Shown: positions 1-64,000 of the stretch, one piece after another
How positions within the stretch are numbered: the stretch's first letter is position 1
Layout: every line of letters begins with the position of its first letter
NCBI RefSeq assembly: GCF_025630775.1
Contig: NZ_JAOSZE010000017.1
Span: forward strand, 124,001 to 188,000
DNA length: 64,000 nt
Direction: 5' to 3'
From: Actinoplanes sp. KI2
GTDB taxonomy: Bacteria > Actinomycetota > Actinomycetes > Mycobacteriales > Micromonosporaceae
Notes under the pieces: model-generated
Told to the model about the DNA's origin: nothing
Seen by the model: only the letters and a program-made list of their open reading frames with translations
Databases searched by the model: none
Position numbers and translations under genes: made by a program

Positions 1-126
1 GTTGCCCTGGTAGCTGGAGACGTCCTGCCCGTATGTGACGGTGGCGGCCTCGGCGGGGGAGGCGATCGCCAGTCCCGCAATCAGGGCCGCCACGACGACA
101 AGAACGCGTTTTGCACGGTATGTCAC
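1..126 (-). CDS. N-terminal fragment of a secreted GH25-type lysozyme (partial)
   Basis: Only the first 42 codons lie in the window. They read as a Sec signal peptide: a basic start, a hydrophobic run VLVVVAALIAGLAIA, and an Ala-X-Ala-type end near AEAA. The mature start GQDVSSYQGN matches the beginning of family-25 glycosyl hydrolases, which usually open with G-(I/Q)-D-V-S-x-(Y/W)-Q. Such enzymes cut the beta-1,4 MurNAc-GlcNAc bond of peptidoglycan outside the cell. The start is a GTG with GGAGG about 8 bases upstream. The catalytic Asp/Glu residues lie outside the window, so enzyme activity cannot be judged here. Confidence 0.75.
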   Translation of the reverse strand, partial: MTYRAKRVLVVVAALIAGLAIASPAEAATVTYGQDVSSYQGN

Positions 127-184
127 GACCAAACCTCCGTTAAGGAAAGAGTCCGGTCGATTTATTCATAGAGATGTGTAGATA

Positions 185-310
185 TCAAGTGTTGTGGCGG
201 AACCCGCCGTCGGTGGGTTTCCAGTCGGCGCTGTCGCGCGAGTCCACGACCTTGCCGGCCATCGATGCGAGGGTGATGAGCAGGAAGAAGACCAAAATTC
301 CGAATGCCAT
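185..310 (-). CDS. Small single-pass membrane protein
   Basis: A 41-residue protein starting MAFGILVFFLLITLASMAGK: one hydrophobic segment (about residues 2-19) followed by a charged tail (DSRDSADWKPTDGGFR). The tail resembles short conserved actinobacterial membrane proteins that I recall but cannot name. The ribosome-binding site is weak. The gene lies between a lysozyme gene on the same strand and a regulator on the other. Its function is unknown. Confidence 0.5.
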   Translation of the reverse strand: MAFGILVFFLLITLASMAGKVVDSRDSADWKPTDGGFRHNT

Positions 311-403
311 GACGGCAAGTCTTCGCTCTCTGCTCCACGGGCGACAGTGGCAGAGATGCCATACACCTTCAAAATCCTGCCAACCGGCGGTAGGCTGCGT
401 CAC

Positions 404-1363
404 ATGCTCCGCAACGTGGCCGTGATCGCCCTCCCCGAGGTGGCGGTCTTCGAGCTGGGCGTGCTCTGCGAGCTGTTCGGCTACGACCGCAGCGACGAGG
501 GCCTGCCCGGCTACGACTTCGCCGTCTGCTCGCGCGACGGGCGCCCGGTGCCCACCCATGCCGGCTTCGATCTCAGCGTCAAGCACGACCTGTCCCGGGT
601 GGAGGCGGCCGACCTGGTCGCCGTCGCGCCGTATCACTACCACCACGGCTACGCGGTGGACCCCGAGGTCAGCGACGCGCTGCGCCGGGCGCACGAGCGG
701 GGCGCCTGGGTGATGAGCGTGTGTACCGGCGCGTTCGCGCTGGGCGAGGCCGGCCTGCTCGACGGCCGCCGCTGCACCACGCACTGGCTGCATACCGACG
801 AGCTCGCGCTGCGGCACCCGGCCGCCAAGGTCGACCCGGATGTGCTCTACGTCCAGGACGGCAAGATCCTGACCAGCGCGGGCACGGCCGCGAGCGTGGA
901 TGCCGGGCTCCATCTCGTACGCCAGGAGCACGGCACCGCAATCGCCACCGCCCTCGCCCGGCGGATGGTCGTGCCGCCGCACCGCGACGGCGGTCAGGCG
1001 CAGTTCATCGAGACCCCGCTGCAGTCGCTGCAGTGCGAGACCCTGCAGCCGGTGCTCACCCAGGTGCTCGGCACGCTGGACCGGCCGCACAGCGTCGACA
1101 CGATGGCCGAGCTGGCGCACATGGCGCCGCGCACCTTCGCCCGCAAGTTCCGCAACGAGACCGGTGCGACCCCGCACGACTGGCTCACCCACCAGCGGCT
1201 GCTGCTGGCCCGCCGGCTGCTCGAGGACTCCGACCTCGGCGTGGACACGATCGCCGAGCGGGCCGGCTTCGGCAGCGCGGCCACCCTGCGGCACCACTTC
1301 GCCCAGCGGCTGAGTACCACCCCACAGGCGTACCGCGGAACGTTCCGGTCACACTCGGTGTGA
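404..1363 (+). CDS. GlxA-family transcriptional regulator (DJ-1/PfpI domain plus AraC HTH)
   Basis: A protein of 319 residues. The N-terminal half is a DJ-1/PfpI-like glutamine-amidotransferase fold with the nucleophile-elbow region MSVCTGAFALGEAGLLDG (about residues 106-123). The C-terminal 100 residues carry two helix-turn-helix units of the AraC type (SVDTMAELAHMAPRTFARKF and DTIAERAGFGSAATLRHHF). GlxA-type regulators bind DNA through the AraC domain and may sense a small ligand through the other. I chose the ATG that opens MLRNVAVIALPEVAV because the family starts there; longer in-frame starts add low-complexity sequence. It is adjacent to zwf on the same strand, and its targets cannot be told. 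Confidence 0.85.
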   Translation: MLRNVAVIALPEVAVFELGVLCELFGYDRSDEGLPGYDFAVCSRDGRPVPTHAGFDLSVKHDLSRVEAADLVAVAPYHYHHGYAVDPEVSDALRRAHERGAWVMSVCTGAFALGEAGLLDGRRCTTHWLHTDELALRHPAAKVDPDVLYVQDGKILTSAGTAASVDAGLHLVRQEHGTAIATALARRMVVPPHRDGGQAQFIETPLQSLQCETLQPVLTQVLGTLDRPHSVDTMAELAHMAPRTFARKFRNETGATPHDWLTHQRLLLARRLLEDSDLGVDTIAERAGFGSAATLRHHFAQRLSTTPQAYRGTFRSHSV

Positions 1364-1393
1364 GCTGCCCCGGCCGGGGGGAAACTGGCGGGC

Positions 1394-2764
1394 ATGACCG
1401 TGTTCGTGCTCTTCGGCGCCACCGGCGATCTGGCTGCCAGGTTGGTGCTGCCGGCGTTCTGGACCCTCGCGAACGAGGGACTGCTCCCCTCCGACTGGAT
1501 CCTGGTCGGCAACGGCCGGGGCGACGTCTCTCATGAAAACTTCCGAGCGCACGTACGGGACGTCGTCGGGCCGCCGAAGAACGGGTCCTGGGACGACTTC
1601 GCGAAGCGGCTGCGGTTCGCCGGCGGCGGCTTCGACTCCGAGTCGCCCGGCAGCCTGCTCGACGTGATCGAGGAGGCCCGCCAGGAGGTCGGCCGGGACG
1701 CGCAGCTGGTGCACTACCTGGCGATCCCGCCGGTGGCGTTCCCCGAGATCACCAAGGCGCTCGGCGTGCACGGGCTGGCCAAGGGGGCCCGGGTGGTCTA
1801 CGAGAAACCGTTCGGCACGTCGCCGTCGAGCTTTCGCACCCTCAGCCGGCAGGTGCACGCGGTGCTGGACGAGTCGCAGGTGTACCGGATCGATCACTTC
1901 CTGGGCAAGGAGGCGACCCAGCAGCTGCACGCGATGCGCTTCGCGAACCAGGCGTTCGCCGCGATCTGGAGCCGCGAGCACGTGGAGAGCGTGCAGATCG
2001 ACGTGCCGGAGAAGCTCGACGTGGCGAACCGGGCGGTGTTCTACGACGCCACCGGCGCGGTGCTCGACATGCTGGTCACCCACCTGTTCCAGGTGGCCGC
2101 CGAGGTGGCGATGGAGCCGCCGCCCTCGCTCGGCGCGGCCGACCTGCAGGCCGCGCGGGAGACGGTGATCCGCCGGTTCCGCCCGATCGACCCGGCCGAG
2201 GCCGTGCTCGGCCAGTTCGCCGGCTACCGGGAGATCAAGGGTGTGGCCAAGGGGTCGCGCACCGACACCTACGTGGCGGCCAAGCTCTGGATCGACACGC
2301 CGCGCTGGCGCGGCGTGCCCTTCCTGCTGCGCACGGGCAAGCGTCTGGCCGCCGCCGAGCAGCGGGTCAGCCTCGTCCTGCGTACGCCCGAGCGTCCGTT
2401 CCGCAAGCTTCCCCCGCAGGCGAACGTGCTCTCGTTCTCGCTGGCCGGGGACGGTGAGGTCGATCTGGCGCTGCTCGCGAAGAAGCCCGGCATCGCGGAG
2501 AACCTGGAGCCGGCCTCGGTGGCACTGCCGCTGGCGCAACTCCCCGATGCGGACCCACTCCCGGCGTACTCCCGGTTGATCCACGACGTGCTGGCGGGTG
2601 ACCGCGCGCTCTTCACCCGCCCGGACGGCTTGTCGGCCGCGTGGAAGGCGGTCACCCCGCTGCTGGAGAGGCCGCCGCGGCCGATCACCTACGAGCCGGG
2701 CTCATGGGGGCCGGCCAAGGCCCGCAAGCTCGCCGCGCCGCACCGGTGGCTGCTCGGGCAGTGA
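1394..2764 (+). CDS. zwf: Glucose-6-phosphate 1-dehydrogenase
   Basis: A protein of 456 residues. It oxidises glucose 6-phosphate to 6-phosphogluconolactone with NAD(P)+, the entry to the oxidative pentose phosphate pathway. The N-terminal Rossmann motif FGATGDLAARL binds the cofactor. The signature RIDHFLGKEATQQL (about residues 166-179) contains the catalytic His of the family, and YEKPFG lies ahead of it. It is slightly shorter than the usual 480-510 residues. The stop codon overlaps the GTG start of the next gene by 4 bp, so the two are translationally coupled. It stands alone, without the opcA/tal/tkt neighbours of the main actinobacterial zwf, so it may be a second copy. Confidence 0.9.
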   Translation: MTVFVLFGATGDLAARLVLPAFWTLANEGLLPSDWILVGNGRGDVSHENFRAHVRDVVGPPKNGSWDDFAKRLRFAGGGFDSESPGSLLDVIEEARQEVGRDAQLVHYLAIPPVAFPEITKALGVHGLAKGARVVYEKPFGTSPSSFRTLSRQVHAVLDESQVYRIDHFLGKEATQQLHAMRFANQAFAAIWSREHVESVQIDVPEKLDVANRAVFYDATGAVLDMLVTHLFQVAAEVAMEPPPSLGAADLQAARETVIRRFRPIDPAEAVLGQFAGYREIKGVAKGSRTDTYVAAKLWIDTPRWRGVPFLLRTGKRLAAAEQRVSLVLRTPERPFRKLPPQANVLSFSLAGDGEVDLALLAKKPGIAENLEPASVALPLAQLPDADPLPAYSRLIHDVLAGDRALFTRPDGLSAAWKAVTPLLERPPRPITYEPGSWGPAKARKLAAPHRWLLGQ

Positions 2765-4125
2765 TTCGTCAGGCAAAACTCGCCACCAAGACCTTCGATC
2801 GGCGCCTGATCGTCCCGCTGGTCCTCGGCGCCGTCCTCAACCCGGTCAACTCGTCGATGCTGGCCGTCGCGCTGGTGCCGATCGGGCTCACCTTCCACGC
2901 GGTCCCGGCCCGGACCGCCTGGCTGGTGTCGGCGCTCTACCTGGCCACCGCCACCGGCCAGCCGGTCGTCGGCCGGTTGATCGACCGGTACGGTGCCCGC
3001 CGGCTCTACCTGGCCGGCGCCGCCCTGGTCGGCGTCGCCGGGGTGATCGGCGCGCTCGCCCCCTCGCTCGGCTTCCTGGTCCTGTCCCGGGTGCTGCTCG
3101 GCTTCGGCACCTGCGCCGGCTACCCGGCCGCGATGTACCTGATCCGCCGCTCCGGCGTGGCGAAGCCGGGCGGCCTGCTCACCGCGCTCGCGGTCTCGGC
3201 GCAGACCATCGTGGTGATCGGCCCGACCGTCGGCGGCCTGCTGATCGGCGCGGCCGGCTGGCGGTCGCTGTTCGCGGTGAACGTCCCGCTCGCGCTGGTC
3301 TGCCTGGTGCTCGGCGCGATCCTGCTGCCCAGGGCGGAGGGCATCGAGGAGTTCGAGCACCGGCTCGACCATCTGGGCATCGGCCTGTTCGCCGGCACCC
3401 TGACCAGCCTGATGCTGTTCCTGATGAGCCCCTCGCCCGGCCACCTCTGGCTGCCGGCGCTCACCGTGGTCCTCGGGGCCGGCTTCGTCCGCCGCGAGCT
3501 GCGCTACCCCGACCCCTTCCTGGACGTACGAGTGTTCGGCGGGAACGCACCGCTGATCGCCACGTACGCCCGGACCCTGCTCGCGCAGACCGTCGCGTAC
3601 GCGTACCTCTACGGCTTCACCCAGTGGCTGGAGGCGGGCCGCGGGCTCAGCGCCTCGCACGCCGGCCTGATCCTGCTGCCGATGTCGCTGGTCTCGATCG
3701 GCGTCTCCACCGTCACCGGCCGGCGCGCCGAGTTCCGCGGCAAGCTCCTGGTCGGCGCGGTCAGCCAGGTGGTCGCGTGCGCGCTGATGCTCCTGCTCGA
3801 CTCGGCGAGCCCGCTCTGGCTCCCGGTCCTCATCTCGGTCATCTGCGGCCTGCCGCAGGGCCTGAACAGCCTGGCCAACCAGAATGCCGTCTACTTCCAG
3901 GCCGACCCGGACCGGATGGGCGCCTCGGCCGGCCTGCTGCGCACCTTCGCCTACCTGGGCGCGATGGTCTCCGCCGCGGCGACCGGCGCGTTCTTCGGGC
4001 ACGGCGCCGACACGGCCGGCCTGCACGAGCTGGCCGTCTTCCTGATCGTGGTCGCGGTGCTGCTGCTCGCGCTGGTGCTGGCCGATCGCTCCCTGCGCCG
4101 CCTCGGCACACCGGCGCCGAGCTGA
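2761..4125 (+). CDS. MFS transporter, probable drug/H+ antiporter
   Basis: A protein of 454 residues with evenly spaced hydrophobic helices across its length. It begins RLIVPLVLGAVLNPVNSSMLAVAL, which resembles the first helix of DHA2-type multidrug exporters. The region between helices 2 and 3, GQPVVGRLIDRYGARRLYLAG, matches the conserved MFS loop motif A (G-x-L-x-D-x-x-G-R-R). The GTG start overlaps the zwf stop. A longer in-frame extension would run through zwf and is unlikely. The substrate is unknown, and pairing with zwf does not suggest one. Confidence 0.85.
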   Translation: MIRQAKLATKTFDRRLIVPLVLGAVLNPVNSSMLAVALVPIGLTFHAVPARTAWLVSALYLATATGQPVVGRLIDRYGARRLYLAGAALVGVAGVIGALAPSLGFLVLSRVLLGFGTCAGYPAAMYLIRRSGVAKPGGLLTALAVSAQTIVVIGPTVGGLLIGAAGWRSLFAVNVPLALVCLVLGAILLPRAEGIEEFEHRLDHLGIGLFAGTLTSLMLFLMSPSPGHLWLPALTVVLGAGFVRRELRYPDPFLDVRVFGGNAPLIATYARTLLAQTVAYAYLYGFTQWLEAGRGLSASHAGLILLPMSLVSIGVSTVTGRRAEFRGKLLVGAVSQVVACALMLLLDSASPLWLPVLISVICGLPQGLNSLANQNAVYFQADPDRMGASAGLLRTFAYLGAMVSAAATGAFFGHGADTAGLHELAVFLIVVAVLLLALVLADRSLRRLGTPAPS

Positions 4126-4128
4126 TCT

Positions 4129-4854
4129 TCAGGTGTGCAGCCAGGCGACGGCTTCCTCGACCGAGGTGGCGGTCGCGGCGGCGGCCGGGAGAGCCGGCCG
4201 GTCGATCAGCACCACCGGGATTCCCCGCTCGCGGGCGGCGACCAGCTTGGCATCGGCGCCACCGCTGTCCTTGCTGACCAGCACGTCGATGCGGTGCTCG
4301 CGGAGCAGGCGGAGTTCGCCGTCGACGGTGAACGGGCCTCGATCCAGCAGGACTTCGAGGTGCAGGGGCACGGGCGGGGTCGGGGGCTCGACCGAGCGGG
4401 CCAGAAACCAGCACTCGGGGGTATCGGCGAAGGCGGCGATGCCCTGTCGGCCGGTGGTCAGGAAAACCCGTCGGCCGAGGCGGGGGAGCAGGGCGGCGGC
4501 GGCTTCGAGGGTCGGCACCCGGTGCCAGTCGTCGCCGGGTCGTTCGATCCAGCCGGGTCGTCGCAGCACCAGCAACGGCCGGCCGGTGACCGCGGCGGCC
4601 GCGGCCGCATTGGCGCTGATCTGCGCGGCGAACGGGTGTGTCGCGTCGACCAGGACATCGACCCGTTGCGCCCGGAGGTAGTCGGCCAGGCCGTCGACGC
4701 CGCCGAAGCCTCCGATCCGCACCTCGCCCGCGGGCAGCAGCGGCTCCCGGGTTCGTCCGGCCAGCGAACTGATCACTCGGAACCGCGGAAGCGCCGCCGC
4801 CAGCGCACGCCCCTCGCCGGTGCCGCCGAGGATCAGGACGGTCCGGGGCGGCAT
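4129..4854 (-). CDS. cobK: Precorrin-6A reductase
   Basis: A protein of 241 residues. It reduces precorrin-6A to precorrin-6B with NADPH in aerobic cobalamin synthesis. The N-terminus VLILGGTGEGRALAAAL is the CobK/CbiJ nucleotide-binding signature. DVLVDATHPFAAQISANA (about residues 68-85) and the late LVSKDSGGADAKL match conserved substrate-site blocks. The start overlaps the end of cobM by 22 bp, making it the last gene of cobL-cobM-cobK. Confidence 0.92.
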   Translation of the reverse strand: MPPRTVLILGGTGEGRALAAALPRFRVISSLAGRTREPLLPAGEVRIGGFGGVDGLADYLRAQRVDVLVDATHPFAAQISANAAAAAAVTGRPLLVLRRPGWIERPGDDWHRVPTLEAAAALLPRLGRRVFLTTGRQGIAAFADTPECWFLARSVEPPTPPVPLHLEVLLDRGPFTVDGELRLLREHRIDVLVSKDSGGADAKLVAARERGIPVVLIDRPALPAAAATATSVEEAVAWLHT

Positions 4855-5585
4855 CGGGTGGTGGAGTAGAGGTGGCTGTCGGGGAACTGGGCCGCGGTCA
4901 GGGCCGGGCCGACCACGATGACCGCGGTGCGGCGGATGCCGGCCTCCTTCACCTGGACGGCGATGTCCGCGAGGGTGCCCCGGAGGATCACCTCGTCGGG
5001 GCGGGACGCGAACGCGACCACCGCCACCGGACAGTCCGGACCGTAGGACGGGATCAGGTCGGCGACCACCGCCTCGATCCGCTGGACCGCCAGGTGCAGC
5101 ACCATCGTGGACCGGCTGGCCGAGAGCGTCGCCAGGTCCTCGCCCGGCGGCATCGCCGTGGCCCGCTCGGCCGTGCGGGTGAGAATCACCGTCTGGGCCA
5201 CCCCGGGGACGGTCAGCTCGCGCGCCAGCGACGCCGCGGCCGCCGCGAAGGCCGGCACGCCCGGCACCACCTCGTACGGGATGGCCAGGGAATCCAGGCG
5301 GCGCATCTGCTCGGCCACCGCGCTGAAGACCGACGGGTCGCCGGAGTGCAGGCGGGCCACGTCCAGGCCCTCGGCGTGCGCCGCGGCCAGCAGCGCGATG
5401 ATCTCGTCGAGGTCGAGCCGGGCGGTGTCGACCTTGCGGCAGCCGGGCGGGCACTCGTCGAGCAGCTCGACCGGGACCAGGCTGCCCGCGTACAGGCAGA
5501 CGGGCGACGCGGCGATCAGGCGCTGGCCCCGCAGGGTGATGAGATCGGCGGCGCCCGGCCCGGCACCGATGAAGTGGACCGTCAC
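4833..5585 (-). CDS. cobM: Precorrin-4 C11-methyltransferase
   Basis: A protein of 250 residues. It methylates C-11 of precorrin-4 using SAM. The start VHFIGAGPGAADLITLRG is the canonical tetrapyrrole-methylase motif (GAGPG). LHSGDPSVFSAVAEQM and YEVVPGVPAFAAAAA are the second and third signature blocks. The GTG start overlaps the stop of cobL by 4 bp. Co-translation with cobL and cobK supports the assignment as cobM rather than another methylase of the family. Confidence 0.93.
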   Translation of the reverse strand: MTVHFIGAGPGAADLITLRGQRLIAASPVCLYAGSLVPVELLDECPPGCRKVDTARLDLDEIIALLAAAHAEGLDVARLHSGDPSVFSAVAEQMRRLDSLAIPYEVVPGVPAFAAAAASLARELTVPGVAQTVILTRTAERATAMPPGEDLATLSASRSTMVLHLAVQRIEAVVADLIPSYGPDCPVAVVAFASRPDEVILRGTLADIAVQVKEAGIRRTAVIVVGPALTAAQFPDSHLYSTTRCRPGPS

Positions 5586-6793
5586 GTGGTTACCGCCCAG
5601 ATCGTCACCGGCATCATCGTTCGCCACCCCGTGAAGCCGCCGACCGGCGACCCGCGACTGACCGTGAGGCGGGTCAGGTCCCCGCCGAGCTTCGCGTACG
5701 CCGCCGCGACCACGGCCTCGGACTCGACGGTCACCGCGTTCGCCACCAGCCGGCCGCCCGGGCGCAGGGCCGCCAGGCAGGCGTCGAGCACGCCGTCCGC
5801 GGTCAGCCCGCCGCCGATGAAGACCGCGTCGGGGGTGGCCAGGCCGGTCAGGGCGCCGGGCGCCCGCCCCTCGACGACCGACAGGCCGGGAACGCCGAGC
5901 AGCGCGGCGTTGGCGCGGATCGTCGCGCATCGGGCCGGCGAGGCCTCGACCGTGACGGCGCGGCACGAGGGATGAGCGCGCATCCACTCGATGCCGATGC
6001 TGCCCGAGCCGCCGCCCACGTCCCACAGCAGGGCGCCGGGGGTCGGCGCGAGCGCGGCCAAGGTCACCGCGCGCACCTCCCGTTTGGTGAGTTGACCATC
6101 CGACTCGTACGCCGAGTCCGGCAGCCCGGGTACGACGGCCGTCGCGGGACCGTCCCCGCACTCGACCGCGATGACGTTGAGCGGATCGCCGGCCGGGTGC
6201 GACCACTCGGCCGCCCGGCCCCGCGTGATCCGCTCGTCCGGGCCGCCCAACTGTGCCAGGACGGTCAACCGGGCGGCGTCGTAGCCGGCCCCGACCAGCA
6301 CGCCCGCCACCAGGGCGGGCGTCGCCGTGTCCCGGGACAGCACCAGGAACCGCCGCCCCGGATTGATCAGCCGCCGGACGGCGTCGACCGGCGCGGTGAC
6401 CAGGCTGACGACCTCGGTGTCGGCCAGTGGCCACCCCATCCGGCAGGCGGCGAGCGAGGCCGAGGAGGGGTGCGGCTCCACCCGTACGCGATCGGCGCCC
6501 AGCAGCCGCACGAGCGTCGCGCCGATCCCGTGGAACATCGGATCGCCGCTGGCCAGCACGCAGATCCGGCGTCCGCGATGGGCGTCGAGCAGGCCGGCGA
6601 GCGCCGGGAGCAGCGGCGTCGGCCAGGGCAGCCGCTCGGCGGCCACCGACGCCGGGACCAGGTCCAACTGCCGGGCGCTGCCCATCAGGACGTCGGCGGC
6701 GGCGACCGTGCTCTGTCCCGTACGGGAAAGATCTGGCCACCCGCCGGCGCCGATGCCGACCACCGTGACCAGGTCGGGGTTGTCGGGACGCAT
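5582..6793 (-). CDS. cobL: Precorrin-6Y C5,15-methyltransferase (decarboxylating), CbiE-CbiT fusion
   Basis: A protein of 403 residues with two domains. The N-terminal half (TVVGIGAGGWPDLS, ASGDPMFHGIGATL) is a CbiE-type tetrapyrrole methylase. The C-terminal half (LLWDVGGGSGSIGIEWMRAHP, about residues 245-265) is a CbiT-type Rossmann SAM methylase that also decarboxylates. The fused form is typical of the aerobic pathway. It is the first gene of the cobL-cobM-cobK operon and is divergent from the ferric-reductase-like gene, sharing a 167-bp intergenic region. I see no cobalamin riboswitch there, though I cannot fold it. Confidence 0.93.
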   Translation of the reverse strand: MRPDNPDLVTVVGIGAGGWPDLSRTGQSTVAAADVLMGSARQLDLVPASVAAERLPWPTPLLPALAGLLDAHRGRRICVLASGDPMFHGIGATLVRLLGADRVRVEPHPSSASLAACRMGWPLADTEVVSLVTAPVDAVRRLINPGRRFLVLSRDTATPALVAGVLVGAGYDAARLTVLAQLGGPDERITRGRAAEWSHPAGDPLNVIAVECGDGPATAVVPGLPDSAYESDGQLTKREVRAVTLAALAPTPGALLWDVGGGSGSIGIEWMRAHPSCRAVTVEASPARCATIRANAALLGVPGLSVVEGRAPGALTGLATPDAVFIGGGLTADGVLDACLAALRPGGRLVANAVTVESEAVVAAAYAKLGGDLTRLTVSRGSPVGGFTGWRTMMPVTIWAVTT

Positions 6794-6960
6794 GGCGCGA
6801 CGGTATCGCGACGGCCGCGGCCGAGAATTTCCGGATCCCGTTGAGCGATGCTCGTGCCCGCTGCGTATCTCAACCAGACGGCCCCCCCGAGACCGGGTCG
6901 TCACGCCGGACACAGGGGGTGACCGGCGCCGCGGGACTACTGCTGGACGGGTGAAGGACG

Positions 6961-8763
6961 ATGGCGCAAGGACCGCCGATGTTCCAGACCTCTCGTGATC
7001 AGCGCCATGCGCCGGACGAGGACGCGCAGTACTTCGCCGACCTGCGCGGGACGCCGGACGACGACCGGGACTTCTTCCAGGCGCTGCGCCCGGAGTCGCG
7101 CGACGCCGCACCGATCGAACAGCATTCCCGGTACGAGCAGGACCGGTACGAGCAGGACGCGCGTCATTCGCGGTTGTCGGAGCCGCGGATGCCCGAGCCC
7201 GTCGACCCGTGGACGGACGACTACGACGAGCGCGCCTCGGACGTGCGCGAGGTCCCCGAGGTCGACGATCGGCGCCCGCCGACCTGGGACTCATACATCG
7301 ACGATCCGCAGCCCCGGCAGCAGCCGGACCGCGAGGACCCCTACCGGCGCAGCGACATCCTGATCGAGTCGCAGACCGACCCGACCGGCTGGAAGGCCAC
7401 CGGCCCGGCGCAGCCGCCGATCCCGGACGACCGCCCGCCGGCCGAGGCGGTCAGCGGCAACCGCCTGCTCACCATCCTGCTGTTCTTCTCCGGGCTGGCC
7501 ACCAGCCTCTCGCTCTGGCTGTTCGACACGCAGGCCGGCGCGATCAACGACACCGCCACCGCGATGCTCGCGGCCGGCCGGGTAACCGGGCTGGTCGGCG
7601 GCTACATCTTGTTCATCCAGCTGCTGATGATGAGCCGGGTCTCCTGGCTCGAGGAGTGGGTCGGGGCGCGGGACCTGCTGCGCTGGCACCGCTGGCTGGG
7701 CACCACGCTGGTGATCGCGGTGCTCGCGCACATCGTCCTCATCACGTACGGCTACGCGCTCACCGCCAAGGCGCCGGTGGTCGACCAGGCGTGGACGATC
7801 GTCAGCACGTTCCCGGACATGCTCAAGGCGGTAGCCGCGACGGTCATCCTCGTCGTGATCAGCCTCATCTCGATCCGGGCCGCGCGCAACAAGCTCCCGT
7901 ACGAGCTTTGGCACCTGATCCACCTCACCGGTTACCTGGTCCTGCTGCTCGGCTACGGCCATCAGGTCGCCACCGGCGCCGACCTGAGCGGCAAGTTCGC
8001 CTCGGTGTTCTGGCCGGCGCTGACCGCCCTGGTGATCTCGGCGCTGGTCTGGGGCCGGCTGGTCGAGCCGCTCTGGCTGAACACCCGGCACCGCTTCGAG
8101 GTCGCCGAGGTCGTCGCCGAGGGCGCCACCAACACGTTCTCCATCTACATCGACGGGAAGAAACTGCAGAAGCTCCCGGCCCAGGCCGGCCAGTTCATGC
8201 GGTGGCGCTTCCTGACCCGCAACGGCTGGTGGCAGTCGCACCCGTTCTCGCTGTCCGCGGCACCGAACTCGGAGTGGCTGCGGCTGACCGTGACCGCGGT
8301 CGGCGGGCACACCTCGCGGCTGGGCCTGATGAAGCCGGGCACGCCGGTCTGGGCCGAGGGCCCGTTCGGGGTGTTCACGGCCCAGCGGCGTACTCGCCGG
8401 AGGGCCTTGCTGATCGCCGGCGGCAGCGGCATCGCGCCGATCCGCGCGCTGCTCGAGGACATGCCGCCGGACACGATCGTCATCTACCGGGCGTCGCGGC
8501 CGGACGAGCTGGTGTTCCGCGGCGAGCTGGAGGAGCTGGCCGAGCGCCGGGACGCGTGGGTCCGCTACATCGTCGGGTCGCGCAACGACCCCGGGCCGCG
8601 GCGGCTGTTCACCCCGAACGGCCTGCTCGGCCTGGTGCCGGACGTGTCCCGGCGGGACGTCTACCTCTGCGGCCCGCCCGGGCTCGTCGAGGCGGCCGTG
8701 GGCACCCTGCGCGAGCTCGACGTCCCCGACAGCCAGCTGCACCTCGACCCGTTCGAGTTCTGA
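6961..8763 (+). CDS. Ferric-reductase-like transmembrane flavoprotein (FNR-type)
   Basis: A protein of 600 residues in three parts. Residues 1 to about 160 are hydrophilic, acidic and probably disordered. About 165-365 is a multi-pass membrane domain with paired histidines (LRWHRWLGTTLVIAVLAHI; LWHLIHLTGYLVLLLGYGHQ) that would ligate two b-hemes. The C-terminal 230 residues are an FAD/NAD(P)H reductase domain with HPFSLSA (FAD), GGSGIAPIRALL and CGPPGLVEAA (nucleotide). It should move electrons from NAD(P)H across the membrane through heme. The FMN-binding protein and ApbE genes follow within 32 and 11 bp, so the partner is probably the flavinylated extracytoplasmic protein. Confidence 0.85.
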   Translation: MAQGPPMFQTSRDQRHAPDEDAQYFADLRGTPDDDRDFFQALRPESRDAAPIEQHSRYEQDRYEQDARHSRLSEPRMPEPVDPWTDDYDERASDVREVPEVDDRRPPTWDSYIDDPQPRQQPDREDPYRRSDILIESQTDPTGWKATGPAQPPIPDDRPPAEAVSGNRLLTILLFFSGLATSLSLWLFDTQAGAINDTATAMLAAGRVTGLVGGYILFIQLLMMSRVSWLEEWVGARDLLRWHRWLGTTLVIAVLAHIVLITYGYALTAKAPVVDQAWTIVSTFPDMLKAVAATVILVVISLISIRAARNKLPYELWHLIHLTGYLVLLLGYGHQVATGADLSGKFASVFWPALTALVISALVWGRLVEPLWLNTRHRFEVAEVVAEGATNTFSIYIDGKKLQKLPAQAGQFMRWRFLTRNGWWQSHPFSLSAAPNSEWLRLTVTAVGGHTSRLGLMKPGTPVWAEGPFGVFTAQRRTRRRALLIAGGSGIAPIRALLEDMPPDTIVIYRASRPDELVFRGELEELAERRDAWVRYIVGSRNDPGPRRLFTPNGLLGLVPDVSRRDVYLCGPPGLVEAAVGTLRELDVPDSQLHLDPFEF

Positions 8764-8793
8764 CCATTCCGATCTTCGGCCTTCGGAGGAGAG

Positions 8794-9285
8794 ATGCGAC
8801 GTAGTACCGCAGCGGCAGTCGGCACGCTGACCGGCGCCGCCCTGATCGTGGGCGTGCGCCTGAGCGTCCAGCCGCCGGCGGCACCCCCTGCCGCGTCATC
8901 CTCGGTCGACCTGGCGGCCAACCCGACGCCCGAGGCTACGTCCAAGAAGCCGGGTACCGCCGGCGCCGCCGGCAAGAAGACGACCGCGCCCGCGAAGAAC
9001 AAGAGCGGCCTCAAGGACGGCACGTTCAAGGGCAAGGGCGCGACCAACCCGTACGGGACGGTCCAGGTCACCGTGAAGATCGCGGACGGCAAGATCACCG
9101 CGGTCGACGCGACGTACCCGACCACCGGCAACAGCGCGACGATCAACCCGGTCGCGGTCCCGAAGCTCAAGCAGGAGACCCTGCAGGCGCAGAGCGCGAA
9201 GGTCGCGGCGATCTCCGGCGCCACCTACACCAGCCAGTCTTACCAGGAGTCGTTGCAGGCGGCATTGGACTCCGCCAAGGCGTAG
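8794..9285 (+). CDS. FMN-binding domain protein, secreted or membrane-anchored
   Basis: A protein of 163 residues. It starts with a hydrophobic segment (TAAAVGTLTGAALIVGVRL), then a low-complexity Ala/Pro/Lys linker (about residues 28-70), then an FMN-binding domain of the RnfG/NqrC type. VAAISGATYTSQSY near residues 138-151 matches the S-G-A-T flavinylation motif, whose Thr receives FMN covalently from ApbE. A GGAGGAG ribosome-binding site precedes the ATG. ApbE is encoded 10 bp downstream, which fits post-export flavinylation. The protein likely accepts electrons from the upstream transmembrane reductase. Confidence 0.88.
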   Translation: MRRSTAAAVGTLTGAALIVGVRLSVQPPAAPPAASSSVDLAANPTPEATSKKPGTAGAAGKKTTAPAKNKSGLKDGTFKGKGATNPYGTVQVTVKIADGKITAVDATYPTTGNSATINPVAVPKLKQETLQAQSAKVAAISGATYTSQSYQESLQAALDSAKA

Positions 9286-9295
9286 GGTCCTGTTC

Positions 9296-10045
9296 GTGCG
9301 CCACGTCGAGCAGGTCATGGGTACGGCCGTCAGCATCGAGTTGGCCGACGACCTCCCTTCGCCGAGACTGGGCGAGTTGATCGACGAGGTGTGCCGCTGG
9401 CTGCACGAGGTGGACCGGCGCTTCTCGACGTACAAGCCGGACAGCGAGGTCATGCGGCTGCGCCGGGGCGAGATCACCGCCGCCGACGCGTCGGACGACC
9501 TGCGCCACGTCCTGAACGCGTGCGCCGACCTGTGGCGAGACACCGACGGCTACTTCGACGCGTACGCCGGGGGCGCGCTGGACCCCTCCGGCTACGTGAA
9601 GGGCTGGTCGGTCGAGGTGGCCTCGGCCCGCCTGGCCGCCGCCGGTTCCGTCAACCACTACATCAACGCCGGCGGCGACATCCGCATGCGGGGCCACCAC
9701 CCCGACGGCGGCCCGTGGCGGGTCGGCATCCGTCACCCGTGGGAGGCCGACAAGCTCAGCTGGGTGCTGGCCCTGACCGACGGGGCGATCGCCACCTCGG
9801 GCACCTACGAGCGGGGCGACCACATCGTCAACCCCCGCACCGGCAAACCGGCCCGGGGCCTGCGCTCGGTGACCGTGGTGGGCCCCGACCTGTCCCTGGC
9901 CGACGCGTACGCGACGGCGGCCCTGGCGATGGGCGAGCCCGGCCTGACCTGGCTGGCAAAAATGGCCACCGACGGCTACGAGTCGGCCTGCGTGACCGAC
10001 GACGGCCGCGCCTTCAGCTCGGCCAACCTCCCCGCCGCGGTCTGA
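9296..10045 (+). CDS. apbE: FAD:protein FMN transferase
   Basis: A protein of 249 residues. ApbE splits FAD and attaches FMN through a phosphoester to Thr/Ser of target proteins, using Mg2+. Conserved blocks seen are VMGTAVSIELAD at the start, DPSGYVKGWSVE (about 97-108), YINAGGDIRMRG and the C-terminal TGKPARGLRSVTVVG. It starts at GTG and no obvious lipobox is present, so it may act in the cytoplasm or membrane-attached form. The substrate is almost surely the FMN-binding protein just upstream. Confidence 0.92.
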   Translation: MRHVEQVMGTAVSIELADDLPSPRLGELIDEVCRWLHEVDRRFSTYKPDSEVMRLRRGEITAADASDDLRHVLNACADLWRDTDGYFDAYAGGALDPSGYVKGWSVEVASARLAAAGSVNHYINAGGDIRMRGHHPDGGPWRVGIRHPWEADKLSWVLALTDGAIATSGTYERGDHIVNPRTGKPARGLRSVTVVGPDLSLADAYATAALAMGEPGLTWLAKMATDGYESACVTDDGRAFSSANLPAAV

Positions 10046-10071
10046 CGTTCGCCATTGTCGCGCCGCCCGAG

Positions 10072-10091
10072 GTACTACATTTCGTACTACA
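10072..10091 (+). promoter_or_regulatory. Direct-repeat operator of the toxin-antitoxin operon
   Basis: The octamer GTACTACA occurs at 10072-10079 and again at 10084-10091, 12 bp apart, ending 8 bp before the antitoxin ATG. Phd/VapB antitoxins usually repress their own promoter by binding repeats of this kind, and GTAC-containing repeats are common ahead of such operons. The short distance to the ATG suggests a leaderless or nearly leaderless transcript. Binding is inferred. Confidence 0.6.
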
Positions 10092-10099
10092 CTCTGGCC

Positions 10100-10372
10100 A
10101 TGGACCGCATTCCCATCCGCAGCCTCAACCAAGACACGGCCGGCGTGCTTGCGCGGGTCGAGCGGGGCGAGACTGTGGAGATCACGAACCGTGGGCGTCC
10201 CATCGCCAGGATCGTTCCGATCGGCGTCGACCCCCTCGACGAACTGGTCAACACCGGCGTAATAACGCCGCCGACCGTCACGCTTCCCTTCCCGATGCCG
10301 ACCGGAGTGCCCGCGACCGGCCAGGAAGCCGGCCAGTTGATCTCGGATCTGCGCGATGAGGAACGCTGGTGA
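10100..10372 (+). CDS. Phd/YefM-type antitoxin
   Basis: A protein of 90 residues. The N-terminal half, IPIRSLNQDTAGVLARVERG followed by ETVEITNRGRPIARIVP, is the Phd/YefM DNA-binding dimer domain. The C-terminal half (about 50-90) should be the disordered toxin-neutralising tail. I placed the start at the ATG of MDRIPIR because the operator repeats lie immediately upstream; an earlier in-frame start would translate through them. The stop overlaps the GTG of the toxin by 4 bp. Confidence 0.85.
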   Translation: MDRIPIRSLNQDTAGVLARVERGETVEITNRGRPIARIVPIGVDPLDELVNTGVITPPTVTLPFPMPTGVPATGQEAGQLISDLRDEERW

Positions 10373-10770
10373 TCTATCTCGACACGGCGGCGCTCGTCAA
10401 GCTCGTCCGGCCCGAGGCCGAGTCGCGTGCCCTGGTCGACTGGCTGGGGTCTCGGCCCGCAGAGCGGGTCGTGGCCTCGGCGTTGGTCGAGGTTGAGCTG
10501 CCCCGTGCCCTGCACCGGAGCGCGCCCGGCGTTCTCGGCGGTGTCGCTGCGGTGCTCGCTCGTCTCTATCGCGTCGACGTCAATGCCGCGGTCCGCGCAA
10601 CTGCCGGCGCATATCCCGGGCCTGGACTCCGTTCGTTGGACGCCATCCATCTGGCCACCGCGGAGTTCCTGGTCGCCAGTGGCCAACCGATCAGCGCGTT
10701 CATCACGTACGACAAGCGTTTGGCCGAGGTGGCGGAGCGGGCCGGCCTCGACGTCGTGGCGCCGAACTGA
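10369..10770 (+). CDS. vapC: VapC-type PIN-domain ribonuclease toxin
   Basis: A protein of 133 residues, the normal length for VapC. The acidic PIN active site is visible as MIYLDTAALVKL (Asp5), EVELPRALHR (Glu near 41), RSLDAIHLATA (Asp near 91) and ITYDKRLAE (Asp near 110). PIN toxins cleave tRNA or rRNA in a Mg2+-dependent way until bound by the antitoxin. Coupling to the upstream Phd-type antitoxin by a GTGA overlap supports a functional pair. Confidence 0.88.
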   Translation: MIYLDTAALVKLVRPEAESRALVDWLGSRPAERVVASALVEVELPRALHRSAPGVLGGVAAVLARLYRVDVNAAVRATAGAYPGPGLRSLDAIHLATAEFLVASGQPISAFITYDKRLAEVAERAGLDVVAPN

Positions 10771-10798
10771 CGACGATGCCCGGTCACCCGCCTGCGCG

Positions 10799-11398
10799 TC
10801 AGCCGTGTGCGCGCCAGGCCGCAAGTCGGTCGGCCGCCCGCTGCCCCAGCGTGATCGTGTCGCCGAGGTCGGCCGAGGCGGTCTCCCAGCCCATCACCGT
10901 CAGGAAGGCGATCGCGTTCGCCACCCGGATCGCCGCCCAGAACATGCTCTGCTCCGACCCGTCACCCAGGGGCTCGCCCATCTCGTCGGTGGCCGCCCGC
11001 CGCTGCTCGATCAGCGCCGACTCGTCGCCGGCCTCGACCGCACCGCGCAGCACGTTGACGACCCGGACCCCCACGTCGTCGGTCTGCGACGCGCACCCCG
11101 CCACGGCTGCCCGCAGCGCCGTCAAGAAGACCGTGGCCGCGTCCTCCCGGTAGACCAGGATGTCTTCGTAGACCTCGGCCTTGGGCGTCGACTCGGCGGC
11201 CGACCCCGGGCTGTTGTACAGAAGCCGGAAGGTGGCCCGCACCGCGATGCGGTCATGCTGGTCGTACGCGGCGCCGCAGAACGAGGGCAGCGGCTGCTCT
11301 CCCATCGCCAGGCGTAGCGGACTGCCCTTGATCGGTCCCGGCATGTCGCCGGGCTGGAGGAAGGCGGTGTCCGGCACGGACGTCAGGGAATTGGTCAT
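10799..11398 (-). CDS. Conserved hypothetical protein
   Basis: A protein of 199 residues beginning MTNSLTSVPDTAFLQPGDMPG. No signal peptide, membrane helix or catalytic motif is apparent. Composition is even and codon use matches the surroundings. It is convergent with vapC and divergent from the cyclase gene. The opening resembles sensor-type extracellular domains of actinobacterial proteins that contain 'aFL...M', but without a secretion signal this is only a hint. Function unknown. Confidence 0.6.
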   Translation of the reverse strand: MTNSLTSVPDTAFLQPGDMPGPIKGSPLRLAMGEQPLPSFCGAAYDQHDRIAVRATFRLLYNSPGSAAESTPKAEVYEDILVYREDAATVFLTALRAAVAGCASQTDDVGVRVVNVLRGAVEAGDESALIEQRRAATDEMGEPLGDGSEQSMFWAAIRVANAIAFLTVMGWETASADLGDTITLGQRAADRLAAWRAHG

Positions 11399-11526
11399 CG
11401 ATCGGCCTCCTTCGACGGTCCTCTGTCGACATCCTGCCGTCCCGCGTCCCGCAAGGGGGACCGTTCTGTCGTTTTGCCGCTTAGGCTCTGCTGGAGAACG
11501 GGGACGACGAGGGAGTCGGAGGCGTG

Positions 11527-12300
11527 ATGGGCGTTCTGTCGGAACTGGTGTCCGGAATCAGCGCCGGGACGATCGAGGTCATCGATCTCACCGCCCCGCT
11601 GTCCAGCGAGACCCCGATCCTCAAGCTGCCGCCGCCGTTCGCCGACACGATCACGTTCGGGCTCGAGGAGATCAGCCGGTACGACGACCGTGGGCCGGCC
11701 TGGTACTGGAACAACATTCACACCGGCGAGCACACCGGCACCCACCTGGACGCGCCGATCCACTGGGTGACCGCGAAGGACGGTGACGACGTCTCGCAGA
11801 TCCGCCCGCAGCGGCTGGTCGCGCCGGCCGTCGTCGTGGATCTGTCCGATCGGGTGGCGACCGATCCCGACTACCTGCTCACGGTCGACGACCTCCGCGA
11901 CTGGGAGCGGTCGCACGGGCCGCTTCCGGCGGGCGGCTGGCTTTTGCTGCGTACGGGATGGGACGCGCGCTCGGCCGACCAGGAGGCCTTCCTCAACGCC
12001 GACGAGACCGGCCCGCACACCCCGGGCATCGCGGTCGAGGCCGCCAAGTGGCTGGCCGAGGAGGCCCCGGTGATCGGGGTCGGGGTCGAGACGGTCGGCA
12101 CCGACGCCGGCGCCGCGCACTCGTTCGACCCGCCCTTCCCGTGCCACTCGTTCGTCCTGGGCGCCGGCAAGTACGGCCTGACCCAGCTGCAGAACCTGCG
12201 CCTGCTCCCGCCGACCGGCGCGGTCGTGATCGCCGCCCCGCTGCCGATCGTCGGCGGCTCGGGCAGCCCCACGAGAGTGCTGGCGCTGGTCGAGCGATGA
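11527..12300 (+). CDS. Cyclase-family (kynurenine-formamidase-like) metal hydrolase
   Basis: A protein of 257 residues. The motif HTGEHTGTHLDAPIHW (about residues 58-73) carries the H-x-G-T-H-x-D metal-binding signature of the cyclase/KynB superfamily, which hydrolyses amides or dehydrates with Zn2+ or Mn2+. DLTAPLSSETPIL at the N-terminus and FVLGAGKYGLTQLQNLRLLP near the C-terminus are typical. An ATG is preferred over the GTG one codon earlier because GGAGG then has proper spacing. Its stop overlaps the start of the TPP enzyme gene, so the pair likely acts in one pathway. Confidence 0.82.
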   Translation: MGVLSELVSGISAGTIEVIDLTAPLSSETPILKLPPPFADTITFGLEEISRYDDRGPAWYWNNIHTGEHTGTHLDAPIHWVTAKDGDDVSQIRPQRLVAPAVVVDLSDRVATDPDYLLTVDDLRDWERSHGPLPAGGWLLLRTGWDARSADQEAFLNADETGPHTPGIAVEAAKWLAEEAPVIGVGVETVGTDAGAAHSFDPPFPCHSFVLGAGKYGLTQLQNLRLLPPTGAVVIAAPLPIVGGSGSPTRVLALVER

Positions 12301-13916
12301 ACGTCGCCGAGGTCGTCGGCAGCACGCTGGCCGGTCTCGGCGCCGACCGGGTCTTCGGCGTGGTCGGCAGCGGCAACTTCCACGTGACCAACGCGCTGGT
12401 CGCGGCCGGCGCCCGCTTCATAGCCACCCGGCATGAGATGGGCGCCGCCGTCGCCGCTGATGCCTATTCACGGATCAGCGGCCGCCCCGGCATCGTCACG
12501 GTCCATCAGGGCTGCGGGCTGACCAACGCCATGACCGGGATCGCCGAGGCGGCCAAGAGCCGTACGCCGATGATTGTTCTGGCCGCCGAAGCGACCGCCC
12601 CGCGCTCGAACTTCCGGGTGGACCAGGACGCCCTGGCCGTCGCCGTGGGCGCGACCAGCCGCCGGGTCCGCAGCGCCGAGACCGCCGTCGAGGACACCGC
12701 CGGCGCCTGGCACGCGGCGGTGGCGGAACGGCGTACGGTCATCCTGAATTTGCCCTTGGAAGTGCAGGCCGCGCCCGCGTTGCCGAGCGAACCGCCGGCC
12801 CTCACCCGCCCCCGCCTGCCGGCGCCCGAGGTGGGCGCACTGGCCGCCCTGCTCGCCGAGGCCGACCGCCCGGTCTTCATCGCCGGCCGCGGCGCGCTGC
12901 ACGCCGGCCCCGAGCTCACCGAGCTGGCCGCCGCCTGCGGCGCGCTCCTGGCCACGTCGGCGGTGGCCAAGGGCCTGTTCGCCGGCGATCCCTGGTCGCT
13001 CGACGTGTCCGGCGGGTTTGCCACCCCGGTCGCCGCCGAGCTGATCACCGCCGCCGACCTGGTGGTGGCCTGGGGCGCGTCGCTGAACATGTGGACCACG
13101 CGGCACGGCGCGCTGATCCGGTCGGCCGCGACGGTGGTGCAGGTGGATCTCGACGCCGACGCGCTGGGCGCCCACCACCGCATCGACCAGGGCATCGTCG
13201 CCGACACCGCCGCCTGCGCCCGGGCCGCGCTGGCCGTCCTCCCGCCGCGTGCCGGGCTCGGCTATCGGGTGCCGCCCGTGCGTTCGAGGATTGCTGCCGA
13301 GGGCCGCTGGCGCGACGTGCCGTACGCCGACGACGGCGACGACCAGCACATCGACCCGCGTACGTTCACGATCGCGCTGGACGGCCTGCTCCCGGCCGAG
13401 CGGGTGATCGCGGTGGACTCCGGCAACTTCATGGGCTACCCGTCGATGTTCCTGTCCGTCCCCGACCACCGCGGTTTCTGCTTCGCCCAGGCGTTCCAGT
13501 CGATCGGGCTGGGCCTGGCCGGCGCGCTGGGCGCCGCCCTCGCCTCGCCCGGCCGGCTCCCGGTCGCGGCCTGCGGCGACGGCGGTTTCCTGATGGCGAT
13601 CGCCGAGCTGGAGACGATCCGCCGGCTCGGCCTGGGCATGCTGATCGTGGTCTACGACGACAACGCGTACGGCGCGGAGGTCCACCACTTCGGCCCCGGC
13701 GGCCACCCGCTCGACATCGTCGTCTTCCCGGAGACCGACCTGGCCGCGATCGCCCGCGGGTACGGCTGCGAGGCGGTGACGGTCCGCGACCCGGCCGACC
13801 TGGCCCCGGTCCGGAAGTGGCTGGCCGGCCCCCGATCGGTCCCGATGGTGGTGGACGCGAAGGTCGCCGCGACCCGCCCCTCGTGGTGGCTGGAGGAGGC
13901 GTTCCGCGGCCACTGA
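12297..13916 (+). CDS. Thiamine-pyrophosphate enzyme, acetolactate-synthase/decarboxylase family
   Basis: A protein of 539 residues with the three-domain TPP fold. The N-terminal domain contains the catalytic Glu region FIATRHEMGAAVAADAYSRI (about 42-61). The C-terminal domain has the TPP/Mg2+ motif ACGDGGFLMAIAELE through VYDDNAYG (GDG...N spacing about 30). It could be a 2-oxoacid decarboxylase, a benzoylformate-decarboxylase-like enzyme or a carboligase; sequence reading does not separate these. The ATG overlaps the stop of the cyclase gene, implying sequential reactions on one substrate family. It is not the housekeeping IlvB, which would neighbour ilvN. Confidence 0.85.
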   Translation: MNVAEVVGSTLAGLGADRVFGVVGSGNFHVTNALVAAGARFIATRHEMGAAVAADAYSRISGRPGIVTVHQGCGLTNAMTGIAEAAKSRTPMIVLAAEATAPRSNFRVDQDALAVAVGATSRRVRSAETAVEDTAGAWHAAVAERRTVILNLPLEVQAAPALPSEPPALTRPRLPAPEVGALAALLAEADRPVFIAGRGALHAGPELTELAAACGALLATSAVAKGLFAGDPWSLDVSGGFATPVAAELITAADLVVAWGASLNMWTTRHGALIRSAATVVQVDLDADALGAHHRIDQGIVADTAACARAALAVLPPRAGLGYRVPPVRSRIAAEGRWRDVPYADDGDDQHIDPRTFTIALDGLLPAERVIAVDSGNFMGYPSMFLSVPDHRGFCFAQAFQSIGLGLAGALGAALASPGRLPVAACGDGGFLMAIAELETIRRLGLGMLIVVYDDNAYGAEVHHFGPGGHPLDIVVFPETDLAAIARGYGCEAVTVRDPADLAPVRKWLAGPRSVPMVVDAKVAATRPSWWLEEAFRGH

Positions 13917-13925
13917 GGCGCGGTC

Positions 13926-14453
13926 TCAGGCGACGACGCGGTGGGCGACGATCGCGTCGGTGATGCCCTTCAACGTCACGCGGGCCGGCGTTGCCGCGCC
14001 GACCTGCTCGGCGACCCGGCCGAACGCCATCGGGCCGAGCTGCAGCTCGCCGGCCGCGGCCAGGTCGCAGAGCCGCTTGCCGATGTTGACGACCCGGCCC
14101 CACACCGCGAACCGGCCCGGCTCCCACGAGGGCGTCACCAGGACCTCGCCGCATTCGACGCCGGCGTGGACGGGCATCTCGGTCGGGATCTGGAGCGTGG
14201 CGAGCGCCGCCCGCACCGCGCTGCCCACCTCGTCGCCCGACGTGCGCAGGCCGAAGACGGCCATGAAACCGTCGCCGAGAACCTGCTGGATCTCGCCGCC
14301 GTGTCCCTGGACGACCCGGCTCAGCTCGTCCAGCACCGGCCGTACGGTCCGGTAGACCTCCTCCGGCGGAACGGATTCGACGAGCCGGGTGAAGCCGCTG
14401 ATGTCGACGAACAGCACGGCGACATGCCGCCGAAAGGAACTGTCCTCGGACAT
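13926..14453 (-). CDS. Adenylate/guanylate cyclase catalytic-domain protein
   Basis: A protein of 175 residues consisting of a class III nucleotidyl cyclase domain alone. VAVLFVDISGFTRLVE (about 11-26) gives the metal-binding Asp, and VQGHGGEIQQVLGDGFMAVFG (two partly overlapping blocks, 50-70) gives the second Asp (LGDGFMAVF). The late region WGRVVNIGKRLCDLAAAGEL replaces the usual 'G..VN.AARL' with GRVVNIGKRL, so the transition-state Asn/Arg are only partly conserved. GGAGGAG precedes the ATG used; a TTG four codons upstream would bury that ribosome-binding site. The product may be cAMP or the domain may be regulatory. Confidence 0.8.
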   Translation of the reverse strand: MSEDSSFRRHVAVLFVDISGFTRLVESVPPEEVYRTVRPVLDELSRVVQGHGGEIQQVLGDGFMAVFGLRTSGDEVGSAVRAALATLQIPTEMPVHAGVECGEVLVTPSWEPGRFAVWGRVVNIGKRLCDLAAAGELQLGPMAFGRVAEQVGAATPARVTLKGITDAIVAHRVVA

Positions 14454-14513
14454 TCGCTCCTCCAACGAGCGAGCCGGCCTGCGCGGGGCAGACCGGCGCC
14501 TCGACTCCGGTGG

Positions 14514-14912
14514 TTACGCCGACACCACGACGGTGCCGCTGCGGGCGGATGAGTAGTCGGTGTAGACGCCGGCGGTGACCTTGTACGTCGCGACCGCCTC
14601 GATCACGTCGCCCTCGTTCGCGGTCCAGCCGCCGCTTACCTTGATCCGCAGTTCCTGGTTCAGCGGGTCGGGGTTGGCAACCGGGGTGAGCACGTTCTCC
14701 AGCGACTGCTGCTGCAGCACGGTGGACTGGCTGAGGTTGACGACCGAGACGAAGAGGTTCTCCTTGGAGACGACCTCCATCAGGTCCTTGCCGATCTCGA
14801 CGTTGGCGATGACGTCGAACGCGGCACCGTTGTCCACCGTGTCGGCCGTGAAGAACGAGTTCTCGTCGACGACGTACAGCAGCTTGATGTTGGCGTCCTG
14901 GTTGCCCGGCAT
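14514..14912 (-). CDS. Hypothetical protein, beta-rich
   Basis: A protein of 132 residues starting MPGNQDANIKLLYVVDENSF, with GGGAG ahead of the ATG. The composition (many Val, Thr, Asn; few charged helices) suggests an all-beta fold. The C-terminal half alternates strands around GGWTANEGDVIEAVATYKVT. No family is recognised. It sits between the cyclase-domain gene and the divergent patatin gene. Function unknown. Confidence 0.55.
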   Translation of the reverse strand: MPGNQDANIKLLYVVDENSFFTADTVDNGAAFDVIANVEIGKDLMEVVSKENLFVSVVNLSQSTVLQQQSLENVLTPVANPDPLNQELRIKVSGGWTANEGDVIEAVATYKVTAGVYTDYSSARSGTVVVSA

Positions 14913-15071
14913 GGCAACTCCCTTCGAGTGGGGTAGGTGCCTCTCACTCTCCGGTCGAACCGGCCGCGGGGGCTTCTGGGCTTTCCCTAACGCCGCTTCC
15001 GGGGAAACCCTTGCGGAATGCCGACAGTCGTGTTGTCCGGATCCAGCCGGGTTGGGACAGTCGGAGGCGGT

Positions 15072-16541
15072 ATGACGATCCGGCTGGCGCTGACCCTTCC
15101 CGGTGGCGTGGCGTTGGGCGCCTTCGAGGCGGGCGCCCTGGCCGCGCTGGTCGTGGCGGTCGGTGACCTGTGCGAGGGCGACGAGCCGCAGGCCTGCGTC
15201 GACCTGATCGGCGCCTCCTCGGCCGGCTCGCTGACCAGTGTCCTCGTCGCGCGTGCGCTGCTCGACGGACTCGACCCGGTGGACCTGCTGCGGCGCGCCT
15301 GGGTCGAGGAGGCCTCGCTCCCGGCACTGTTGCACGCGGCGTCCGGTCGCGCGCCGCTCTCCGGGGAGTCGCTGGAGCGTCTCGCCGGCACCTTCCTGCA
15401 CACGCCGGGCCGGCCGGCCGGTCATCGGCAGTCGGTGCCGATCGTGGTCTCGGTGGCGCTGACCAACCTGCGCGGGCTCGCCTATCGCATGCCGGCCGGC
15501 GGCGAGCCGATCGTCACGTACCTGGATTGGGGTGAGTTCAGCGCCGAGCCGGCGCCCGACGGGGTCCGCTTCCGCACGCCGCCGGGCGTGTCCCTGCTGC
15601 AGCTCGTGCTGGCCTCCGCCGCCAACCCGGTCGGGTTCCGGCCCCGGCTCGTCTCCCGCGCGGCCGAGGAGGGCAGCTATCGGGCGGCGGGCGTGCAGAA
15701 CTTCCCGGCGACCGGGTCGTTCTGGTACGCGGACGGCAGCCTGCTCAAACGCAAGCCGCTCGGCCGGACGATGCGCCTGGCGCGGGCCCGGCCCGACACC
15801 GGCAGCGCGGCGGACCGGCGCGTCCACGTGGTGCTCGAGCCGCTCCCGATCGCCGTCTCCGGCGGGCGGTCCTGGGCCGACCCGGCCGCACCACCGACCT
15901 GGCTGGCGACGCTGCGCCGGAGCGCGCAGATCATGGACGCCCAGTCGATCCTCGACGACGTGCGGGAGTCCCACGAGGTCAACGAGCGGTGCCGCGCCGT
16001 CGAGGTGCTGGGCCGCCATCTGTCCGGCTGCCTGGACGACCGTGGCCGCGAGGCTTTCCGGCAGGCCCTGGCGGAACTCGACGGTGGCGTGGGCTATCCC
16101 GCCGACGACATGCTGATCTTCGAGACGCTGGCCCGGGTCGCCGGCGTCGCTTCCCGCCAGGAGGTGCCGATCGAGCTGATCTCGCCCGATCTGGTGCCCG
16201 GCGTCCGCGAGGTCGGGCCGGGGCGGGTGCTGGCCGGCGACTTCCTGTTCCGCTTCGGCGGCCTGCTCGATCCCGGCCTGCGGCAGAGCGACTTCGACCT
16301 GGGCTACGCGGCGGTGCTCGGCTGGCTCGACGGGCGCCCGCTGGAGCGGTACGGCCTGCCCGCCGACGCCGCCGACAAGGCGACTCGCGCCGCGTACGAG
16401 GCGTACCGGCCGGGCGACGGGTGGCGGCGCGCGGGCGGCTCGGGGGTGCGGTCGTTGCCGTGGCGCGGCCGGTTCGCGGTGGCGCGGCTGCTCGGCCGGA
16501 TGGGCCTCGTCGCCGCCCGAGACGCCCTGGCCCGGCGATGA
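15072..16541 (+). CDS. Patatin-like phospholipase
   Basis: A protein of 489 residues. The N-terminal third shows the patatin catalytic features: the oxyanion loop LPGGVALGAFEAGAL, the nucleophile elbow IGASSAGSL (G-x-S-x-G) and the DG dyad WYADGSLLKRKPLG (about 220-233). Such enzymes cleave acyl ester bonds of phospholipids. The remaining part is not assigned. GGAGG at 15063-15067 sets the ATG at 15072 rather than an earlier one. The stop overlaps the LAL regulator start, so the two are co-translated. Confidence 0.85.
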   Translation: MTIRLALTLPGGVALGAFEAGALAALVVAVGDLCEGDEPQACVDLIGASSAGSLTSVLVARALLDGLDPVDLLRRAWVEEASLPALLHAASGRAPLSGESLERLAGTFLHTPGRPAGHRQSVPIVVSVALTNLRGLAYRMPAGGEPIVTYLDWGEFSAEPAPDGVRFRTPPGVSLLQLVLASAANPVGFRPRLVSRAAEEGSYRAAGVQNFPATGSFWYADGSLLKRKPLGRTMRLARARPDTGSAADRRVHVVLEPLPIAVSGGRSWADPAAPPTWLATLRRSAQIMDAQSILDDVRESHEVNERCRAVEVLGRHLSGCLDDRGREAFRQALAELDGGVGYPADDMLIFETLARVAGVASRQEVPIELISPDLVPGVREVGPGRVLAGDFLFRFGGLLDPGLRQSDFDLGYAAVLGWLDGRPLERYGLPADAADKATRAAYEAYRPGDGWRRAGGSGVRSLPWRGRFAVARLLGRMGLVAARDALARR

Positions 16542-19303
16542 CGACCGCCGGGCTCGTCGGGCGGGCCATCGAGTGCCGTGCCGTCCTGCACCTGCTGGAG
16601 AAGGTTCGGCAGGAGCGTCACAGCCAGGTCCTGGTCATCCGCGGCGAGCCGGGGATCGGCAAGACCTCGCTGACCCAGTTCGCCTGCCGGGAGGCGACCG
16701 GCATGCTGATCCTCTCGGTCACCGGCACGCCGACCGAGACCGACCTGCCGTTCGCCGGGCTGCACGCGCTGCTTCAACCGCTGCTGGAGTTCCTGCCGGG
16801 CATGCCCGAGGGACAGCGGGCGGCGCTCGAGGCCGCGTTGGCGCTCGCGCCGGGTGCGCCGGAGAACCGGTTCGCCACGTACGCGGCGACGTTCAGCCTG
16901 ATCACCACGGCGTCGGCGCGGCAGCCGATGCTGATCTGCGTCGACGACCTGCACTGGCTCGACGTGCCGACGGTCGAGGCGCTGTCGTTCACCGCGCGGC
17001 GGTTGCAGGCCGACCCGGTCGGCCTGATCATGGCGGAGCGCTCCGCGGCACGTTCCTCTTTGGACGTACGCCCGTTCCAGGTGATCAATCTGGGCGGCCT
17101 GATCGTGGGCGACGCCGTCCGGCTGCTCGACGAGGCCGGCACGCCGGCGATCGCGCCCGTGGTCGAGCAGCTCGCCCGGCAGACCGGCGGCAACCCGCTC
17201 GCCCTGCGCGAGGTGGCGGCGCAGCTCAGCGCCGCCCAGCGGTCCGGCACCGTGCCGGTGCCCGAGCCGCTGCCGGCCGGTCTGGCGGCGGAGGAGCTGT
17301 TCGCCGAGCGGATCCGGGGGCTGGGCGACGCGGCCCGGATCGGCCTGCTGGTGGCCGCCGCCGAACCGGCCGCCGAGCTGCGGATCCTGCTGCGCGCGGC
17401 GGCCGAGCTCGGCGAGCGGGACGACCTGTTCGACCAGGCGGAGAAGGCCGGCCTGATCCGGGTCGACGGGGTTCGCGTCCAGTTCCGGCACCCGCTGATC
17501 CCGTCGACCGTGTTCGCGCTGACCACCGACGCCGAGCGCCGGGCGGCCCATCGCGCGGTGGCCGGCGCGCTGGACGGCCCCGAGGACGCCGACCGGCGGG
17601 CCTGGCATCTCGCGCACGCCGCGACCGGCCGGGACGAGCAGGCGGCGCACGCGCTGGAGACCGCGGCCGCGAACGCCCGGCGCCGCGGCGGGTACGCGGC
17701 CGCCGCTGCGGCGCTGGCCCGGGCGGCCGCGCTGACCGAGGGGGCCGAGCCGCGAGCCGCCCGGCTGCGCGGCGCCGCCGAGAACGCGCGGGTCGCCGGG
17801 CAGGTGGAGGCGGCGATGCAGTACCTCGAGGTCGCCCTCGACCTCGCCACCGAGACCCGGCTGCGGGCCGAACTGATCCACACGCTCGGCCGCATCCACC
17901 TGTTCCACGGCCGGGTACGCCAGGCGGTGACCATGCTGGCCCAGGGCTCGGAGTTGCTCGACCAGCACGCCCAGCAGGCTGCCGATGCGATCGAGGCGAC
18001 CTCGCTGCTCGCCGAGTCCGCCTTCGCGGCGCTGCTGGCCGGCCGGGTGGTGGAGTCGCTGGACATGGCCCGCCGGGCCTGCGACCGGGTGCCCGAGCCG
18101 GGCAGCTCGGCCGACCTCATCTCGCAGCTGATCCTCGGCACCGCCCTCTTCCACCTGACGCCCACCTCGGAGAGCCGCCGGGTGCTGGTCAACGCGGCCG
18201 CCATCGCGGAGACCAACATCGCCACCGTCGACCCCGAGTACGCCGTCTTCGCCGCGCTGGCACTGCTGTGGACCGGCCAGGTCGAGCGGGCCGAAGCGCT
18301 GCTGCGGCACGTCGAGGAGTACGCCCGGCGCAGCGTCGCGCTCGGCCTGCTGCCCTGCGTGCTCTACGGCTGGTCGTACGTGCGCGCCCGCACCGGCCGG
18401 TTTAGCGTGGCGAGCGCGCAGGCCGCGGAGGCGGTGGCGATAGCCGACGAGACCGGCGAGCACCTGTGGCGGTACTTCAACGGCGGATGCCTGGCGTACA
18501 TCGCGGCGATGCGTGGCCGGGAGGAGGAGTGCCTCGCACACCTGGCCACGGTGACCGAGACCGCCCGGCGACTGGAGATCGAATACCCGGCCACGATCCA
18601 GGACTCGCTCGGCCTGCTGGCCCTCAGCCTGGGCCGCTACCAGGAGGCGATCGACCAGCTGGAGCCGGTCAACCGGGCCGGGCTGCGCGAGACCGGGCAG
18701 ATCATGCTGGGCCGGCCGACCGCGTTCGACCTGGTCGAGGCGTACCTGCGGGCCGGCCGGCCGCTCGAGCCGGACCTCGCCGAGCAGGTCGACACGCTGA
18801 GCCGGCAGGACGAGTTCCCGGCCGTGGCGGCGCTGGCGATGCGCTGCCGGGGGCTGGACGCCGCCGAGGACTACGACGAGCTGTTCGCGGCCGCGTACCG
18901 GATGCACGACGCGGCCCCGAACGCGCTGGCCCGCGCCCGCACGGCGCTCTGCCACGGTGAGCGGCTGCGCCGCTCCGGCCGCCGGATCGAGGCGCGCCGG
19001 CATCTGCGCGCCGCGTTCGACGCCTTCACCCGGATGGACGCCGGGGTCTGGATCAGCCGGGCCAAGCAGGAGCTGCGCGCCGCCGGCGAGCGGGTGGTCC
19101 CGGCGGCGGAGGGGCTGGTGGCCCAGCTGACCCCGCAGGAGCTGCAGATCGCGATGTCGGTGGCCGGCGGGCTGAGCAACCGGGAGACGGCCCGGAAGCT
19201 CTTCCTCAGCGAGAAGACCGTCGAGTTCCACCTGAGCCGGATCTACCGGAAGATCGGGGTCCGGTCGCGGACCGAGCTCGCCCGGCAGATCCTCACCCAG
19301 TGA
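16538..19303 (+). CDS. LAL-family regulator (AAA ATPase with LuxR HTH)
   Basis: A protein of 921 residues. Walker A is RGEPGIGKTSL (about 37-47) and Walker B is LICVDDLHWLD (about 131-141). A long helical-repeat middle region is TPR-like. The C-terminal 65 residues, LTPQELQIAMSVAGGLSNR followed by EKTVEFHLSRIYRKIGV, form a GerE/LuxR DNA-binding domain. Large ATP-binding regulators of this kind activate transcription after ligand binding. It overlaps the patatin gene by 4 bp and converges on the GMC oxidase gene. Its targets are not evident. Confidence 0.9.
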   Translation: MTTAGLVGRAIECRAVLHLLEKVRQERHSQVLVIRGEPGIGKTSLTQFACREATGMLILSVTGTPTETDLPFAGLHALLQPLLEFLPGMPEGQRAALEAALALAPGAPENRFATYAATFSLITTASARQPMLICVDDLHWLDVPTVEALSFTARRLQADPVGLIMAERSAARSSLDVRPFQVINLGGLIVGDAVRLLDEAGTPAIAPVVEQLARQTGGNPLALREVAAQLSAAQRSGTVPVPEPLPAGLAAEELFAERIRGLGDAARIGLLVAAAEPAAELRILLRAAAELGERDDLFDQAEKAGLIRVDGVRVQFRHPLIPSTVFALTTDAERRAAHRAVAGALDGPEDADRRAWHLAHAATGRDEQAAHALETAAANARRRGGYAAAAAALARAAALTEGAEPRAARLRGAAENARVAGQVEAAMQYLEVALDLATETRLRAELIHTLGRIHLFHGRVRQAVTMLAQGSELLDQHAQQAADAIEATSLLAESAFAALLAGRVVESLDMARRACDRVPEPGSSADLISQLILGTALFHLTPTSESRRVLVNAAAIAETNIATVDPEYAVFAALALLWTGQVERAEALLRHVEEYARRSVALGLLPCVLYGWSYVRARTGRFSVASAQAAEAVAIADETGEHLWRYFNGGCLAYIAAMRGREEECLAHLATVTETARRLEIEYPATIQDSLGLLALSLGRYQEAIDQLEPVNRAGLRETGQIMLGRPTAFDLVEAYLRAGRPLEPDLAEQVDTLSRQDEFPAVAALAMRCRGLDAAEDYDELFAAAYRMHDAAPNALARARTALCHGERLRRSGRRIEARRHLRAAFDAFTRMDAGVWISRAKQELRAAGERVVPAAEGLVAQLTPQELQIAMSVAGGLSNRETARKLFLSEKTVEFHLSRIYRKIGVRSRTELARQILTQ

Positions 19304-19307
19304 CGCG

Positions 19308-21011
19308 TCACCTCTCGGTGGCGCCCGAGATGATCGCCTCGGCCGACCAGTCGGCGAACGCGGCGATGGTCAGGCTCGGGTTCGGCCCGACCGCGCCCGG
19401 CATCGCGGCGCCGTCCACCACGAACAGCCCGTCCTGCCCGAAGGCCTGGCCGTGCCGGTCGACCACCCCGCGCGACGGGTCCCGGCCCATCGGCGCGCCG
19501 CCGAGCGGATGCACCGTGGTGATCCGCCGCAGGTACCGCCACTGCGGGGTGTCCCGGTAGGTCGCGCCCAGCCGATCGCTGATCTGCCGCAACGCGTCCC
19601 GCAGGCCCCGGTGGTAGGCGCGTGACGACCGCCGGTTCCAGTCGATGCCCAGGTAGTCGTTGTCGCGTCCGCGCAGGTACATCGTGCCGTCCGGCACGTC
19701 CCGGCCCATCCCGAGCAGCGGCAGCGAGCTGGAGGTCAGCGTCGCCGGGCCGATCAGGTCGGCGAAGTCGGACCCGATCGACGAGTCCGGATTGGCGAAC
19801 GCCCACGCCAAGAACCTCTTGATACCGAACTTGACCGCACGCCCCGGCAGGCCGAACCCGACCCCTTCGGTGAGCCAGTCGACGAAGGCCGGGTAGCCGC
19901 CGTCCTCGATGTAGTACCCGCGTCCGCGCGGATCGCGGGGATCGAACGGCACCTCGGCGGCCCCCGTGACGACCGGGCCACGATCGGCGTCGAGCGGCAG
20001 CGACGAGCCGTCCGCTCGCTTGGCCCGCAGCGCGAGCGCCAGGAAGTCCCCGTTCCCGGAGAAGCGCGTGCCGAGCGGCCCGCCGGGCTGGGGCGGGGCG
20101 AGACCTGGCAGGTTCCCGGCACGCTGGTTGCGCAGCAGCAGGTAGGTGGAGCCGAGCGCGCCCGCGGCCAGCACCACCCGCGGCGCCCGGACCTCGTGCG
20201 GCGTCGGGGCGGCCGCGTTGTCGGGGTCGTGCCGCACGTACCGCACGACGTACCCGCCGTCCCGGTACTCGATCTCCCGGACCTCGGAGAGCACCCGGAT
20301 GTCGGCCTTGTTCCGGGCCAGCGACAGGTACGTGTGATCCAGCGAGTTCTTGCTGCCGTAGTTGCAGCCGATGTCGCACTCCCCGCACAGCCGGCAGGTG
20401 AGCCGCACGGTCGGCGGCCGCCCCGGCTGGTCGTGGACGTTGCCGAAGCTGGGCGCCGCGAGCGGCTCGCCCGGGTGGGCCGTCGCGTACCCGTTGGCGA
20501 AGCTGACCGCCAGCCGCGCCGGCTCCCAGTGCAGATCCGAGGAGTTGACGGCCTGCCGGAACGCGGTCACCTTCGGAATCGCATAACCCGGATCGGCGTA
20601 CGGGTAGGCCGCGACCCCCATGATCCGCTCGACGCTCAGGTAATGCGGCTGCAGCTCCCGGTAGCTGATCGGCCAGTCCTCGCCGCCGTTCGAGCTCTGC
20701 ACGAACCAGTCGGGCGGCTTGCGGAGCAGAACGTTCGCATAGATCAGCGAGCCGCCGCCGAGCCCGCTGGAGACCACGGCGTCGATGCCGCGGAAGGTCC
20801 AGATGTCGAAGAGGCCGTGCCGCCCCTCGTCCGGGCTCCAGACGGCCCGGCGTAACCCGGCCGGACTGCGCTCGAACGATCCCGGCGGGTAGGCCTTGCC
20901 GCGTTCCAGCAGGCAGACCTCCTGCCCGGCCTGGCTGAGCCGGTAGGTCATCACCGAACCGCCGAACCCGGAGCCGATGACGATCGTGTCGAATGTGTCC
21001 TGGCTGTTCAT
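19308..21011 (-). CDS. GMC-type FAD oxidoreductase, cholesterol-oxidase-like
   Basis: A protein of 567 residues. FDTIVIGSGFGGSVMTYRLS at the N-terminus is the FAD-binding Rossmann motif. GLGGGSLIYANVLL (about 84-97) is the GMC signature of the cholesterol oxidase group. CRLCGECDIGCNYGSKNS (about 198-215) is a four-Cys stretch seen in this subgroup. Near the C-terminus HPLGGAPMG holds the conserved active-site His. It oxidises an alcohol, perhaps a sterol-like or long-chain one. No Tat or Sec signal is seen, so it is cytoplasmic as read. Confidence 0.85.
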   Translation of the reverse strand: MNSQDTFDTIVIGSGFGGSVMTYRLSQAGQEVCLLERGKAYPPGSFERSPAGLRRAVWSPDEGRHGLFDIWTFRGIDAVVSSGLGGGSLIYANVLLRKPPDWFVQSSNGGEDWPISYRELQPHYLSVERIMGVAAYPYADPGYAIPKVTAFRQAVNSSDLHWEPARLAVSFANGYATAHPGEPLAAPSFGNVHDQPGRPPTVRLTCRLCGECDIGCNYGSKNSLDHTYLSLARNKADIRVLSEVREIEYRDGGYVVRYVRHDPDNAAAPTPHEVRAPRVVLAAGALGSTYLLLRNQRAGNLPGLAPPQPGGPLGTRFSGNGDFLALALRAKRADGSSLPLDADRGPVVTGAAEVPFDPRDPRGRGYYIEDGGYPAFVDWLTEGVGFGLPGRAVKFGIKRFLAWAFANPDSSIGSDFADLIGPATLTSSSLPLLGMGRDVPDGTMYLRGRDNDYLGIDWNRRSSRAYHRGLRDALRQISDRLGATYRDTPQWRYLRRITTVHPLGGAPMGRDPSRGVVDRHGQAFGQDGLFVVDGAAMPGAVGPNPSLTIAAFADWSAEAIISGATER

Positions 21012-21236
21012 GGCTGTGATACCCCCACGGTTCCCGTTTCGTCGCTGTCAAGGAACCTCGGCGCAAACCGGGGTGGCAAGGCGTGCTCCAGGGAACGAGG
21101 GATTCCCGATAAGCAGTGCGGCCGGCCCGGTCGCGCCCCGAGGGGTACGACGGAAGCGGCTCGCGCGACGATCGAAGTTTACTGAGGAGGCCGCCCCATG
21201 TAGCCGGTTCGTCCGGGAGGTGACAGGCGCGACGGC

Positions 21237-22340
21237 CTACGGCAGCTCTTCGCCCCAGCGCGCGAACTGGGCCCTGGCCTGCCGCTCCGCGCGCGCGAGC
21301 AGGAGCGACCGGCCACCGGGCAGCCGCCCGAGACCCTGGCTGAAGACAAGGTTCGCCGCCACCCGCGACAGCGCGTACCACGGCGGCCGGTACGGCAGCC
21401 CGAGATCGCTCATCGCCCGCGGGCCGAGCAGCCAGCCGCCCACCGACAGCGCCCGCTCCCGCTCCCAGCGCCCGCGCCGGCCGGGTAGATCGTCGTACAT
21501 GTGGATCAGGGCGTGCGCGAGGCCCACGCTGTTCCGGTCGGGCGGCGGGTCATAGGCCAGGAAGTGGTACAGCAGCCGGCGCCCCCGGCGTTCGTCGTGC
21601 GGGAGCCAGGCGTCGTCCACGCCCAGCAGCCAGCCCACATAGGACCAGAGGTGCATCACGGCGTGGCCGTCGGCCCGCGTCACGCGTACCCCCAGAAGGC
21701 GCAGGTGAAGCAGGAAGCTGGTGCTGAACACGCCCAAGGTCGAGGCCTGGTCGTACTGGTTGACCGGCACGCCGCGCTCGGCCCACGCCCAGGACGGGTC
21801 GGCCTCCAACTGGGCGTTGACCAGCGCGTGCATGAACCGTACGTGCAGGGTCAGCCGGAAGCCCTCACCGCCCGGCGCCATGCCGCCCGGCGCGGTCACC
21901 GCCCGCCACCAGAGCGTCGTCTCCTTGATCCGGCGCAGCGTCTCGCTCCCGGTGAGCCGCCCGGTACGCACCAGCGGCTCAAGCGCCGCGGCCGTGCGAT
22001 ACCCGCCGAGGAGGGAGCCGTAGGCCAGCACGAGCCCGGCGTCCATGCCGAACGCACGGCAGGCCCGCGCCCCGCGTTCGAGCAGCCGATCATCCACCCA
22101 CGAAGGCCGCTCGCCCATGCCGGCGACGAAGGCCCGCACCTCCGGCGACTCACCCCGGCGCAGCTCCTTGACCCCGACGGCCTTCAGCAGCGCGGCGACC
22201 GGCTCGTCCCGCCGGGTCAGGCCGGCCCGCAGCGCCGCCAGCTCCTGCTCGGTCGGCGCGGCATCCGGTCCCGCGACCAGCCGCAACTGCCGGGCGGCCC
22301 GCTCACTCCACACCCGGTCAGCCCCGAATCGGCTTGGCAT
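21237..22340 (-). CDS. MpaB/Lcp-type oxygenase (DUF2236)
   Basis: A protein of 367 residues. The core RRIKETTLWWRAVT followed by LTLHVRFMHALVNA (about 135-175) matches the DUF2236 family that includes latex-clearing protein (a b-type heme rubber oxygenase) and MpaB. The His of RFMHALV is the expected axial heme ligand. No signal peptide is seen, whereas secreted Lcp proteins have a Tat signal, so this is more like the intracellular MpaB-type members. It is downstream of nothing obvious; 225 bp separate it from the GMC oxidase on the same strand. Confidence 0.75.
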   Translation of the reverse strand: MPSRFGADRVWSERAARQLRLVAGPDAAPTEQELAALRAGLTRRDEPVAALLKAVGVKELRRGESPEVRAFVAGMGERPSWVDDRLLERGARACRAFGMDAGLVLAYGSLLGGYRTAAALEPLVRTGRLTGSETLRRIKETTLWWRAVTAPGGMAPGGEGFRLTLHVRFMHALVNAQLEADPSWAWAERGVPVNQYDQASTLGVFSTSFLLHLRLLGVRVTRADGHAVMHLWSYVGWLLGVDDAWLPHDERRGRRLLYHFLAYDPPPDRNSVGLAHALIHMYDDLPGRRGRWERERALSVGGWLLGPRAMSDLGLPYRPPWYALSRVAANLVFSQGLGRLPGGRSLLLARAERQARAQFARWGEELP

Positions 22341-22370
22341 GACCTCAACGATAGGTGAGCAGCATCGACC

Positions 22371-22721
22371 TCAACCCGCCTCGGCGAGGACCTCGCGAAG
22401 CATCTGGGCCAAGTCACCCAGGAACCGGGCGGCCGCCTCATCCGACGGATCGTCGAGCACCCAGTTGCCCTCCCACGCGACCATCCGCGCCAGCGCGCCC
22501 GGCGCCGGGGGTGGATCGGCCAACACGGCCTCGAAGGCCGCCAGCTCGCGCCGCAGCTTGCGGGTGCTCACCTGCGCCGTCTGCCGCAGATCCGCGCGGA
22601 TCTCGTCCAGGCTCTCCGCGTCGGCGACCTTGAAGCCCAGAAAGTCCCGCACGACGTCGATCGCGGGCGCCGAGTTCTGCTCCCGCATGCGTGCGCGGAG
22701 CGGTTCGGGAAGCTCGGACAC
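22371..22721 (-). CDS. Small helical protein, possible immunity protein
   Basis: A protein of 116 residues starting VSELPEPLRARMREQ, predominantly charged and helical, with no membrane segment. A GAAGGTGG ribosome-binding site lies just upstream of the GTG. It is directly 3' of the remnant of a polymorphic toxin, the usual position of the cognate immunity gene. I do not recognise the family, so immunity is inferred from position only. Confidence 0.5.
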   Translation of the reverse strand: MSELPEPLRARMREQNSAPAIDVVRDFLGFKVADAESLDEIRADLRQTAQVSTRKLRRELAAFEAVLADPPPAPGALARMVAWEGNWVLDDPSDEAAARFLGDLAQMLREVLAEAG

Positions 22722-23367
22722 GGCTGCCACCTTCAGGATCCGGACGGAAAGGTCGTGAGAATGTCGAGCCCACGGCGTTGCCGGCGACGATCTTGCCCTC
22801 ATGCTCGCCGTCGAGGGCCAGGTCGCTGCGGATGCTTTCCCAGTTGTCCCGGATGTAGCCGTTGACCGTCCGGTTCATGGTGCCCGGGTCGGTCCACCGG
22901 TACGACATGTTCTGCGCGTTGGGCCAGGGCGGATCCCCGTAGATGCGCCCCTCGACCGTCCGGTTGCCGCTCTGCGGATTTGCGTCCCGCTGCAGCGGGA
23001 CGGTGTGCCCGTGCCGGTCCTCGGTGTGCGCGCCGAGAACTCCGTGGGCGGCGTCGTTCGCGGCGATGTCGAATTCGGGCGGCTGGTTGCCGAGCTTGTC
23101 ATAGACGTCCATGACCCTGGCTTCCTCAGGGTCGACGGGCCGGGACGAGTGCGCCGGAGTGCCGCCGCCGGTGGAGTCGGATGATCCGCCGCCCGCACCC
23201 GGCCGCCCCGCATGAATGACCGTGGTGACCGTACCCTCGGCCTGCGCGACGCTCCCGGCGCCGCCGTGCGGCCGCGGTGCGCCACCGCTTTCGTCGTGAC
23301 CACCCGGCGGCGTGCCGCCGTCATCGCCCCCGGTGCCGTGGCCATGCGCTCTCGGCCGCCCAGTCAC
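22722..23367 (-). pseudogene. Orphan or truncated polymorphic-toxin C-terminal region
   Basis: About 200 codons with a Gly/His/Ser-rich start and then a folded-looking block: GRIYGDPPWPNAQNMSYRWT, then DPGTMNRTVNGYIRDNWESI, then GKIVAGNAVGSTF. The pattern (conserved Trp/Tyr, T-M-N-R-x-V, N-W-x-x-I-R) resembles the CdiA-CT RNase-A-like toxin domain. No secretion or WXG domain precedes it. After VGSTF the frame runs through the following gene out of register, so the last part of the toxin domain is missing. I read it as a leftover toxin tip truncated by deletion. Confidence 0.5.
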
Positions 23368-23436
23368 GCCGGCAACTGCTCGTCAAGACCGTCCACAGGG
23401 GCAAACTAGCAACCGAACGCGAACCGGCCGGAAGGC

Positions 23437-24369
23437 TCAGAACCAGACCATGCCCTGGCCGTGCGGGCGGCACCAGGCGAGCGGGCGGCCATCCAAGGCC
23501 AGCACGTTGTACAGCGTCTCGTCCGGCGGGTTCGGGAGGTTGTCGTACTCGAAGACGGTGGGATTCTCGATCGCGATCCAATGACCGGGCAGATCGCGTA
23601 CGAGATCGGCAAAGGTTTTGCGCCGCGCGTCCGGCACTTGATAGAGCACCGAGCTGTGGAAGACGACGAGCGTGGCGTCCTGGGGCGCCCGCTCGGCCAG
23701 CGCGGGGAGATCGTCGACCAGGTCGCCCTCCACGAGCAGCGGGGGATCGGCCGCGGCGATGCGGGCGGCCGCCCTCAGCCGCTCGCGCCGGTGGTCGTGC
23801 TCCGGCCAGATCAGCGACTCGAGCCAGCGCCGGTCGGCCGGGTCGGTGATGTCGCGCGGGTGCAGATCGAGGCCGGCTCGCCAGACCACCTCGGGATGTC
23901 GGGTGGGCGGCCGGCGACCGGTCAGCGCGCAGTCCAGCAACGGCTCGCCGTGGCCCAGCCGTACCTCTCCGTATTGATAGGCGTAACGATCGGGGAAGAG
24001 ATTGAGGCCCGCCGAGGCGCCGACCTCGAGCAGCGCGAGCGGCTGCGGCAGCTCGGCGAGCACCGGCAGCAGCAGCGCGCAGCGGCCGACCTCGTTGGTC
24101 TGGGTGGCCCGGGCCAGCATCTCGGCCGCGACGTCCGGCCAGCGCTCGGCGGTGAAGTCGAGGAACGCGCGCGGGTCGGTGACCGGGCCGTCCAGGAACC
24201 GCACGGCCGCGAACAGCAGATTCGGCTGACGCTTGGCGGGCGGGAGGGCATCCAGGCGGGCGATCATCTCGCGGTCGCGGGACACGGCAACCGAGAGGCT
24301 TTCGTACGCGGGGGAGACGTCACGACACTCCCGGGCCGCGAACTCGGCGTAGATCATGGCGGTGGACAT
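23437..24369 (-). CDS. DUF2332 family protein
   Basis: A protein of 310 residues. Blocks typical of this family are SPAYESLSVAVSRD, LALLEVGASAGLNLFPDRYAY (about 118-138), EVVWRAGLDLHPRDI and LVVFHSSVLYQVP. The GASAGLNL stretch looks like a Rossmann SAM-binding loop, so a methyltransferase-like fold is likely, but no activity is established that I know of. It is divergent from ppk2 with only 74 bp between the starts. Confidence 0.8.
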   Translation of the reverse strand: MSTAMIYAEFAARECRDVSPAYESLSVAVSRDREMIARLDALPPAKRQPNLLFAAVRFLDGPVTDPRAFLDFTAERWPDVAAEMLARATQTNEVGRCALLLPVLAELPQPLALLEVGASAGLNLFPDRYAYQYGEVRLGHGEPLLDCALTGRRPPTRHPEVVWRAGLDLHPRDITDPADRRWLESLIWPEHDHRRERLRAAARIAAADPPLLVEGDLVDDLPALAERAPQDATLVVFHSSVLYQVPDARRKTFADLVRDLPGHWIAIENPTVFEYDNLPNPPDETLYNVLALDGRPLAWCRPHGQGMVWF

Positions 24370-24443
24370 GCGCCCATGATGCCGTGCGCGAACTATCCGC
24401 TGGGGGTGACTCCGGCGCGGAATGCGCGTGCGACCGTGGCGAG

Positions 24444-25268
24444 ATGGCCAAACACAAGTCGGCGGACGCCGCCCCGGAGACAGCGCAGCCACTGCCTCGG
24501 ATGAAGACCAAGGAGTACGAGCACGAGCTGCGCCGGCTGCATGGCGAGCTCGTGGCCATGCAGGAGTGGGTCAAGGGGGCCGGCGCCAAGGTGTGCGTCC
24601 TGTTCGAGGGGCGGGACACGGCCGGCAAGGGCGGGACGATCAAGGCGATCACCGAGCGGGTCAGCCCGCGCACCTTCCGGGTGATCGCGTTGCCGGCGCC
24701 CACCGACCGGGAGAAGTCCCAGATGTACCTGCAGCGGTACGTGCCGCACCTGCCGGGTGCCGGCGACGTCGTGATCTTCGACCGGAGCTGGTACAACCGG
24801 GCCGGGGTCGAGCGGGTGCTGGGCTTCTGCACGCCCGAGCAGTCCGATCAGTTCCTGCGACTGGTGCCCGAGGTCGAGCGGGCGATCGTCGAGTCCGGAG
24901 TGATTCTGATCAAGTACTGGCTCGAGGTCAGCGCCGACGAGCAGACCCGGCGGCTGGAGGGCCGGATCAACGACCCGCGCAAGGTCTGGAAGCTCTCCGA
25001 CATGGATCTCAAGTCCTACAGCCGCTGGTACGACTACTCGCGGGCGCGGGACGAGATGTTCCGGACCACCGATACGGCCTGGGCGCCCTGGTACGTCGCG
25101 AACACCGACGACAAGAAGCGCGGGCGGCTCAACGTGATCACCCATCTGCTGTCGCAGGTGCCGTACAAGCCGCTGCAGCGCCGAGAGGTGACGCTGCCGA
25201 AACGCCAGAAAGCGGACGGGTATCGGGAGCCGGCCCTCTCGGTTCGGCACATTCCCACGCCGTACTGA
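24444..25268 (+). CDS. ppk2: Polyphosphate kinase 2
   Basis: A protein of 274 residues. PPK2 uses polyphosphate to phosphorylate nucleotides. Seen are Walker A FEGRDTAGKGGTIKAITE (about 52-69), the lid and catalytic region VIFDRSWYNRAGVERVLGF and the conserved WKLSDMDLKSYSRWYDYSRA. Single-domain length fits class I/III enzymes that phosphorylate ADP or GDP; class cannot be settled by eye. The ATG of MAKHKSADA is chosen over an upstream in-frame ATG because GGCGAG is nearby and the family starts here. Confidence 0.92.
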   Translation: MAKHKSADAAPETAQPLPRMKTKEYEHELRRLHGELVAMQEWVKGAGAKVCVLFEGRDTAGKGGTIKAITERVSPRTFRVIALPAPTDREKSQMYLQRYVPHLPGAGDVVIFDRSWYNRAGVERVLGFCTPEQSDQFLRLVPEVERAIVESGVILIKYWLEVSADEQTRRLEGRINDPRKVWKLSDMDLKSYSRWYDYSRARDEMFRTTDTAWAPWYVANTDDKKRGRLNVITHLLSQVPYKPLQRREVTLPKRQKADGYREPALSVRHIPTPY

Positions 25269-25613
25269 CGTTCTTGCTCCTGGCCGTCCGTTCCGGACAT
25301 TGTTGTCGACGCGGTACGAAGTGGACTGGATACCTTCCTCACTATTCAGCGACGCGTTAAACGTCTTGAGCCCGGCCGGTGGTTGCGGCGATCGTCGTTG
25401 GGTCGAGCCGGCCACCGGGCGTGCAGGCCGCCGTGGCGGTTGGTACTACGGGGGATCGTCCCAGCGAGGGCGCGTGCGGCGGCGGCTCGACGGGCGCGGC
25501 CGCAGCCCCCGCGGCCGCGCCCCATTTCTAGGGTTGAGCCCACTTTGTCGGAGTGGGTGACCGCGCCGTGCCCGGATAAGCTCGCACCCTTGAGCTGATC
25601 CGGAGGGGCCGAC
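25269..25613. other. Intergenic region, 345 bp
   Basis: No convincing gene is seen. The left part is comparatively AT-rich (around 25290-25370) and may contain the ppk2 transcript end. Just ahead of the next gene, GATAAGCT at about 25577 could serve as a -10 element and CGGAGG at 25602-25607 is the ribosome-binding site of the ArsR-like gene. Confidence 0.4.
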
Positions 25614-26621
25614 GTGCTGCGCGTCATCTTCACACCGGACGACATCGGCCGTGTCCGCATGGCCGCCGATCCGGACCCGATGTGGGAGACCGTCTACAGC
25701 GTCTTCCGGCTGATGCGGCCCGGCCAGACCCCGATCTTCGGGGCGTGGCGCGACCAGGTCGTGCGGCACACCCGCCGAGCCGACCTGGACATCCTGTTGC
25801 CGCTGGTCCGCGGGGCGTACTATCCCGACTTCCTGACGCCCGCAGAGGGCCGGCTGGGCCTGCCGTACGCGATCGAGGCGCTCCTCGCCACGCCGGCCGC
25901 CCGCCTGCGGCAGGACATGACCGAGCTCGCCCGGCTCGGCGAGCCCACGCCGTGGTGGATGCGGCGGCTGGCCGAGGGCGACCGGGCGGTGCTCGAGCGG
26001 GTGGCCGCGGCGATGCGCTCGCATCACGAGGTCGCGGTGGCCCCGTTCTGGCCGGACGCGCAGGCCCACGTCGAGGCGGACCGGGCCCGCCGCGCCCGAG
26101 CCCTGCTCGACCACGGCGTCGAGGGTTTGCTGGAGAGCTTCCGCCCGATGATGCGCTGGAGCTCGCCGGTGCTGGAGGTGGACACCCCGTTCGAGCAGAC
26201 CATCGCCCTGGACGGCCGGGGCCTGGTCCTGATCCCGTCGTACTTCTCGTGGGGCGCCCCCGACGTGCTGCGCGACCCGGACCTCCCTCCCGTGCTGGTC
26301 TACCCGGTCGAGCGCGATCCGGCCCTGTTCCGAGCCGCGAGCCCGGCTACCAACGGCGGCTCGGTGGCCGCGCTGATCGGCCAGACCCGCACCTCGGTCC
26401 TGGAGTCGATCGGCGACGGCAGCACCACCTCCGAACTGGCCCGCCGCGTCGGCGTAAGCGCCGCCTCGGTCAGCCAGCACACGGCGGTCCTGCGCGAGGC
26501 CCGCCTGATCCAGACCAGCCGAGTCGGCAAGGCAGTCCTGCACACCATCACACCCCTGGGCGCCGCCTTGCTCGGCGACCGCCCGGCGGAGGACGCAGCA
26601 GCCCGCCGCCGGCCCGCCTGA
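25614..26621 (+). CDS. ArsR-like winged-helix regulator with N-terminal extension
   Basis: A protein of 335 residues. The C-terminal 80 residues, RTSVLESIGDGSTTSELARR followed by VSAASVSQHTAVLREARLI, form an ArsR-type winged helix. The first 240 residues are an uncharacterised domain found fused to such HTHs in actinobacteria, starting VIFTPDDIGRVRMAADPDPM. No metal-binding Cys cluster is present, so it is probably not a metal sensor. GGAGG precedes the GTG start. Confidence 0.78.
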   Translation: MLRVIFTPDDIGRVRMAADPDPMWETVYSVFRLMRPGQTPIFGAWRDQVVRHTRRADLDILLPLVRGAYYPDFLTPAEGRLGLPYAIEALLATPAARLRQDMTELARLGEPTPWWMRRLAEGDRAVLERVAAAMRSHHEVAVAPFWPDAQAHVEADRARRARALLDHGVEGLLESFRPMMRWSSPVLEVDTPFEQTIALDGRGLVLIPSYFSWGAPDVLRDPDLPPVLVYPVERDPALFRAASPATNGGSVAALIGQTRTSVLESIGDGSTTSELARRVGVSAASVSQHTAVLREARLIQTSRVGKAVLHTITPLGAALLGDRPAEDAAARRRPA

Positions 26622-27012
26622 CCCGCACCGCCCGTATGGCCCACGCCCGCCGCGCCCAGGGCCGCCCGTCTGGCCCGCGCCCGCCTTCCCGAGGCCCGCC
26701 CGTCGGGCCCGCGCCCGCCTTGCCCAGGGCCGCCCGTCTCGCTCACGCCTGCCTTGCCCAGGCCCGCCCGTCTCGCTCACGCCTGCCTGCCCGGCCCTGC
26801 GCCTGCCTGCCCGGCCCTGCGCCTGCCTGCCCGGCCCTGCGCCTGCCTGCCCGGACCCGCGCCCGCCCGGTCTGGCCCGCCCCCGGCCGCGTTGCCCGAG
26901 CGCTGCCTTCGTCCTGTGGCCGTGCTGCCTGCGCACTCCGGTTCTCGTGCCCGTTTTGGGCGTGGCCGCCTTGCCGGGCGGGTTGGCGGCGGCCGGTTAG
27001 GCTCGCCGCATC
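26622..27012. other. Low-complexity intergenic region, 391 bp
   Basis: Extremely C-rich on the + strand, built of degenerate CCCGCCCGTCTGGCCCGCGC-like units grading into a perfect tandem array (see 26781-26860). Open frames exist on both strands but only because stop codons are rare in such sequence; their translations are pure Ala/Pro/Arg/Gly repeats. At the right end TAGGCT (about 26998-27003) lies 10 bp before the next ATG and may be the -10 of a leaderless transcript. Confidence 0.55.
26781..26860. repeat. Four tandem copies of a 20-bp unit
   Basis: The unit GCCTGCCTGCCCGGCCCTGC is repeated at 26781, 26801, 26821 and 26841; the last copy differs in its final bases. It is preceded by two copies of a related 22-bp unit (GCCCGTCTCGCTCACGCCTG...). 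The array probably grew by replication slippage and would vary in length between strains. Confidence 0.9.
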
Positions 27013-27675
27013 ATGAGGCTCGTTCGGCGGCGCCGCCGCCTACTCCTGGTCGCCGCCGTCGCGATCGCCGCCCTCGTCCTGGTCAGCGCGCCCTGGGCCT
27101 GGACCGTACTCGCCGCCCGCGGCCACCTCCACTCAGAAGCCGACGCGCCCACGGCCGAGGTAGCGATCGTCCTCGGCACCGAGGTGACCGTCGACGGCCG
27201 CCCCTCCCCGCGCCTGGCCGGCCGCCTGGAAACCGCGGCCGCCCTGGTCCGGGCCGGCAAGGCCCGCGTGGTCCTGGTCTCGGGCGACAGCAACGGCGGC
27301 TCCGGTGACGAGCCCGCCGCGATGGCCGCTTACCTGACCGCCCTCGGCGTGGACACCCGCCGCATCGTCACCGACCCACACGGTCTCGACACCTACGACA
27401 CCTGCATCCGCGCCCGCGACGTCTACGGCGTCACCCGCGCCCTGGTCGTCACGCAGTCCTTCCATGTGGACCGCGCCGTGACCCTCTGCCGACATCTGGG
27501 CATCGACGCCGAGGGGGTCGTCGCCCGCTGCCATTGCCCGGCCACGCTGCTGGTCGAGAAGTCCGTCCGCGACTACTTCGCCAGCGGCAAGGCCGTCTGG
27601 GACACCCTGCGCAACCGGTCACCCGCGATCTCGTCGCCCCGGAACACGGCCATCCAACAAGCACTTCAGGACTGA
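27013..27675 (+). CDS. SanA/YdcF-like DUF218 membrane protein
   Basis: A protein of 220 residues. One N-terminal membrane helix (LLLVAAVAIAALVLVSAPWAW) is followed by the DUF218 fold: AEVAIVLGTEVTVDGRPSPR (about 48-67), LVSGDSNGGSGDEPAAMAAYL and ALVVTQSFHVDRAVTLCRHLGI. SanA-type proteins are envelope proteins linked to barrier function. The biochemical role is not known. The transcript may be leaderless, because a TAGGCT hexamer ends about 9 bp ahead of the ATG. Confidence 0.85.
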   Translation: MRLVRRRRRLLLVAAVAIAALVLVSAPWAWTVLAARGHLHSEADAPTAEVAIVLGTEVTVDGRPSPRLAGRLETAAALVRAGKARVVLVSGDSNGGSGDEPAAMAAYLTALGVDTRRIVTDPHGLDTYDTCIRARDVYGVTRALVVTQSFHVDRAVTLCRHLGIDAEGVVARCHCPATLLVEKSVRDYFASGKAVWDTLRNRSPAISSPRNTAIQQALQD

Positions 27676-27704
27676 CTCATCACCTCCGCTCTCATCGCAT
27701 CCGA

Positions 27705-28883
27705 TCAGAAGTCGGCCACGAGATAGGGCATCTCGCGGGGAAACATCGTGGACAGCGTCGGGACCGCCGCCGGCGGGATCTCACCCAGACCGCGGGCGAG
27801 GACCTCCACCGGGTCGAGCACCCCGTACACAAGCCCGCTGAAGCCCGCCGCACTCAGGGTGACCGACGGTGCGTCGCCCTTGGCGACCGTCAGGGCGCCG
27901 CCGGCCGACTCCAGCCGCCAGACCCCGCCGATCAACTCGTCGTCGGGGATCTCGATCGTGATCGCGCCCGGCCCGACCGGCGTGCCGGCCAGCGCCTCCA
28001 CGTCGAGCACCCGAACCATGGGGGCGTTCTTCGTCGGATTGGCGACTCGTCCCCGGGTCGACACCTGCATGTCGGTGCCCCACAGCTCGGGCACCTCGTC
28101 GGTGCTGAGCCTCACCACGACCTGGGCGACCTGATCGACGTGCCGGGCGAAGAACTGCAGGAGCAGCGCCCGCCCCAGCGACCCGGTGCAGAGCAGGTCG
28201 GATGCGATCAGGTCGCCGCCGTGCCGATCCACCCGGTAGCGCACCGCGCCCACCACCTCGCCGCCGGCCCGGGCCACCGCGACCCAGAACTTGTCCTCCC
28301 GGAACTCGGCCGACCGCACGTCGTCGAAGACGGCGAACCCGTGCCGCCGGGTGAGCAGCTGCTGCTGCAGCCCCTCCCACGCCGCGAAGCCCTCGCTCGT
28401 CGGCAGCCGCTCGACCTCGCCCGGCAGGTCGGCCCGCAGCAGGTGCGCCAACCCCTCGGGCGCGAATGCCGCCGTGCGATGCCGCGGAATCCCGACGAAC
28501 CCGAACCGCGCGTAGAAACTCGGGCGGAAGGGGTACAGCGCGCTCACCGCACAGCCCTCGTCCCGCGTCTGACGCAGCAGTCGCTGCAACAGCTCACGCA
28601 CCAGCCCGCGGCGCCGCGCCATCGGGTGCGACGAGACCGACGCCACACCCGCCATGTCGTGCACCAGGCCGCGAACGTTCTGCCGCATCGGGAGCGCGGC
28701 GACGCCGGCCAGGGTCTGGCCGTCCTCCTCGGCGATCAGCGTCGTGGTCGTCTCGAAATAACGCATCCGCCGGCGGTAGGCCTCCTCGTCCTCCGCCGAC
28801 CACGGTGAGGGCATGAACGCGTACGCCTGCAGCGGGAACATCGTCGCGGGCCGCTCGGCCGCCGTGATCTGCCGGAAGTTCAT
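27705..28883 (-). CDS. Eis-type GNAT N-acetyltransferase
   Basis: A protein of 392 residues, the length of Eis-family enzymes, which have two GNAT folds plus a sterol-carrier-like C-terminal domain. The acetyl-CoA loop is VSSHPMARRRGLVRELLQRL (about 83-102), followed by ALYPFRPSFYARFGFVG. The very C-terminus MPYLVADF supplies the free carboxylate that acts as base in Eis. It acetylates amines, often of aminoglycosides or peptides. It lies just upstream of the tRNA operon and points away from it. Confidence 0.85.
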   Translation of the reverse strand: MNFRQITAAERPATMFPLQAYAFMPSPWSAEDEEAYRRRMRYFETTTTLIAEEDGQTLAGVAALPMRQNVRGLVHDMAGVASVSSHPMARRRGLVRELLQRLLRQTRDEGCAVSALYPFRPSFYARFGFVGIPRHRTAAFAPEGLAHLLRADLPGEVERLPTSEGFAAWEGLQQQLLTRRHGFAVFDDVRSAEFREDKFWVAVARAGGEVVGAVRYRVDRHGGDLIASDLLCTGSLGRALLLQFFARHVDQVAQVVVRLSTDEVPELWGTDMQVSTRGRVANPTKNAPMVRVLDVEALAGTPVGPGAITIEIPDDELIGGVWRLESAGGALTVAKGDAPSVTLSAAGFSGLVYGVLDPVEVLARGLGEIPPAAVPTLSTMFPREMPYLVADF

Positions 28884-28996
28884 GGAGCCATCCAACACCG
28901 CCCGGCCACCGGCGCGCTCGCAAGTTTCTCCGGCTGTGGATAACCCGGGAAGCCGCAGCTCCCCACCTGGCACGGCACGCCGACGGACACCCCGGT

Positions 28997-29026
28997 TTGG
29001 CAAGCCGCCCGGCGACAGGCTAAGGT
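28997..29026 (+). promoter_or_regulatory. Probable sigma-70-type promoter of the tRNA operon
   Basis: TTGGCA at 28997-29002 and TAAGGT at 29021-29026 are separated by 18 bp, close to the actinobacterial housekeeping consensus (TTGACN / TANNNT). It lies 41 bp before tRNA-Gly, consistent with a short 5' leader removed by RNase P. Confidence 0.6.
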
Positions 29027-29067
29027 TTCATCCGTCGCCGGGGAGTGCAACGCCCTCCGGGAGACAC

Positions 29068-29140
29068 GCGGACGTAGCGCAGCTGGTAGCGCATCACCTT
29101 GCCAAGGTGAGGGTCGCGGGTTCGAATCCCGTCGTCCGCT
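29068..29140 (+). tRNA. tRNA-Gly(GCC)
   Basis: Acceptor arms GCGGACG and CGTCCGC pair perfectly. The anticodon arm TCACC-TTGCCAA-GGTGA gives anticodon GCC. The T-arm contains GGTTCGAATCC. The CCA end is not encoded. Confidence 0.97.
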
Positions 29141-29176
29141 CGGAGAGGCCTTCACAGGTTTGTGCAGGGCTGACTC

Positions 29177-29247
29177 GGTGGAGTGGCCGAGAGGCGAGGC
29201 AACGGCCTGCAAAGCCGTGTACACGGGTTCAAATCCCGTCTCCACCT
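29177..29247 (+). tRNA. tRNA-Cys(GCA)
   Basis: Acceptor arms GGTGGAG and CTCCACC pair. The anticodon arm ACGGC-CTGCAAA-GCCGT gives anticodon GCA. The T-arm contains GGTTCAAATCC. CCA is not encoded. It is close to a biosynthetic cluster containing a cysteinyl-tRNA synthetase, though Gly-Cys-Val tRNA operons are common in actinobacteria and this may be coincidence. Confidence 0.97.
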
Positions 29248-29260
29248 CGGCGAAAGCCAA

Positions 29261-29335
29261 GGGCGATTGGCGCAGCGGGAGCGCGCTTCCTTGACACGGA
29301 AGAGGTCACTGGTTCGATCCCAGTATCGCCCACCA
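29261..29335 (+). tRNA. tRNA-Val(GAC), CCA encoded
   Basis: Acceptor arms GGGCGAT and ATCGCCC pair. The anticodon arm CTTCC-TTGACAC-GGAAG gives anticodon GAC. The T-arm contains GGTTCGATCCC. The discriminator A is followed by an encoded CCA, unlike the other two tRNAs. Integrase remnants begin about 140 bp downstream, so its 3' end is a plausible former integration site. Confidence 0.96.
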
Positions 29336-29356
29336 TCTACACCTGCAGGTCAAGTG

Positions 29357-29384
29357 GCCCGTTACCGATCATCCGGTAACGGGC
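29357..29384 (+). terminator. Rho-independent terminator of the tRNA operon
   Basis: An 11-bp perfect stem, GCCCGTTACCG and CGGTAACGGGC, with a 6-nt loop, followed by TTTCTGCTTTT. It is located 21 bp after the tRNA-Val CCA. Confidence 0.85.
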
Positions 29385-29479
29385 TTTCTGCTTTTCCGGT
29401 CCTTACGGTGGGAGCATCGGCCGCTCCCAGGGTGGCAACTTCCGTTTCCCGATCGGTGAGCACTTCCTGGTTCCCAACG

Positions 29480-29690
29480 TTGTCACGGCGAAACGGGGAG
29501 CGGTTCTGCTCCCAGCGGGTTTGCAAGCCGGCGACGAGTCGTTGCTCGACGGCGGCGCTGACGTGGCTGTAGATCTCGCGGGCCCCGGAGGCCTGTGGCC
29601 GAGCCGTTCGGCTTGGGCAACCTCGGGGGCGCCGTCCTCGATGAGCCAGGTTTGTGACTGTGGCGAAGGTCGTGGAAGTGCGGCCGCGGA
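29480..29690 (-). pseudogene. Tyrosine-type phage integrase remnant (C-terminal end)
   Basis: Three frames together spell the end of a tyrosine recombinase: HFHDLRHSHK (29651-29680), which is the conserved H-x-x-R box, then TWLIEDGAPEVAQAERLGHR in a shifted frame, then GAREIYSHVSAAVEQRLVAG in another, containing the catalytic-Tyr context of these integrases. The first break is explained by loss of one A in a run (CACAAACC), and a second small indel follows LGHR. No intact enzyme can be made. The position next to tRNA-Val fits an integrative element that has decayed. Confidence 0.7.
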
Positions 29691-29760
29691 CGATCGCGGG
29701 GATGCCGCCCTCCGGGTTCCCCTCGACGGCGGATGCCAGTGCCGGCGGTGGAAGCTGACG

Positions 29761-29880
29761 CTGCAGGGCCGCGAGTTGATGCCGCAGGGCGAGGATCGCG
29801 GTCGCTACCAGGCAGCAGTCGCAGCAACACGAACGTGTTCGTGATCCCGACGTACGCCAGTCGCAGCAACACGACCCGGC
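29761..29880 (-). pseudogene. Transposase N-terminal remnant
   Basis: On the minus strand VLLRLAYVGITNTFVLLRLL, then a frame break, then AILALRHQLAALQRQL. This combination is the usual N-terminus of actinobacterial integrase-core transposases of the IS3/IS481-like kind, where it reads ...LLPMSDRDKDVEILALRHQ. The catalytic DDE region is absent and the surroundings (29880-30128) show no further recognisable gene. It is debris only. Confidence 0.55.
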
Positions 29881-30129
29881 GGTGGGCGGGCAGGGCACGG
29901 CGAGCCAACGCAAGATCATTACTTGCCGTCGGAGACGGCTCTGAACAGCACGGACCGCCGTGTCGCAGGCGATCGGCCGAGCCAATGCCCATCCGACACA
30001 AGCCGCACAGTGGATCTGCACCAGACCTGGAAGCGGAATGTGTCCGGTGTCACAATACTTTGGACAGTGAACCAGCAATGTGGTTCCGGTACCGAGAAGT
30101 AGTGCGAACGCCGAAAGCATCCCGTAGAT

Positions 30130-30144
30130 TGTGCCTGCGGCACA
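30130..30144. promoter_or_regulatory. Palindrome ahead of the ABC-exporter operon, possible operator
   Basis: TGTGCC-TGC-GGCACA is a perfect 6-bp inverted repeat with a 3-bp spacer, 24 bp before the chosen GTG start of the ATPase gene. A dimeric repressor site is possible. No regulator gene is adjacent, so this is tentative. Confidence 0.35.
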
Positions 30145-30168
30145 TTGGCGTCGTCGAATGGTAATACA

Positions 30169-31206
30169 GTGGCTCTACTTGAAGCTGAAAACTTGACGAA
30201 GGTGTTTCGGAGGGCCGACCGCCGGCCCGGCCTCCCGGCTGCAGTAAAGCACCTCGTACAGCGCCGGTTCACATATCACACCGCCGTCGACCACATCAAT
30301 CTTTCCATCGAGGCCGGCGAAGCCGTCGCCTATGTCGGTCCGAACGGAGCGGGCAAGTCCACCACCGTAAAACTGTTGAGCGGTATTCTTGAGCCCACCG
30401 AGGGTAGCGTCCGGATCAATGGCCGGGTACCGCAGCGCAGCCGGCGCGCGGTGGCTCAGGAGATCGGTGTGCTGTTCGGGCAGCGTACGCAACTCTGGTG
30501 GGATCTGCCGGTCAGCGACTCCCTGTCCCTATTGCGCGACATCTATCGGGTCGACCAGCACACCTATCAGGCACGCCTGCGGAACTTGGACGACGTGCTC
30601 GGCATCGGCGAGTTCATGGGTACCGTCGCGCGCAAGCTCTCACTAGGTCAGCGGATGCGGGCGGACCTGGCCGCCGCACTGATCCACGGTCCCCGGATCA
30701 TTTATCTCGATGAGCCGACGATCGGCCTCGATCTGACCGTCAAGGACCGGGTGCGAGAGTTCCTGCGCAGTCTCCGCGACGACGGCGTCATGGTCATGTT
30801 GACCAGTCATGACCTGGCCGACATCGAAGGCTTCTGTCGCCGCCTGGTGATCATCGACGATGGCCGGATCATCTTCGACGGCGCCCTGGATGCGGTGAAG
30901 GACGAGTTCGCCCGCGAGCGGGTCCTCCACATCCGAACCGCGTCCCCCGCCGACCTAGGGCCGTTGCGGGCGGCCCTTCCCAAGGCTGACGTCTCCGTCG
31001 GAGACACGGCGACGACCGTCTCCGTGCGCTTTGATCGATTCGTCTTGACTGCGGGGGAGGTCGTGGAGGCGACCGGCGCGATCGCCAATGTCGTCGACTT
31101 CAAGCTCGACGAGCCGACCATCGAGGACGTCATCCGCCGGGTCTACTCCGGCGAGCTGGTCCTGCGGACGGGAACGCCGGCGACCGCGGAAAGCAGGCCG
31201 GCGTGA
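30169..31206 (+). CDS. ABC exporter, ATP-binding protein
   Basis: A protein of 345 residues. Walker A is VGPNGAGKSTTVKLLSG (about 55-71), the ABC signature is LSLGQRMRADLAAAL, and Walker B is IIYLDEPTIGLDLTVKDRV with the switch His in LTSHDLADIE. The 50-residue N-terminal lead and the C-terminal extension after residue 250 match the COG4586-type ATPases that work with two paired permeases. I used the GTG opening VALLEAENLTKVF; a TTG eight codons earlier is possible. It couples to the first permease by a GTGA overlap. As the outermost operon of the cluster it probably exports the product and gives self-protection. Confidence 0.88.
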   Translation: MALLEAENLTKVFRRADRRPGLPAAVKHLVQRRFTYHTAVDHINLSIEAGEAVAYVGPNGAGKSTTVKLLSGILEPTEGSVRINGRVPQRSRRAVAQEIGVLFGQRTQLWWDLPVSDSLSLLRDIYRVDQHTYQARLRNLDDVLGIGEFMGTVARKLSLGQRMRADLAAALIHGPRIIYLDEPTIGLDLTVKDRVREFLRSLRDDGVMVMLTSHDLADIEGFCRRLVIIDDGRIIFDGALDAVKDEFARERVLHIRTASPADLGPLRAALPKADVSVGDTATTVSVRFDRFVLTAGEVVEATGAIANVVDFKLDEPTIEDVIRRVYSGELVLRTGTPATAESRPA

Positions 31207-31988
31207 AGGCTTACGCGGCCCTGGCGCGCACCTCGGCGAGAAGCGCGCTCACCTATCGTATGGCGTTCGTGCTCAGCCTTTTCGGCGTGCTGTTCCAGTT
31301 CATCTCGATGCTCGCGGTATGGCGTGTCCTGCTGACCGACTCCTCTGTGCGCGCTCTCAGCTGGGAGCAGATGCGAGGATATCTGCTGGTCGCTTTCGCA
31401 TCCGGCGTCCTGATCGGCCTGTACGCCGATTTCCGGATGATGTTCCGGATCAAAGGTGGCGACGTGGCCTTGGACCTCGTCAAACCGGTCGGCTATCAGG
31501 AGGCGCGTTTCGCCGAGGTGCTCGGTGCGCTCTGGATCGAGATCCTCGTGGTTGCTCTCGTCGGCGGCGTCATGACACTGACGGCCGAGGACATGATATG
31601 GCCACGCAACGGTCAACTGGCGCTTTTCGCGATCAGCATGGTCCTGTCGGTACCGCTCAAGTTCATTATTTTGTACTCCTTCGCGCTCGGCTGTTTCTGG
31701 ACACAGAACTACATGGGCATCCAATGGGCCAGGATCGCCATCGTCAATCTGTTCTCGGGCGCCTTGATTCCGCTCGCATACCTTCCGCACTCGCTCGCCG
31801 TCGTGGCCGCCTGGTCGCCCTTCGCGGGGCTCGTGTCCACTCCCGCGTTGATCCTGGTCGGCGGGGCCACCGGCCGACACGCGACCATGCTCGTCCTGGC
31901 CGAACTGTGCTGGCTGATCGTCCTCTGGTTCGGTGCCAAACTGGCCTGGCGGGTGGCTGTCCGCCAACTCACGGTGAACGGCGGATAG
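31203..31988 (+). CDS. ABC exporter, permease 1
   Basis: A protein of 261 residues with about six membrane helices. RIKGGDVALDLVKPVGYQEARF (22 residues in two halves) at about 83-104 resembles the cytoplasmic 'G.ld..L.kP' element of ABC-2-type permeases of the COG4587/COG3694 pair. The start overlaps the ATPase stop, and permease 2 begins 2 bp after this gene ends. Both permeases together would form the heterodimeric membrane pore. Confidence 0.85.
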   Translation: MKAYAALARTSARSALTYRMAFVLSLFGVLFQFISMLAVWRVLLTDSSVRALSWEQMRGYLLVAFASGVLIGLYADFRMMFRIKGGDVALDLVKPVGYQEARFAEVLGALWIEILVVALVGGVMTLTAEDMIWPRNGQLALFAISMVLSVPLKFIILYSFALGCFWTQNYMGIQWARIAIVNLFSGALIPLAYLPHSLAVVAAWSPFAGLVSTPALILVGGATGRHATMLVLAELCWLIVLWFGAKLAWRVAVRQLTVNGG

Positions 31989-31990
31989 GC

Positions 31991-32782
31991 GTGACCAGGA
32001 TCGTTCGCATATATTTTCGCCTGTTGACCGCCCACCTGCGGGCCATCCTCGAGTACGAGTCCGACTTCTGGGTCCTGGCCGGCGCCACTTTCCTGACGCA
32101 GGTGGTGAACCTCGTCTTCCTGTCCGCCATCTTTGCGCGCGTGCCCACGCTGCGCGGCTGGTCCTATTGGGCGGTAGTAACGATGTTCGGGCTCGTCGCC
32201 CTGACCGAGGGTGTCGGCTCCTTCTTCTTCGAAGGCACCTGGCGCGTCGCCGAAGCGATCAACAAAGGCACCCTCGACTACATGATGGTGCGGCCCTATC
32301 CGGTGGTGCTGCAGCTCACCAGCTCGGAGATCGGCATCAATGGGCTCACCAACATGCTGGCCGGGTCAATCATGATCGGTGTGGCGCTGGCCAAAGCCGA
32401 TATCTCCTGGTCCGCCGAGCGGGTGCTACTCGGGCTCGTCCTCCTGATCAGCGCCATCATCATCAAGCTGGCGATCAACCTGGCCACCAACTCCGTGTCC
32501 TTCTGGTTGAACAGCCCGAGCGCGATGTTCGCGACGGCTATTCATCAAGTCGGTGAGCTGGCGAAGTTCCCGCTGACGATCTATCCGGCCGGTTTGAAGG
32601 TGGCGTTGGGCGTCATCATCCCGTTCGCCTTCATCACCACCTTCCCGGTCGGATTGCTGCTGCAAACCGGCCCCGTCTTTTGGTTGGGCCTCCTGACGCC
32701 GGTGGTCGCCGTGTACTGCCTCACCGTGGCGCTGGCGGCTTTCTTCAACGGCCTGCGTCGCTATGAGAGCGCCGGAAACTGA
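31991..32782 (+). CDS. ABC exporter, permease 2
   Basis: A protein of 263 residues with about six membrane helices. AINKGTLDYMMVRPYPVVLQ (about 96-115) is the same 'G.ld..l.rP' cytoplasmic element seen in permease 1, confirming a related pair. The GTG start is two bases after the permease 1 stop. The gene converges on the NRPS gene with 35 bp between the two stops. Confidence 0.85.
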   Translation: MTRIVRIYFRLLTAHLRAILEYESDFWVLAGATFLTQVVNLVFLSAIFARVPTLRGWSYWAVVTMFGLVALTEGVGSFFFEGTWRVAEAINKGTLDYMMVRPYPVVLQLTSSEIGINGLTNMLAGSIMIGVALAKADISWSAERVLLGLVLLISAIIIKLAINLATNSVSFWLNSPSAMFATAIHQVGELAKFPLTIYPAGLKVALGVIIPFAFITTFPVGLLLQTGPVFWLGLLTPVVAVYCLTVALAAFFNGLRRYESAGN

Positions 32783-32817
32783 GAGCGCATGCGATGAAAC
32801 CTCGAGAGCCGTCCTCC

Positions 32818-35610
32818 CTATCGGCGAGCGATCACGTAGGACACCAGCCGAGGAGTATCCGGATCATCGTGGCGGACCACCGTGATGGCGTCGGCCACCA
32901 ACTCGTGCCGGCGAAGCACACTTGATATCTCGTCCAGCTCGATGCGGTGACCGTTCACCTTGACCTGGTTGTCGCGTCGGCCCAGCATGACGAACTCACC
33001 GCCGGCGTTGAGGCGGGCCACGTCGCCCGTGCGGTAGACACGCTCGCCACGCGGACCGGTGACGAAGCGCTCCTCGGTCATCGCCGGGAGTCCGTGATAG
33101 CCGAGTGCTACGCCCGCACCCCCGATGCAGAGCTCACCGGGCACGCCCAGCGGACACTCTCGCAGATTGTCGTCGAGCACCCAGACGGTGGTGTTGTCGA
33201 TCGGGCGGCCGATCGGCACCACCGTGCTGTCGCTACGTGACAGCGGGGTGATCAGCGACCACACCGTCGTCTCGGTCGGTCCGTACATGTTCCACGCCTG
33301 CTCCGCCACGGTGAGCAGTTGATTGGCCAGACCTCGAGTCAGCTGTTCCCCGCCGCACAGGGCCAGGCGCAACCGCACCGGCTCACCGCTCGCCACCAAC
33401 TGTTTCCAGGTGACCGGGGTGGCCTGCATGACCGTGACGCCCGCCGAGGCGATGAGCGCGGCAAGCCGGTGCGGATCGACCGCGTCCTCCGCGGACGCGA
33501 TGACCACCGTGCCGCCGACCGTCAGCGGGAGAAACAGTTCCAGTACGGCGATGTCGAACGACGGGCTGGTCAAAGCCAGAACCACGTCGTCCGCGGCGCA
33601 ACCGGGAGCCCGCGCCATCGACGCCAGGAAGTTGACCACGGCGCGGTGAGGCACCACGACACCCTTCGGATTCCCCGTCGAGCCGGAGGTGTAGATGAGA
33701 TAGGCGGGATCCTCCGGCGCTGTCGCGGCGCGTTCGGCCGGCGGCGGCGAGGGCGGTTGCGGGGCGGACGCGGACGGACACCACCCATCCGACTCGGACG
33801 CGGACGGACACCACCCATCCGACTCGGACGCGGACGGACACCACCCGCCCGGCTCGGATGCGGCCATGATGTCGCCGATCCGCAGCACGGGCAGGGCGGG
33901 CACATTCAGCTCGTCGGCCAGATCGGCGACGTCCGTCACGATCAGACAGGCCTCGGCGTCGATCAAGACGTACTCGGTGCGCTGCCTTGGGTACAACGGG
34001 TCGATCGGCAGGTATGCGCCACCTGCCTTCCACACACCCAGCATGGCGGCGAGCATCTTCCACGAGCGGTCGAGGTGCAGCGCCACCACGGAGCCGGCCT
34101 TGGCCCCGCTCGCTCGGAACGCGCTTGCCAACCGATCGGAAAGGACATTCAGCTGCGCGTACGTCAGAGTGGTGGACCCCGCCCGTACGGCGATCGCGTC
34201 GGGCGAACGCAGGGTGGTCGCGGCGATGAGGTCGACGACACCGGCGGCGCTCGGCGGCGGCGTCGGCGGTGCGGCGGCGAGTCTCTCCAGCAGCTGTCGC
34301 TCCGCCCGGTCGAGGAGCGGCAGACGGCTCACCGGTTCGGACCGGTCGGTCACGGCCGCGCTCAGCAGCGTCCGGAAACGAGACAGCCAGCGCGGCGCCG
34401 TCGGCTCGTCGAAAAGGTCGGCATTGCACCGCACCTCGAAGCGCAGCGCTTGTTGATCTTCGCTCTCGGACACCGTGAGCGTCAGGTCCGTCTCGACGTA
34501 CGGAATGTCGATCGGCACGGACGAGGTGTCCAGGCCGTCCAGCTCCAGCGTCCTCGCGGTCGCGTGATTGAGCATGGTCTGGAAGAACGGTGTCACGGCG
34601 AGACTCCGCTCCGGTTGTAGTTCCGCCACGAGCCGGGTGAGCGGAACCTGACGATTCTGCAAGGCGCCGAGCAGCGCCCGGCGAGCCTGTTTCAGCAATT
34701 GGTCGAACGAGTCCTCGCCGTCCACCTGGATGCGGACCGGCAGCACGTTCATCAACGGGCCGACGAGCCGCTGCGTCTCAGCCCGGTCGCGTCCCGAAAA
34801 CGGCATGCCTATCACCAGGTCGGAACCGCCACCGTGGCGATACAGAGTCGCGGCCCACGCCGCGGCGAGCAGCATCGTCAACGACACGCGTGAGTCGCGG
34901 GCGGATGCGCGAACCGCGGTCAGGGCGGGCCCGGCCAGGGTGGCGGTGGCCACATGTGCGCGCCGGCCGGGCCGGGCGGGCCGGCTGTGGTCCGTCGGGA
35001 TGCTGAGTTGCGGCGGTGCCCCGTCCAGGGCGGCCCGCCAGTAGGCGATGTTCTTGGCCCACTGGTTTCCCGCCGCCTGATCGCGCTCGCTCTCGACGTG
35101 GTCCGCGAACGTCATCGGAAGCGGAGCCGCTGTCCACGTCTCGTCGCACAACCCGGCGTACGCCGCCGTGAGGTCATCGTAGATCACGTTGATGCTGAAG
35201 CCGTCGGCGACGATGTGGTGGACCACCAGGACCAACAGGTAGTGGCCGTCGCCGATCCGGGCCACCCCGGCTCGCATGGTCTCGGCACGGCCGAGGTCAA
35301 AGGTGCGTTCGGCGAGGGTGCGTGCCCATTCCAGCGCCGCATCCAGCGAGTCCGCCTCCGTCGTCTCCCACAGCGGCGTAGCCACGTCCCGCACGGCCGC
35401 GGACAGCTCCCCGTCGATCTCGTGAAAGGCAGTTCGCAGGGGCTCGTGCCGGTCCGCGACCGCCTGCACTGCCCGTCGAAGACGCGGAACGTCAAGTGCA
35501 CCGCTTATCTCGGTGGCGGCGGCGAGGTGCATCGCGGAACCACCGAGCTGTAGTTGCTCCAGCAGCCACATCCACTGCTGGGCGATGGCGATCAGCCCCT
35601 TACCCGGCAT
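32818..35610 (-). CDS. NRPS C-A protein with a truncated adenylation domain (predicted glycine)
   Basis: A protein of 930 residues. The condensation domain (about 1-440) has the active site HHIVADGFS at 131-139. The adenylation domain shows WKAGGAYLPIDPLYP (A2), LIYTSGSTGNPKGV (A3), SFDIAVLEL (A4), NMYGPTETT (A5), YRTGDVARL (A7) and GRRDNQVKVNGHRIELDE (A8). It ends at RLVSYVIARR, before the helix, the A10 lysine and the carrier that should follow. Reading the pocket by eye gives DILQLGMVW, plus Lys from A10; the known glycine code is DILQLGLIWK, so glycine is likely. The missing end is encoded by the gene just upstream, whose stop overlaps this ATG by 11 bp. A 30-bp repeat lies between A2 and A3. 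Confidence 0.9.
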   Translation of the reverse strand: MPGKGLIAIAQQWMWLLEQLQLGGSAMHLAAATEISGALDVPRLRRAVQAVADRHEPLRTAFHEIDGELSAAVRDVATPLWETTEADSLDAALEWARTLAERTFDLGRAETMRAGVARIGDGHYLLVLVVHHIVADGFSINVIYDDLTAAYAGLCDETWTAAPLPMTFADHVESERDQAAGNQWAKNIAYWRAALDGAPPQLSIPTDHSRPARPGRRAHVATATLAGPALTAVRASARDSRVSLTMLLAAAWAATLYRHGGGSDLVIGMPFSGRDRAETQRLVGPLMNVLPVRIQVDGEDSFDQLLKQARRALLGALQNRQVPLTRLVAELQPERSLAVTPFFQTMLNHATARTLELDGLDTSSVPIDIPYVETDLTLTVSESEDQQALRFEVRCNADLFDEPTAPRWLSRFRTLLSAAVTDRSEPVSRLPLLDRAERQLLERLAAAPPTPPPSAAGVVDLIAATTLRSPDAIAVRAGSTTLTYAQLNVLSDRLASAFRASGAKAGSVVALHLDRSWKMLAAMLGVWKAGGAYLPIDPLYPRQRTEYVLIDAEACLIVTDVADLADELNVPALPVLRIGDIMAASEPGGWCPSASESDGWCPSASESDGWCPSASAPQPPSPPPAERAATAPEDPAYLIYTSGSTGNPKGVVVPHRAVVNFLASMARAPGCAADDVVLALTSPSFDIAVLELFLPLTVGGTVVIASAEDAVDPHRLAALIASAGVTVMQATPVTWKQLVASGEPVRLRLALCGGEQLTRGLANQLLTVAEQAWNMYGPTETTVWSLITPLSRSDSTVVPIGRPIDNTTVWVLDDNLRECPLGVPGELCIGGAGVALGYHGLPAMTEERFVTGPRGERVYRTGDVARLNAGGEFVMLGRRDNQVKVNGHRIELDEISSVLRRHELVADAITVVRHDDPDTPRLVSYVIARR
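33761..33850. repeat. Three tandem 30-bp units inside the A domain
   Basis: Units at 33761, 33791 and 33821 contain CGGACGCGGACGGACACCAC followed by CCATCCGACT (third copy varied). In frame they encode a ten-residue repeat, W-C-P-S-A-S-E-S-D-G, three times, in the loop between motifs A2 and A3. The length is a multiple of three, so the frame is kept. Such an insert is not part of the normal fold. Confidence 0.92.
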
Positions 35611-36004
35611 TTCGCGCCTCCCTGATGTAAGTGGCGATCGCCGAGACGGTGGGTTGCTCGAAGAGCACGCCGGCCGGAACCTTCACCTGATAGCTCTTGC
35701 GCACCTGCGCCGCCATGCGCATCAGCTGCAGCGAATGGCCGCCCAGCCGGAAGAAGTGGTCATGGATGCCGACGGAGTCGAGGCCGAGGAGATTCGCCCA
35801 GATCTCCGCCAGGCCGCGCTCCACCTCGTCGCCGGCCTCCGCGTCCCCCGCCCCGGCCGTGCCTGCGGTCGCCGGCGCGGGCAGCGCGGCTGTGTCGATC
35901 TTCTTGTTCGGCGTCAGCGGGAATTCGGTCAGCTCCACCACGGCCACCGGCACCATGTGCCGGGGCAGGTGCCGACGCAGGAATTCCAGAAGTTGCTCCT
36001 CCAC
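35600..36004 (-). CDS. Detached adenylation C-terminal end plus peptidyl carrier protein
   Basis: A protein of 134 residues. Residues 1-42 (EEQLLEFLRRHLPRHMVPVA ... FPLTPNKKIDTAALP) are the last part of an A domain including the A10 motif, whose lysine is needed for adenylate formation. Residues about 55-134 are a carrier with LGGHSLQLM, the Ser being the phosphopantetheine site. No A-domain core precedes them. The GTG at 36004 has AGGGG 9 bp upstream and begins exactly at the helix; a start at 36049 is possible. The sequence is what the adjacent C-A protein lacks, so the two probably assemble into one working module. Confidence 0.8.
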   Translation of the reverse strand: MEEQLLEFLRRHLPRHMVPVAVVELTEFPLTPNKKIDTAALPAPATAGTAGAGDAEAGDEVERGLAEIWANLLGLDSVGIHDHFFRLGGHSLQLMRMAAQVRKSYQVKVPAGVLFEQPTVSAIATYIREARNAG

Positions 36005-36060
36005 GGCAGAGATCCCCTGTTCGTTCGCGGCTGACGGCGGACGGCACACACTCGGACCCG

Positions 36061-36336
36061 CTAAGCGGGCGTAGCCCGGTCCGGCGACGGTCTCGGAGGC
36101 GGGTCGGCCTGCTGCTCGAAGAGCTTGACCTGGTCCTCGAAAATCGGGGTCGCCAACACGTCGACCAGTTGTGGAATGGCGTGCCCGGACGACCGTAGCC
36201 CCGCGAGTAACCGCAGTGCGGATAGCGAGTCGCCGCCAAGATGAAAGAAATTCGAGTCGCCGCTGACGTCATCGACGCCGAGGATCTCGACCCAGGCGGA
36301 CTTGAGGCCCTCGGTGATCGTCGGCCGCGTGGTCAT
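36061..36336 (-). CDS. Free-standing peptidyl carrier protein
   Basis: A protein of 91 residues. FFHLGGDSLSALRLLAGL (about 37-54) is the phosphopantetheine attachment motif. The following helix II/III region IPQLVDVLATPIFEDQVKLF is typical of type II PCPs. It is the first gene of the operon PCP, A-end-PCP, C-A. The ATG is set by GGTGGTGGG; an in-frame start 24 bp earlier is less likely. Because no A domain is fused, it must be loaded in trans. Confidence 0.85.
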   Translation of the reverse strand: MTTRPTITEGLKSAWVEILGVDDVSGDSNFFHLGGDSLSALRLLAGLRSSGHAIPQLVDVLATPIFEDQVKLFEQQADPPPRPSPDRATPA

Positions 36337-36485
36337 CCCACCACCGCGGCCCGATGGCACCGCCCGTTTCGGTTCATGCTTTCTACCACGGCCGCGGATC
36401 GCCTCCCCCGTAATCGACGGTCGTCATCAGATCTTAGAGGAAACCGCATGTCACTGTCTGACGTAGGCGCGGGCGGTCGGCGGCC

Positions 36486-36515
36486 TTGCGATACATCTGG
36501 GTCGATGCGAATATA
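36486..36515 (+). promoter_or_regulatory. Candidate promoter for the 36574 operon
   Basis: TTGCGA at 36486-36491 and AATATA at 36510-36515, 18 bp apart, in a 237-bp region between divergent genes. Transcription would start near 36522, giving a leader of about 50 nt before the small reading frame at 36574. Confidence 0.45.
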
Positions 36516-36573
36516 GGCGTTCGGATGCGGTCCGGTTAAATGGCATTGCACCGGCACGACCAACGGGGGATAG

Positions 36574-36729
36574 ATGAAACTTCGCTTTGGTTGCTGTTGC
36601 CTGCGCGCCTACGCAATGCGCGCGCCGCACTACGACCAGGAATCTCACGGCGATACGGACGGATTTGCCGAGCGCGTCATCGCCCCGGGCCAGGGAAATT
36701 GCCGCAGGTCGAGCGGAGCGCGGCCGTGA
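36574..36729 (+). CDS. Small Cys-rich ORF, leader peptide or precursor
   Basis: Fifty-one codons: MKLRFGCCCLRAYAMRAPHY at the start, then an acidic/polar stretch, then GQGNCRRSSGARP. GGGGGA sits 4 bp ahead of the ATG, and the TGA stop overlaps the GTG of the next gene (GTGA). Both points favour real translation. Three consecutive Cys codons (TGC TGT TGC) at positions 7-9 are just what cysteine-responsive attenuator uORFs of mycobacteria carry. Alternatively it is a peptide substrate for the cluster's radical SAM enzymes. A long N-terminal extension of the next gene would compete with it but lacks a ribosome-binding site. Confidence 0.6.
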   Translation: MKLRFGCCCLRAYAMRAPHYDQESHGDTDGFAERVIAPGQGNCRRSSGARP

Positions 36730-37535
36730 GTGCCCTCAGTTGGCAGCCGCTCGGTGGAAGCGGAGACACCGTTCTGGCCATGGATTTCGCGGTTGGCCGC
36801 AAGGGCGCCGGCTTCGAGGCTGTCGCGGCGGGATTGAGCACGTCGTTCGCGGTGTTCCTGTCGACGTTTCAACCCGGCAGCCTGGAGTCGTTGAGCACGG
36901 GTCCGACGCCGGCCGCGGAGCGATTCACGCGCGACATCCGGACCTCGTGCGCAGGGCTTCCCCCGGTGCGTGCGGTCATCGGCTACTGCGCCGGCAGTGC
37001 GTTCGCCTGCCATGCCGCGGATACCCTGGCGGACGGCGGCCACCGCCCGCCGGTGGTGTTGCTCGACCCCGCGACCGCCACCCCGGCGACCATTTGGGAG
37101 CGCTACGTCGAGGCGATGAACGGGCTCAAGGAGCTGCTTCCCGCCGAGCGCATCGATCAGGAGCTCGCCCGGACGCCGCAGGACCCGGCGGCGGCACTGC
37201 CCGCTTACGCGGCCACGCTCGCCGGAACGTACCGCGCCCTCGTCACCGAAGCCTGTGACCTGCTGGGCGCCGCCGACCTTGCGGTGCAACTAGGCACACA
37301 CGTCGCCGACGCGCTGCATTACCAGGCCGTCGCCGGCGCCATCGGCGGGAACCGCCGCGGCGCGGTCGTGTTCACCTCGAAGGGGTTCGTCCCAGAGCCA
37401 CCGTACGCGCCCGCAGACGTCGCGTTCGACGTGGCTTATGCCGACCTGCTGCGAGACGACGCCGTGGTCCGCGCCGTGGTGGACGCCGTCAGCGCTGAGC
37501 GTGGCCCGCGATCACCCATCGGGCCGGTCGCGTGA
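36726..37535 (+). CDS. Thioesterase-like protein with Cys nucleophile, possible aminoacyl shuttle
   Basis: A protein of 269 residues with the alpha/beta-hydrolase layout of type II thioesterases. The nucleophile elbow is IGYCAGSAFACHAAD (about 94-108), so Cys replaces Ser. The acidic residue is present (VVLLDPATA). Where NRPS thioesterases have the catalytic His before '..LL.dp.v', this protein has AFDVAYADLLRDDAVV, with no His. SyrC and CmaE are TE-like proteins with an active-site Cys that move aminoacyl groups between carriers. This one may do the same for the free PCPs nearby. It pairs with a paralogue at 38624. Confidence 0.7.
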   Translation: MSALSWQPLGGSGDTVLAMDFAVGRKGAGFEAVAAGLSTSFAVFLSTFQPGSLESLSTGPTPAAERFTRDIRTSCAGLPPVRAVIGYCAGSAFACHAADTLADGGHRPPVVLLDPATATPATIWERYVEAMNGLKELLPAERIDQELARTPQDPAAALPAYAATLAGTYRALVTEACDLLGAADLAVQLGTHVADALHYQAVAGAIGGNRRGAVVFTSKGFVPEPPYAPADVAFDVAYADLLRDDAVVRAVVDAVSAERGPRSPIGPVA

Positions 37536-38578
37536 CAGCGCCGGCCACGCCCCGCGATTTCGACGTCTACACCACCTGTCCGGCCTCGGCCGACAACATG
37601 CCCGGCAAGGAATATCTGAACGCCGTCGTGGACGTCGCGCGCTGGACCGAGGAACACGGCTGCCGCGGCGCGCTGGTGTACACCGACAACACGTTGATGG
37701 ATTCGTGGGCGGTGGCGCAGGCGGCTATCGCGGGAACATCCACGTTCGTGCCGCTGGTCGCCGTGCAACCGGTCTACCAGCACCCGTTCGTGGTGGCGAA
37801 CACCATCGCGTCGTTGGCGAAGATGTACGAGCGTCAGGTCGACGTCAACTTCGTCGCCGGAGGTTTCCAGGGCCACCTCACCAGCCTCGGCGACACGCTC
37901 GATCACGATCAGCGGTACGAACGGTTGCGCGAGTACGCCGATATCGTGCAAAGCCTCATCAGCCAGCCGGCGACCACGCACAGCGGCCGGCACTACCAGG
38001 TGACGAGGTCCCGGACGAATCTGCGTATCGCCAAGCATCTGCGGCCGCGGTACTACGTCTCCGGGTCGTCGCCGGCCAGCGCCCGCACGGCAGACGACCT
38101 CCAGGTCGTGCAGCTCTCCTATCCCACACCGCCGGAGGAGTTCGTCGTGCGGCCGACGGCGCTGCGAGGGCGCCACGGCACCGGGGTGCGCCTGGGCATC
38201 ATCGCGCGTGACACCGCCGAGGAGGCCTGGCGTGACGCGGAGCAGCGCTTCCCCGACGACGATCTGGGCCGGCAACTTCATGATCTGGCCCAGGCAACCG
38301 TCTCTTCCGTCTGGCATCACGAGCTTTCCGCCCGCGCCGACCAGCGGCTTACGCACGCCGACAACTACTGGCTTCGCCCGTTCCGCACGTACAAGACCTT
38401 CTGCCCCTATCTCGTCGGAAGCCACGAAGAAGTGTCCGCCATCCTGAGCTCCTACCTAGCGGACGGAGTGCGGACCATCATCTTGGACATCCCCGCGTCC
38501 TTCGACGACCTTGGCGAGGCGATGTCGGCGATCAGTAGGGCCGCGGCGATGGCGAATGGCTCCGACCGGGAGAAGTAA
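37532..38578 (+). CDS. Luciferase-like flavin-dependent monooxygenase
   Basis: A protein of 348 residues of the LLM (bacterial luciferase, SsuD-like) class, a TIM barrel using FMNH2. Blocks seen are YLNAVVDVARWTEEHGCRGA, VAVQPVYQHPFVVANTIASL and VDVNFVAGGFQGHLTSLGD (about 101-119). Natural-product pathways use such enzymes for N- or C-hydroxylation and oxidative cleavage, often on carrier-bound intermediates. The GTG overlaps the stop of the TE-like gene by 4 bp, so both likely act on one carrier-bound species. No flavin reductase gene is seen in the cluster. Confidence 0.85.
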   Translation: MTAPATPRDFDVYTTCPASADNMPGKEYLNAVVDVARWTEEHGCRGALVYTDNTLMDSWAVAQAAIAGTSTFVPLVAVQPVYQHPFVVANTIASLAKMYERQVDVNFVAGGFQGHLTSLGDTLDHDQRYERLREYADIVQSLISQPATTHSGRHYQVTRSRTNLRIAKHLRPRYYVSGSSPASARTADDLQVVQLSYPTPPEEFVVRPTALRGRHGTGVRLGIIARDTAEEAWRDAEQRFPDDDLGRQLHDLAQATVSSVWHHELSARADQRLTHADNYWLRPFRTYKTFCPYLVGSHEEVSAILSSYLADGVRTIILDIPASFDDLGEAMSAISRAAAMANGSDREK

Positions 38579-38623
38579 ACGCGAGAGCGCCCGAGTCCCG
38601 GCCGGATAGGGTCGGCGCGTCGC

Positions 38624-39475
38624 TCAAGACCTCGCCGACTCCGCAATGGGGGCAGGAGGCGGATCAACTCGGGTCCCGCCACCGATGATCTGTTCCACCG
38701 CGTCGGCCACCCTGGGATCGGCAAGCAGATTCTCCCGGGCCACGGGAAAGACCGAGCTCGCGTGCCAGCCGGGGGGCAGTTGGTGCCCGGCGGAGGCGAG
38801 CACAACCGTATCCGCCGACGTGTCCGGCGGCGCGGCGACGACCTGCGCGGCCAGCACCAGATAGCTCAGGTACGAACGAAAATGAGCGGTCATCTGATCC
38901 GTCAGATCGTCCTCCACGCCGAGCAGCTCAGCAGCCCAGTGGACGACCCGTTCATACGCCGCGCCGACCGCCGACACCAGTGCGACCGGGTCACCGAGCG
39001 CCCGGTTCGCCGAGATGGCGGCGCGTGCGAGCGCGCGGGCCTCCGCCATCCGGGTAGGTTCGGTCACCTCGGCGAACGACTCGACGGCCGACTCGAAGTT
39101 CGCATACAACGCCGCACCGTCGATCAGTTGTGGATCGAACAGCACGACCGGCGGCCGGGTGCCCTGCCGCTCGGCGCAGATGTCGGCGAAGGCCGAAGCG
39201 AGCGAGCTGCCCGCACAGTATCCGAGCACACCGACCACGTGGAGATCTTGCTTTCGCAGGTCGTCCAGCCATGCGGCGACGTACTCCGCGGCCGCGTGCT
39301 CGAGCAGGTCACCGTTCCTTTGGTCGAAGACCGGCTCACGGACGGCGGGCCCGGGACCGAGCTCGCGGACGAGGTCGGCGAAGCTCGCCGCCCGTCGGCC
39401 CGGCCCGAAATCGACCGCGACGATCGTCCGATCATCGGTGCCCGTCCGCAGCTCACGCCACCGTACGCCAGTCAT
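38624..39475 (-). CDS. Second TE-like protein with Cys nucleophile
   Basis: A protein of 283 residues, clearly paralogous to the one at 36726: LGYCAGSSLASAFAD (about 84-98) gives the Cys elbow and VVLFDPQLID the acidic residue. The C-terminal block VFPVARENLLADPRVADAV has Arg where the catalytic His is expected. Loss of His in both copies argues against simple hydrolysis and for acyl transfer or holding. GGGGGAGG lies just before the ATG. It is the last gene of the long minus-strand run that includes CysRS. Confidence 0.7.
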   Translation of the reverse strand: MTGVRWRELRTGTDDRTIVAVDFGPGRRAASFADLVRELGPGPAVREPVFDQRNGDLLEHAAAEYVAAWLDDLRKQDLHVVGVLGYCAGSSLASAFADICAERQGTRPPVVLFDPQLIDGAALYANFESAVESFAEVTEPTRMAEARALARAAISANRALGDPVALVSAVGAAYERVVHWAAELLGVEDDLTDQMTAHFRSYLSYLVLAAQVVAAPPDTSADTVVLASAGHQLPPGWHASSVFPVARENLLADPRVADAVEQIIGGGTRVDPPPAPIAESARS

Positions 39476-39664
39476 GATCCTCCCCCGCGAGTCGCCCGGA
39501 GTGCACGGCTTCCCAGCGAGCAGGAACTGCTCGAAAGACGCGAAGCCATTGGTTGATGCCTAGTTCGCAATGGTGAAAGCGGTCGTCCGGTTCTGGTAGC
39601 CGACGACTTTCCGCTGACGTGCATTTCTGCCCGAGCGATAAGGCGCGCGGCCGTTCCCGCCGAT

Positions 39665-41140
39665 CTAATCGTCGATGGGCATGGGTTCCCAGCGGGTACC
39701 CTGCGGGGTGTCCACCAGCCGAACCCCGATCTCGGTGAGCTGGTTGCGAATCCGGTCGGCCTCGCCCCAGTCGCCACCCGCGCGGGCCGTGGCGCGCGCC
39801 GCGATCAGCCCTTCGATGTAATCGGGCGGCATGGCGATGTTCGTAGCGGTTGATACCTCGTCGGCCGACAGGACGCCGAGCTTGAGACCCAGCAGCCGCT
39901 CCGCGGCGGACGCCAGCAACGCCGCCTCGCCGTCCTCCAGCGAATCCAGGCGGAGGACGGCATTGAGCTCCGCGATCACCTTTGGCGTGTTGAGGTCCTC
40001 GGTGATGGCGTCGTCGATGGCGGCCAGTGCGGCCAGCGCTTCGGCGCTGCGCAGTCGTCCACGGACGACGTCGAGACCGGCCGCCTCCGGCAGGGGACCG
40101 AGCTGCGCGACCCGACCGAGCAGCCGGCGGTACCCGGCCGCGGCGGAGCGCAGACCCGCTTCGGTGAAATCGAGCTGACTGCGGTAGTGCGCGTTGAGGA
40201 GGAAGTATCGGTACACCATCGGGTGGTGGCCGGCGTTCATGAGGTCGCGCAGGATCGGCACCCGGCCGCTGGACTTCGCAATCTTGTTGCTGCCGAGCAG
40301 CACAAACTCGTTGTGCAGCCACATCGGCACCCAGTCACGGCCGTCGCCGAGGTAGGCCTCACTCTGGGCGATCTCGTTGACGTGGTGGATCTCCCGATGA
40401 TCGACACCGCCGGTGTGGATGTCGAAGTGGTCGCCCAGCAGGCTCATGCTCATGACCGAGCACTCGAGATGCCACCCTGGCACACCCGGTCCCCACGGAG
40501 ATTCCCAGTGCACCAGTCGTTTCTGTTCGCCGCGCTCGGCCCGCCAGACCGCGAAGTCGGCGGGCGACCGCTTACCGGCGACGGCCTCGAGGCGGTGCAC
40601 ATCGGTGTCCGCACTGCCCGGCCGACGAAGCGCCAGCCGGCCGTAATCCGGCATCCGGCTGGTGTCGAAATACAGGCCGGAGTCGAGCTGGTACGTGTAG
40701 CCCTTGCGTTCCAGAACCTGCGCGAACTCGATCATCTGCGGCACGTACTCACTGGCCCGCGGGTTGTGTGAGTGCGGTAGTACGTTCAGGTTGCTCAAAT
40801 CGGTGAAGAACGCCTCGGTGTATTTCTTGGTCACATCCCACACCGATTGGTTCTGCGCGCGCGCGGTGACCTCCACCTTGTCTTCGCCGAGGTCGCCGTC
40901 GCCCACGGCGTGGCCGACATCGGTGATGTTGACGACCGAGGTTACGGTGACACCCTTGAACTCCAGCATGCGCCGGAGCGTGTCCGCGAAGACGTACGGG
41001 CGAAGATTCCCGAGGTGCGGGTCACCATAGACGGTCATGCCACAGGAATAGATGCCGACGTGGCCGGACGACGCCGGGGCCAGCTGCTGCATCTCGCGAC
41101 CGAGGGAATTGAACAACCTCGGACGTGTTCCTTCGACCAC
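39665..41140 (-). CDS. cysS: Cysteinyl-tRNA synthetase, full length, within the biosynthetic cluster
   Basis: A protein of 491 residues. YSCGMTVYGDPHLGNLRPYV holds the first zinc Cys and the HIGH-type motif (HLGN). HLECSVMSMSLLGDHFDIHT gives a zinc Cys, and HHVNEIAQSEA replaces the common PHHENEIAQS. KIAKSSG stands at KMSKS. A C-terminal anticodon-binding part is present, so it can probably charge tRNA. I used the GTG with GAGGAG 8 bp upstream; an ATG at 41161 is the alternative. It may supply Cys-tRNA to a transferase, or be a resistant copy if the product inhibits CysRS. The sequence alone does not decide. Confidence 0.88.
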   Translation of the reverse strand: MVEGTRPRLFNSLGREMQQLAPASSGHVGIYSCGMTVYGDPHLGNLRPYVFADTLRRMLEFKGVTVTSVVNITDVGHAVGDGDLGEDKVEVTARAQNQSVWDVTKKYTEAFFTDLSNLNVLPHSHNPRASEYVPQMIEFAQVLERKGYTYQLDSGLYFDTSRMPDYGRLALRRPGSADTDVHRLEAVAGKRSPADFAVWRAERGEQKRLVHWESPWGPGVPGWHLECSVMSMSLLGDHFDIHTGGVDHREIHHVNEIAQSEAYLGDGRDWVPMWLHNEFVLLGSNKIAKSSGRVPILRDLMNAGHHPMVYRYFLLNAHYRSQLDFTEAGLRSAAAGYRRLLGRVAQLGPLPEAAGLDVVRGRLRSAEALAALAAIDDAITEDLNTPKVIAELNAVLRLDSLEDGEAALLASAAERLLGLKLGVLSADEVSTATNIAMPPDYIEGLIAARATARAGGDWGEADRIRNQLTEIGVRLVDTPQGTRWEPMPIDD

Positions 41141-41244
41141 TTCGCCGCTCCTCAGAATCATGCGCCATGCCGGCATCCAGGATGCCCCGACAGCGCCCAC
41201 CAGCCTACACACTGAGTAGTGATCGACCGGCCCTCGGATCGGGC

Positions 41245-42063
41245 TCAGCCCACGGGCGGCGGCTGTACGTCGTACGCGCCCGAGGAGTCCCGATCCCGTC
41301 CCTCGCGCAGATAGTTCCACAGTTGAAAGCGCAGCAGCCGCTCCTTGATTTTATCGGACGGCGAGCAGCGCACGGCCATTCCCTCGTTGAGCCGGCGGGC
41401 CGCCAACTCGGCCGCCTTCGCCGGATCCGTTCGCCACGAGGGCGCCGTGGGCCGCGATACCCGGTCGAACAAAAGCTTCACCATGTATCGGGTCGTGGAA
41501 CTGCGGTTGGCCGACCCGGCGTGCCAGATGTCGAAATGCGCCAGGACCACCGAGCCGGCCGGTACGGTCAAGGCGACCTGGCCACTGATGTTGCCATAGG
41601 TGGCCAGCGCGTCGGTCGGCGCATTGCGCAGGTAAGAGCCGGGAACGATGACCGTCGGGCCCATCTCGGCGGTCACGGTTTGCGGGTAGTACATGGCGAA
41701 CAACCGCCAAAGCTGGTGGTGCCGCCGGTTACGGCTGTCCTGATGCCAATATTGGCTGACCGGACCGGACACGTGCAGATTGTGGTGCGCGTTCAACCGG
41801 GCGTTGACGCCGAGCAGACTGACCACCGCGCCCTGGACGGCCGGGTCGTCATAGACCGCGGCCACGGACGGAACCTTGTCCAGCACCGCGGTGCCGAAGT
41901 GCGGCTCGAGCCGGCGATAGACATCGTCATGGAACTCGTTCGGCAGGGTCGGCCGGACGACATGAAATCCGTTCACCACGAAGTCAAGCACCTGCTCGTC
42001 GCTCAGCAGATGATCGTCCGACATGGCGCTCGCGGTCGGCCCGGGCCACCTCCGGTAGGACAT
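41245..42063 (-). CDS. Phytanoyl-CoA-dioxygenase-family Fe(II)/2-oxoglutarate oxygenase
   Basis: A protein of 272 residues. The metal site is read as YWHQDS (H-x-D, about 112-117) and a distal His in FDIWHAGSANRSS, whose Arg would bind 2-oxoglutarate. The H-x-D form indicates a hydroxylase-type enzyme rather than a SyrB2-like halogenase, in which Asp is Gly or Ala. The ATG at 42063 follows the previous stop by 4 bp; an internal ATG at 42024 (MSDDHLLSDEQ) is equally family-like. Related NRPS-linked enzymes hydroxylate carrier-bound amino acids. Confidence 0.82.
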   Translation of the reverse strand: MSYRRWPGPTASAMSDDHLLSDEQVLDFVVNGFHVVRPTLPNEFHDDVYRRLEPHFGTAVLDKVPSVAAVYDDPAVQGAVVSLLGVNARLNAHHNLHVSGPVSQYWHQDSRNRRHHQLWRLFAMYYPQTVTAEMGPTVIVPGSYLRNAPTDALATYGNISGQVALTVPAGSVVLAHFDIWHAGSANRSSTTRYMVKLLFDRVSRPTAPSWRTDPAKAAELAARRLNEGMAVRCSPSDKIKERLLRFQLWNYLREGRDRDSSGAYDVQPPPVG

Positions 42064-42067
42064 CGGT

Positions 42068-42442
42068 TCACACCAGCATCTGCAGAATGAACTGGTAACC
42101 GAGCACATCGAGCTCCTCATCGTCGAACGGCGCCCGCAATTGGGGGAACTGAACGACGTGCCAGCCGTCGACCACGGCGTCGTGCACCGTCTCGTATGGC
42201 AGATCCACGGTGGTCGGGTCGATCGCGGCGAGCCGGCCCGGCTCGGGCTCGTGCAACGCCGCGCTGATCACCCGGGAGCCGAGGAACGGACTGAGCGCGT
42301 GCAAGTAGAGCAGTCGCTGCTGGGCGGCCGGCCGCGCGAGCGCGGCGTCGAGCCGATCGAAATCGGCGAGCCGCAGGGTCCCCGACACAAACGCCTCACG
42401 CAGCGAGGCGACCTGACCCCGGACGTCAGCGGAGGCGGTCAC
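42068..42442 (-). CDS. Small hypothetical protein of the cluster
   Basis: A protein of 124 residues starting VTASADVRGQVASLREAFVS and ending ELDVLGYQFILQMLV. The GTG overlaps the nucleotidyltransferase stop by 4 bp, and the next gene begins 4 bp after its own stop, so it is surely translated in the operon. There is no Cys pair, carrier motif or membrane helix. The first half is helical and the second half has strand-like stretches (TVDLPYETVHDAVVDGWHVV). No family is recognised. It may be a partner subunit of the adjacent oxygenase or nucleotidyltransferase. Confidence 0.65.
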   Translation of the reverse strand: MTASADVRGQVASLREAFVSGTLRLADFDRLDAALARPAAQQRLLYLHALSPFLGSRVISAALHEPEPGRLAAIDPTTVDLPYETVHDAVVDGWHVVQFPQLRAPFDDEELDVLGYQFILQMLV

Positions 42443-43461
42443 GCACCCGCTCCGAACCGCCAATTGTGCCAGTTCCATTCCGCCACCCGCATCTTCTGTT
42501 CCTGGCTGAGTCCCTGGACCGCGTCCAGTTCGTCGGCGGTGGTAACGCGGCGCAGCTGCCGGTCGGTGAACGTGTGGTGCACCGCGGTCACGTAGGGATC
42601 GGCCGGCCACTCCGGCCACGTCCGGGCGCACTGCTCCTGCAGCTCGTCCAGCATTTCCAGGAGGCCGGCCATTCGTCGCTTCACGTCGTCCGCGTCGTGC
42701 GCCTTGACGAGGAGAAGATCGCTGTACCGGACGGCCGCGTCGGCGGGCGTCCAGGGCAGTGAGCGCAGCGAGACCACCCGCCACTTGTGCACCGGGGCGA
42801 AGCGGCCGTTGACCGCATACCAGCCCACCATGACGTTGTGCAGGACATCGTTCATCATGTCGTGGGCCGCGTGGTAGATGCCTCGATCGAGGCACTGGCG
42901 CACCATGATCTCGACCACCACCCGGCCGGAGGAGAGCAGCCGGTAGAGATGGTTCGTGAGGCCGGGCCGGGCGGCCTTGAGTTTCGCCTCCACCAGCGCG
43001 CCGATGCGCCCGGTCGGATCGTGCAGGATCTCGCCGGTGTTCTCGTACGCGTCGCACTTGCCGGCATCCCACGAGACGTGTGGCAGTTCCTCGTACTCCA
43101 ACAACTGCTGGTGAATGTTGATTTCAACGGGCCAGTCGACTGGCAATGCGCCGTCCGGAACCATGAACTTGAAGTTCGGCAACCACGTCGGCAGCAGCGG
43201 CTGGGCCGCGGCGATCATCTCTGGGTAAGCCAAGCGCAGGACGTCATCGGGGAGGTCGACCGAGACGAAGACAGACATGTCGAGATCCGAATACCGGTCC
43301 ATGAACTGCCGCCGGCCGCCGGCCGCAAGGCCGCCCAGGAGCACCAGGCCGGCGACACCCGGCTGAGCCGCGAGACGGGCGGTGAGATCGCTGATCGCCT
43401 CGCGGTACCACGGAAAGAGATTCTCCGTTTCCAGATCGACATACGCGTGCTCAGAAACCAT
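42439..43461 (-). CDS. Nucleotidyltransferase of the pol-beta superfamily
   Basis: A protein of 340 residues. VLLGGLAAGGRRQFMDRYSD followed by LDMSVFV (about 40-66) matches the G-(G/S)...(S/T)D-x-D motif of nucleotidyltransferases such as aminoglycoside ANT enzymes and KNTase-C-type proteins. INIHQQLLEYEE could supply the third acidic residue. It would transfer AMP or another nucleotide to a hydroxyl group. In this cluster it may modify an intermediate, activate a sugar-like group or inactivate the product for self-protection. The following small gene overlaps it. Confidence 0.7.
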   Translation of the reverse strand: MVSEHAYVDLETENLFPWYREAISDLTARLAAQPGVAGLVLLGGLAAGGRRQFMDRYSDLDMSVFVSVDLPDDVLRLAYPEMIAAAQPLLPTWLPNFKFMVPDGALPVDWPVEINIHQQLLEYEELPHVSWDAGKCDAYENTGEILHDPTGRIGALVEAKLKAARPGLTNHLYRLLSSGRVVVEIMVRQCLDRGIYHAAHDMMNDVLHNVMVGWYAVNGRFAPVHKWRVVSLRSLPWTPADAAVRYSDLLLVKAHDADDVKRRMAGLLEMLDELQEQCARTWPEWPADPYVTAVHHTFTDRQLRRVTTADELDAVQGLSQEQKMRVAEWNWHNWRFGAGA

Positions 43462-43532
43462 GAAGACAACGAAACCTTCCTACGGTGGCCGCCCGGCGTG
43501 GAGAAACCGGGCGGCACGCGACAAGGATCAGT

Positions 43533-44852
43533 TCACTGGTACAGCTCGGAGAGCCCGAACTGGACCTCGCCCTGTTTGGGCGGTGCAAGGTCGTCCTTGG
43601 TGTAGAACCGCTCGTACACGTTGGTCGAGAGGACCTGTCCCTCGCGGGTGAGCACGTAGAGGTCGTCCTGACGGGCCAGCAGCCCGCTGTCCAGAAGCTC
43701 ACGCAGCTCTTCGCCGAACACCATTTCCATCTCCACGCCGAACCGGCCCAGGAAGGACGACCGGGACACCTCGCACATCTTCAGCCCGCGAATCATCACC
43801 CGCCGCATTTCCTGCTGCTTGGTGATCCGGGTGGCGAAGTCCATCGGGATCCGGCCCTCGTCGATCAGCTCGTAATAGCGCTTCAACGGCTTCACGTTGG
43901 TGTAGAGCCGGTCGTGAATCACGCTCTTCGAGGAAACGCCGAACCCGATCATCGGCCAGGTCCGCCAGTAGTAATTCAGGAACCGGCAGTACTCCGGCGA
44001 CCGGTCCGGGTGGTAATAGCCGGTCGAACTGAGCCGCTTGAACCCGGCGCCCTCCAGTTTGTCGATCGCGTACTCGTACATGTGGCGCTCCTCCTCCTGG
44101 GTCGGCATGTGCAGCCGGCCCTGCTGGAGGTCGTGGTGGAACGCTGTCTTGGGCCAGATCTCCAAGCCGTACGCGGTAAGGCAGCCGGGTTCCAGTTCGA
44201 TGGCTCGGTCAACCCCGCGCTCCCACTCGGCGACCGTCTGGGTCGGCAGCGGGAAAATCAGATCGAGATTGACGTACGAAAATTTCTCGCGCACCATTTC
44301 GAACGCGCGCTCCGCCGTGGCCACGTCGTGCGCCCGGTTACACAGGGTGAGCAGACGGTCCTCGAAGGACTGCACGCCGATGCTGATCCTGGTGAAGCCC
44401 GCATCATGCAGCATCGACACCTTCTCCCGGGTCACCGTCGAAGGATCGAACTCGAGTCCGATCTCCGCGTCCGGCTCGAACGGGAACGTCTCACGGCAGG
44501 CGTCCAGAATCTCGGTCAGCTGCTGGCCGGAGAGGATACCGGGCGTACCGCCGCCGAAATAGACCGCGTCGACCGAGAAACCGGGGAACGCTGGATTGCG
44601 CGGAAACGCGCGGATCTCGCGCTTGAGCGCGTCGACGTACTGAGCGAACGCCGACTCCGGCCGGTTGACGTAGACCGTGTAGTCGCAGAAGCCGCACTTG
44701 GTGTGGCAGAACGGGATATGGATGTACAGCACGGCCTTCTCCGGCCCGAAGTAATTCTCGTAATCCACGTACTGGTACTTGAAGGGGTACGTGTGGATGT
44801 TGCGTCGCCAGATTCGGCCGCCGAGTTCGACAGTGCCTGCGCCAGTCGTCAT
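43533..44852 (-). CDS. HemN/HemW-like radical SAM enzyme
   Basis: A protein of 439 residues. YIHIPFCHTKCGFCDY (about 43-58) carries the C-x3-C-x2-C cluster motif in the HemN context. VYFGGGTPGILSGQQL and RISIGVQSFEDRLLTLCNRA are further HemN-family blocks, and a winged C-terminal HemN-like part ends the protein. HemN-like enzymes of secondary metabolism include class C methylases and cyclopropanating enzymes that use two SAM molecules. A coproporphyrinogen oxidase role is unlikely, because the neighbours are all pathway genes. GAGG is 11 bp ahead of the ATG. Confidence 0.85.
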   Translation of the reverse strand: MTTGAGTVELGGRIWRRNIHTYPFKYQYVDYENYFGPEKAVLYIHIPFCHTKCGFCDYTVYVNRPESAFAQYVDALKREIRAFPRNPAFPGFSVDAVYFGGGTPGILSGQQLTEILDACRETFPFEPDAEIGLEFDPSTVTREKVSMLHDAGFTRISIGVQSFEDRLLTLCNRAHDVATAERAFEMVREKFSYVNLDLIFPLPTQTVAEWERGVDRAIELEPGCLTAYGLEIWPKTAFHHDLQQGRLHMPTQEEERHMYEYAIDKLEGAGFKRLSSTGYYHPDRSPEYCRFLNYYWRTWPMIGFGVSSKSVIHDRLYTNVKPLKRYYELIDEGRIPMDFATRITKQQEMRRVMIRGLKMCEVSRSSFLGRFGVEMEMVFGEELRELLDSGLLARQDDLYVLTREGQVLSTNVYERFYTKDDLAPPKQGEVQFGLSELYQ

Positions 44853-44877
44853 GAGATGATTTGCCTCTATCGGGTCG

Positions 44878-45630
44878 TTAGCTTGCGAGGGGATAGAACG
44901 CGACCAGTAGGACGTCACGGTTGCCTTCGGTCCCGCCTGGCTCCAGCCGGGTCACCTCGTGCTCAACCAGCGAATCGTCGACCACCAGGGTGTCCAGCGG
45001 GTCGGCCAGCGTCAGCCGGGCGATGCAGGCGGGATTGCCCGTGCCCTGCTCGTACACGAGCGACTCACCGCCGGAGCAGTCGTTTTTGCCGATCAAATGC
45101 ATGGCGATGAAGTCGTGCCCGTCCCGGTGCCGGCCCTCCGGGGTCGGTCGGGCGTCCAGGCTGGGGGTCACTTTCACGCGGATGGCGTGCAAGCCGACCT
45201 CACAGACCTCCGGCGGCTCCGGCAGCACGGCGTGGTCATAAGCGATCAACGCGTGCAGCAGCGGGTCCTCGAGGAACGCCTCGGTGGCCGGCTCCAGCTG
45301 CCGCGCACGCCCCTCGTAACGCCCGACGTGTTCGGCTTCCTGCACGAACGGGCGGACGGGCAGCGCGGTGAGCGTGACGGGCAGCCCAGCACCGGACGGC
45401 TGTCGGCGCAGTGCGAACCTGCCATATCGCCGGTAGCGGAACTGGTCGGATCCGGCCGAACCGATGTACGGGTCGAGCACCAGGTCGTCCCAATGCGCCG
45501 CGAAGCGGTGCCAGTCCGCGTCGCCGGCCGGAAGATCCTCGCGGATCTGCCGGCCCGGCACGAACGCGAAACCGGGTGCGCGCAGCTGTTCGCTGATCAG
45601 TTTCTCGGCGAGTCGGCGCGTCGTGTTCAT
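44878..45630 (-). CDS. 2-oxoglutarate/Fe(II) dioxygenase, IDO/BsmA-like
   Basis: A protein of 250 residues. PEGRHRDGHDFIAMHLIGKN (about 165-184) includes the H-x-D metal site. SLVEHEVTRLEP gives the distal His, and the following Arg-containing C-terminus should bind 2-oxoglutarate. This layout is that of the 2OG-Fe dioxygenase family of L-isoleucine-4-hydroxylase (IDO), which hydroxylates free aliphatic amino acids. The ATG overlaps the stop of the SPASM radical SAM gene. A free amino acid hydroxylated before loading is the simplest role. Confidence 0.8.
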   Translation of the reverse strand: MNTTRRLAEKLISEQLRAPGFAFVPGRQIREDLPAGDADWHRFAAHWDDLVLDPYIGSAGSDQFRYRRYGRFALRRQPSGAGLPVTLTALPVRPFVQEAEHVGRYEGRARQLEPATEAFLEDPLLHALIAYDHAVLPEPPEVCEVGLHAIRVKVTPSLDARPTPEGRHRDGHDFIAMHLIGKNDCSGGESLVYEQGTGNPACIARLTLADPLDTLVVDDSLVEHEVTRLEPGGTEGNRDVLLVAFYPLAS

Positions 45631-47141
45631 CGGACGCCTCCGACCGGCGCGAACAGCCGGGTCAGTCGCTCGTCGAGATGGATCTCACCGCGGTTGTTGG
45701 CCATCGTCGGCCGCCCGCAGGAGACGAACAGGTCGGCGAACGGCGAGCGGTCCTGTTCGAGGTACTCCGGCTGCGACCGGCCGATCAGCCGCAGCACCTC
45801 CTCGGTGAGCAGCAACTGGTACTGGCAGGAGTCGGTGTTCAGCGTCGCGATGTCACCGGTGTCCGCGAAGTTCTCCTGCTTGCACCCGCCGCCGCAGACG
45901 TATCGTGCCCAGCAGCCGCCACAGACGGGGTGGCTGTCGACGGTGGTCCGCCAGTCCGCCGGCGGCCGAGTCAGCCCTTCCGGGCCCGTACCCACGTCGA
46001 ACGACTGGTCGCCGACCAGGCGGTGACACGAGCTGATCGAGCTGTCGGGCGAATGGGTGAAGTAGGTCCGCCCGCCGGAGCAGAAGGACAGGGCGAAAAG
46101 GCCTTCGGCGACCATCTGGATCGTGCGCTCGTATTCCAGCACGCCCTTGAAGCGATTGCCGGCGGTGAACAGCGACGGATAGCTCGTCAGGAAGTTCCGG
46201 AACTGCTCCACCATGCCGTCGCGGAGGAAGAAGTTCACCACCCGCCGACTGCTGGCCGGCACCAGCTCCCGGTTACCCATCGTCACGGTGACCGGCACGG
46301 CGGTGGTGACGTCGGCCGGGAACACCCCGGGATAGATCTGGAAGTAATCGAAGAGATTGAGCTCCCACAGCTCGCGAACGCTGTCGATCAGCGTGGGCTC
46401 GCGCTGCGCGATGGTCATCCGCGCCACCAGCGTGACATCGTCGCCCGCCGCCCGGACCTCCCTGACGTTCGCGATGATGCGGTCGAACGAACCGCGCCCG
46501 TTCTTCGACGGCCGGTTGGCGTCCTGTACGGCCCGTCCGCCGTCCAACGACACCGAGACGATGAACCGGTGCTCGGCGAAGAGCTCGACCGCTCCCTTCG
46601 GCAGCAGGGTGAGATTGGTGGACACCCGGTAGACGAACTCGACATCGTGCTCCGCGGCGAACGCGACGGATTTCTCGCAGATGTCGCGCATCGTCTTGTA
46701 GTTGGCCAGCGGCTCGCCGCCGAAGAACTCGAACCGGACCCGCCGGGACGGCGTGACGTTGGCAGCGATGAAGTCGAAGATCCACCCGACCGACTCCTCA
46801 CCCATCGCGTTCGTGATCCGCCCGTAGTCCCCGCCGTCGGCGAAGCAATAGGTGCAGGCCAGATTGCAGATGTTGGTGAGGTTCACGTTGATCGCGAGGT
46901 CGGCGCCGTCCTCGAAGCTGCTGGTGGCGAGCAGTTCCCGATTCTCGTCGGAGAACGCGCCCCGTTCCGACAAACCCTGCCAGGCATCCCGCTCCTGGGG
47001 CTCGAGGTGTTCCGGGCCCAGCCGGAGCCGGTCACCGAGTTCGCGGGAGATCCGGAACAGTCGATGGTTGCCGGTCAGGAACAGCAGGGCGTTCTGGTCG
47101 TCGATGTCGACCACGAAGTAGTCGCGCTTAAACCTCAGCAT
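45627..47141 (-). CDS. Radical SAM/SPASM enzyme
   Basis: A protein of 504 residues. The first 70 residues (FKRDYFVVDIDDQNALLFLT...) look like the small recognition-type lead found in SPASM maturases. NICNLACTYCFADGGDYG (about 92-109) carries the C-x3-C-x2-C motif, and RFEFFGGEPLANYKTMRDI matches GGEP. The C-terminal SPASM region has many Cys (SFCSGGRTYF, ISSCHRL, CGGCWARYVCGGGCKQENF, DSCQY) for auxiliary FeS clusters. SPASM enzymes usually modify peptides. The ATG lies inside the end of the previous gene (14-bp overlap), and an upstream GTG at 47150 is possible. Confidence 0.88.
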   Translation of the reverse strand: MLRFKRDYFVVDIDDQNALLFLTGNHRLFRISRELGDRLRLGPEHLEPQERDAWQGLSERGAFSDENRELLATSSFEDGADLAINVNLTNICNLACTYCFADGGDYGRITNAMGEESVGWIFDFIAANVTPSRRVRFEFFGGEPLANYKTMRDICEKSVAFAAEHDVEFVYRVSTNLTLLPKGAVELFAEHRFIVSVSLDGGRAVQDANRPSKNGRGSFDRIIANVREVRAAGDDVTLVARMTIAQREPTLIDSVRELWELNLFDYFQIYPGVFPADVTTAVPVTVTMGNRELVPASSRRVVNFFLRDGMVEQFRNFLTSYPSLFTAGNRFKGVLEYERTIQMVAEGLFALSFCSGGRTYFTHSPDSSISSCHRLVGDQSFDVGTGPEGLTRPPADWRTTVDSHPVCGGCWARYVCGGGCKQENFADTGDIATLNTDSCQYQLLLTEEVLRLIGRSQPEYLEQDRSPFADLFVSCGRPTMANNRGEIHLDERLTRLFAPVGGVR

Positions 47142-48600
47142 CGGCGGCACCGCGAGTCGACGGCATTCCCACGAAGAGCGGCAACGGCACGGAATCGGAC
47201 TCCGTCACCGCGGTCTCGGCCGGCAGGGTGGGGAAGTGCGCCCGGTCGAAGACTTCGTAGCAGGTCACCTCGACGCCCTCGGGGGCGAGGACCCGTACCC
47301 CACGGTCGTCTCCGAAGGACTTGCAGACGATCACCCGGAACCTCGACTTCGCCATGATCGGGACCTCCCGGATCACCTCACCGTCGTGTCCGCCGCCGTC
47401 GACGACCACGCGGACCATCCGGGCGACGTCGTCATGGTTGTCGATCTCGACGTGTGCGGCCTTGACGTCACCACGCCAGAGCTGCTGGCGCTCCTTGATC
47501 CGATCGGCCGGTACCTCCTGGATCGGCAGCTCGGCGGCCTTCGGCTTCTGCACCATGACGAAGGGCAACTTCGTCTGGCAGCTACGGCACCGCGCCTCTT
47601 CGTCCAGTCCGGTCGGGCGAGCCACCAGCCCGTACCGCTCGACCACCTTCGCGTTGCAGTTCGGGCAGTAGCTGTGGGTGGCCGGGTGGTCGTAGACGTT
47701 GCCGAGGTAGCAGTACTTGATGCCGGTGTCGAGAGCGACCTGACGAGCCCGTTCCAGACGGTCGATGGGGGTCCGGCCGACCTGGGTGTACTTGTAGTCC
47801 GGGTGGAACCGGACGAAGTGCAACGGCGTTTCGGGCGACAGGGCGTTCACCACCCACTCCGCGACCTTCTGCGCGTCCTCCGCGGTGTCGTTCGCGTCGG
47901 TGACGACGAGGTTCGACACCTCGACGTGGCGTCCGCGCCGGAAGACGTATTCGGTCGCCTCCAGCACCGGCTCCAGGCGGCCCTTGGTCAGCCGGCGGTA
48001 GAACGCCGGGTCCATCGACTTGAGCGAGAGGCTGAAGATGTCGATGACGTCGGCGAGCTCGGTGGCACCCTCGAGCGAGATGAAGAATGCCGACTTGTAC
48101 AGGTTGATGATTCCGTGCTCACGCGCCAGCGAGGCCGTGTCCAAAACAAATTCGTGCCAGACGACCGGGTCGTTGTATGTCCAGGAAATGACATTGATGC
48201 CGCGCTCCAGTGCAGATTCCACCACCTGCTCGGGCGTGTATTTGTGCACCGTGTCGTCCGTGACGTGCACAGCCTGAGAAGTCTTCCAGTTGTGGCAGTA
48301 GTCGCAATTCATCATGCAACCGATGTTGCCCATCGAAAGGATGCGAGCGCCCGGGGAGAAATGATAGACGGCCTCGGTCTCGATGGACTCCTCGGTCATC
48401 GCCACGGATTTCCCGTAGTTGAGAGTCTGCAGCTCACCACCGCGGTTGACGCGGACGCGACAGAAGCCGGCCCGGCCTTCTTTGATGACGCAGTTACGCG
48501 GCGAAAGGTGGCACTGAACGGTGCCGTCCGGGCGCGATGTCCAGAGTTTCGCCGCGCTGCTCTCCTGTTGCCATTCATTGGTTCGAAGGTCTAGAGGCAA
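47128..48600 (-). CDS. AmmeMemoRadiSam-type radical SAM enzyme with C-terminal extension
   Basis: A protein of 490 residues. Residues about 20-350 match the radical SAM enzymes found beside AMMECR1/MEMO proteins (related to PflA): PDGTVQCHLSPRNCVIKEG, then GNIGCMMNCDYCHNWKTSQ (C-x3-C-x2-C, about 91-109). About 305-365 holds a four-Cys knuckle pair (SYCPNCNAK, ARCRSCQTK) suggestive of a rubredoxin-like metal site. Beyond about 365 lies a 125-residue extension of unknown fold not normally present. The start is TTG with GGGGGAG 7 bp ahead. It is the first gene of a tightly overlapped run of oxidative enzymes. Confidence 0.82.
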   Translation of the reverse strand: MPLDLRTNEWQQESSAAKLWTSRPDGTVQCHLSPRNCVIKEGRAGFCRVRVNRGGELQTLNYGKSVAMTEESIETEAVYHFSPGARILSMGNIGCMMNCDYCHNWKTSQAVHVTDDTVHKYTPEQVVESALERGINVISWTYNDPVVWHEFVLDTASLAREHGIINLYKSAFFISLEGATELADVIDIFSLSLKSMDPAFYRRLTKGRLEPVLEATEYVFRRGRHVEVSNLVVTDANDTAEDAQKVAEWVVNALSPETPLHFVRFHPDYKYTQVGRTPIDRLERARQVALDTGIKYCYLGNVYDHPATHSYCPNCNAKVVERYGLVARPTGLDEEARCRSCQTKLPFVMVQKPKAAELPIQEVPADRIKERQQLWRGDVKAAHVEIDNHDDVARMVRVVVDGGGHDGEVIREVPIMAKSRFRVIVCKSFGDDRGVRVLAPEGVEVTCYEVFDRAHFPTLPAETAVTESDSVPLPLFVGMPSTRGAADAEV

Positions 48601-48817
48601 CTTAATACTCCCCCGCTAGAAGGCCGTTGAATACGGAGATCTCCGGGGAGCCTATCCACCTGCCACATGCCTGACAACCCATTAGCAGCTATTGATCATG
48701 ATAGATCGAGGTTCCGGAACTAAACTGCTTGTTTTTTGACACGGTAAGCCGCTCCGGGTCGTTTCCGCATAAGGAGAACCCGGGGCTTGAGGATTGAGTT
48801 ATCGCGCGCGGCGGGTC
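48601..48817. other. Intergenic region between ACP and radical SAM genes, 217 bp
   Basis: Noticeably AT-richer than the neighbours (for example TGATCATGATAGATC around 48695). It may contain a promoter for the downstream minus-strand operon 48600-38624. The only small frame is a 16-codon one without a ribosome-binding site. No terminator stem is evident. Confidence 0.4.
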
Positions 48818-49042
48818 TTAGCCGCCCGCATATAATTGGTGGATCGCCCGCAGGCTCGGCGCCTCCAGCAGATCCGGCAGGTCGACCCCCCGGTCGCAAC
48901 GCCGCGCCATTTCGGCGGCCAGCCAGATCAGGTTCAGCGAGTCCCACCCCGGCACGTCGTCCAGCGGCCGGTCCATGTCCCGCACGGTGACCGGGAGGGC
49001 GATGTGGTCGTGCAGCAGCGCCAGGAACTCATCGACCGTCAC
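48818..49042 (-). CDS. Acyl carrier protein partnered with FkbH
   Basis: A protein of 74 residues. PLDDVPGWDSLNLIWLAAEM (about 26-45) has the Ser of the carrier motif in the 'GWDSL' form typical of type II ACPs in glycerate-loading systems. The GTG overlaps the end of the FkbH gene by 14 bp, the usual tight coupling of an FkbH enzyme and its ACP. It should carry a glyceryl or related C3 unit. Confidence 0.85.
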   Translation of the reverse strand: MTVDEFLALLHDHIALPVTVRDMDRPLDDVPGWDSLNLIWLAAEMARRCDRGVDLPDLLEAPSLRAIHQLYAGG

Positions 49043-50918
49043 AGGGCACCACTTCCTCGAGGTTCACCGTCAACTTGATATGCGTCGCACCGCTGGGAAG
49101 GTGCCGCAGGTCGTGCCGGTAGGTGACCACCTCCGGATCGTCATTCGGGCGGGAGGGCAAACGGTGGAAGCCGTACGCCGGATACAGCTCGGCCACGACG
49201 GTGGCCTTCGGATGCTTGCGATACAGGCCGTCCACCGCGGTGAAGCCGGCTTCTCTGGCTCGCGCCAGCAGCGCGACGAGACAAGCCCGCTCGATGCCGC
49301 GGGAGAACACCCGGCAGCTGATCATGAAGTTCTCCACGCATAACACGTCGCCGGCCCGCCGGGCGACGAACACGCCGACCAGACCCGAGTCGCCGAACCG
49401 GTCCGCCGCCCGGATGGTCAGGATTAATCCATCCGGATCAGCGGCCCACTGTTCGACATCGGCCGGCTGCATCCGCCGATGCGTCAGATTGAACTGATTG
49501 GTACGCAGCGTGAGTTGGGCGACGCGGTCCGTCTCGCCGGGGTCCATCGGCGCCAGCACGACCCGGAGATTCAGCTCCCGCAGGTAGTCCTCGATCGAGT
49601 CGAACCGCTGCAGGAAGTCACGCCGGACCCGCTCCTGCCGGTAATCCGCCGGGCGACGCCGGTCCTCGGCAGTGATCGCGCGGACGTCGAACCAGCCTTC
49701 GCTCAGCAGCCGATCCGGGTGCAGTGCGGGCTCCGGGCCGACTTCCAGCACGGCGACCTCGGGCAGGTGACTGCGGACCAACTCGCATTCGAACGAGCTG
49801 TCGTCCACGAACACCAACGAGTCCAGCCTGACGTTGAGCGTCTCTGCCAGGTCGCTCAGGTTCGCCGGCTTCGGCTCCCAGTTCGCCGCGACCACGGCGA
49901 AATCGTCCTCCCGCAATACCAGGTCCGGGTGGTCACGCAGCGCGGCCCGGACCTCGTCCGGGTCGTTCTTGCTCACCGCCGCGAGCACCACTCCCTGCAC
50001 GCCGAGCTGTTTCACGATCCGCTGGAATACGGTGAAGGCAGCGCCCCGGTAGCCACTGCCGACCGCGATGCCTTCCACACCGTTGTCGGCCAGCACCCCG
50101 CCCCACACCGTGCCGTCCAGGTCGAGCGCCAGCACTTTGCGGGTCGCGCCGACCAGGTGGGCGGCGAGGTGCCCGATCTCCCGCGCGTACCCGGCCAGCA
50201 CACCGGGACTCAGATGGACTTTCGCGTGCTGACTCAGCCGGGCATCTCGCACCATCGGCACGTCCAGCGCCAGCGGTTCGAGATCGAGCACCACTACCGA
50301 CGGATTGTTCTCGCCCAGGCGCAGCAGCCGGGCGTTGGCCTCCCGCCAGACTGCGCCCAATTCGGCGCGGGACGGATAGTCCACAAGCTGGGCGGTGAAT
50401 CGCCGCGGTAACGGCACGGTGTTGAAGACCAGCGTTCCCCGCCCGTTCTGGGCGAAACAATCGGCCAGCGCCTCCAGCAGGACCAGGTTCTCGCGCCACA
50501 GGCGGGCCACGTCCGGTACGGTCCACGGCGTCGGGACCGCGTCGAACACCACCTCGGCACTCAGCAGGCACACCACCAGGTCCGGGTTGGACGCGTACAG
50601 GTCGCTGCCGGGATCACCCAGGTCGAAGACGTACGCCTCGAACCCGGACACCCATGGGCGGGCGAGAATGCCGTGCCGGGCGAGTTCGGCGGTCAGCATC
50701 GGCACCATGGGCGCCACCGTGCCGTGGCCGGTCACCGCGACGGCGAGCGTGGGCGTGTCCGGATGGGCGTCCAGCACCTCGGCTGGTTCGAGCCGCGCCA
50801 GCAGGCGACCTGCACGCGGCAGATCGTCGTCGCCGACACCCGCGAGCAGGCTGCGCACCGCCGGATATTCGGCCACCGCCGCGCCGGACCGGACGAGCTG
50901 GGTCAGCGCCTCGATCAT
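49029..50918 (-). CDS. FkbH-like glyceryl-ACP-forming protein
   Basis: A protein of 629 residues. The N-terminal half is a GDSL-like region with no obvious motif. The HAD-type phosphatase core has LALDLDGTVWGGVLADNG (D-x-D nucleophile, about 250-267) and VFVDDSSFECELVR. The C-terminal third looks like a GNAT fold. FkbH proteins take D-1,3-bisphosphoglycerate, remove a phosphate and load the glyceryl group on an ACP. The partner ACP overlaps the 3' end. The other methoxymalonyl-ACP genes (two dehydrogenases, O-methyltransferase) are absent, so the C3 unit is used differently here. GGAGGTGG sets the ATG. Confidence 0.88.
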   Translation of the reverse strand: MIEALTQLVRSGAAVAEYPAVRSLLAGVGDDDLPRAGRLLARLEPAEVLDAHPDTPTLAVAVTGHGTVAPMVPMLTAELARHGILARPWVSGFEAYVFDLGDPGSDLYASNPDLVVCLLSAEVVFDAVPTPWTVPDVARLWRENLVLLEALADCFAQNGRGTLVFNTVPLPRRFTAQLVDYPSRAELGAVWREANARLLRLGENNPSVVVLDLEPLALDVPMVRDARLSQHAKVHLSPGVLAGYAREIGHLAAHLVGATRKVLALDLDGTVWGGVLADNGVEGIAVGSGYRGAAFTVFQRIVKQLGVQGVVLAAVSKNDPDEVRAALRDHPDLVLREDDFAVVAANWEPKPANLSDLAETLNVRLDSLVFVDDSSFECELVRSHLPEVAVLEVGPEPALHPDRLLSEGWFDVRAITAEDRRRPADYRQERVRRDFLQRFDSIEDYLRELNLRVVLAPMDPGETDRVAQLTLRTNQFNLTHRRMQPADVEQWAADPDGLILTIRAADRFGDSGLVGVFVARRAGDVLCVENFMISCRVFSRGIERACLVALLARAREAGFTAVDGLYRKHPKATVVAELYPAYGFHRLPSRPNDDPEVVTYRHDLRHLPSGATHIKLTVNLEEVVPCDGR

Positions 50919-52108
50919 GCGACCACCTCCCGGGTCGGGCACAGTGCGGCACACGCGTCGGCCAGTTCACCGATGCCGGTCGCGGCGGCGACCGGGCCGG
51001 GTGCGCCCCGGGGGGCACGCGCCGTCAAGGCCTCGACCTCGGCGTGGATCCGATCGGCGGTCCACTGCGGGTGGGTCAGGCAGCGGGCCAAGCCGAGCCG
51101 CTCCAGGCGGGCACCGTTGTCCGGCCGGTCCCCGCCGTGCGCGAGGATCAGCTGCGGCGTGCCCGCGGCCAGCGCGGCCGCGCAAGTGTTGATGCCGCCG
51201 TGGTGCACCACCGCGGCCACGCTCGGCAGCACCTGGCCGAAATTGAGTTCGGTGCGGTGTTCCACGTTGACCGGCAGCCGGGCAGGGAGCAGGTCCGGAT
51301 GTCTGGTCACCACCACGACCGGTCGGCCGATGGCGGCGAGCCCGGCCAGCGCGGCGGGATAGAAGTCGCCGTGCACCATCCGTCCGGTGCCGCCGGTGAC
51401 CAGAACGGCGGCGGTCCGGGATGGGGACGCCGAGCCGGGGGATGCCTGTTCGACCGGCGCGAAGTCGGTCAGCATCGTCCCCGCCGGTGCGGGTTTGCCG
51501 GCCCGATCGAACCAGGCCGGCCACAGCCCCACGGTGAGATCCGCACGACTGAGCCACCGGTGCCATTCGCTGATCGGCCGCAGGCCGAGCTCGGCCCGAA
51601 TCCGGTTGACCGGTCCGGCCGCCGCTCGGGCCAGGTGCATCGCGGTGACCGGCGCGGTGGCGGACTGAAACGGCGACAGCGAAAGCTGGACGACCCGGCT
51701 GTCCAGCACTTCGGCGGCTATCAGCGCGGACAATGCCGACGTGACCCGGCCGATGAGAACAGATCCGGGTCCTTCCGCGCACAACGCCAGCGCCTCTCCC
51801 CGGAGTTGGGGGAAGCCACCGGCGACCGATATCCGGTCGAGGAATCTCTCGGGGTCGCGGTAGTAGGCGTTCACCGCGCCGACCGGGTGCGGGTGGATGA
51901 GCGTCGCGGTCCGGCGCAGATGGCGGTCGTATTCGGCCGCGTTGTCGATCGGCCGGAAACGCGCTCCGGTGGCACGGGCCGTCTTCTCGAACACCGCATG
52001 CGTGTGTACCGCCACCTCGTGACCGCGTCGGTGCAGCACCCCGGCGAGCGCGAGGAAGGGGTCGACGTCGCCGCGGGTCCCGTGTGCCACGAGGACGAAG
52101 CGGCTCAT
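50915..52108 (-). CDS. Glycosyltransferase, GT1 (MGT/UGT-like)
   Basis: A protein of 397 residues with a GT-B fold. VLVAHGTRGDVDPFLALAGV at the start is the usual N-terminus of macrolide- and glycopeptide-type transferases. AVVHHGGINTCAAALAAGTP followed by ILAHGGDRPDNGARLE (about 299-335) is the nucleotide-sugar-binding block. The ATG overlaps the FkbH gene start region by 4 bp on its 3' side. It would glycosylate a hydroxyl of an intermediate or the final product. No sugar-biosynthesis genes are in the cluster, so a common cellular NDP-sugar is likely. Confidence 0.88.
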   Translation of the reverse strand: MSRFVLVAHGTRGDVDPFLALAGVLHRRGHEVAVHTHAVFEKTARATGARFRPIDNAAEYDRHLRRTATLIHPHPVGAVNAYYRDPERFLDRISVAGGFPQLRGEALALCAEGPGSVLIGRVTSALSALIAAEVLDSRVVQLSLSPFQSATAPVTAMHLARAAAGPVNRIRAELGLRPISEWHRWLSRADLTVGLWPAWFDRAGKPAPAGTMLTDFAPVEQASPGSASPSRTAAVLVTGGTGRMVHGDFYPAALAGLAAIGRPVVVVTRHPDLLPARLPVNVEHRTELNFGQVLPSVAAVVHHGGINTCAAALAAGTPQLILAHGGDRPDNGARLERLGLARCLTHPQWTADRIHAEVEALTARAPRGAPGPVAAATGIGELADACAALCPTREVVA

Positions 52109-52386
52109 CGGGATTCGCCGCCCGTCTCGGCCGCCGCCTCCTCGACGCCGATGGCGCGCGTCACCGCGGTCACGTTCTCCTCGAAGGCGAAGTCCTCGCC
52201 GAACAGATCGTCGATCGCGAGGTCCACGCCGAACCGCTCGTCCACCGCAAGGGTCAACATGACCAGGTGCATCGAGCTACCGCCGAGATCGAAGAAGCCG
52301 CTGTGGGCCTGCGGGCGGTGGCCCAGCAACTCGTACCACACGTCGGCGAGCGTCGATCGAATCTGGGTGACCGTCGGCCGGCTCAC
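52105..52386 (-). CDS. Free-standing carrier protein
   Basis: A protein of 93 residues. GFFDLGGSSMHLVMLTLAVD (about 30-49) contains the phosphopantetheine Ser. Helix III is acidic (LAIDDLFGEDFAFEENVTAV). GTG start with GGGGG upstream. Both ends overlap neighbours by 4 bp (thioesterase before, GT1 after). Its loading enzyme is not evident. Confidence 0.85.
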   Translation of the reverse strand: MSRPTVTQIRSTLADVWYELLGHRPQAHSGFFDLGGSSMHLVMLTLAVDERFGVDLAIDDLFGEDFAFEENVTAVTRAIGVEEAAAETGGESR

Positions 52387-53459
52387 GCGGCCCCCCTTTC
52401 CTGGACGTGGCGTTCGACCGGACCGGACAGCGCCGCCGTGATCGCCGCCGCGATGCCGGCGGCCGGCACCGGTTCGAGCACCTCGGTATGGCGGCAGGCC
52501 AGCGGATACTCGGCGACCCGGCCGCCGACGACGGCGCGCCACTGGTCAACGACCGTCGCTTCGGCCGAACCGGGGGATTCGGCGGTCACGCAGAGCAGGT
52601 CACCGTCGTAGACCCGCCCGACCGGGGTGCGGGAGAGCCGCTCGTGATGGCGATAGAGGTCGAAGATCGCGGCGAAGGCGCGCTCGTTGAGGCGTGCCAT
52701 CGGATGCGACGTCCGCCTCAGGCACTCATGCAGGCGGTCGTAGTCGATCGGCAGGCGGCACAGCGCGTTCAGTTCGGCATCGAGATCGTCCCGGCCCGGC
52801 GGCAGAAGCATCTGCCGGAGGATCATTTCCGCCTCGGGCAGCGGATCGGGCGCCACGGGACAGGAGCTGACGACCGTCAGCAGGTCCACCTCGCGACCCG
52901 CGGCGCGCAGCCGGCAGGCGATCTCGAACGCCAGCCGGCCGCCGATGCACCAGCCCAGGAGTCGATGGGGCCCGTCCGGGTGGACTGCGAGGATCTGCGC
53001 CGTGTAGTCGTCGGCCAGGTCGTCGAGCGTAGCCGCCAACCGCTCCTGGCGAACCAGCCCCCGGGCCTGCAGCGCGTATACCGGCAGCTGCGGATCGAGG
53101 TGCGGCAGCAGCGTGGCGTAGGGCAGCCCGAATCCGCTACCGGGGTGGATACAGAACAGCGGTGCCTGCGCGCCCGAGCGGCGCAATGGCAGCACCACCG
53201 CCGGATCCGGTCCCGGCCGGTCGTCGGCCAGGAAGGCGGCCAGTGTCCGCGGAGTCCGGTGCTCGGCCAACGTCTGTTCGGTCAGCCGTGTTCGCAGCTC
53301 GACCCGGATCCTGCGCAGGAGTTCCCGGACGTCGTCCGGCCCACCGCCGGCGGCGAAGAAATCGTCGTCGGCCGCCAGCTGAGCCCGACCGAGAGTCTCG
53401 GCGAAGAGCACGGTGAGCTGGCGTTGCCGGTCGTCCTGATCAGTGGTGCGGATGGTCAT
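52383..53459 (-). CDS. Degenerate carrier plus thioesterase with Cys nucleophile
   Basis: A protein of 358 residues. Residues about 15-85 have the carrier fold, but at the modification site the sequence is DDDFFAAGGGPDDVRELL: the Ser of 'GG-x-S' is lost, so it cannot be phosphopantetheinylated. The thioesterase (about 95-350) reads FCIHPGSGFGLPYATLLPHL, then GWCIGGRLAFEIA with Cys as nucleophile, and LACRHTEVLEP with the His. The usual Asp (LLDS) is VVSS. Cys-type NRPS thioesterases are linked to strained rings such as beta-lactones and to unusual release. It is the only release-type enzyme in the cluster. Confidence 0.82.
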   Translation of the reverse strand: MTIRTTDQDDRQRQLTVLFAETLGRAQLAADDDFFAAGGGPDDVRELLRRIRVELRTRLTEQTLAEHRTPRTLAAFLADDRPGPDPAVVLPLRRSGAQAPLFCIHPGSGFGLPYATLLPHLDPQLPVYALQARGLVRQERLAATLDDLADDYTAQILAVHPDGPHRLLGWCIGGRLAFEIACRLRAAGREVDLLTVVSSCPVAPDPLPEAEMILRQMLLPPGRDDLDAELNALCRLPIDYDRLHECLRRTSHPMARLNERAFAAIFDLYRHHERLSRTPVGRVYDGDLLCVTAESPGSAEATVVDQWRAVVGGRVAEYPLACRHTEVLEPVPAAGIAAAITAALSGPVERHVQERGAA

Positions 53460-53489
53460 TCCCACTCCGTTCCAGCAGTCAGCGAGTCC

Positions 53490-54683
53490 CTACCGCGTTG
53501 CGGCGACACCCACGTCGTCGCGCAGGCGAATCAGGAGGCGCTCGATCGCGTCCGGTTCCAGGCTGTCCACGAACGCGGTGGCGGCGTCGCGGGACTGGCG
53601 AGCGAGCCGCTGATACCGGTCGTCGTCGCTGAGCAGCCCACGGAGTGTGCTGATCCACGGCCGCGGGTCCTGCTCCGGAACGCGCCCCTTGGGCAGTACG
53701 GCCGAGGTCGCCTCCGGATATCGCTCGATCGGCCGGACCGGGAGGACGTAGTCAACACCCAGCTTCGACTCGCGCATACCGCAGACGTCCGCGGCGAGCA
53801 CCGGCACGCCACGAAGCATCGCTTCGACGCAGCAGTACCCGAACGTCTCGTCCCAGAGTGACGGCATGACCAGCACCCGGGTCCGGCCATAGATCGCGTC
53901 CATGTCGTCGCCACCGGGGCTGATCTCGATGTTCGGCCGCGCGGCGAGCGCCGCCCGGTCGGCATCGGTCGTGCCCCAGCCCTCGACCGCCAGGAACGGA
54001 ACGTCGGGGAGCGCGTCCGCCATCGCCAGGAAGAGGTCGATGCCCTTGTATTGGCAGGCATTGACCAGCGTGACGTACCGCTGTTCGGCCGGATCGGGAT
54101 CGCGAAGCGAAACGCCGGAGTAGACGTCCGGATAGATCACCTCGGACGGCAGGCCGGCGTACTCCTCGAGGTAGTCGTGGGTGGCGCGACTGATGGAGAC
54201 GATGCCGGCCGTCCGCCGGATCATGGCCGTGGCGCTCTCGCTCGGATAGAACGCTCGCGGCCCGAACGGCAGCTGGGGCAGCGTGTGCACGAGGTAGAGC
54301 ACGCGAGCACGCCGCAACGCGGCGGAGAGCAGCATCATCCCGGGGTCGTCGTTGGAGACCAGCGCGAAGTCGGTCGACGCCGCCTCGAGCTCGCGGGCAA
54401 CCGCGCGAGACAGGTCCTGCGCACGCTCGACGCCGTGCACGGTGACACCCCGGTGCTCGTAGGTGAGCAAATGGTCGGAGCGGTCGATTATCCGAGCCCC
54501 GAGCGAGGTGAGATAGGCGGGCATGTCAGCCAGTTCGCGGTACTGAATCTGCCCCTTCAATGGGGCGACCACGTGCACTTCGTGGCCCTTGCTTGCGAGA
54601 TGTTCAACCACTAGTCGATTCGACTTGTTGGCCCCACCGCGAGACGGCAGGAAGTACATGTTCTGCGCTAGAAGCAGCCTCAC
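53490..54683 (-). CDS. Glycosyltransferase, GT4 type
   Basis: A protein of 397 residues. The N-terminus RLLLAQNMYFLPSRGGANKS has the Gly-rich loop of GT4 enzymes. MPSLWDETFGYCCVEAMLRG (about 270-289) has the E-x7-E motif that binds the NDP-sugar. MshA of mycothiol synthesis belongs to the same family, which matters because an MshC-like gene is in this cluster, but GT4 is very broad. GTG start. It heads a minus-strand run and is divergent from the IorA-like gene. Confidence 0.82.
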   Translation of the reverse strand: MRLLLAQNMYFLPSRGGANKSNRLVVEHLASKGHEVHVVAPLKGQIQYRELADMPAYLTSLGARIIDRSDHLLTYEHRGVTVHGVERAQDLSRAVARELEAASTDFALVSNDDPGMMLLSAALRRARVLYLVHTLPQLPFGPRAFYPSESATAMIRRTAGIVSISRATHDYLEEYAGLPSEVIYPDVYSGVSLRDPDPAEQRYVTLVNACQYKGIDLFLAMADALPDVPFLAVEGWGTTDADRAALAARPNIEISPGGDDMDAIYGRTRVLVMPSLWDETFGYCCVEAMLRGVPVLAADVCGMRESKLGVDYVLPVRPIERYPEATSAVLPKGRVPEQDPRPWISTLRGLLSDDDRYQRLARQSRDAATAFVDSLEPDAIERLLIRLRDDVGVAATR

Positions 54684-54873
54684 GGCGCTCCCCCCATGTC
54701 AGCGACTTACAGACTTTTCCCAGCTCAAGCAGCCTATTCACAGCTCGTCCCGAGCGAATGTCCTACATGTACCGTACCCCAGCTCCGAAGATCCCTCCAC
54801 CCCTTGCGGATGACCGTGATCGATGCAAGTATGGCTCCTTCACGTTGTGTAGAAAGTCACCGTACGACTCCAA

Positions 54874-54890
54874 CGCTCCTGGTAGGAGCG
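54874..54890 (+). promoter_or_regulatory. Hairpin just ahead of the IorA-like gene
   Basis: CGCTCCT-GGT-AGGAGCG is a perfect 7-bp stem with a 3-nt loop ending 5 bp before the GGGGGGAAG ribosome-binding site. It could be an operator or an mRNA structure affecting translation. No role is proven. Confidence 0.4.
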
Positions 54891-54908
54891 CCAACGGGGG
54901 GGAAGTAC

Positions 54909-56447
54909 ATGAGTTCCTGCATGGATGGACGCTGTCATTGTGCGTCCGTCGCTGACCTGCTGCGAAGCCAGGGCATTTCCTTCTGTTTCGCGGTTCCCGG
55001 CGCACCTATCACGCATGTGGCGGACACTGCCGGGGCATCGATGCAGCAATTCGAGTGGGCGGTGAATGAGAAGGTCGCCGTGGAAAATGCGATCGGCCTG
55101 TCCTGCATAGGGGTGCGCGCCGCGGTAATGTTCAAGCAAAATGGGTTGAACGTCGCTGCGGATGCTCTCGTCAATGCCGCGACCCATTCGATCGGCGCCG
55201 CGTTGCTGATAATTGTGGCCGATGACGTGGACTGCTCCCGCTCCACGACTCTGCAGGACAGTCGTGACCTCGCGGACCTCATGCGGCTGCCCGTGGTGGA
55301 GCCCACCATGGACGGCGACCTGGACCGCTGCGTCGTTTCCGCGGTACAGATCTCCGAGGCGGAATCCATCCCGGTGGTGCTGCGCCTCGTGGGTCCGATT
55401 CCCCCGGGCGCCGTCGGGGCGCCTACGACCGAACACCGTACGTCCGGCGCGCCACCCGTCGTCAACAGGTCGATCACCCAGGAGCTCACCAAGCTCGGCC
55501 GGGTACAACATCTGCGGCTGAGGCAGGCCACCGAGCAACGCGGGGGTGACGCGCTGGCACCGACCACGGTCTGCATCGAAGGACCCGAGGGGGGCGCCGA
55601 CCCGCACCGGGCCGGGATCGTCGCGTTTGGCTCCGCGGCCGGCGTGGCCGGTGAGGTCGACGCCTGCCGGCTGGTGCTGCGCCGGTTCGGCACGGACGAG
55701 AAGGAGATCATCCGGTTCGTCGAGGAACACGACCGGGTACTGATCGCCGAGGAGCCCATGCCGGCCCTCGAGCGGCGGATCAGGCAACTCTCGATCGCCG
55801 GCCACCAGACCATCGGCCGGCTGACCGGTCATCTGCCACCAGAAGGCCGGCTCGACGCCGAACTGCTGCAAAAGGCCCTGGTCGACGGTCCTCGGGACTG
55901 GAACACGGTGGACCGCAAACCGAGCCGGCTCGCCCCGCACGCCGGATACCACGACCTCTTCGAGGCGATCGCTGATCTGCGGCGTGAGGGGCTCTTCGTG
56001 GCCGCCGACGTCGGGTCGTCGGTCAATCTCTGTTACCCGCCGTACGCGGCCTCCGACACAGCGATCTGCCTCGGGTCGGCGGTATCCGTGGCGAGCGGAG
56101 CCGCCCGCGCCGCCCGGCCGGCCATCGCCGTGATCGGGGACTATGCGCTCCTGCACACGGGTCTGCAGGCTGTCGTCGACGTGGCTCTGCGCCGGCTGCC
56201 GGTGGTCGTGATCGTTCTGGCCAACGGCGTGCAGGAGAAGACTGGCGGACAGCCCGTCTGGCCCGGGGCGGGTGGCCGAGATCGGGACGCGGCGATCCTG
56301 AACGGTCTGCTGGCCGGCGTTGCGCCTGGCGTGCCGGTCGAGGCGTGGGACGCGAGGCAGACCGGCCTCGCCGAGACCACCCGCAAGCTGCGCTCGTTAT
56401 TGGCCGTGGCGCCCGCCGTCGCGCTGGTATCGGATCGCACGGCCTGA
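54909..56447 (+). CDS. IorA-like TPP-dependent 2-oxoacid enzyme lacking the ferredoxin domain
   Basis: A protein of 512 residues resembling the alpha subunit of indolepyruvate:ferredoxin oxidoreductase. EWAVNEKVAVENAIGLSCIG (about 44-63) and KQNGLNVAADALVNAATHS are its Pyr-domain blocks. LLIIVADDVDCSRSTTLQDSRD follows. The C-terminal TPP domain has ADVGSSVNLCYPPYAASDTA and AVIGDYALLHTGLQAVVDVA. The normal C-terminal two-[4Fe-4S] domain is missing, and no IorB subunit gene is near. It may therefore be a decarboxylase or use another acceptor. GGGGGGAAG fixes the ATG. The gene for PCP-C follows 1 bp later. Confidence 0.75.
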   Translation: MSSCMDGRCHCASVADLLRSQGISFCFAVPGAPITHVADTAGASMQQFEWAVNEKVAVENAIGLSCIGVRAAVMFKQNGLNVAADALVNAATHSIGAALLIIVADDVDCSRSTTLQDSRDLADLMRLPVVEPTMDGDLDRCVVSAVQISEAESIPVVLRLVGPIPPGAVGAPTTEHRTSGAPPVVNRSITQELTKLGRVQHLRLRQATEQRGGDALAPTTVCIEGPEGGADPHRAGIVAFGSAAGVAGEVDACRLVLRRFGTDEKEIIRFVEEHDRVLIAEEPMPALERRIRQLSIAGHQTIGRLTGHLPPEGRLDAELLQKALVDGPRDWNTVDRKPSRLAPHAGYHDLFEAIADLRREGLFVAADVGSSVNLCYPPYAASDTAICLGSAVSVASGAARAARPAIAVIGDYALLHTGLQAVVDVALRRLPVVVIVLANGVQEKTGGQPVWPGAGGRDRDAAILNGLLAGVAPGVPVEAWDARQTGLAETTRKLRSLLAVAPAVALVSDRTA

Positions 56448-56448
56448 G

Positions 56449-58098
56449 ATGACGATGGCCGAGGACGAGCTCGATGCGAAGCTCCGCGATGCCTGGCGTT
56501 CCGTATTGAAGATCGACAAGATCGACGACGGTGCCAACTTCTTCATGCTGGGCGGCACCTCGATCGGCCTCGCGCGAGTACTCGCCGGGGTGCGCCCGCC
56601 GCAGGCCGACCGGCCCAGCGTCGTGGAGTTTCTGAGCGCCCCGACGTACCACGATCAGCTCAGCCGGCTCCGCGAAGCCTGGTCGGTAACGCCCCCCGTC
56701 GCGGCACCTTCACCGTCGGCTGCCTCGGGAGTCACCAGGAACCAGCGCAACCGGCTGACTCGGGTGAGTCAGCGAATCATCGAGGGCCACCCGCACGTGG
56801 CGCTGTCGATCCCGGTGTGCTTCGCCATCGACGGTCCGATCGATGCCGACGCCCTCGCCGGCGCGTTGCGGGACACCGTCGAACGGCACGGCGCGTTGCG
56901 GGCCGCGTTCCTCGACCGGGCGGCCCAGCCCTGCTATGACGAGCGGCCGCTGCCGCCGGACTGGGCACCAGTGATCTACGACCGGCGATCGCTTCCGCCG
57001 GCCGAGGCCATCGCGCTGATCGAACAGGCGGCCCGTGAGGTTCCGTACGCCGTGATCGACCTGCGCGAGCCGCCGCTGCTGCACGCCGAGATCCACCTGC
57101 ATCGGTCCGGCGGGGCGGTGCTGCTCGCGTTCGACCACATCGCGTTCGACGAGGTGTCGACCGTCGTGTTCGTCCGCGACCTCGTCGAGGCGTACGGCGC
57201 CCGGCTCACCGGCTCACCGGTCCGCCTGCCGGCGGTACCCGTCCGCGCCCAGGACATCCTCGTCGAACGGGAGCGACGGCGCGGAGAGAAGCTCGATCAG
57301 CTGCTCGCGGCGTGGGACGAGGCGCTCGCGGGCTATCCGAACGCGCCCACGTTCGACCTGATCGACGACGACTCGGATTTCTCACCGCCGGCCCCGGCCC
57401 GGGTCGACCGGATCGTCGCCGGCGACCTAAGTGGCCGCCTGGACGGACTCCGGCGGCAACTGGGCGCGACCGACCATACGCTGCTGTCCGCCCTGATCTA
57501 TCTGGCGCTGCACCGCAGTACCGGCCGATCGGACATCTGCCTGGTCACCACCGCCGCGATGCGCGACTTCGAGCAGGCCGACGACGTGGTCGGCAACTTC
57601 GTCGAACTGATCATCGTCCGGGTCGAGGACGTGTTCGGCGGAACGCCTTGCCGAGCTCCGCTGGCCGACGTCATCCGTCACGTACAGCGCTCCATCTGGC
57701 GCTCGCACAACCTCAACGTGCCGTTCCACGACCTCCTGCAGCGCACCCAAGGTCTGGTCAACGGGCGGACGCCCCTGCGACCTTGGGTCTTCTTCAACCA
57801 CACCGACGACCCGCTCGAGAAGGCCGAGCTGGGCCAGGCCTCCTTCCGCTGGCTGCTGCAACCGGCGACCGCCACGACGTCGTTCCCGGGCCTGGGCATG
57901 CATTCGAAGACCCGTGCCGACGGAGCCGGTGAGATCGCGGTGACGAGCGTCGTCGACCGCTACCCGCCGGGCACCCTGGATCGGTTCCTCGAACAGCTGG
58001 GGCTGATGCTGCGCGACGACCATGATCCGGACCAACCGCTGGTCAGGTCAGCCGGTGCGCCGTGGTGCGGCTGCGCGCCTGCGCCGGTGACGTCGTAG
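56449..58098 (+). CDS. NRPS PCP-condensation didomain
   Basis: A protein of 549 residues. The carrier (about 5-80) has NFFMLGGTSIGLARVL. After a linker rich in Ala/Ser/Pro comes a condensation-like domain (about 105-540), whose active site reads LLAFDHIAFDEVS. The second His of H-H-x3-D-G is kept (DH), while the first His is Asp and Gly is Glu. PWVFFNHTDDPLE and DVVGNFVELIIVRVED are other C-domain blocks. A carrier before a C domain without an A domain means both substrates come from elsewhere. It may form an amide or ester between carrier-bound pieces. Confidence 0.85.
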   Translation: MTMAEDELDAKLRDAWRSVLKIDKIDDGANFFMLGGTSIGLARVLAGVRPPQADRPSVVEFLSAPTYHDQLSRLREAWSVTPPVAAPSPSAASGVTRNQRNRLTRVSQRIIEGHPHVALSIPVCFAIDGPIDADALAGALRDTVERHGALRAAFLDRAAQPCYDERPLPPDWAPVIYDRRSLPPAEAIALIEQAAREVPYAVIDLREPPLLHAEIHLHRSGGAVLLAFDHIAFDEVSTVVFVRDLVEAYGARLTGSPVRLPAVPVRAQDILVERERRRGEKLDQLLAAWDEALAGYPNAPTFDLIDDDSDFSPPAPARVDRIVAGDLSGRLDGLRRQLGATDHTLLSALIYLALHRSTGRSDICLVTTAAMRDFEQADDVVGNFVELIIVRVEDVFGGTPCRAPLADVIRHVQRSIWRSHNLNVPFHDLLQRTQGLVNGRTPLRPWVFFNHTDDPLEKAELGQASFRWLLQPATATTSFPGLGMHSKTRADGAGEIAVTSVVDRYPPGTLDRFLEQLGLMLRDDHDPDQPLVRSAGAPWCGCAPAPVTS

Positions 58099-58219
58099 GC
58101 ACCGTTCATCGCCTGGATCGGCCGGTACGCATCGAGGTGGCGAAGCCCGCTGTTCGATCACGCCGGCCCGCCCATCCACGTCTGACCGACGCTCTCGACC
58201 CACAAGGAGGAGCCACCCG

Positions 58220-59413
58220 ATGACGACAGGCCTCCGCTGGCAACCGGCGGCCACAGCGCCGCAGGGCATGGTTGCGCCGTCGGTGATCGAACGAGCCGAC
58301 GAGGCCGCCCGCACGACTCTCGACAGGTGCAGCTTTCCCCGGGCCGGCCGCACAGCGTGGTTGCCCCTGGGCGATGGATCCCTGAAGCTCAAGGGAATCG
58401 GGCACTGGGACGGCAGGAGCCCGACCGTTGATCGGCCCAGCTCGCAATCTTTCACCCGGCCCAGGGGCCACGTCGGGATCTGCGAGTCCGGCCGCTTGCG
58501 GGTGGTCGACAGCGCGCCCGCGCCGCTCGGGGGCATCACGGTCGACCGAGCGATGCGGGAGTTCAACACCGCACTGGGCATGTCCCGGCTGGATCCCCAC
58601 GTCGTGCGTCCGGTCCGCGTCTACCAGCTGATCGATCCGCCGCTGCGCTTCCCGACCGGCGACGGCGAGAATTTCGCCGTGGTCGCGACGTTGGTGCCCA
58701 CCGCGTGGCCCCAGCGTGCGGACACTCTTCTCCGCGCACCCGAACGGCTGACCGCCGACGACCGCGAATACATCGAACGGGTACGCCGGGGACGGTCGCT
58801 CATCGACACCATGGCGGAACTCGCGGCCGGCTATGGTGCCGCCTTGCGCCTGTTCACCGAGGCCGGGTTCTTCCGGCACTCCGGGTCGGTCGACAACTGG
58901 GGGATAGCACCGGAGAGCGGGCAGGTTTTCCTCACCGACCTGGACTCGACGCAAACCCTGACCATCGTCGGCGAGGCGCGGCGGCCGGTCGAGGTGCTCC
59001 GTGACGTGGCCAGTGGCGTCTTCGGGCTGGCCGCGGCGCTGATGTTGCCCGGAGTGACCGACGATCCCGCCGCGGCGATCGAAGCCTTTCGGCGCTTGGC
59101 CGCGGGCTACTTCGCCGAGGTGCCGGCCGACCTGATCGCCGAATCCATAGCACCGCTGGCGCGGTATTGGACGCCGCTGGCCGAGCGCTCCTGGGCTGGA
59201 AAGGGAGCCCTCCCGCTGGGTGGAGATCGGGCCATCTGGATGGACCGGGATCTCTGCTACTGCCTGCTGCTGCACGGTCTGTCGGCGGCGTACGCGGCCG
59301 GCGAGGGAGCGGCGAGCTGGGGAGAAGTGGATGTCGACAGGTTGACCGAGGCCACCCGTGAGTTCCTCGGCTCCGGGCGATTCCGCCGTTTCGAACAGTT
59401 CTGCGCGACCTGA
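58220..59413 (+). CDS. Unknown protein, possibly kinase-like
   Basis: A protein of 397 residues; GGAGGAG precedes the ATG. The region RHSGSVDNWGIAPESGQVFL followed by TDLDSTQTL (about 218-246) resembles the catalytic and metal-binding loops of kinase-like folds (H-x-x-x-x-D-N ... D-x-D), and GSLKLKGIGHWDG may be a nucleotide-loop-like segment. Overall similarity is too weak to call. There is no membrane helix or signal peptide. It lies in the IorA, PCP-C, unknown, YczE-like operon, so a dedicated pathway role such as phosphorylation of an intermediate is possible. Confidence 0.5.
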   Translation: MTTGLRWQPAATAPQGMVAPSVIERADEAARTTLDRCSFPRAGRTAWLPLGDGSLKLKGIGHWDGRSPTVDRPSSQSFTRPRGHVGICESGRLRVVDSAPAPLGGITVDRAMREFNTALGMSRLDPHVVRPVRVYQLIDPPLRFPTGDGENFAVVATLVPTAWPQRADTLLRAPERLTADDREYIERVRRGRSLIDTMAELAAGYGAALRLFTEAGFFRHSGSVDNWGIAPESGQVFLTDLDSTQTLTIVGEARRPVEVLRDVASGVFGLAAALMLPGVTDDPAAAIEAFRRLAAGYFAEVPADLIAESIAPLARYWTPLAERSWAGKGALPLGGDRAIWMDRDLCYCLLLHGLSAAYAAGEGAASWGEVDVDRLTEATREFLGSGRFRRFEQFCAT

Positions 59414-59554
59414 GCCAACCGCAACCGGATCGGCGACGTTGCCGTTTCCAATTCGCTCGCGTGTATATGAAGCCGCGTTGATCAAGCAGGAGAAGCGCGG
59501 GATAAATGACGCTTGCCATCCAGTGGGTCACCTTCAACCGCACGGGGGATAATC

Positions 59555-60229
59555 GTGACGAGAGTCAACTTGCCGCGCTCGAAGTATCTGACGCCCCACA
59601 CCATCGGCAGCTATCTGGCCGGCTGCCTGTCCTTCGCGATCGGCGCCTACCTGTTCATTCACGCTGATCTCGGCACCGACCCGCTGGACACCTTCGCGCT
59701 GGGCGTGCTCCGGCACGTGCACCTCACGGTAGGTATCCTGCAAACCCTGGTCGCGATCGTTTGCCTGCTCATCGTGGGAGTCTGGACCCGTCGCCGGCCA
59801 CCGTTGTCGCCGATATTGACGTTCTTCCTCTGCGGCACCATCATCGACATCGAGCGGCGGGTCGACTGGATGCGCGGCTCCGGTTTGCCGCCGGCACTCC
59901 TGCTCGTACTCGCCACGCTATTGTGCGCCTACGGCTCCGCGCTGATCATCATGAGCGGATTCGGAATTCGCTCGATCGATCTCGTGGCCATCACTGCGAA
60001 ACGCCGGCTGGACTTGCCTTTCTGGATCGGAAAAGGCGTCATCGAGCTGACTCTCCTGGGCCTGGGAGTGCTGCTCGGCGGCCCGGCCGGAATCGGCACG
60101 ATAGCGTTCCTCGCGGGCGTCGATCTCATGATTCAGCCGCTGATCGCTACGAATGGGCGCGTGTTCCGGATCCCCAATCACGGCTTGCCGGCCCTCAGCT
60201 CGCCCGCCAGGAGCCGGTCCGGCGGATGA
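59555..60229 (+). CDS. YczE/YyaS/YitT-family membrane protein
   Basis: A protein of 224 residues with about five hydrophobic helices. SFAIGAYLFIHADLGTDPLD followed by TFALGVLRH (about 25-54) is the family signature, and GFGIRSIDLVAITAKRRLDL matches the repeated second half. In Bacillus the homologue yczE is next to sfp and is needed for full lipopeptide production, so a link to non-ribosomal synthesis has precedent. GTG start with GGGGAT ahead. It converges on the MshC-like gene. Confidence 0.78.
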   Translation: MTRVNLPRSKYLTPHTIGSYLAGCLSFAIGAYLFIHADLGTDPLDTFALGVLRHVHLTVGILQTLVAIVCLLIVGVWTRRRPPLSPILTFFLCGTIIDIERRVDWMRGSGLPPALLLVLATLLCAYGSALIIMSGFGIRSIDLVAITAKRRLDLPFWIGKGVIELTLLGLGVLLGGPAGIGTIAFLAGVDLMIQPLIATNGRVFRIPNHGLPALSSPARSRSGG

Positions 60230-60303
60230 TCGCCGCCGCGCATCGCCCAGCAACGGCCGCGGGTGCGACCTCGACTCCTCCACGGCGCGGCTGATTTCGC
60301 TCT

Positions 60304-60387
60304 CTCACGCCGGCCGCTGAACCCTCACGCCGGCCGCTGAACCCCGCTCAGCGCCGCTCTCACGGCGCGGAGGAGGGTTCAGCGGCC
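60304..60387. terminator. Tandem 20-bp repeat and inverted repeat, probable bidirectional terminator
   Basis: CTCACGCCGGCCGCTGAACC is repeated head-to-tail at 60304-60323 and 60324-60343. GGCCGCTGAACCCTC (60312-60326) is matched by its exact reverse complement GAGGGTTCAGCGGCC at 60373-60387. Smaller GC-rich arms lie between. It sits between two convergent genes, where a shared terminator is expected. No T-run is seen. Confidence 0.6.
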
Positions 60388-60402
60388 AGCGGGGTGCTCG
60401 GC

Positions 60403-61587
60403 TCAGCGGCGCGGCGAGGTGCGCGGAGCGCTCAAGTCGAGCCCGAGAACCTCCGCGACCTCGGCCAGCCGATCCCCGCTCCAGCCGGCTGGATCATCGA
60501 GGATCGTCGTGGCCCACTCCGCCAGGACACCGACCGCCGCCGGGAAGTCCAGGTCGTCGTCGATGCGGTCGAGACATCGGACGGCGTACTCGTCGCCGCC
60601 GGGCCCGCGGCCCTGAGCTCGCGCCTGGATCAGGCGGTCGAGCAGGCTCTCGGCGTCGTCGAGGAAATCGTTGTGCCACTCGAATCCTCGCCTGTGGTGG
60701 TAACGACTGAGGACGGCGAGGCGCAGGACGCGAGCATCGCGCTCCGCAAGGACGGTGCGAGCCAGGACGATGTTGCCGCGCGATTTGGACATTTTGTAAC
60801 CGTCATAAGCCACGTGCACCGCATGCAGCCAGATGGAGACCGCCGAGCCGTCCGCCACGCTGCGGTTCTGCGCCGCCTCACACTCATGGTGCGGGAAGAT
60901 CAGATCCTCACCGCCGCCGTGCACGTCGATATGGTCACCGAGGTGCTTCCGTGACATCACGGAGCAGCCGATGTGCCAGCCGGGTCGGCCGCGGCCGAGC
61001 GCCGTCTCGTACTCCGGCTCACCCGGCCGCGACGGCTGCCAGAGCACGAAGTCCAGTGGATTGCGCAGGCCGGGCCGGTCCGGGAAGCCGCCACGCTCAC
61101 GGGCCAGCCGGATGCGCTCGTCCAGGCTCAGACCGAACAGTCGTCCGAACTCGGGATCGGTGTCGACGGCGAAATAGGTCCAGCCGTCCACCGTGTACGC
61201 CAGGCCCTTGTCGAGCAGCTCGCCGACCATGGCGGCCATGTCCTCGATGTGTTCCGAGGCGCGTGGCTCCACGGTGGCCGGCAGGTCGAGCGTCGCGTTG
61301 TCCGCACTCATCTGGGCGATCTCGCCGTTCACCAGTTCCCAGAAGGGGACGCCGACTTCCTGGGCCCGTTCCAGCAGCGGGTCGTCCACGTCGGTGACAT
61401 TACGGACGAGGACCACCTCGGAGCCGAGCGACCGCAACCGGCGGGCCAGGACGTCGTAGAGCAGAAGCAGCGCCACATGACCGAGGTGCATGGAGTCGTA
61501 CGGGGTGAGACCGCAGACGTAGATGGTCAGACGAGGCTTCGCTTCGAGCGGAACCAGATCGCCTGCTGCCGTGCAGTACACGCGCAT
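60403..61587 (-). CDS. MshC-like cysteine ligase (CysRS paralogue without anticodon domain)
   Basis: A protein of 394 residues. YVCGLTPYDSMHLGHVALLL has the zinc Cys and a HIGH-type motif; HIGCSVMSRKHLGDHIDVHG and DLIFPHHECEAAQN give the zinc site and YKMSKSRGN the KMSKS loop. Length and the missing anticodon-binding domain match MshC, which makes Cys-AMP and joins Cys to glucosaminyl-inositol in mycothiol synthesis. It differs enough in its N-terminus (MRVYCTAAGDLVPLEAK) that it may be a pathway-specific copy acting on another amine. AAGGAG lies upstream of the ATG. It closes the cluster on the right. Confidence 0.85.
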   Translation of the reverse strand: MRVYCTAAGDLVPLEAKPRLTIYVCGLTPYDSMHLGHVALLLLYDVLARRLRSLGSEVVLVRNVTDVDDPLLERAQEVGVPFWELVNGEIAQMSADNATLDLPATVEPRASEHIEDMAAMVGELLDKGLAYTVDGWTYFAVDTDPEFGRLFGLSLDERIRLARERGGFPDRPGLRNPLDFVLWQPSRPGEPEYETALGRGRPGWHIGCSVMSRKHLGDHIDVHGGGEDLIFPHHECEAAQNRSVADGSAVSIWLHAVHVAYDGYKMSKSRGNIVLARTVLAERDARVLRLAVLSRYHHRRGFEWHNDFLDDAESLLDRLIQARAQGRGPGGDEYAVRCLDRIDDDLDFPAAVGVLAEWATTILDDPAGWSGDRLAEVAEVLGLDLSAPRTSPRR

Positions 61588-62118
61588 ACCGAGCGTTCTC
61601 CTTGGGTTTCGTTTGGCCGAGGCCAACGGTCTTCAGCCGGCTCGGACAGGATATGCGGCAAGTCCGGACCGTGCGTTACCGTCGCCACACCAGTCGATGT
61701 GCAGGATCGCGCCGGCGTGCGGGATCTCCGAGCGACCCGCCCGGAGGAGAGGCGGCGGGCTCCAGCGCCCATCTGCGTCGCTCACAGTGGATGGCACGTA
61801 CGGGTGGAGGCCTCGCCCGGAGTCGAATCGGAGGGCCCCGTTTTACCGACGGAGCGCTCCGCCGGGAACGCCGCGAGCAGGTCCGACGTTCCCGCGTCGG
61901 CGCGCCCGCATGACGGTGACCGGCCGGACTCGAACCGTGGTGCCGCCTCCCGCCAGCTCCCACCAGACGAACCCTGCAACCGCAACGATCCGTCCCAGAT
62001 GCGGCTGCAGGTAGTGGTGGCGGCGGCCGTTGCGGGGAGCGCACGACGATAAGTTCCGTCGATCGGCGCCTTCGTGATCCCGGGTGCTTCCTGCATCGGG
62101 CTGTCGGCGGGCCGACCG
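61588..62118. other. Intergenic region, 531 bp
   Basis: No convincing gene is seen. Two stretches on the minus strand (near 61805-61830 and 61921-61945) contain T-loop-like GATTCGACTCC and GGTTCGAGTCC sequences, but no acceptor or anticodon arms can be paired around them. It marks the right boundary of the cluster and may hold the MshC-like gene promoter. Confidence 0.45.
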
Positions 62119-62445
62119 TCAGGGCGCTGCGGGGTCGGGGCCGGTCGGCTTGGTGAAGACGCCGTCCATGCGGCCCTTGGCCGCGTCGTCGGCGGCCACG
62201 TAGTCGCGGACGCTGTCGGTCAGGCGTTGAGCGATTTCCATGCCGTCCTTCGCCAGGTGCTCGATGCCGATCTCCCAGCGGTCGCAGAAGTCTTTGACCG
62301 TCTCGGCCAGGTGGTCGTGGCCGTAGTCGCCGGTCTGCCCGGCCAGCTTGTCGACCTTGGTCTTCCGAATGGCGTTGATCGTGAAGTTCACTCCGGTTGC
62401 CGCTTCCTCCAGCGCACCGAGGTCGACGCTGAAGCCGTCAGGCAT
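62119..62445 (-). CDS. WXG100-like small protein of a type VII secretion locus
   Basis: A protein of 108 residues starting MPDGFSVDLGALEEAATGVN, then a helix-turn-helix-like hairpin. The central turn has DFCDRWEIGIEHLAKDG (W-x-x-G-like). Such two-helix proteins are partners or ESX-type substrates. The start overlaps the stop of the gene upstream by 8 bp, placing it in the effector operon. Confidence 0.65.
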   Translation of the reverse strand: MPDGFSVDLGALEEAATGVNFTINAIRKTKVDKLAGQTGDYGHDHLAETVKDFCDRWEIGIEHLAKDGMEIAQRLTDSVRDYVAADDAAKGRMDGVFTKPTGPDPAAP

Positions 62446-62839
62446 CGGAGCCCTCCTCGACTTGGTCGGCCTGTGGCGTCGTCGGAATTCGCTCGACGGC
62501 CGCGCGGATTTCCTCGAAGTCGAAGCCGGTGCGGTAGTAGAGCTCCTTGGGGCTGTGACCCTTGATGACCATCTCCACGACCGGCTTCCACCAGCGCACT
62601 ACGGCTAGGTCCAGCGGCCGCTGACCCTCGGCCACTGGGCTGCCAGGCTCGACGAACGCGAAGCAGACGCCGGTCGGCGGAAGAGGCTTCTGCTGCAGGA
62701 CCGCGACCAGATCGTTCACGTCATTCACCGTGCAGCCGTACGGCTCGAGTCGTGCCGCGCCAAAGTTGTTCGCCTCGCCGGTGATCTGCTCGAGGATCTC
62801 CACCTCGTCCGGCGCGAAACACGTCACCATGGGGCTCAT
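62438..62839 (-). CDS. Possible immunity protein of the adjacent effector
   Basis: A protein of 133 residues. ATG chosen by GGAGG 6 bp upstream (MSPMVTCFAPDEVEILEQ). Soluble, mixed alpha/beta by eye (RPLDLAVVRWWKPVVEMVIK). No family is recognised. The position between a large effector gene and a WXG100-like gene is the normal place for an immunity protein or a secretion chaperone. Confidence 0.5.
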   Translation of the reverse strand: MSPMVTCFAPDEVEILEQITGEANNFGAARLEPYGCTVNDVNDLVAVLQQKPLPPTGVCFAFVEPGSPVAEGQRPLDLAVVRWWKPVVEMVIKGHSPKELYYRTGFDFEEIRAAVERIPTTPQADQVEEGSDA

Positions 62840-62850
62840 CTGGCCTCCGC

Positions 62851-64000
62851 TCACTTCAACTTGTCGAAATAGGCCTTGCCTTCCTTGGGGGTGAAGACTG
62901 TGCCCCCCTCGCCGTCCTCGATCACGACAGCCTCCTTGTCCGGGTCCCAGTACCCGACCCGGCCATTTCTCAGATACCGCTCCTCGACGTTGGGCACCAC
63001 ACCGTCCCGGACGCCGTCAACATACTCGCCCATGGCATCCTGACTGACACCTCGGACGTAGTGCGTACCGTCCCCGTCCGGGCGGATGGCTTCCTCGTTC
63101 GCGTGTCTCGCGATGTTGCGGGAAACGTCGTCGGTCAGGTCCGGGCCCAGGTCGGTAGCGCCGTCGCCCGCGGTGTGATCGGTCGATGCCGGGGATACCT
63201 CGTCGTCGCCGCCGGCGTGCGTGCTCACGTCGCGGGCGCCCGCCATCGCCATCGTGGCTCCGGCACCGACCCCGAGTACGGAGACGCCGCCGAGCGCGAC
63301 GCCGGCCGGCGACAGGACAACGCTGGCGTCCAGCAGGCCGCTGGCCCCGACACCGGCCACACTGACGGCGGTAAGGAGCGCGCCGCCGGCCATTTCGGCG
63401 ACATCCCCGGGATGGTGCAGCATCGCGTTCCCGACGGACGCCAACGCGTTGACGACCTCGCCGCCGGCGTTCTCCAGGCCCGCGCCGATCTCCTCGGCGA
63501 CGTGGCCGACCTTGCTCCAGAAGCCCGGCTTCTCGGGCGCCCGATCGCGGGCCGTTCCGACCGTCGTGGCCGCGGTGTTGCCCGCGTTCGCCAGGTTGGT
63601 CCGCGCGTTGTCCAGGGTCTTCTTCGCGGTGGCCCGCCCGCTCTCGCCCGGATCCTGGAACGGCTGCGTACCTCCTTGCTGTTGGTACGTCTGATATTCC
63701 GTCTGCGCTTGCTTGGTCGCGGCCTGCGCGGCGTTCCACTCGTTGATTGCCTGCTGCGCCTGCCCTTGTGCCCAGGTCAGCGTCGATGCGTACGTGTCGA
63801 GCGCGGCCGCCGCGTCCGCGAAGGAGTCGCCCGCGGTCAACCAGCTACGGGGCTGGCCGTGGAACTTGGCCCGGAACGCGTCACCGGCCGGGCCGCTCCA
63901 CCCCTCGGTGGTGTCGATCCGGGACAGACCGGTGCCGGCCTGCTCCAACTCGCCGGCCCGGGTGCGCAGGGCCTGGGCCGTGGCGGTGACGTTGGCGGCG
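62851..64000 (-). CDS. Type VII secretion effector / polymorphic toxin (5' end beyond window)
   Basis: The frame is open to the window edge, so the N-terminus is missing. The visible N-terminal part, TEGWSGPAGDAFRAKFHGQP then WLTAGDSFADAAAALDTYAS, is the W-x-G and helical repeat of T7SS-targeted proteins. A Gln/Ala coiled region follows. A hydrophobic stretch (about GALLTAVSVAGVGASGLL, then GVALGGVSVLGVGAGATMAM) may help cross membranes. The last 75 residues, HYVRGVSQDAMGEYVDGVRD then NGRVGYWDPDKEAVVIEDGE, form a separate C-terminal module. I infer a toxin tip; its activity is unknown. Confidence 0.7.
   Translation of the reverse strand, partial: AANVTATAQALRTRAGELEQAGTGLSRIDTTEGWSGPAGDAFRAKFHGQPRSWLTAGDSFADAAAALDTYASTLTWAQGQAQQAINEWNAAQAATKQAQTEYQTYQQQGGTQPFQDPGESGRATAKKTLDNARTNLANAGNTAATTVGTARDRAPEKPGFWSKVGHVAEEIGAGLENAGGEVVNALASVGNAMLHHPGDVAEMAGGALLTAVSVAGVGASGLLDASVVLSPAGVALGGVSVLGVGAGATMAMAGARDVSTHAGGDDEVSPASTDHTAGDGATDLGPDLTDDVSRNIARHANEEAIRPDGDGTHYVRGVSQDAMGEYVDGVRDGVVPNVEERYLRNGRVGYWDPDKEAVVIEDGEGGTVFTPKEGKAYFDKLK

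Follow-up and report, generated by a model that had tools for sequence, protein, structure and literature searches.

A probable tRNA-Val-bordered biosynthetic island in Actinoplanes sp. KI2 carrying a second cysteinyl-tRNA synthetase and an MshC-like cysteine ligase

The systems closest to the locus described here are MshC of mycothiol synthesis, the aaRS duplicates and paralogues of small-molecule pathways, the NcmC-type Dieckmann cyclases, the radical SAM protein of the AmmeMemoRadiSam system, and the pairs of FkbH and acyl carrier protein (ACP) that make glyceryl-ACP. In FkbH chemistry, glyceryl-S-ACP is formed from 1,3-bisphosphoglycerate. Precedents exist both for resistant second aaRS copies and for aaRS-like ligases that take part in the synthesis of bioactive molecules (PMC9437257).

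In the window, a 64,000-nucleotide stretch of Actinoplanes sp. KI2 (contig NZ_JAOSZE010000017.1), the span 30202-61587 contains 28 called genes (g28 to g55), all of which were run against Pfam and 26 against NCBIfam (g29 and g30 were not submitted). Every family named in the original prediction was recovered, including the ABC exporter, NRPS pieces, FkbH, two glycosyltransferases, CysRS and the MshC-like enzyme, together with three radical SAM enzymes, two Fe/2OG oxygenases (g38 and g42) and the LLM monooxygenase g35. The NcmC-type proteins g34 and g36, the nucleotidyltransferase-like g40 and the YczE-like membrane protein g54 had not been mentioned there. The features are as follows.

29261..29335, +: tRNA-Val(GAC), end of a Gly-Cys-Val tRNA trio and left boundary of the foreign block (ARAGORN)
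30202..32782, +: g28-g30, ABC-2 type exporter, ATPase and two membrane proteins (ABC_tran 1.9e-27 for g28; ABC2_membrane_6 3.6e-45 for g30)
32818..35610, -: g31, NRPS C-A, A domain without the A10 tip (Pfam; HHIVADG intact, code DILQLGMVWK)
35600..36004, -: g32, A10 tip (NKKID) fused to a Ser-bearing PCP, upstream of g31 (Pfam and motif reading)
36061..36336, -: g33, free PCP, GGDSL (PP-binding 4.4e-9)
36780..37535, +: g34, NcmC-type Dieckmann-cyclase homologue, Cys present, His lost (6e6t E 2.1e-9)
37532..38578, +: g35, LLM-class flavin monooxygenase (Bac_luciferase 5.4e-33)
38624..39475, -: g36, second NcmC-type homologue, Cys, Asp and Tyr present, His lost (6e6t E 1.2e-24, profile 3.8e-71)
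39665..41092, -: g37, foreign-type full-length cysteinyl-tRNA synthetase (TIGR00435 above cut-off, CysS_C, tree, residues)
41245..42024, -: g38, PhyH-type Fe/2OG oxygenase (1.6e-11)
42068..42442, -: g39, 124-aa protein, 4-base overlap with g40 (no Pfam, NCBIfam or PHROG match)
42439..43461, -: g40, nucleotidyltransferase-like (DUF4037 below cut-off; GG...SDLD motif)
43533..44852, -: g41, HemN/HutW-like radical SAM enzyme (Pfam, NCBIfam; homologue adjoins that of g43 in 7/12 relative loci)
44878..45630, -: g42, 2OG-Fe(II) dioxygenase, amino-acid hydroxylase type (2OG-Fe_Oxy_2 2.9e-43)
45627..47141, -: g43, SPASM-type radical SAM enzyme (Pfam, NCBIfam; 53-63% identity in 12 relative loci)
47128..48600, -: g44, AmmeMemo-type radical SAM enzyme, start extended to TTG 48600 (TIGR04337 304.3 vs cut-off 220)
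48818..49042, -: g45, free acyl carrier protein, DSL (Pfam and motif)
49029..50918, -: g46, FkbH-type glyceryltransferase/phosphatase (TIGR01686 287.3 vs cut-off 146.65)
50915..52108, -: g47, GT1-type glycosyltransferase (Pfam, NCBIfam)
52105..52386, -: g48, free PCP, GGSSM (Pfam and motif)
52383..53459, -: g49, Ser-less carrier-like domain and thioesterase with Cys nucleophile, GWCIG (Pfam and motif)
53490..54578, -: g50, GT4-type glycosyltransferase (Pfam, NCBIfam)
54906..56447, +: g51, IorA-like thiamine-diphosphate enzyme (TIGR03336 196.7 bits, under cut-off 650.9)
56449..58098, +: g52, PCP (GGTSI) and condensation-like domain, DHIAFDE (Pfam and motifs)
58502..59413, +: g53, no family assigned (no convincing match)
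59555..60229, +: g54, YczE/YitT-like membrane protein (NF052291 1e-18, below cut-off; 55-56% homologue in 4/12 relative loci)
60403..61587, -: g55, MshC-like cysteine ligase without anticodon-binding domain (Pfam, NCBIfam, tree, residues)

The cluster block has a GC content of 0.670 (vs 0.722), and its left edge is the tRNA-Val, where similarity to sister genomes stops in five of seven, at 29335 or one base further. No integrase or phage remnant was found in the three ORFs at 29365-30161 (two were run against PHROGs), and the contig ends 109 bases past the window, with the right end of the island out of view. Coding ends within the cluster overlap by -4, -11 and -14 bases, which supports the overlapping operons originally proposed. 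No whole related cluster was found among the sampled genomes, nor was any paper found that mentions CysRS, radical SAM enzymes, FkbH and a biosynthetic gene cluster together. The common low GC, the tRNA-Val edge, the lack of a whole relative in the sampled genomes and the linkage of g54, close to the right end, to radical SAM genes like the central ones here (4 of the 12 relative loci) support the earlier view of g28-g55 as a single cluster, undescribed as far as the searches reach, and on cluster identity alone this reading is very likely to be right. Since no sister cluster is at hand, co-occurrence cannot show joint action of all 28 genes. The island seems to make and export a sugar-decorated, cysteine-using small molecule, and the product may be glycosylated, Cys-containing and peptide-like, as originally proposed; overall, the original prediction is partly supported.

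Several genes are less readily placed. No family above cut-off was found for g29, which is assigned as the membrane partner by position and sequence. The resemblance of g51 to IorA stands, yet its score is far under the IorA cut-off; no ferredoxin domain was matched in it, no IorB occurs among the 28 genes, and its true start is probably near 54906. For neither g53 nor g40 was a convincing relative of solved structure found (best E 1.1 and 0.6). Among 298 genomes of the order the sole match to g40 was itself (E 1e-8), the hosts of the radical SAM genes gave 0/12 matches in a search whose empty answer, lacking any positive, carries no weight, and plasmids gave no match to g40, g41 or g43 at E 1e-5, 1e-60 and 1e-40, respectively.

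The CxxxCxxC motif is kept in all three radical SAM enzymes (g41, g43 and g44). The g44-g43-g41 trio, or the g44-g43 pair, is present in 11 of 12 relative loci spanning three phyla, and no CysRS, FkbH or carrier genes lie beside it in the stretches read; this module also stands alone elsewhere, which makes the radical SAM portion less specific to the cluster than first supposed. The start of g44 is very probably near 48600, since the two relatives read share its N-terminal Cys motif and the longer form aligns with TIGR04337 from position 2 onwards, scoring 304.3 bits against 250.3 for the short form (cut-off 220). No AMMECR1 or Memo partner for g44 appeared in the Pfam results for the 28 genes. 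A RiPP precursor for the SPASM enzyme was rejected: small ORFs around g43/g44, compared across the window and every relative locus but L020 (11 of 12), included no conserved peptide in their 14 largest groups. The small-ORF groups near these genes look antisense or low-complexity, bar a ferredoxin in L012 and L014. An L-amino-acid ligase adjoins the radical SAM genes in L009 and lies about 7 kb away in L018. Matches to g37 at E 1e-30 occur in 11 of the 12 radical SAM host genomes, the full-length ones being 36-40% identical and scoring no more than 264 bits, and hence no g37-type copy is among them.

The phosphopantetheine Ser is present in five carriers on separate proteins (g32, g33, g45, g48 and g52), the number given in the original prediction, whose term "free carriers" is right; a sixth carrier-type domain, fused to the thioesterase of g49, reads GGGPDD at its N-terminus and has no Ser. 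NRPS domains among the 28 genes comprise C-A (g31), A-tip/PCP (g32), carrier-TE (g49) and PCP-C (g52), so that the A, C, loadable carrier and releasing domains of an assembly line are all present, with a single A domain matched by Pfam. A permuted module is formed by g31 and g32, and its A domain appears to be of the glycine type: the code DILQLGMVWK, read by eye with GrsA residue numbering, is taken to be a glycine signature. The second A domain of LgrA takes glycine. Homology to NcmC extends over most of the length of both g34 and g36 (6e6t, profile), with the Cys and Asp of the Cys-Asp-His triad invariant and the His replaced in both; this His is present in NcmC and in 3/3 aligned plasmid homologues (by eye). 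Seven plasmid records matched g36, and in the three read its homologue lies between PKS and A-domain genes (two) or adjoins an NRPS gene (one). Membership of the aminoacyl-shuttle family (SyrC/CmaE type), first guessed from a GYCAGS motif, was displaced by the NcmC match; a shuttle role for g34/g36 is possible. The predicted structure of g36, built from two sequences, had a mean pLDDT of 54.0, too poor for a fold search. In g49 the nucleophile motif is Trp-Cys-Ile, not the Gln-Cys-Asn named for the β-lactam-forming thioesterase of SulM (PMC11298585). The two NcmC-type homologues without catalytic His, the permuted, putatively Gly-type A domain and the Cys thioesterase are new relative to the original prediction. 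The g45/g46 pair recurs in the same order in genome G727 (53% and 48% identity for g46 and g45, respectively), which was rejected as the site of a sister cluster, the 40 kb around its FkbH holding only this pair among homologues of g27-g58.

The two cysteine enzymes, together called "Cys ligases" in the original prediction, differ in kind. A search of the host genome outside the cluster gave one CysRS (411 bits vs cut-off 340), one MshC (637 vs 485) and one weak partial match, so g37 is an extra, divergent aaRS copy next to a normal host copy, to which it is 34% identical. It scores 373.6 and 382.9 on TIGR00435 (cut-off 340), has the anticodon-binding domain (CysS_C, 29.3 vs 23 bits) and keeps the Zn ligands, a HIGH-type motif (HLGN) and both KMSKS lysines (KIAKS). 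In the CysRS/MshC tree (19 of 23 fetched outside sequences entered; L045, with an internal stop, L079, L080 and L082 left out; row L076 contains masked residues), g37 clusters at 100/99 with the sole CysRS of genome G454 that spans the whole family model. G454 also encodes a shorter CysRS-like protein, L086, which falls between the CysRS and MshC models (346 and 382 bits, respectively), and the relative of g37 is therefore not the only such gene there. As a sister cluster G454 was rejected: the 40 kb around its CysRS hold no other homologue of g22-g58, and a weak g55 match in this neighbourhood is the same CysRS. For extra CysRS genes on plasmids (620 records), neither of the two neighbourhoods read is a product cluster. 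The retained motifs and anticodon domain and the grouping with the G454 CysRS make g37 look like a working tRNA enzyme, complete and of foreign lineage, for which "Cys ligase" is misleading; its closeness to an apparent housekeeping enzyme elsewhere makes protection or Cys-tRNA supply likelier than a role as a free Cys ligase. A literature search found no paper on CysRS as a self-resistance gene in a product cluster.

For g55 the term is supported as right in kind: the Zn ligands and KMSKS are kept and there is no anticodon-binding domain. Its TIGR03447 score (326.4) lies under the cut-off of 485.1, whereas all 11 MshC compared are above it (554.4-651.7); identity to these is 40-45% against 55-79% among themselves, and the 11 form a 100/99 clade without g55. 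The fourth Zn residue is a CysRS-type Glu, where the 11 MshC have Ser or Gly, and directly before the second Zn cysteine stands a Gly in place of the Glu of 20/20 other aligned rows, which makes the activity of g55 uncertain.

The sequence itself shows the set of enzymes, the majority of their catalytic motifs, five carriers that can be loaded and two extra Cys-adenylating-type enzymes. The preferred reading is that the island next to tRNA-Val forms one pathway to an exported, glycosylated, amino-acid-derived small molecule, an NRPS-like product that would receive Cys from g55 and against which g37 would serve as protection. The split A domain (g31 with the tip in g32) would load glycine on the PCP of g32, and g46 would make glyceryl-S-g45 from 1,3-bisphosphoglycerate (step 1); g44, g43 and g41 with the oxygenases g38 and g42 may build or alter an amino-acid-like unit (step 2). 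Units would move between free carriers, perhaps via the Cys-only cyclase homologues g34/g36; the C domains of g31 and g52 would link them and the Cys thioesterase g49 would carry out release (step 3), and g47/g50 would add sugars (step 4). Next, g55 would make Cys-AMP from L-Cys and move Cys to an amine (or carrier thiol) of the product, tRNA-free (step 5), before export by g28-g30 (step 6), while g37 would protect translation (step 7); on this view the CysRS of the host would be harmed by the product or an intermediate. In favour count the gene inventory and motifs, the low-GC block edged by tRNA-Val, the separate host CysRS and MshC, the intact tRNA-enzyme features of g37, the MshC-like features of g55, the L-amino-acid ligases of L009 and L018 and the aaRS precedents; the glycine code read by eye, the His lost in g34/g36, the Gly in g55, L086, the lack of a sister cluster and the hidden right end of the island weaken it, and the frame together with step 7 is given somewhat less than an even chance.

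An unlikely alternative to amine transfer is that g55 loads Cys on a free carrier as the class I counterpart of the class II aa:carrier-protein ligases. It has an aaRS core without tRNA domain beside five Ser-bearing carriers on separate proteins, only one A domain was matched among the 28 genes, and such ligases have been described (PMC9437257); however, the known ligases are class II, g55 is class I and CysRS-like, and its nearest relative, MshC, passes Cys to an amine.

It is distinctly improbable that neither enzyme is biosynthetic and that both confer self-resistance against a product mimicking cysteinyl-adenylate or cysteine, with g37 replacing CysRS and g55 replacing MshC, although the host has one of each outside and the cluster a divergent copy of each type. 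Cys-AMP is an intermediate common to MshC and CysRS, and cysteinyl-sulfonamides bind MshC (PMC9736012), but g55 falls far under the MshC cut-off (326 vs 485) and outside the clade of 11 MshC, and its fourth Zn Glu is unlike a simple spare MshC; that the island makes a natural inhibitor of both enzymes imitating cysteine or cysteinyl-adenylate, with resistant copies of both, is held to be just as doubtful. Equally poor prospects attach to Cys-tRNA as a substrate, with g37 feeding a step that depends on tRNA, like those of peptide-aminoacyl-tRNA-ligase or cyclodipeptide pathways: the tRNA-binding domain is kept and Cys-tRNA-dependent pathways exist (PMC9016710), but the host CysRS would normally suffice, and none of the 28 genes was recognisable as encoding a LanB-like tRNA-dependent ligase, a cyclodipeptide synthase or a precursor peptide; g39, g40 and g53, for which no family exceeded its cut-off, could conceal one of these. 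It is very unlikely that g41-g44 and g54 form a radical SAM module unrelated to a neighbouring NRPS/Cys cluster with which it merely shares the island. The 11 loci in other bacteria that have the trio or pair but not the remaining genes, and the ~220 bases between g45 and the extended g44, could suggest this, but g42 lies inside the module, g36-g40 follow it on the same strand, and g54 sits some 11 kb off across g45-g53, so that module genes enclose much of the remainder.

Cluster-borne versions of both kinds of Cys-activating enzyme hint at the building block or the target of the product. Were the preferred frame true, a class I synthetase-like enzyme would attach cysteine in a non-translational step of a product pathway distinct from that of mycothiol, the CysRS copy might point to the target, and a small radical SAM module of three phyla would be available for substrate study. 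Searching genomes for duplicated target genes is an established way of finding new inhibitors, and a CysRS/MshC inhibitor, if that reading were true, would be a natural product carrying its own built-in target map.

Compared with known systems, g46 and g45 resemble the FkbH and ACP pairs that make glyceryl-ACP, in the same order as in G727. Such pairs usually have methoxymalonyl or tetronate partner genes, and none were seen with g46 and g45. The NcmC/TrdC/SlgL-type Dieckmann cyclases of tetramate clusters match g34/g36 with Cys, Asp and Tyr kept, but in both proteins the catalytic His is lost and there is no polyketide synthase among the 28 genes. The AmmeMemoRadiSam system radical SAM protein (TIGR04337) is matched by g44 over the cut-off, whereas g44 has no AMMECR1/Memo partner among the 28 genes and is paired with a SPASM enzyme. 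Like MshC of mycothiol synthesis, g55 has a class I CysRS-like fold with a Zn/Cys site and no anticodon domain; unlike MshC, it is under the family cut-off, outside the clade, with Glu as fourth Zn residue and a unique Gly by the second Zn Cys, and its gene sits within a product cluster, with an intact MshC encoded at another place in the genome. SbzA (altemicidin) and the aa:CP ligases are likewise aaRS paralogues associated with small molecules or carriers, but these are IleRS-like or class II, whereas here a class I cysteine enzyme is accompanied by a second complete CysRS (PMC9437257). The self-resistance copies SerRS2 (albomycin) and IleRS2 (mupirocin) are second, divergent, full-length synthetases, as is g37 (PMC9437257).

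Gene calling with a codon-model script placed 28 genes, g28 to g55, in the 30202-61587 part of the window, and the following features have positions of their own.

29261..29335 (+): tRNA-Val, at the left edge of the low-GC island
30202-61587: the 28 genes g28 to g55
33765-33863: three 30-base tandem repeats, all in frame, in the part of g31 that encodes the A domain; they specify a repeated ESDGWCPSAS linker
60304-60343: perfect 20-base tandem duplication between g54 and g55
62119-63948: T7SS-type genes at the contig end (EspC-like, under the cut-off; T7SS_signal)

Family scans (Pfam on all 28 genes, NCBIfam on 26) recovered every enzyme family named in the original prediction, and its five Ser-bearing carriers proved to be g32, g33, g45, g48, and g52, which carry the phosphopantetheine serine; this residue is missing from a further, sixth carrier-like domain that forms the N-terminus of g49. 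The same scans gave no match among the 28 genes to regulator, phosphopantetheinyl transferase, or MbtH families. The CxxxCxxC motif is kept in all three radical SAM proteins (g41, g43, and g44). The called start of g44 very probably needs moving to about 48600, since both relatives inspected share an extra N-terminal region with a Cys motif and the lengthened protein matches the family model from position 2, and the start of g51 probably needs moving to about 54906.

The host genome comprises 10.06 Mb in 201 contigs, and the window is the terminal part of contig C78, which stops short of the far end of the island. At the left edge, GC falls from 0.722 upstream of 29336 to 0.670 across 29336-61587, and mean gene GC3 falls from 0.926 to 0.854 across the same boundary. 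Close matches to g27, which adjoins the tRNA trio on its left side, occur in 51 of 66 genus genomes (own genome counted). Seven g27-bearing relatives were compared over stretches of ~19-20 kb each (40 kb in G738 and only 4 kb in G697); similarity to the window DNA ends at the final tRNA-Val base or one base beyond it in five of them, and extends past the tRNA by ~80 bases in G739 and ~200 bases in G741. These seven stretches hold no cluster genes after the tRNA; in two of them g28 has a match, but a generic one to an ABC ATPase. A partial second tRNA-Val 3' end (80 nt, 86%) lies ~3.6 kb downstream in G695 (locus L067), pointing to this tRNA as a hotspot for insertions within the genus; no integrase was recognized in the tested ORFs between the tRNA and g28. 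To the right of the cluster, the g58 product resembles a secreted protein whose C-terminus varies.

The cluster CysRS (g37) and MshC-like ligase (g55) are extra copies, since the host has a CysRS on contig C120 and an MshC on contig C116, each above its family cut-off; a fifth match in this own-genome search was weak and partial and was set aside. The g37 protein shares 34% identity with the host CysRS, and a search of 296 phylum genomes placed its closest relative (51%) in G454, where it is the only match covering the full CysRS model, beside three weak partial ones. A second, shorter G454 protein, L086, scores 346 bits for CysRS (cut-off 340) and 382 for MshC (cut-off 485) and was placed on the MshC side of the tree. 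Because g37 groups with the G454 CysRS at 100/99 in a 21-row tree and retains the Zn ligands and the anticodon-binding domain, it is best read as a putative working CysRS of foreign stock. A CysRS gene also occurs on 620 plasmid records, 502 of them from Klebsiella.

The anticodon domain is absent from g55, which is 40-45% identical to 11 MshC that share 55-79% among themselves, scores 326 bits against the MshC model (all 11 pass the cut-off, at 554-652), and falls outside their group on a long branch (1.34) in the 21-row tree. No sister of g55 was seen among 394 class genomes, where 27 other matches at E 1e-85 all show 41-47% identity. All three MshC Zn ligands named in PMC9736012 are kept, together with a Glu that is present in seven compared CysRS and absent from all 11 MshC. 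The residue directly before the second Zn cysteine is Gly in g55 and Glu in the 20 other aligned rows, and this Gly would count against easy activity.

From the roles that we infer for the genes, the favored product would be a glycosylated, exported compound containing glycine and perhaps glycerate, to which g55 would supply a cysteinyl unit while g37 would act as protection. Rival accounts are a double self-resistance, a g37 that serves Cys-tRNA supply, and a g55 that loads a carrier. With no sister cluster for comparison, shared location is not proof that all 28 genes form one pathway; a further rival, a chance neighborhood of two pathways, is weakened, since other genes are enclosed between parts of the radical SAM module (g41-g44 at 43.5-48.6 kb and g54 at 59.6 kb) and g42 sits within it.

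The whole gene set is novel within the sampled genomes. No match to g40 besides itself was found in 298 genomes of the order (E 1e-8), and, apart from itself, g43 had a single hit in 396 phylum genomes (E 1e-40), a distant protein at 33%. A pattern scan of 84,980 genomes for g43, which detects close relatives only, returned 12 loci, two in Streptoalloteichus, eight in Streptomyces, and one each in an Acidobacteria MAG and Bradyrhizobium. A g44-like gene lies beside g43 in 11 of the 12 (the exception, L020, holds just a g43 fragment), a g41-like gene in seven, and a g54-like gene nearby in four by gene calls, with one further partial match in L018. The HemN-like third enzyme is absent from L009, L010, L015, and L016, so that the AmmeMemo-type and SPASM pair may be the smallest unit. 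The loci, in stretches of 13-22 kb, hold no CysRS, MshC-like, FkbH, or carrier genes, though there is a weak match to an A domain in L015, a short one to a glycosyltransferase in L016, and generic ABC ones in L010 and L019, so the radical SAM genes constitute an independent module acquired by the island. An ATP-grasp L-amino-acid ligase with an LAL_C2 domain is adjacent in L009 (Streptoalloteichus) and ~7 kb away in L018 (Bradyrhizobium), and a hydrolase and a methyltransferase are common to L009, L017, and L018. The L009 methyltransferase (L009:12636-13370), which is over the cut-off for CpaM, the corrinoid protein-associated methyltransferase, and in L017 a ferredoxin-domain protein resembling CdhD (L017:8596-9831) both lie beside the radical SAM pair; the neighbors, ligase included, point at most to an amino-acid-like substrate and perhaps hint at one-carbon or corrinoid chemistry. 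The FkbH gene g46 has matches in 10 of 67 genus genomes (own counted; E 1e-30), close only in G727 (54%), where a g45-like carrier adjoins it and no other cluster gene occurs in 40 kb around it; g46 and g45 are a predicted glyceryl-ACP pair.

The NRPS protein g31 is a C-A protein with HHxxxDG intact, whose A domain stops short of motif A10. The preceding gene, g32, supplies the A10 lysine segment, joined to its PCP, and the module would be permuted over both genes if both are needed. The g31 specificity code, read by eye as DILQLGMVWK, agrees at 8 of 10 positions with what we take to be the glycine signature. The best solved relative is the linear gramicidin synthase LgrA, with the top score for its second A domain, which presumably takes glycine.

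Compared with known systems, the g49 thioesterase has a Cys nucleophile (GWCIG), as does the beta-lactam-forming thioesterase of SulM, but lacks the Gln-Cys-Asn motif that PMC11298585 names for beta-lactam formation. NcmC-type homologues labeled 'hypothetical protein' also occur in Streptomyces plasmid PKS/NRPS regions (L047, L048, and L049). The Dieckmann cyclase NcmC, which forms tetramates, is matched by both g34 and g36 (profile E 3.8e-71 for g36). The two keep the Cys, the Asp, and the Tyr discussed in PMC10956176, whereas the His, retained in all three aligned plasmid homologues, is replaced in both; g34 and g36 may act as cyclases through the Tyr or as acyl shuttles, or they may be inactive.
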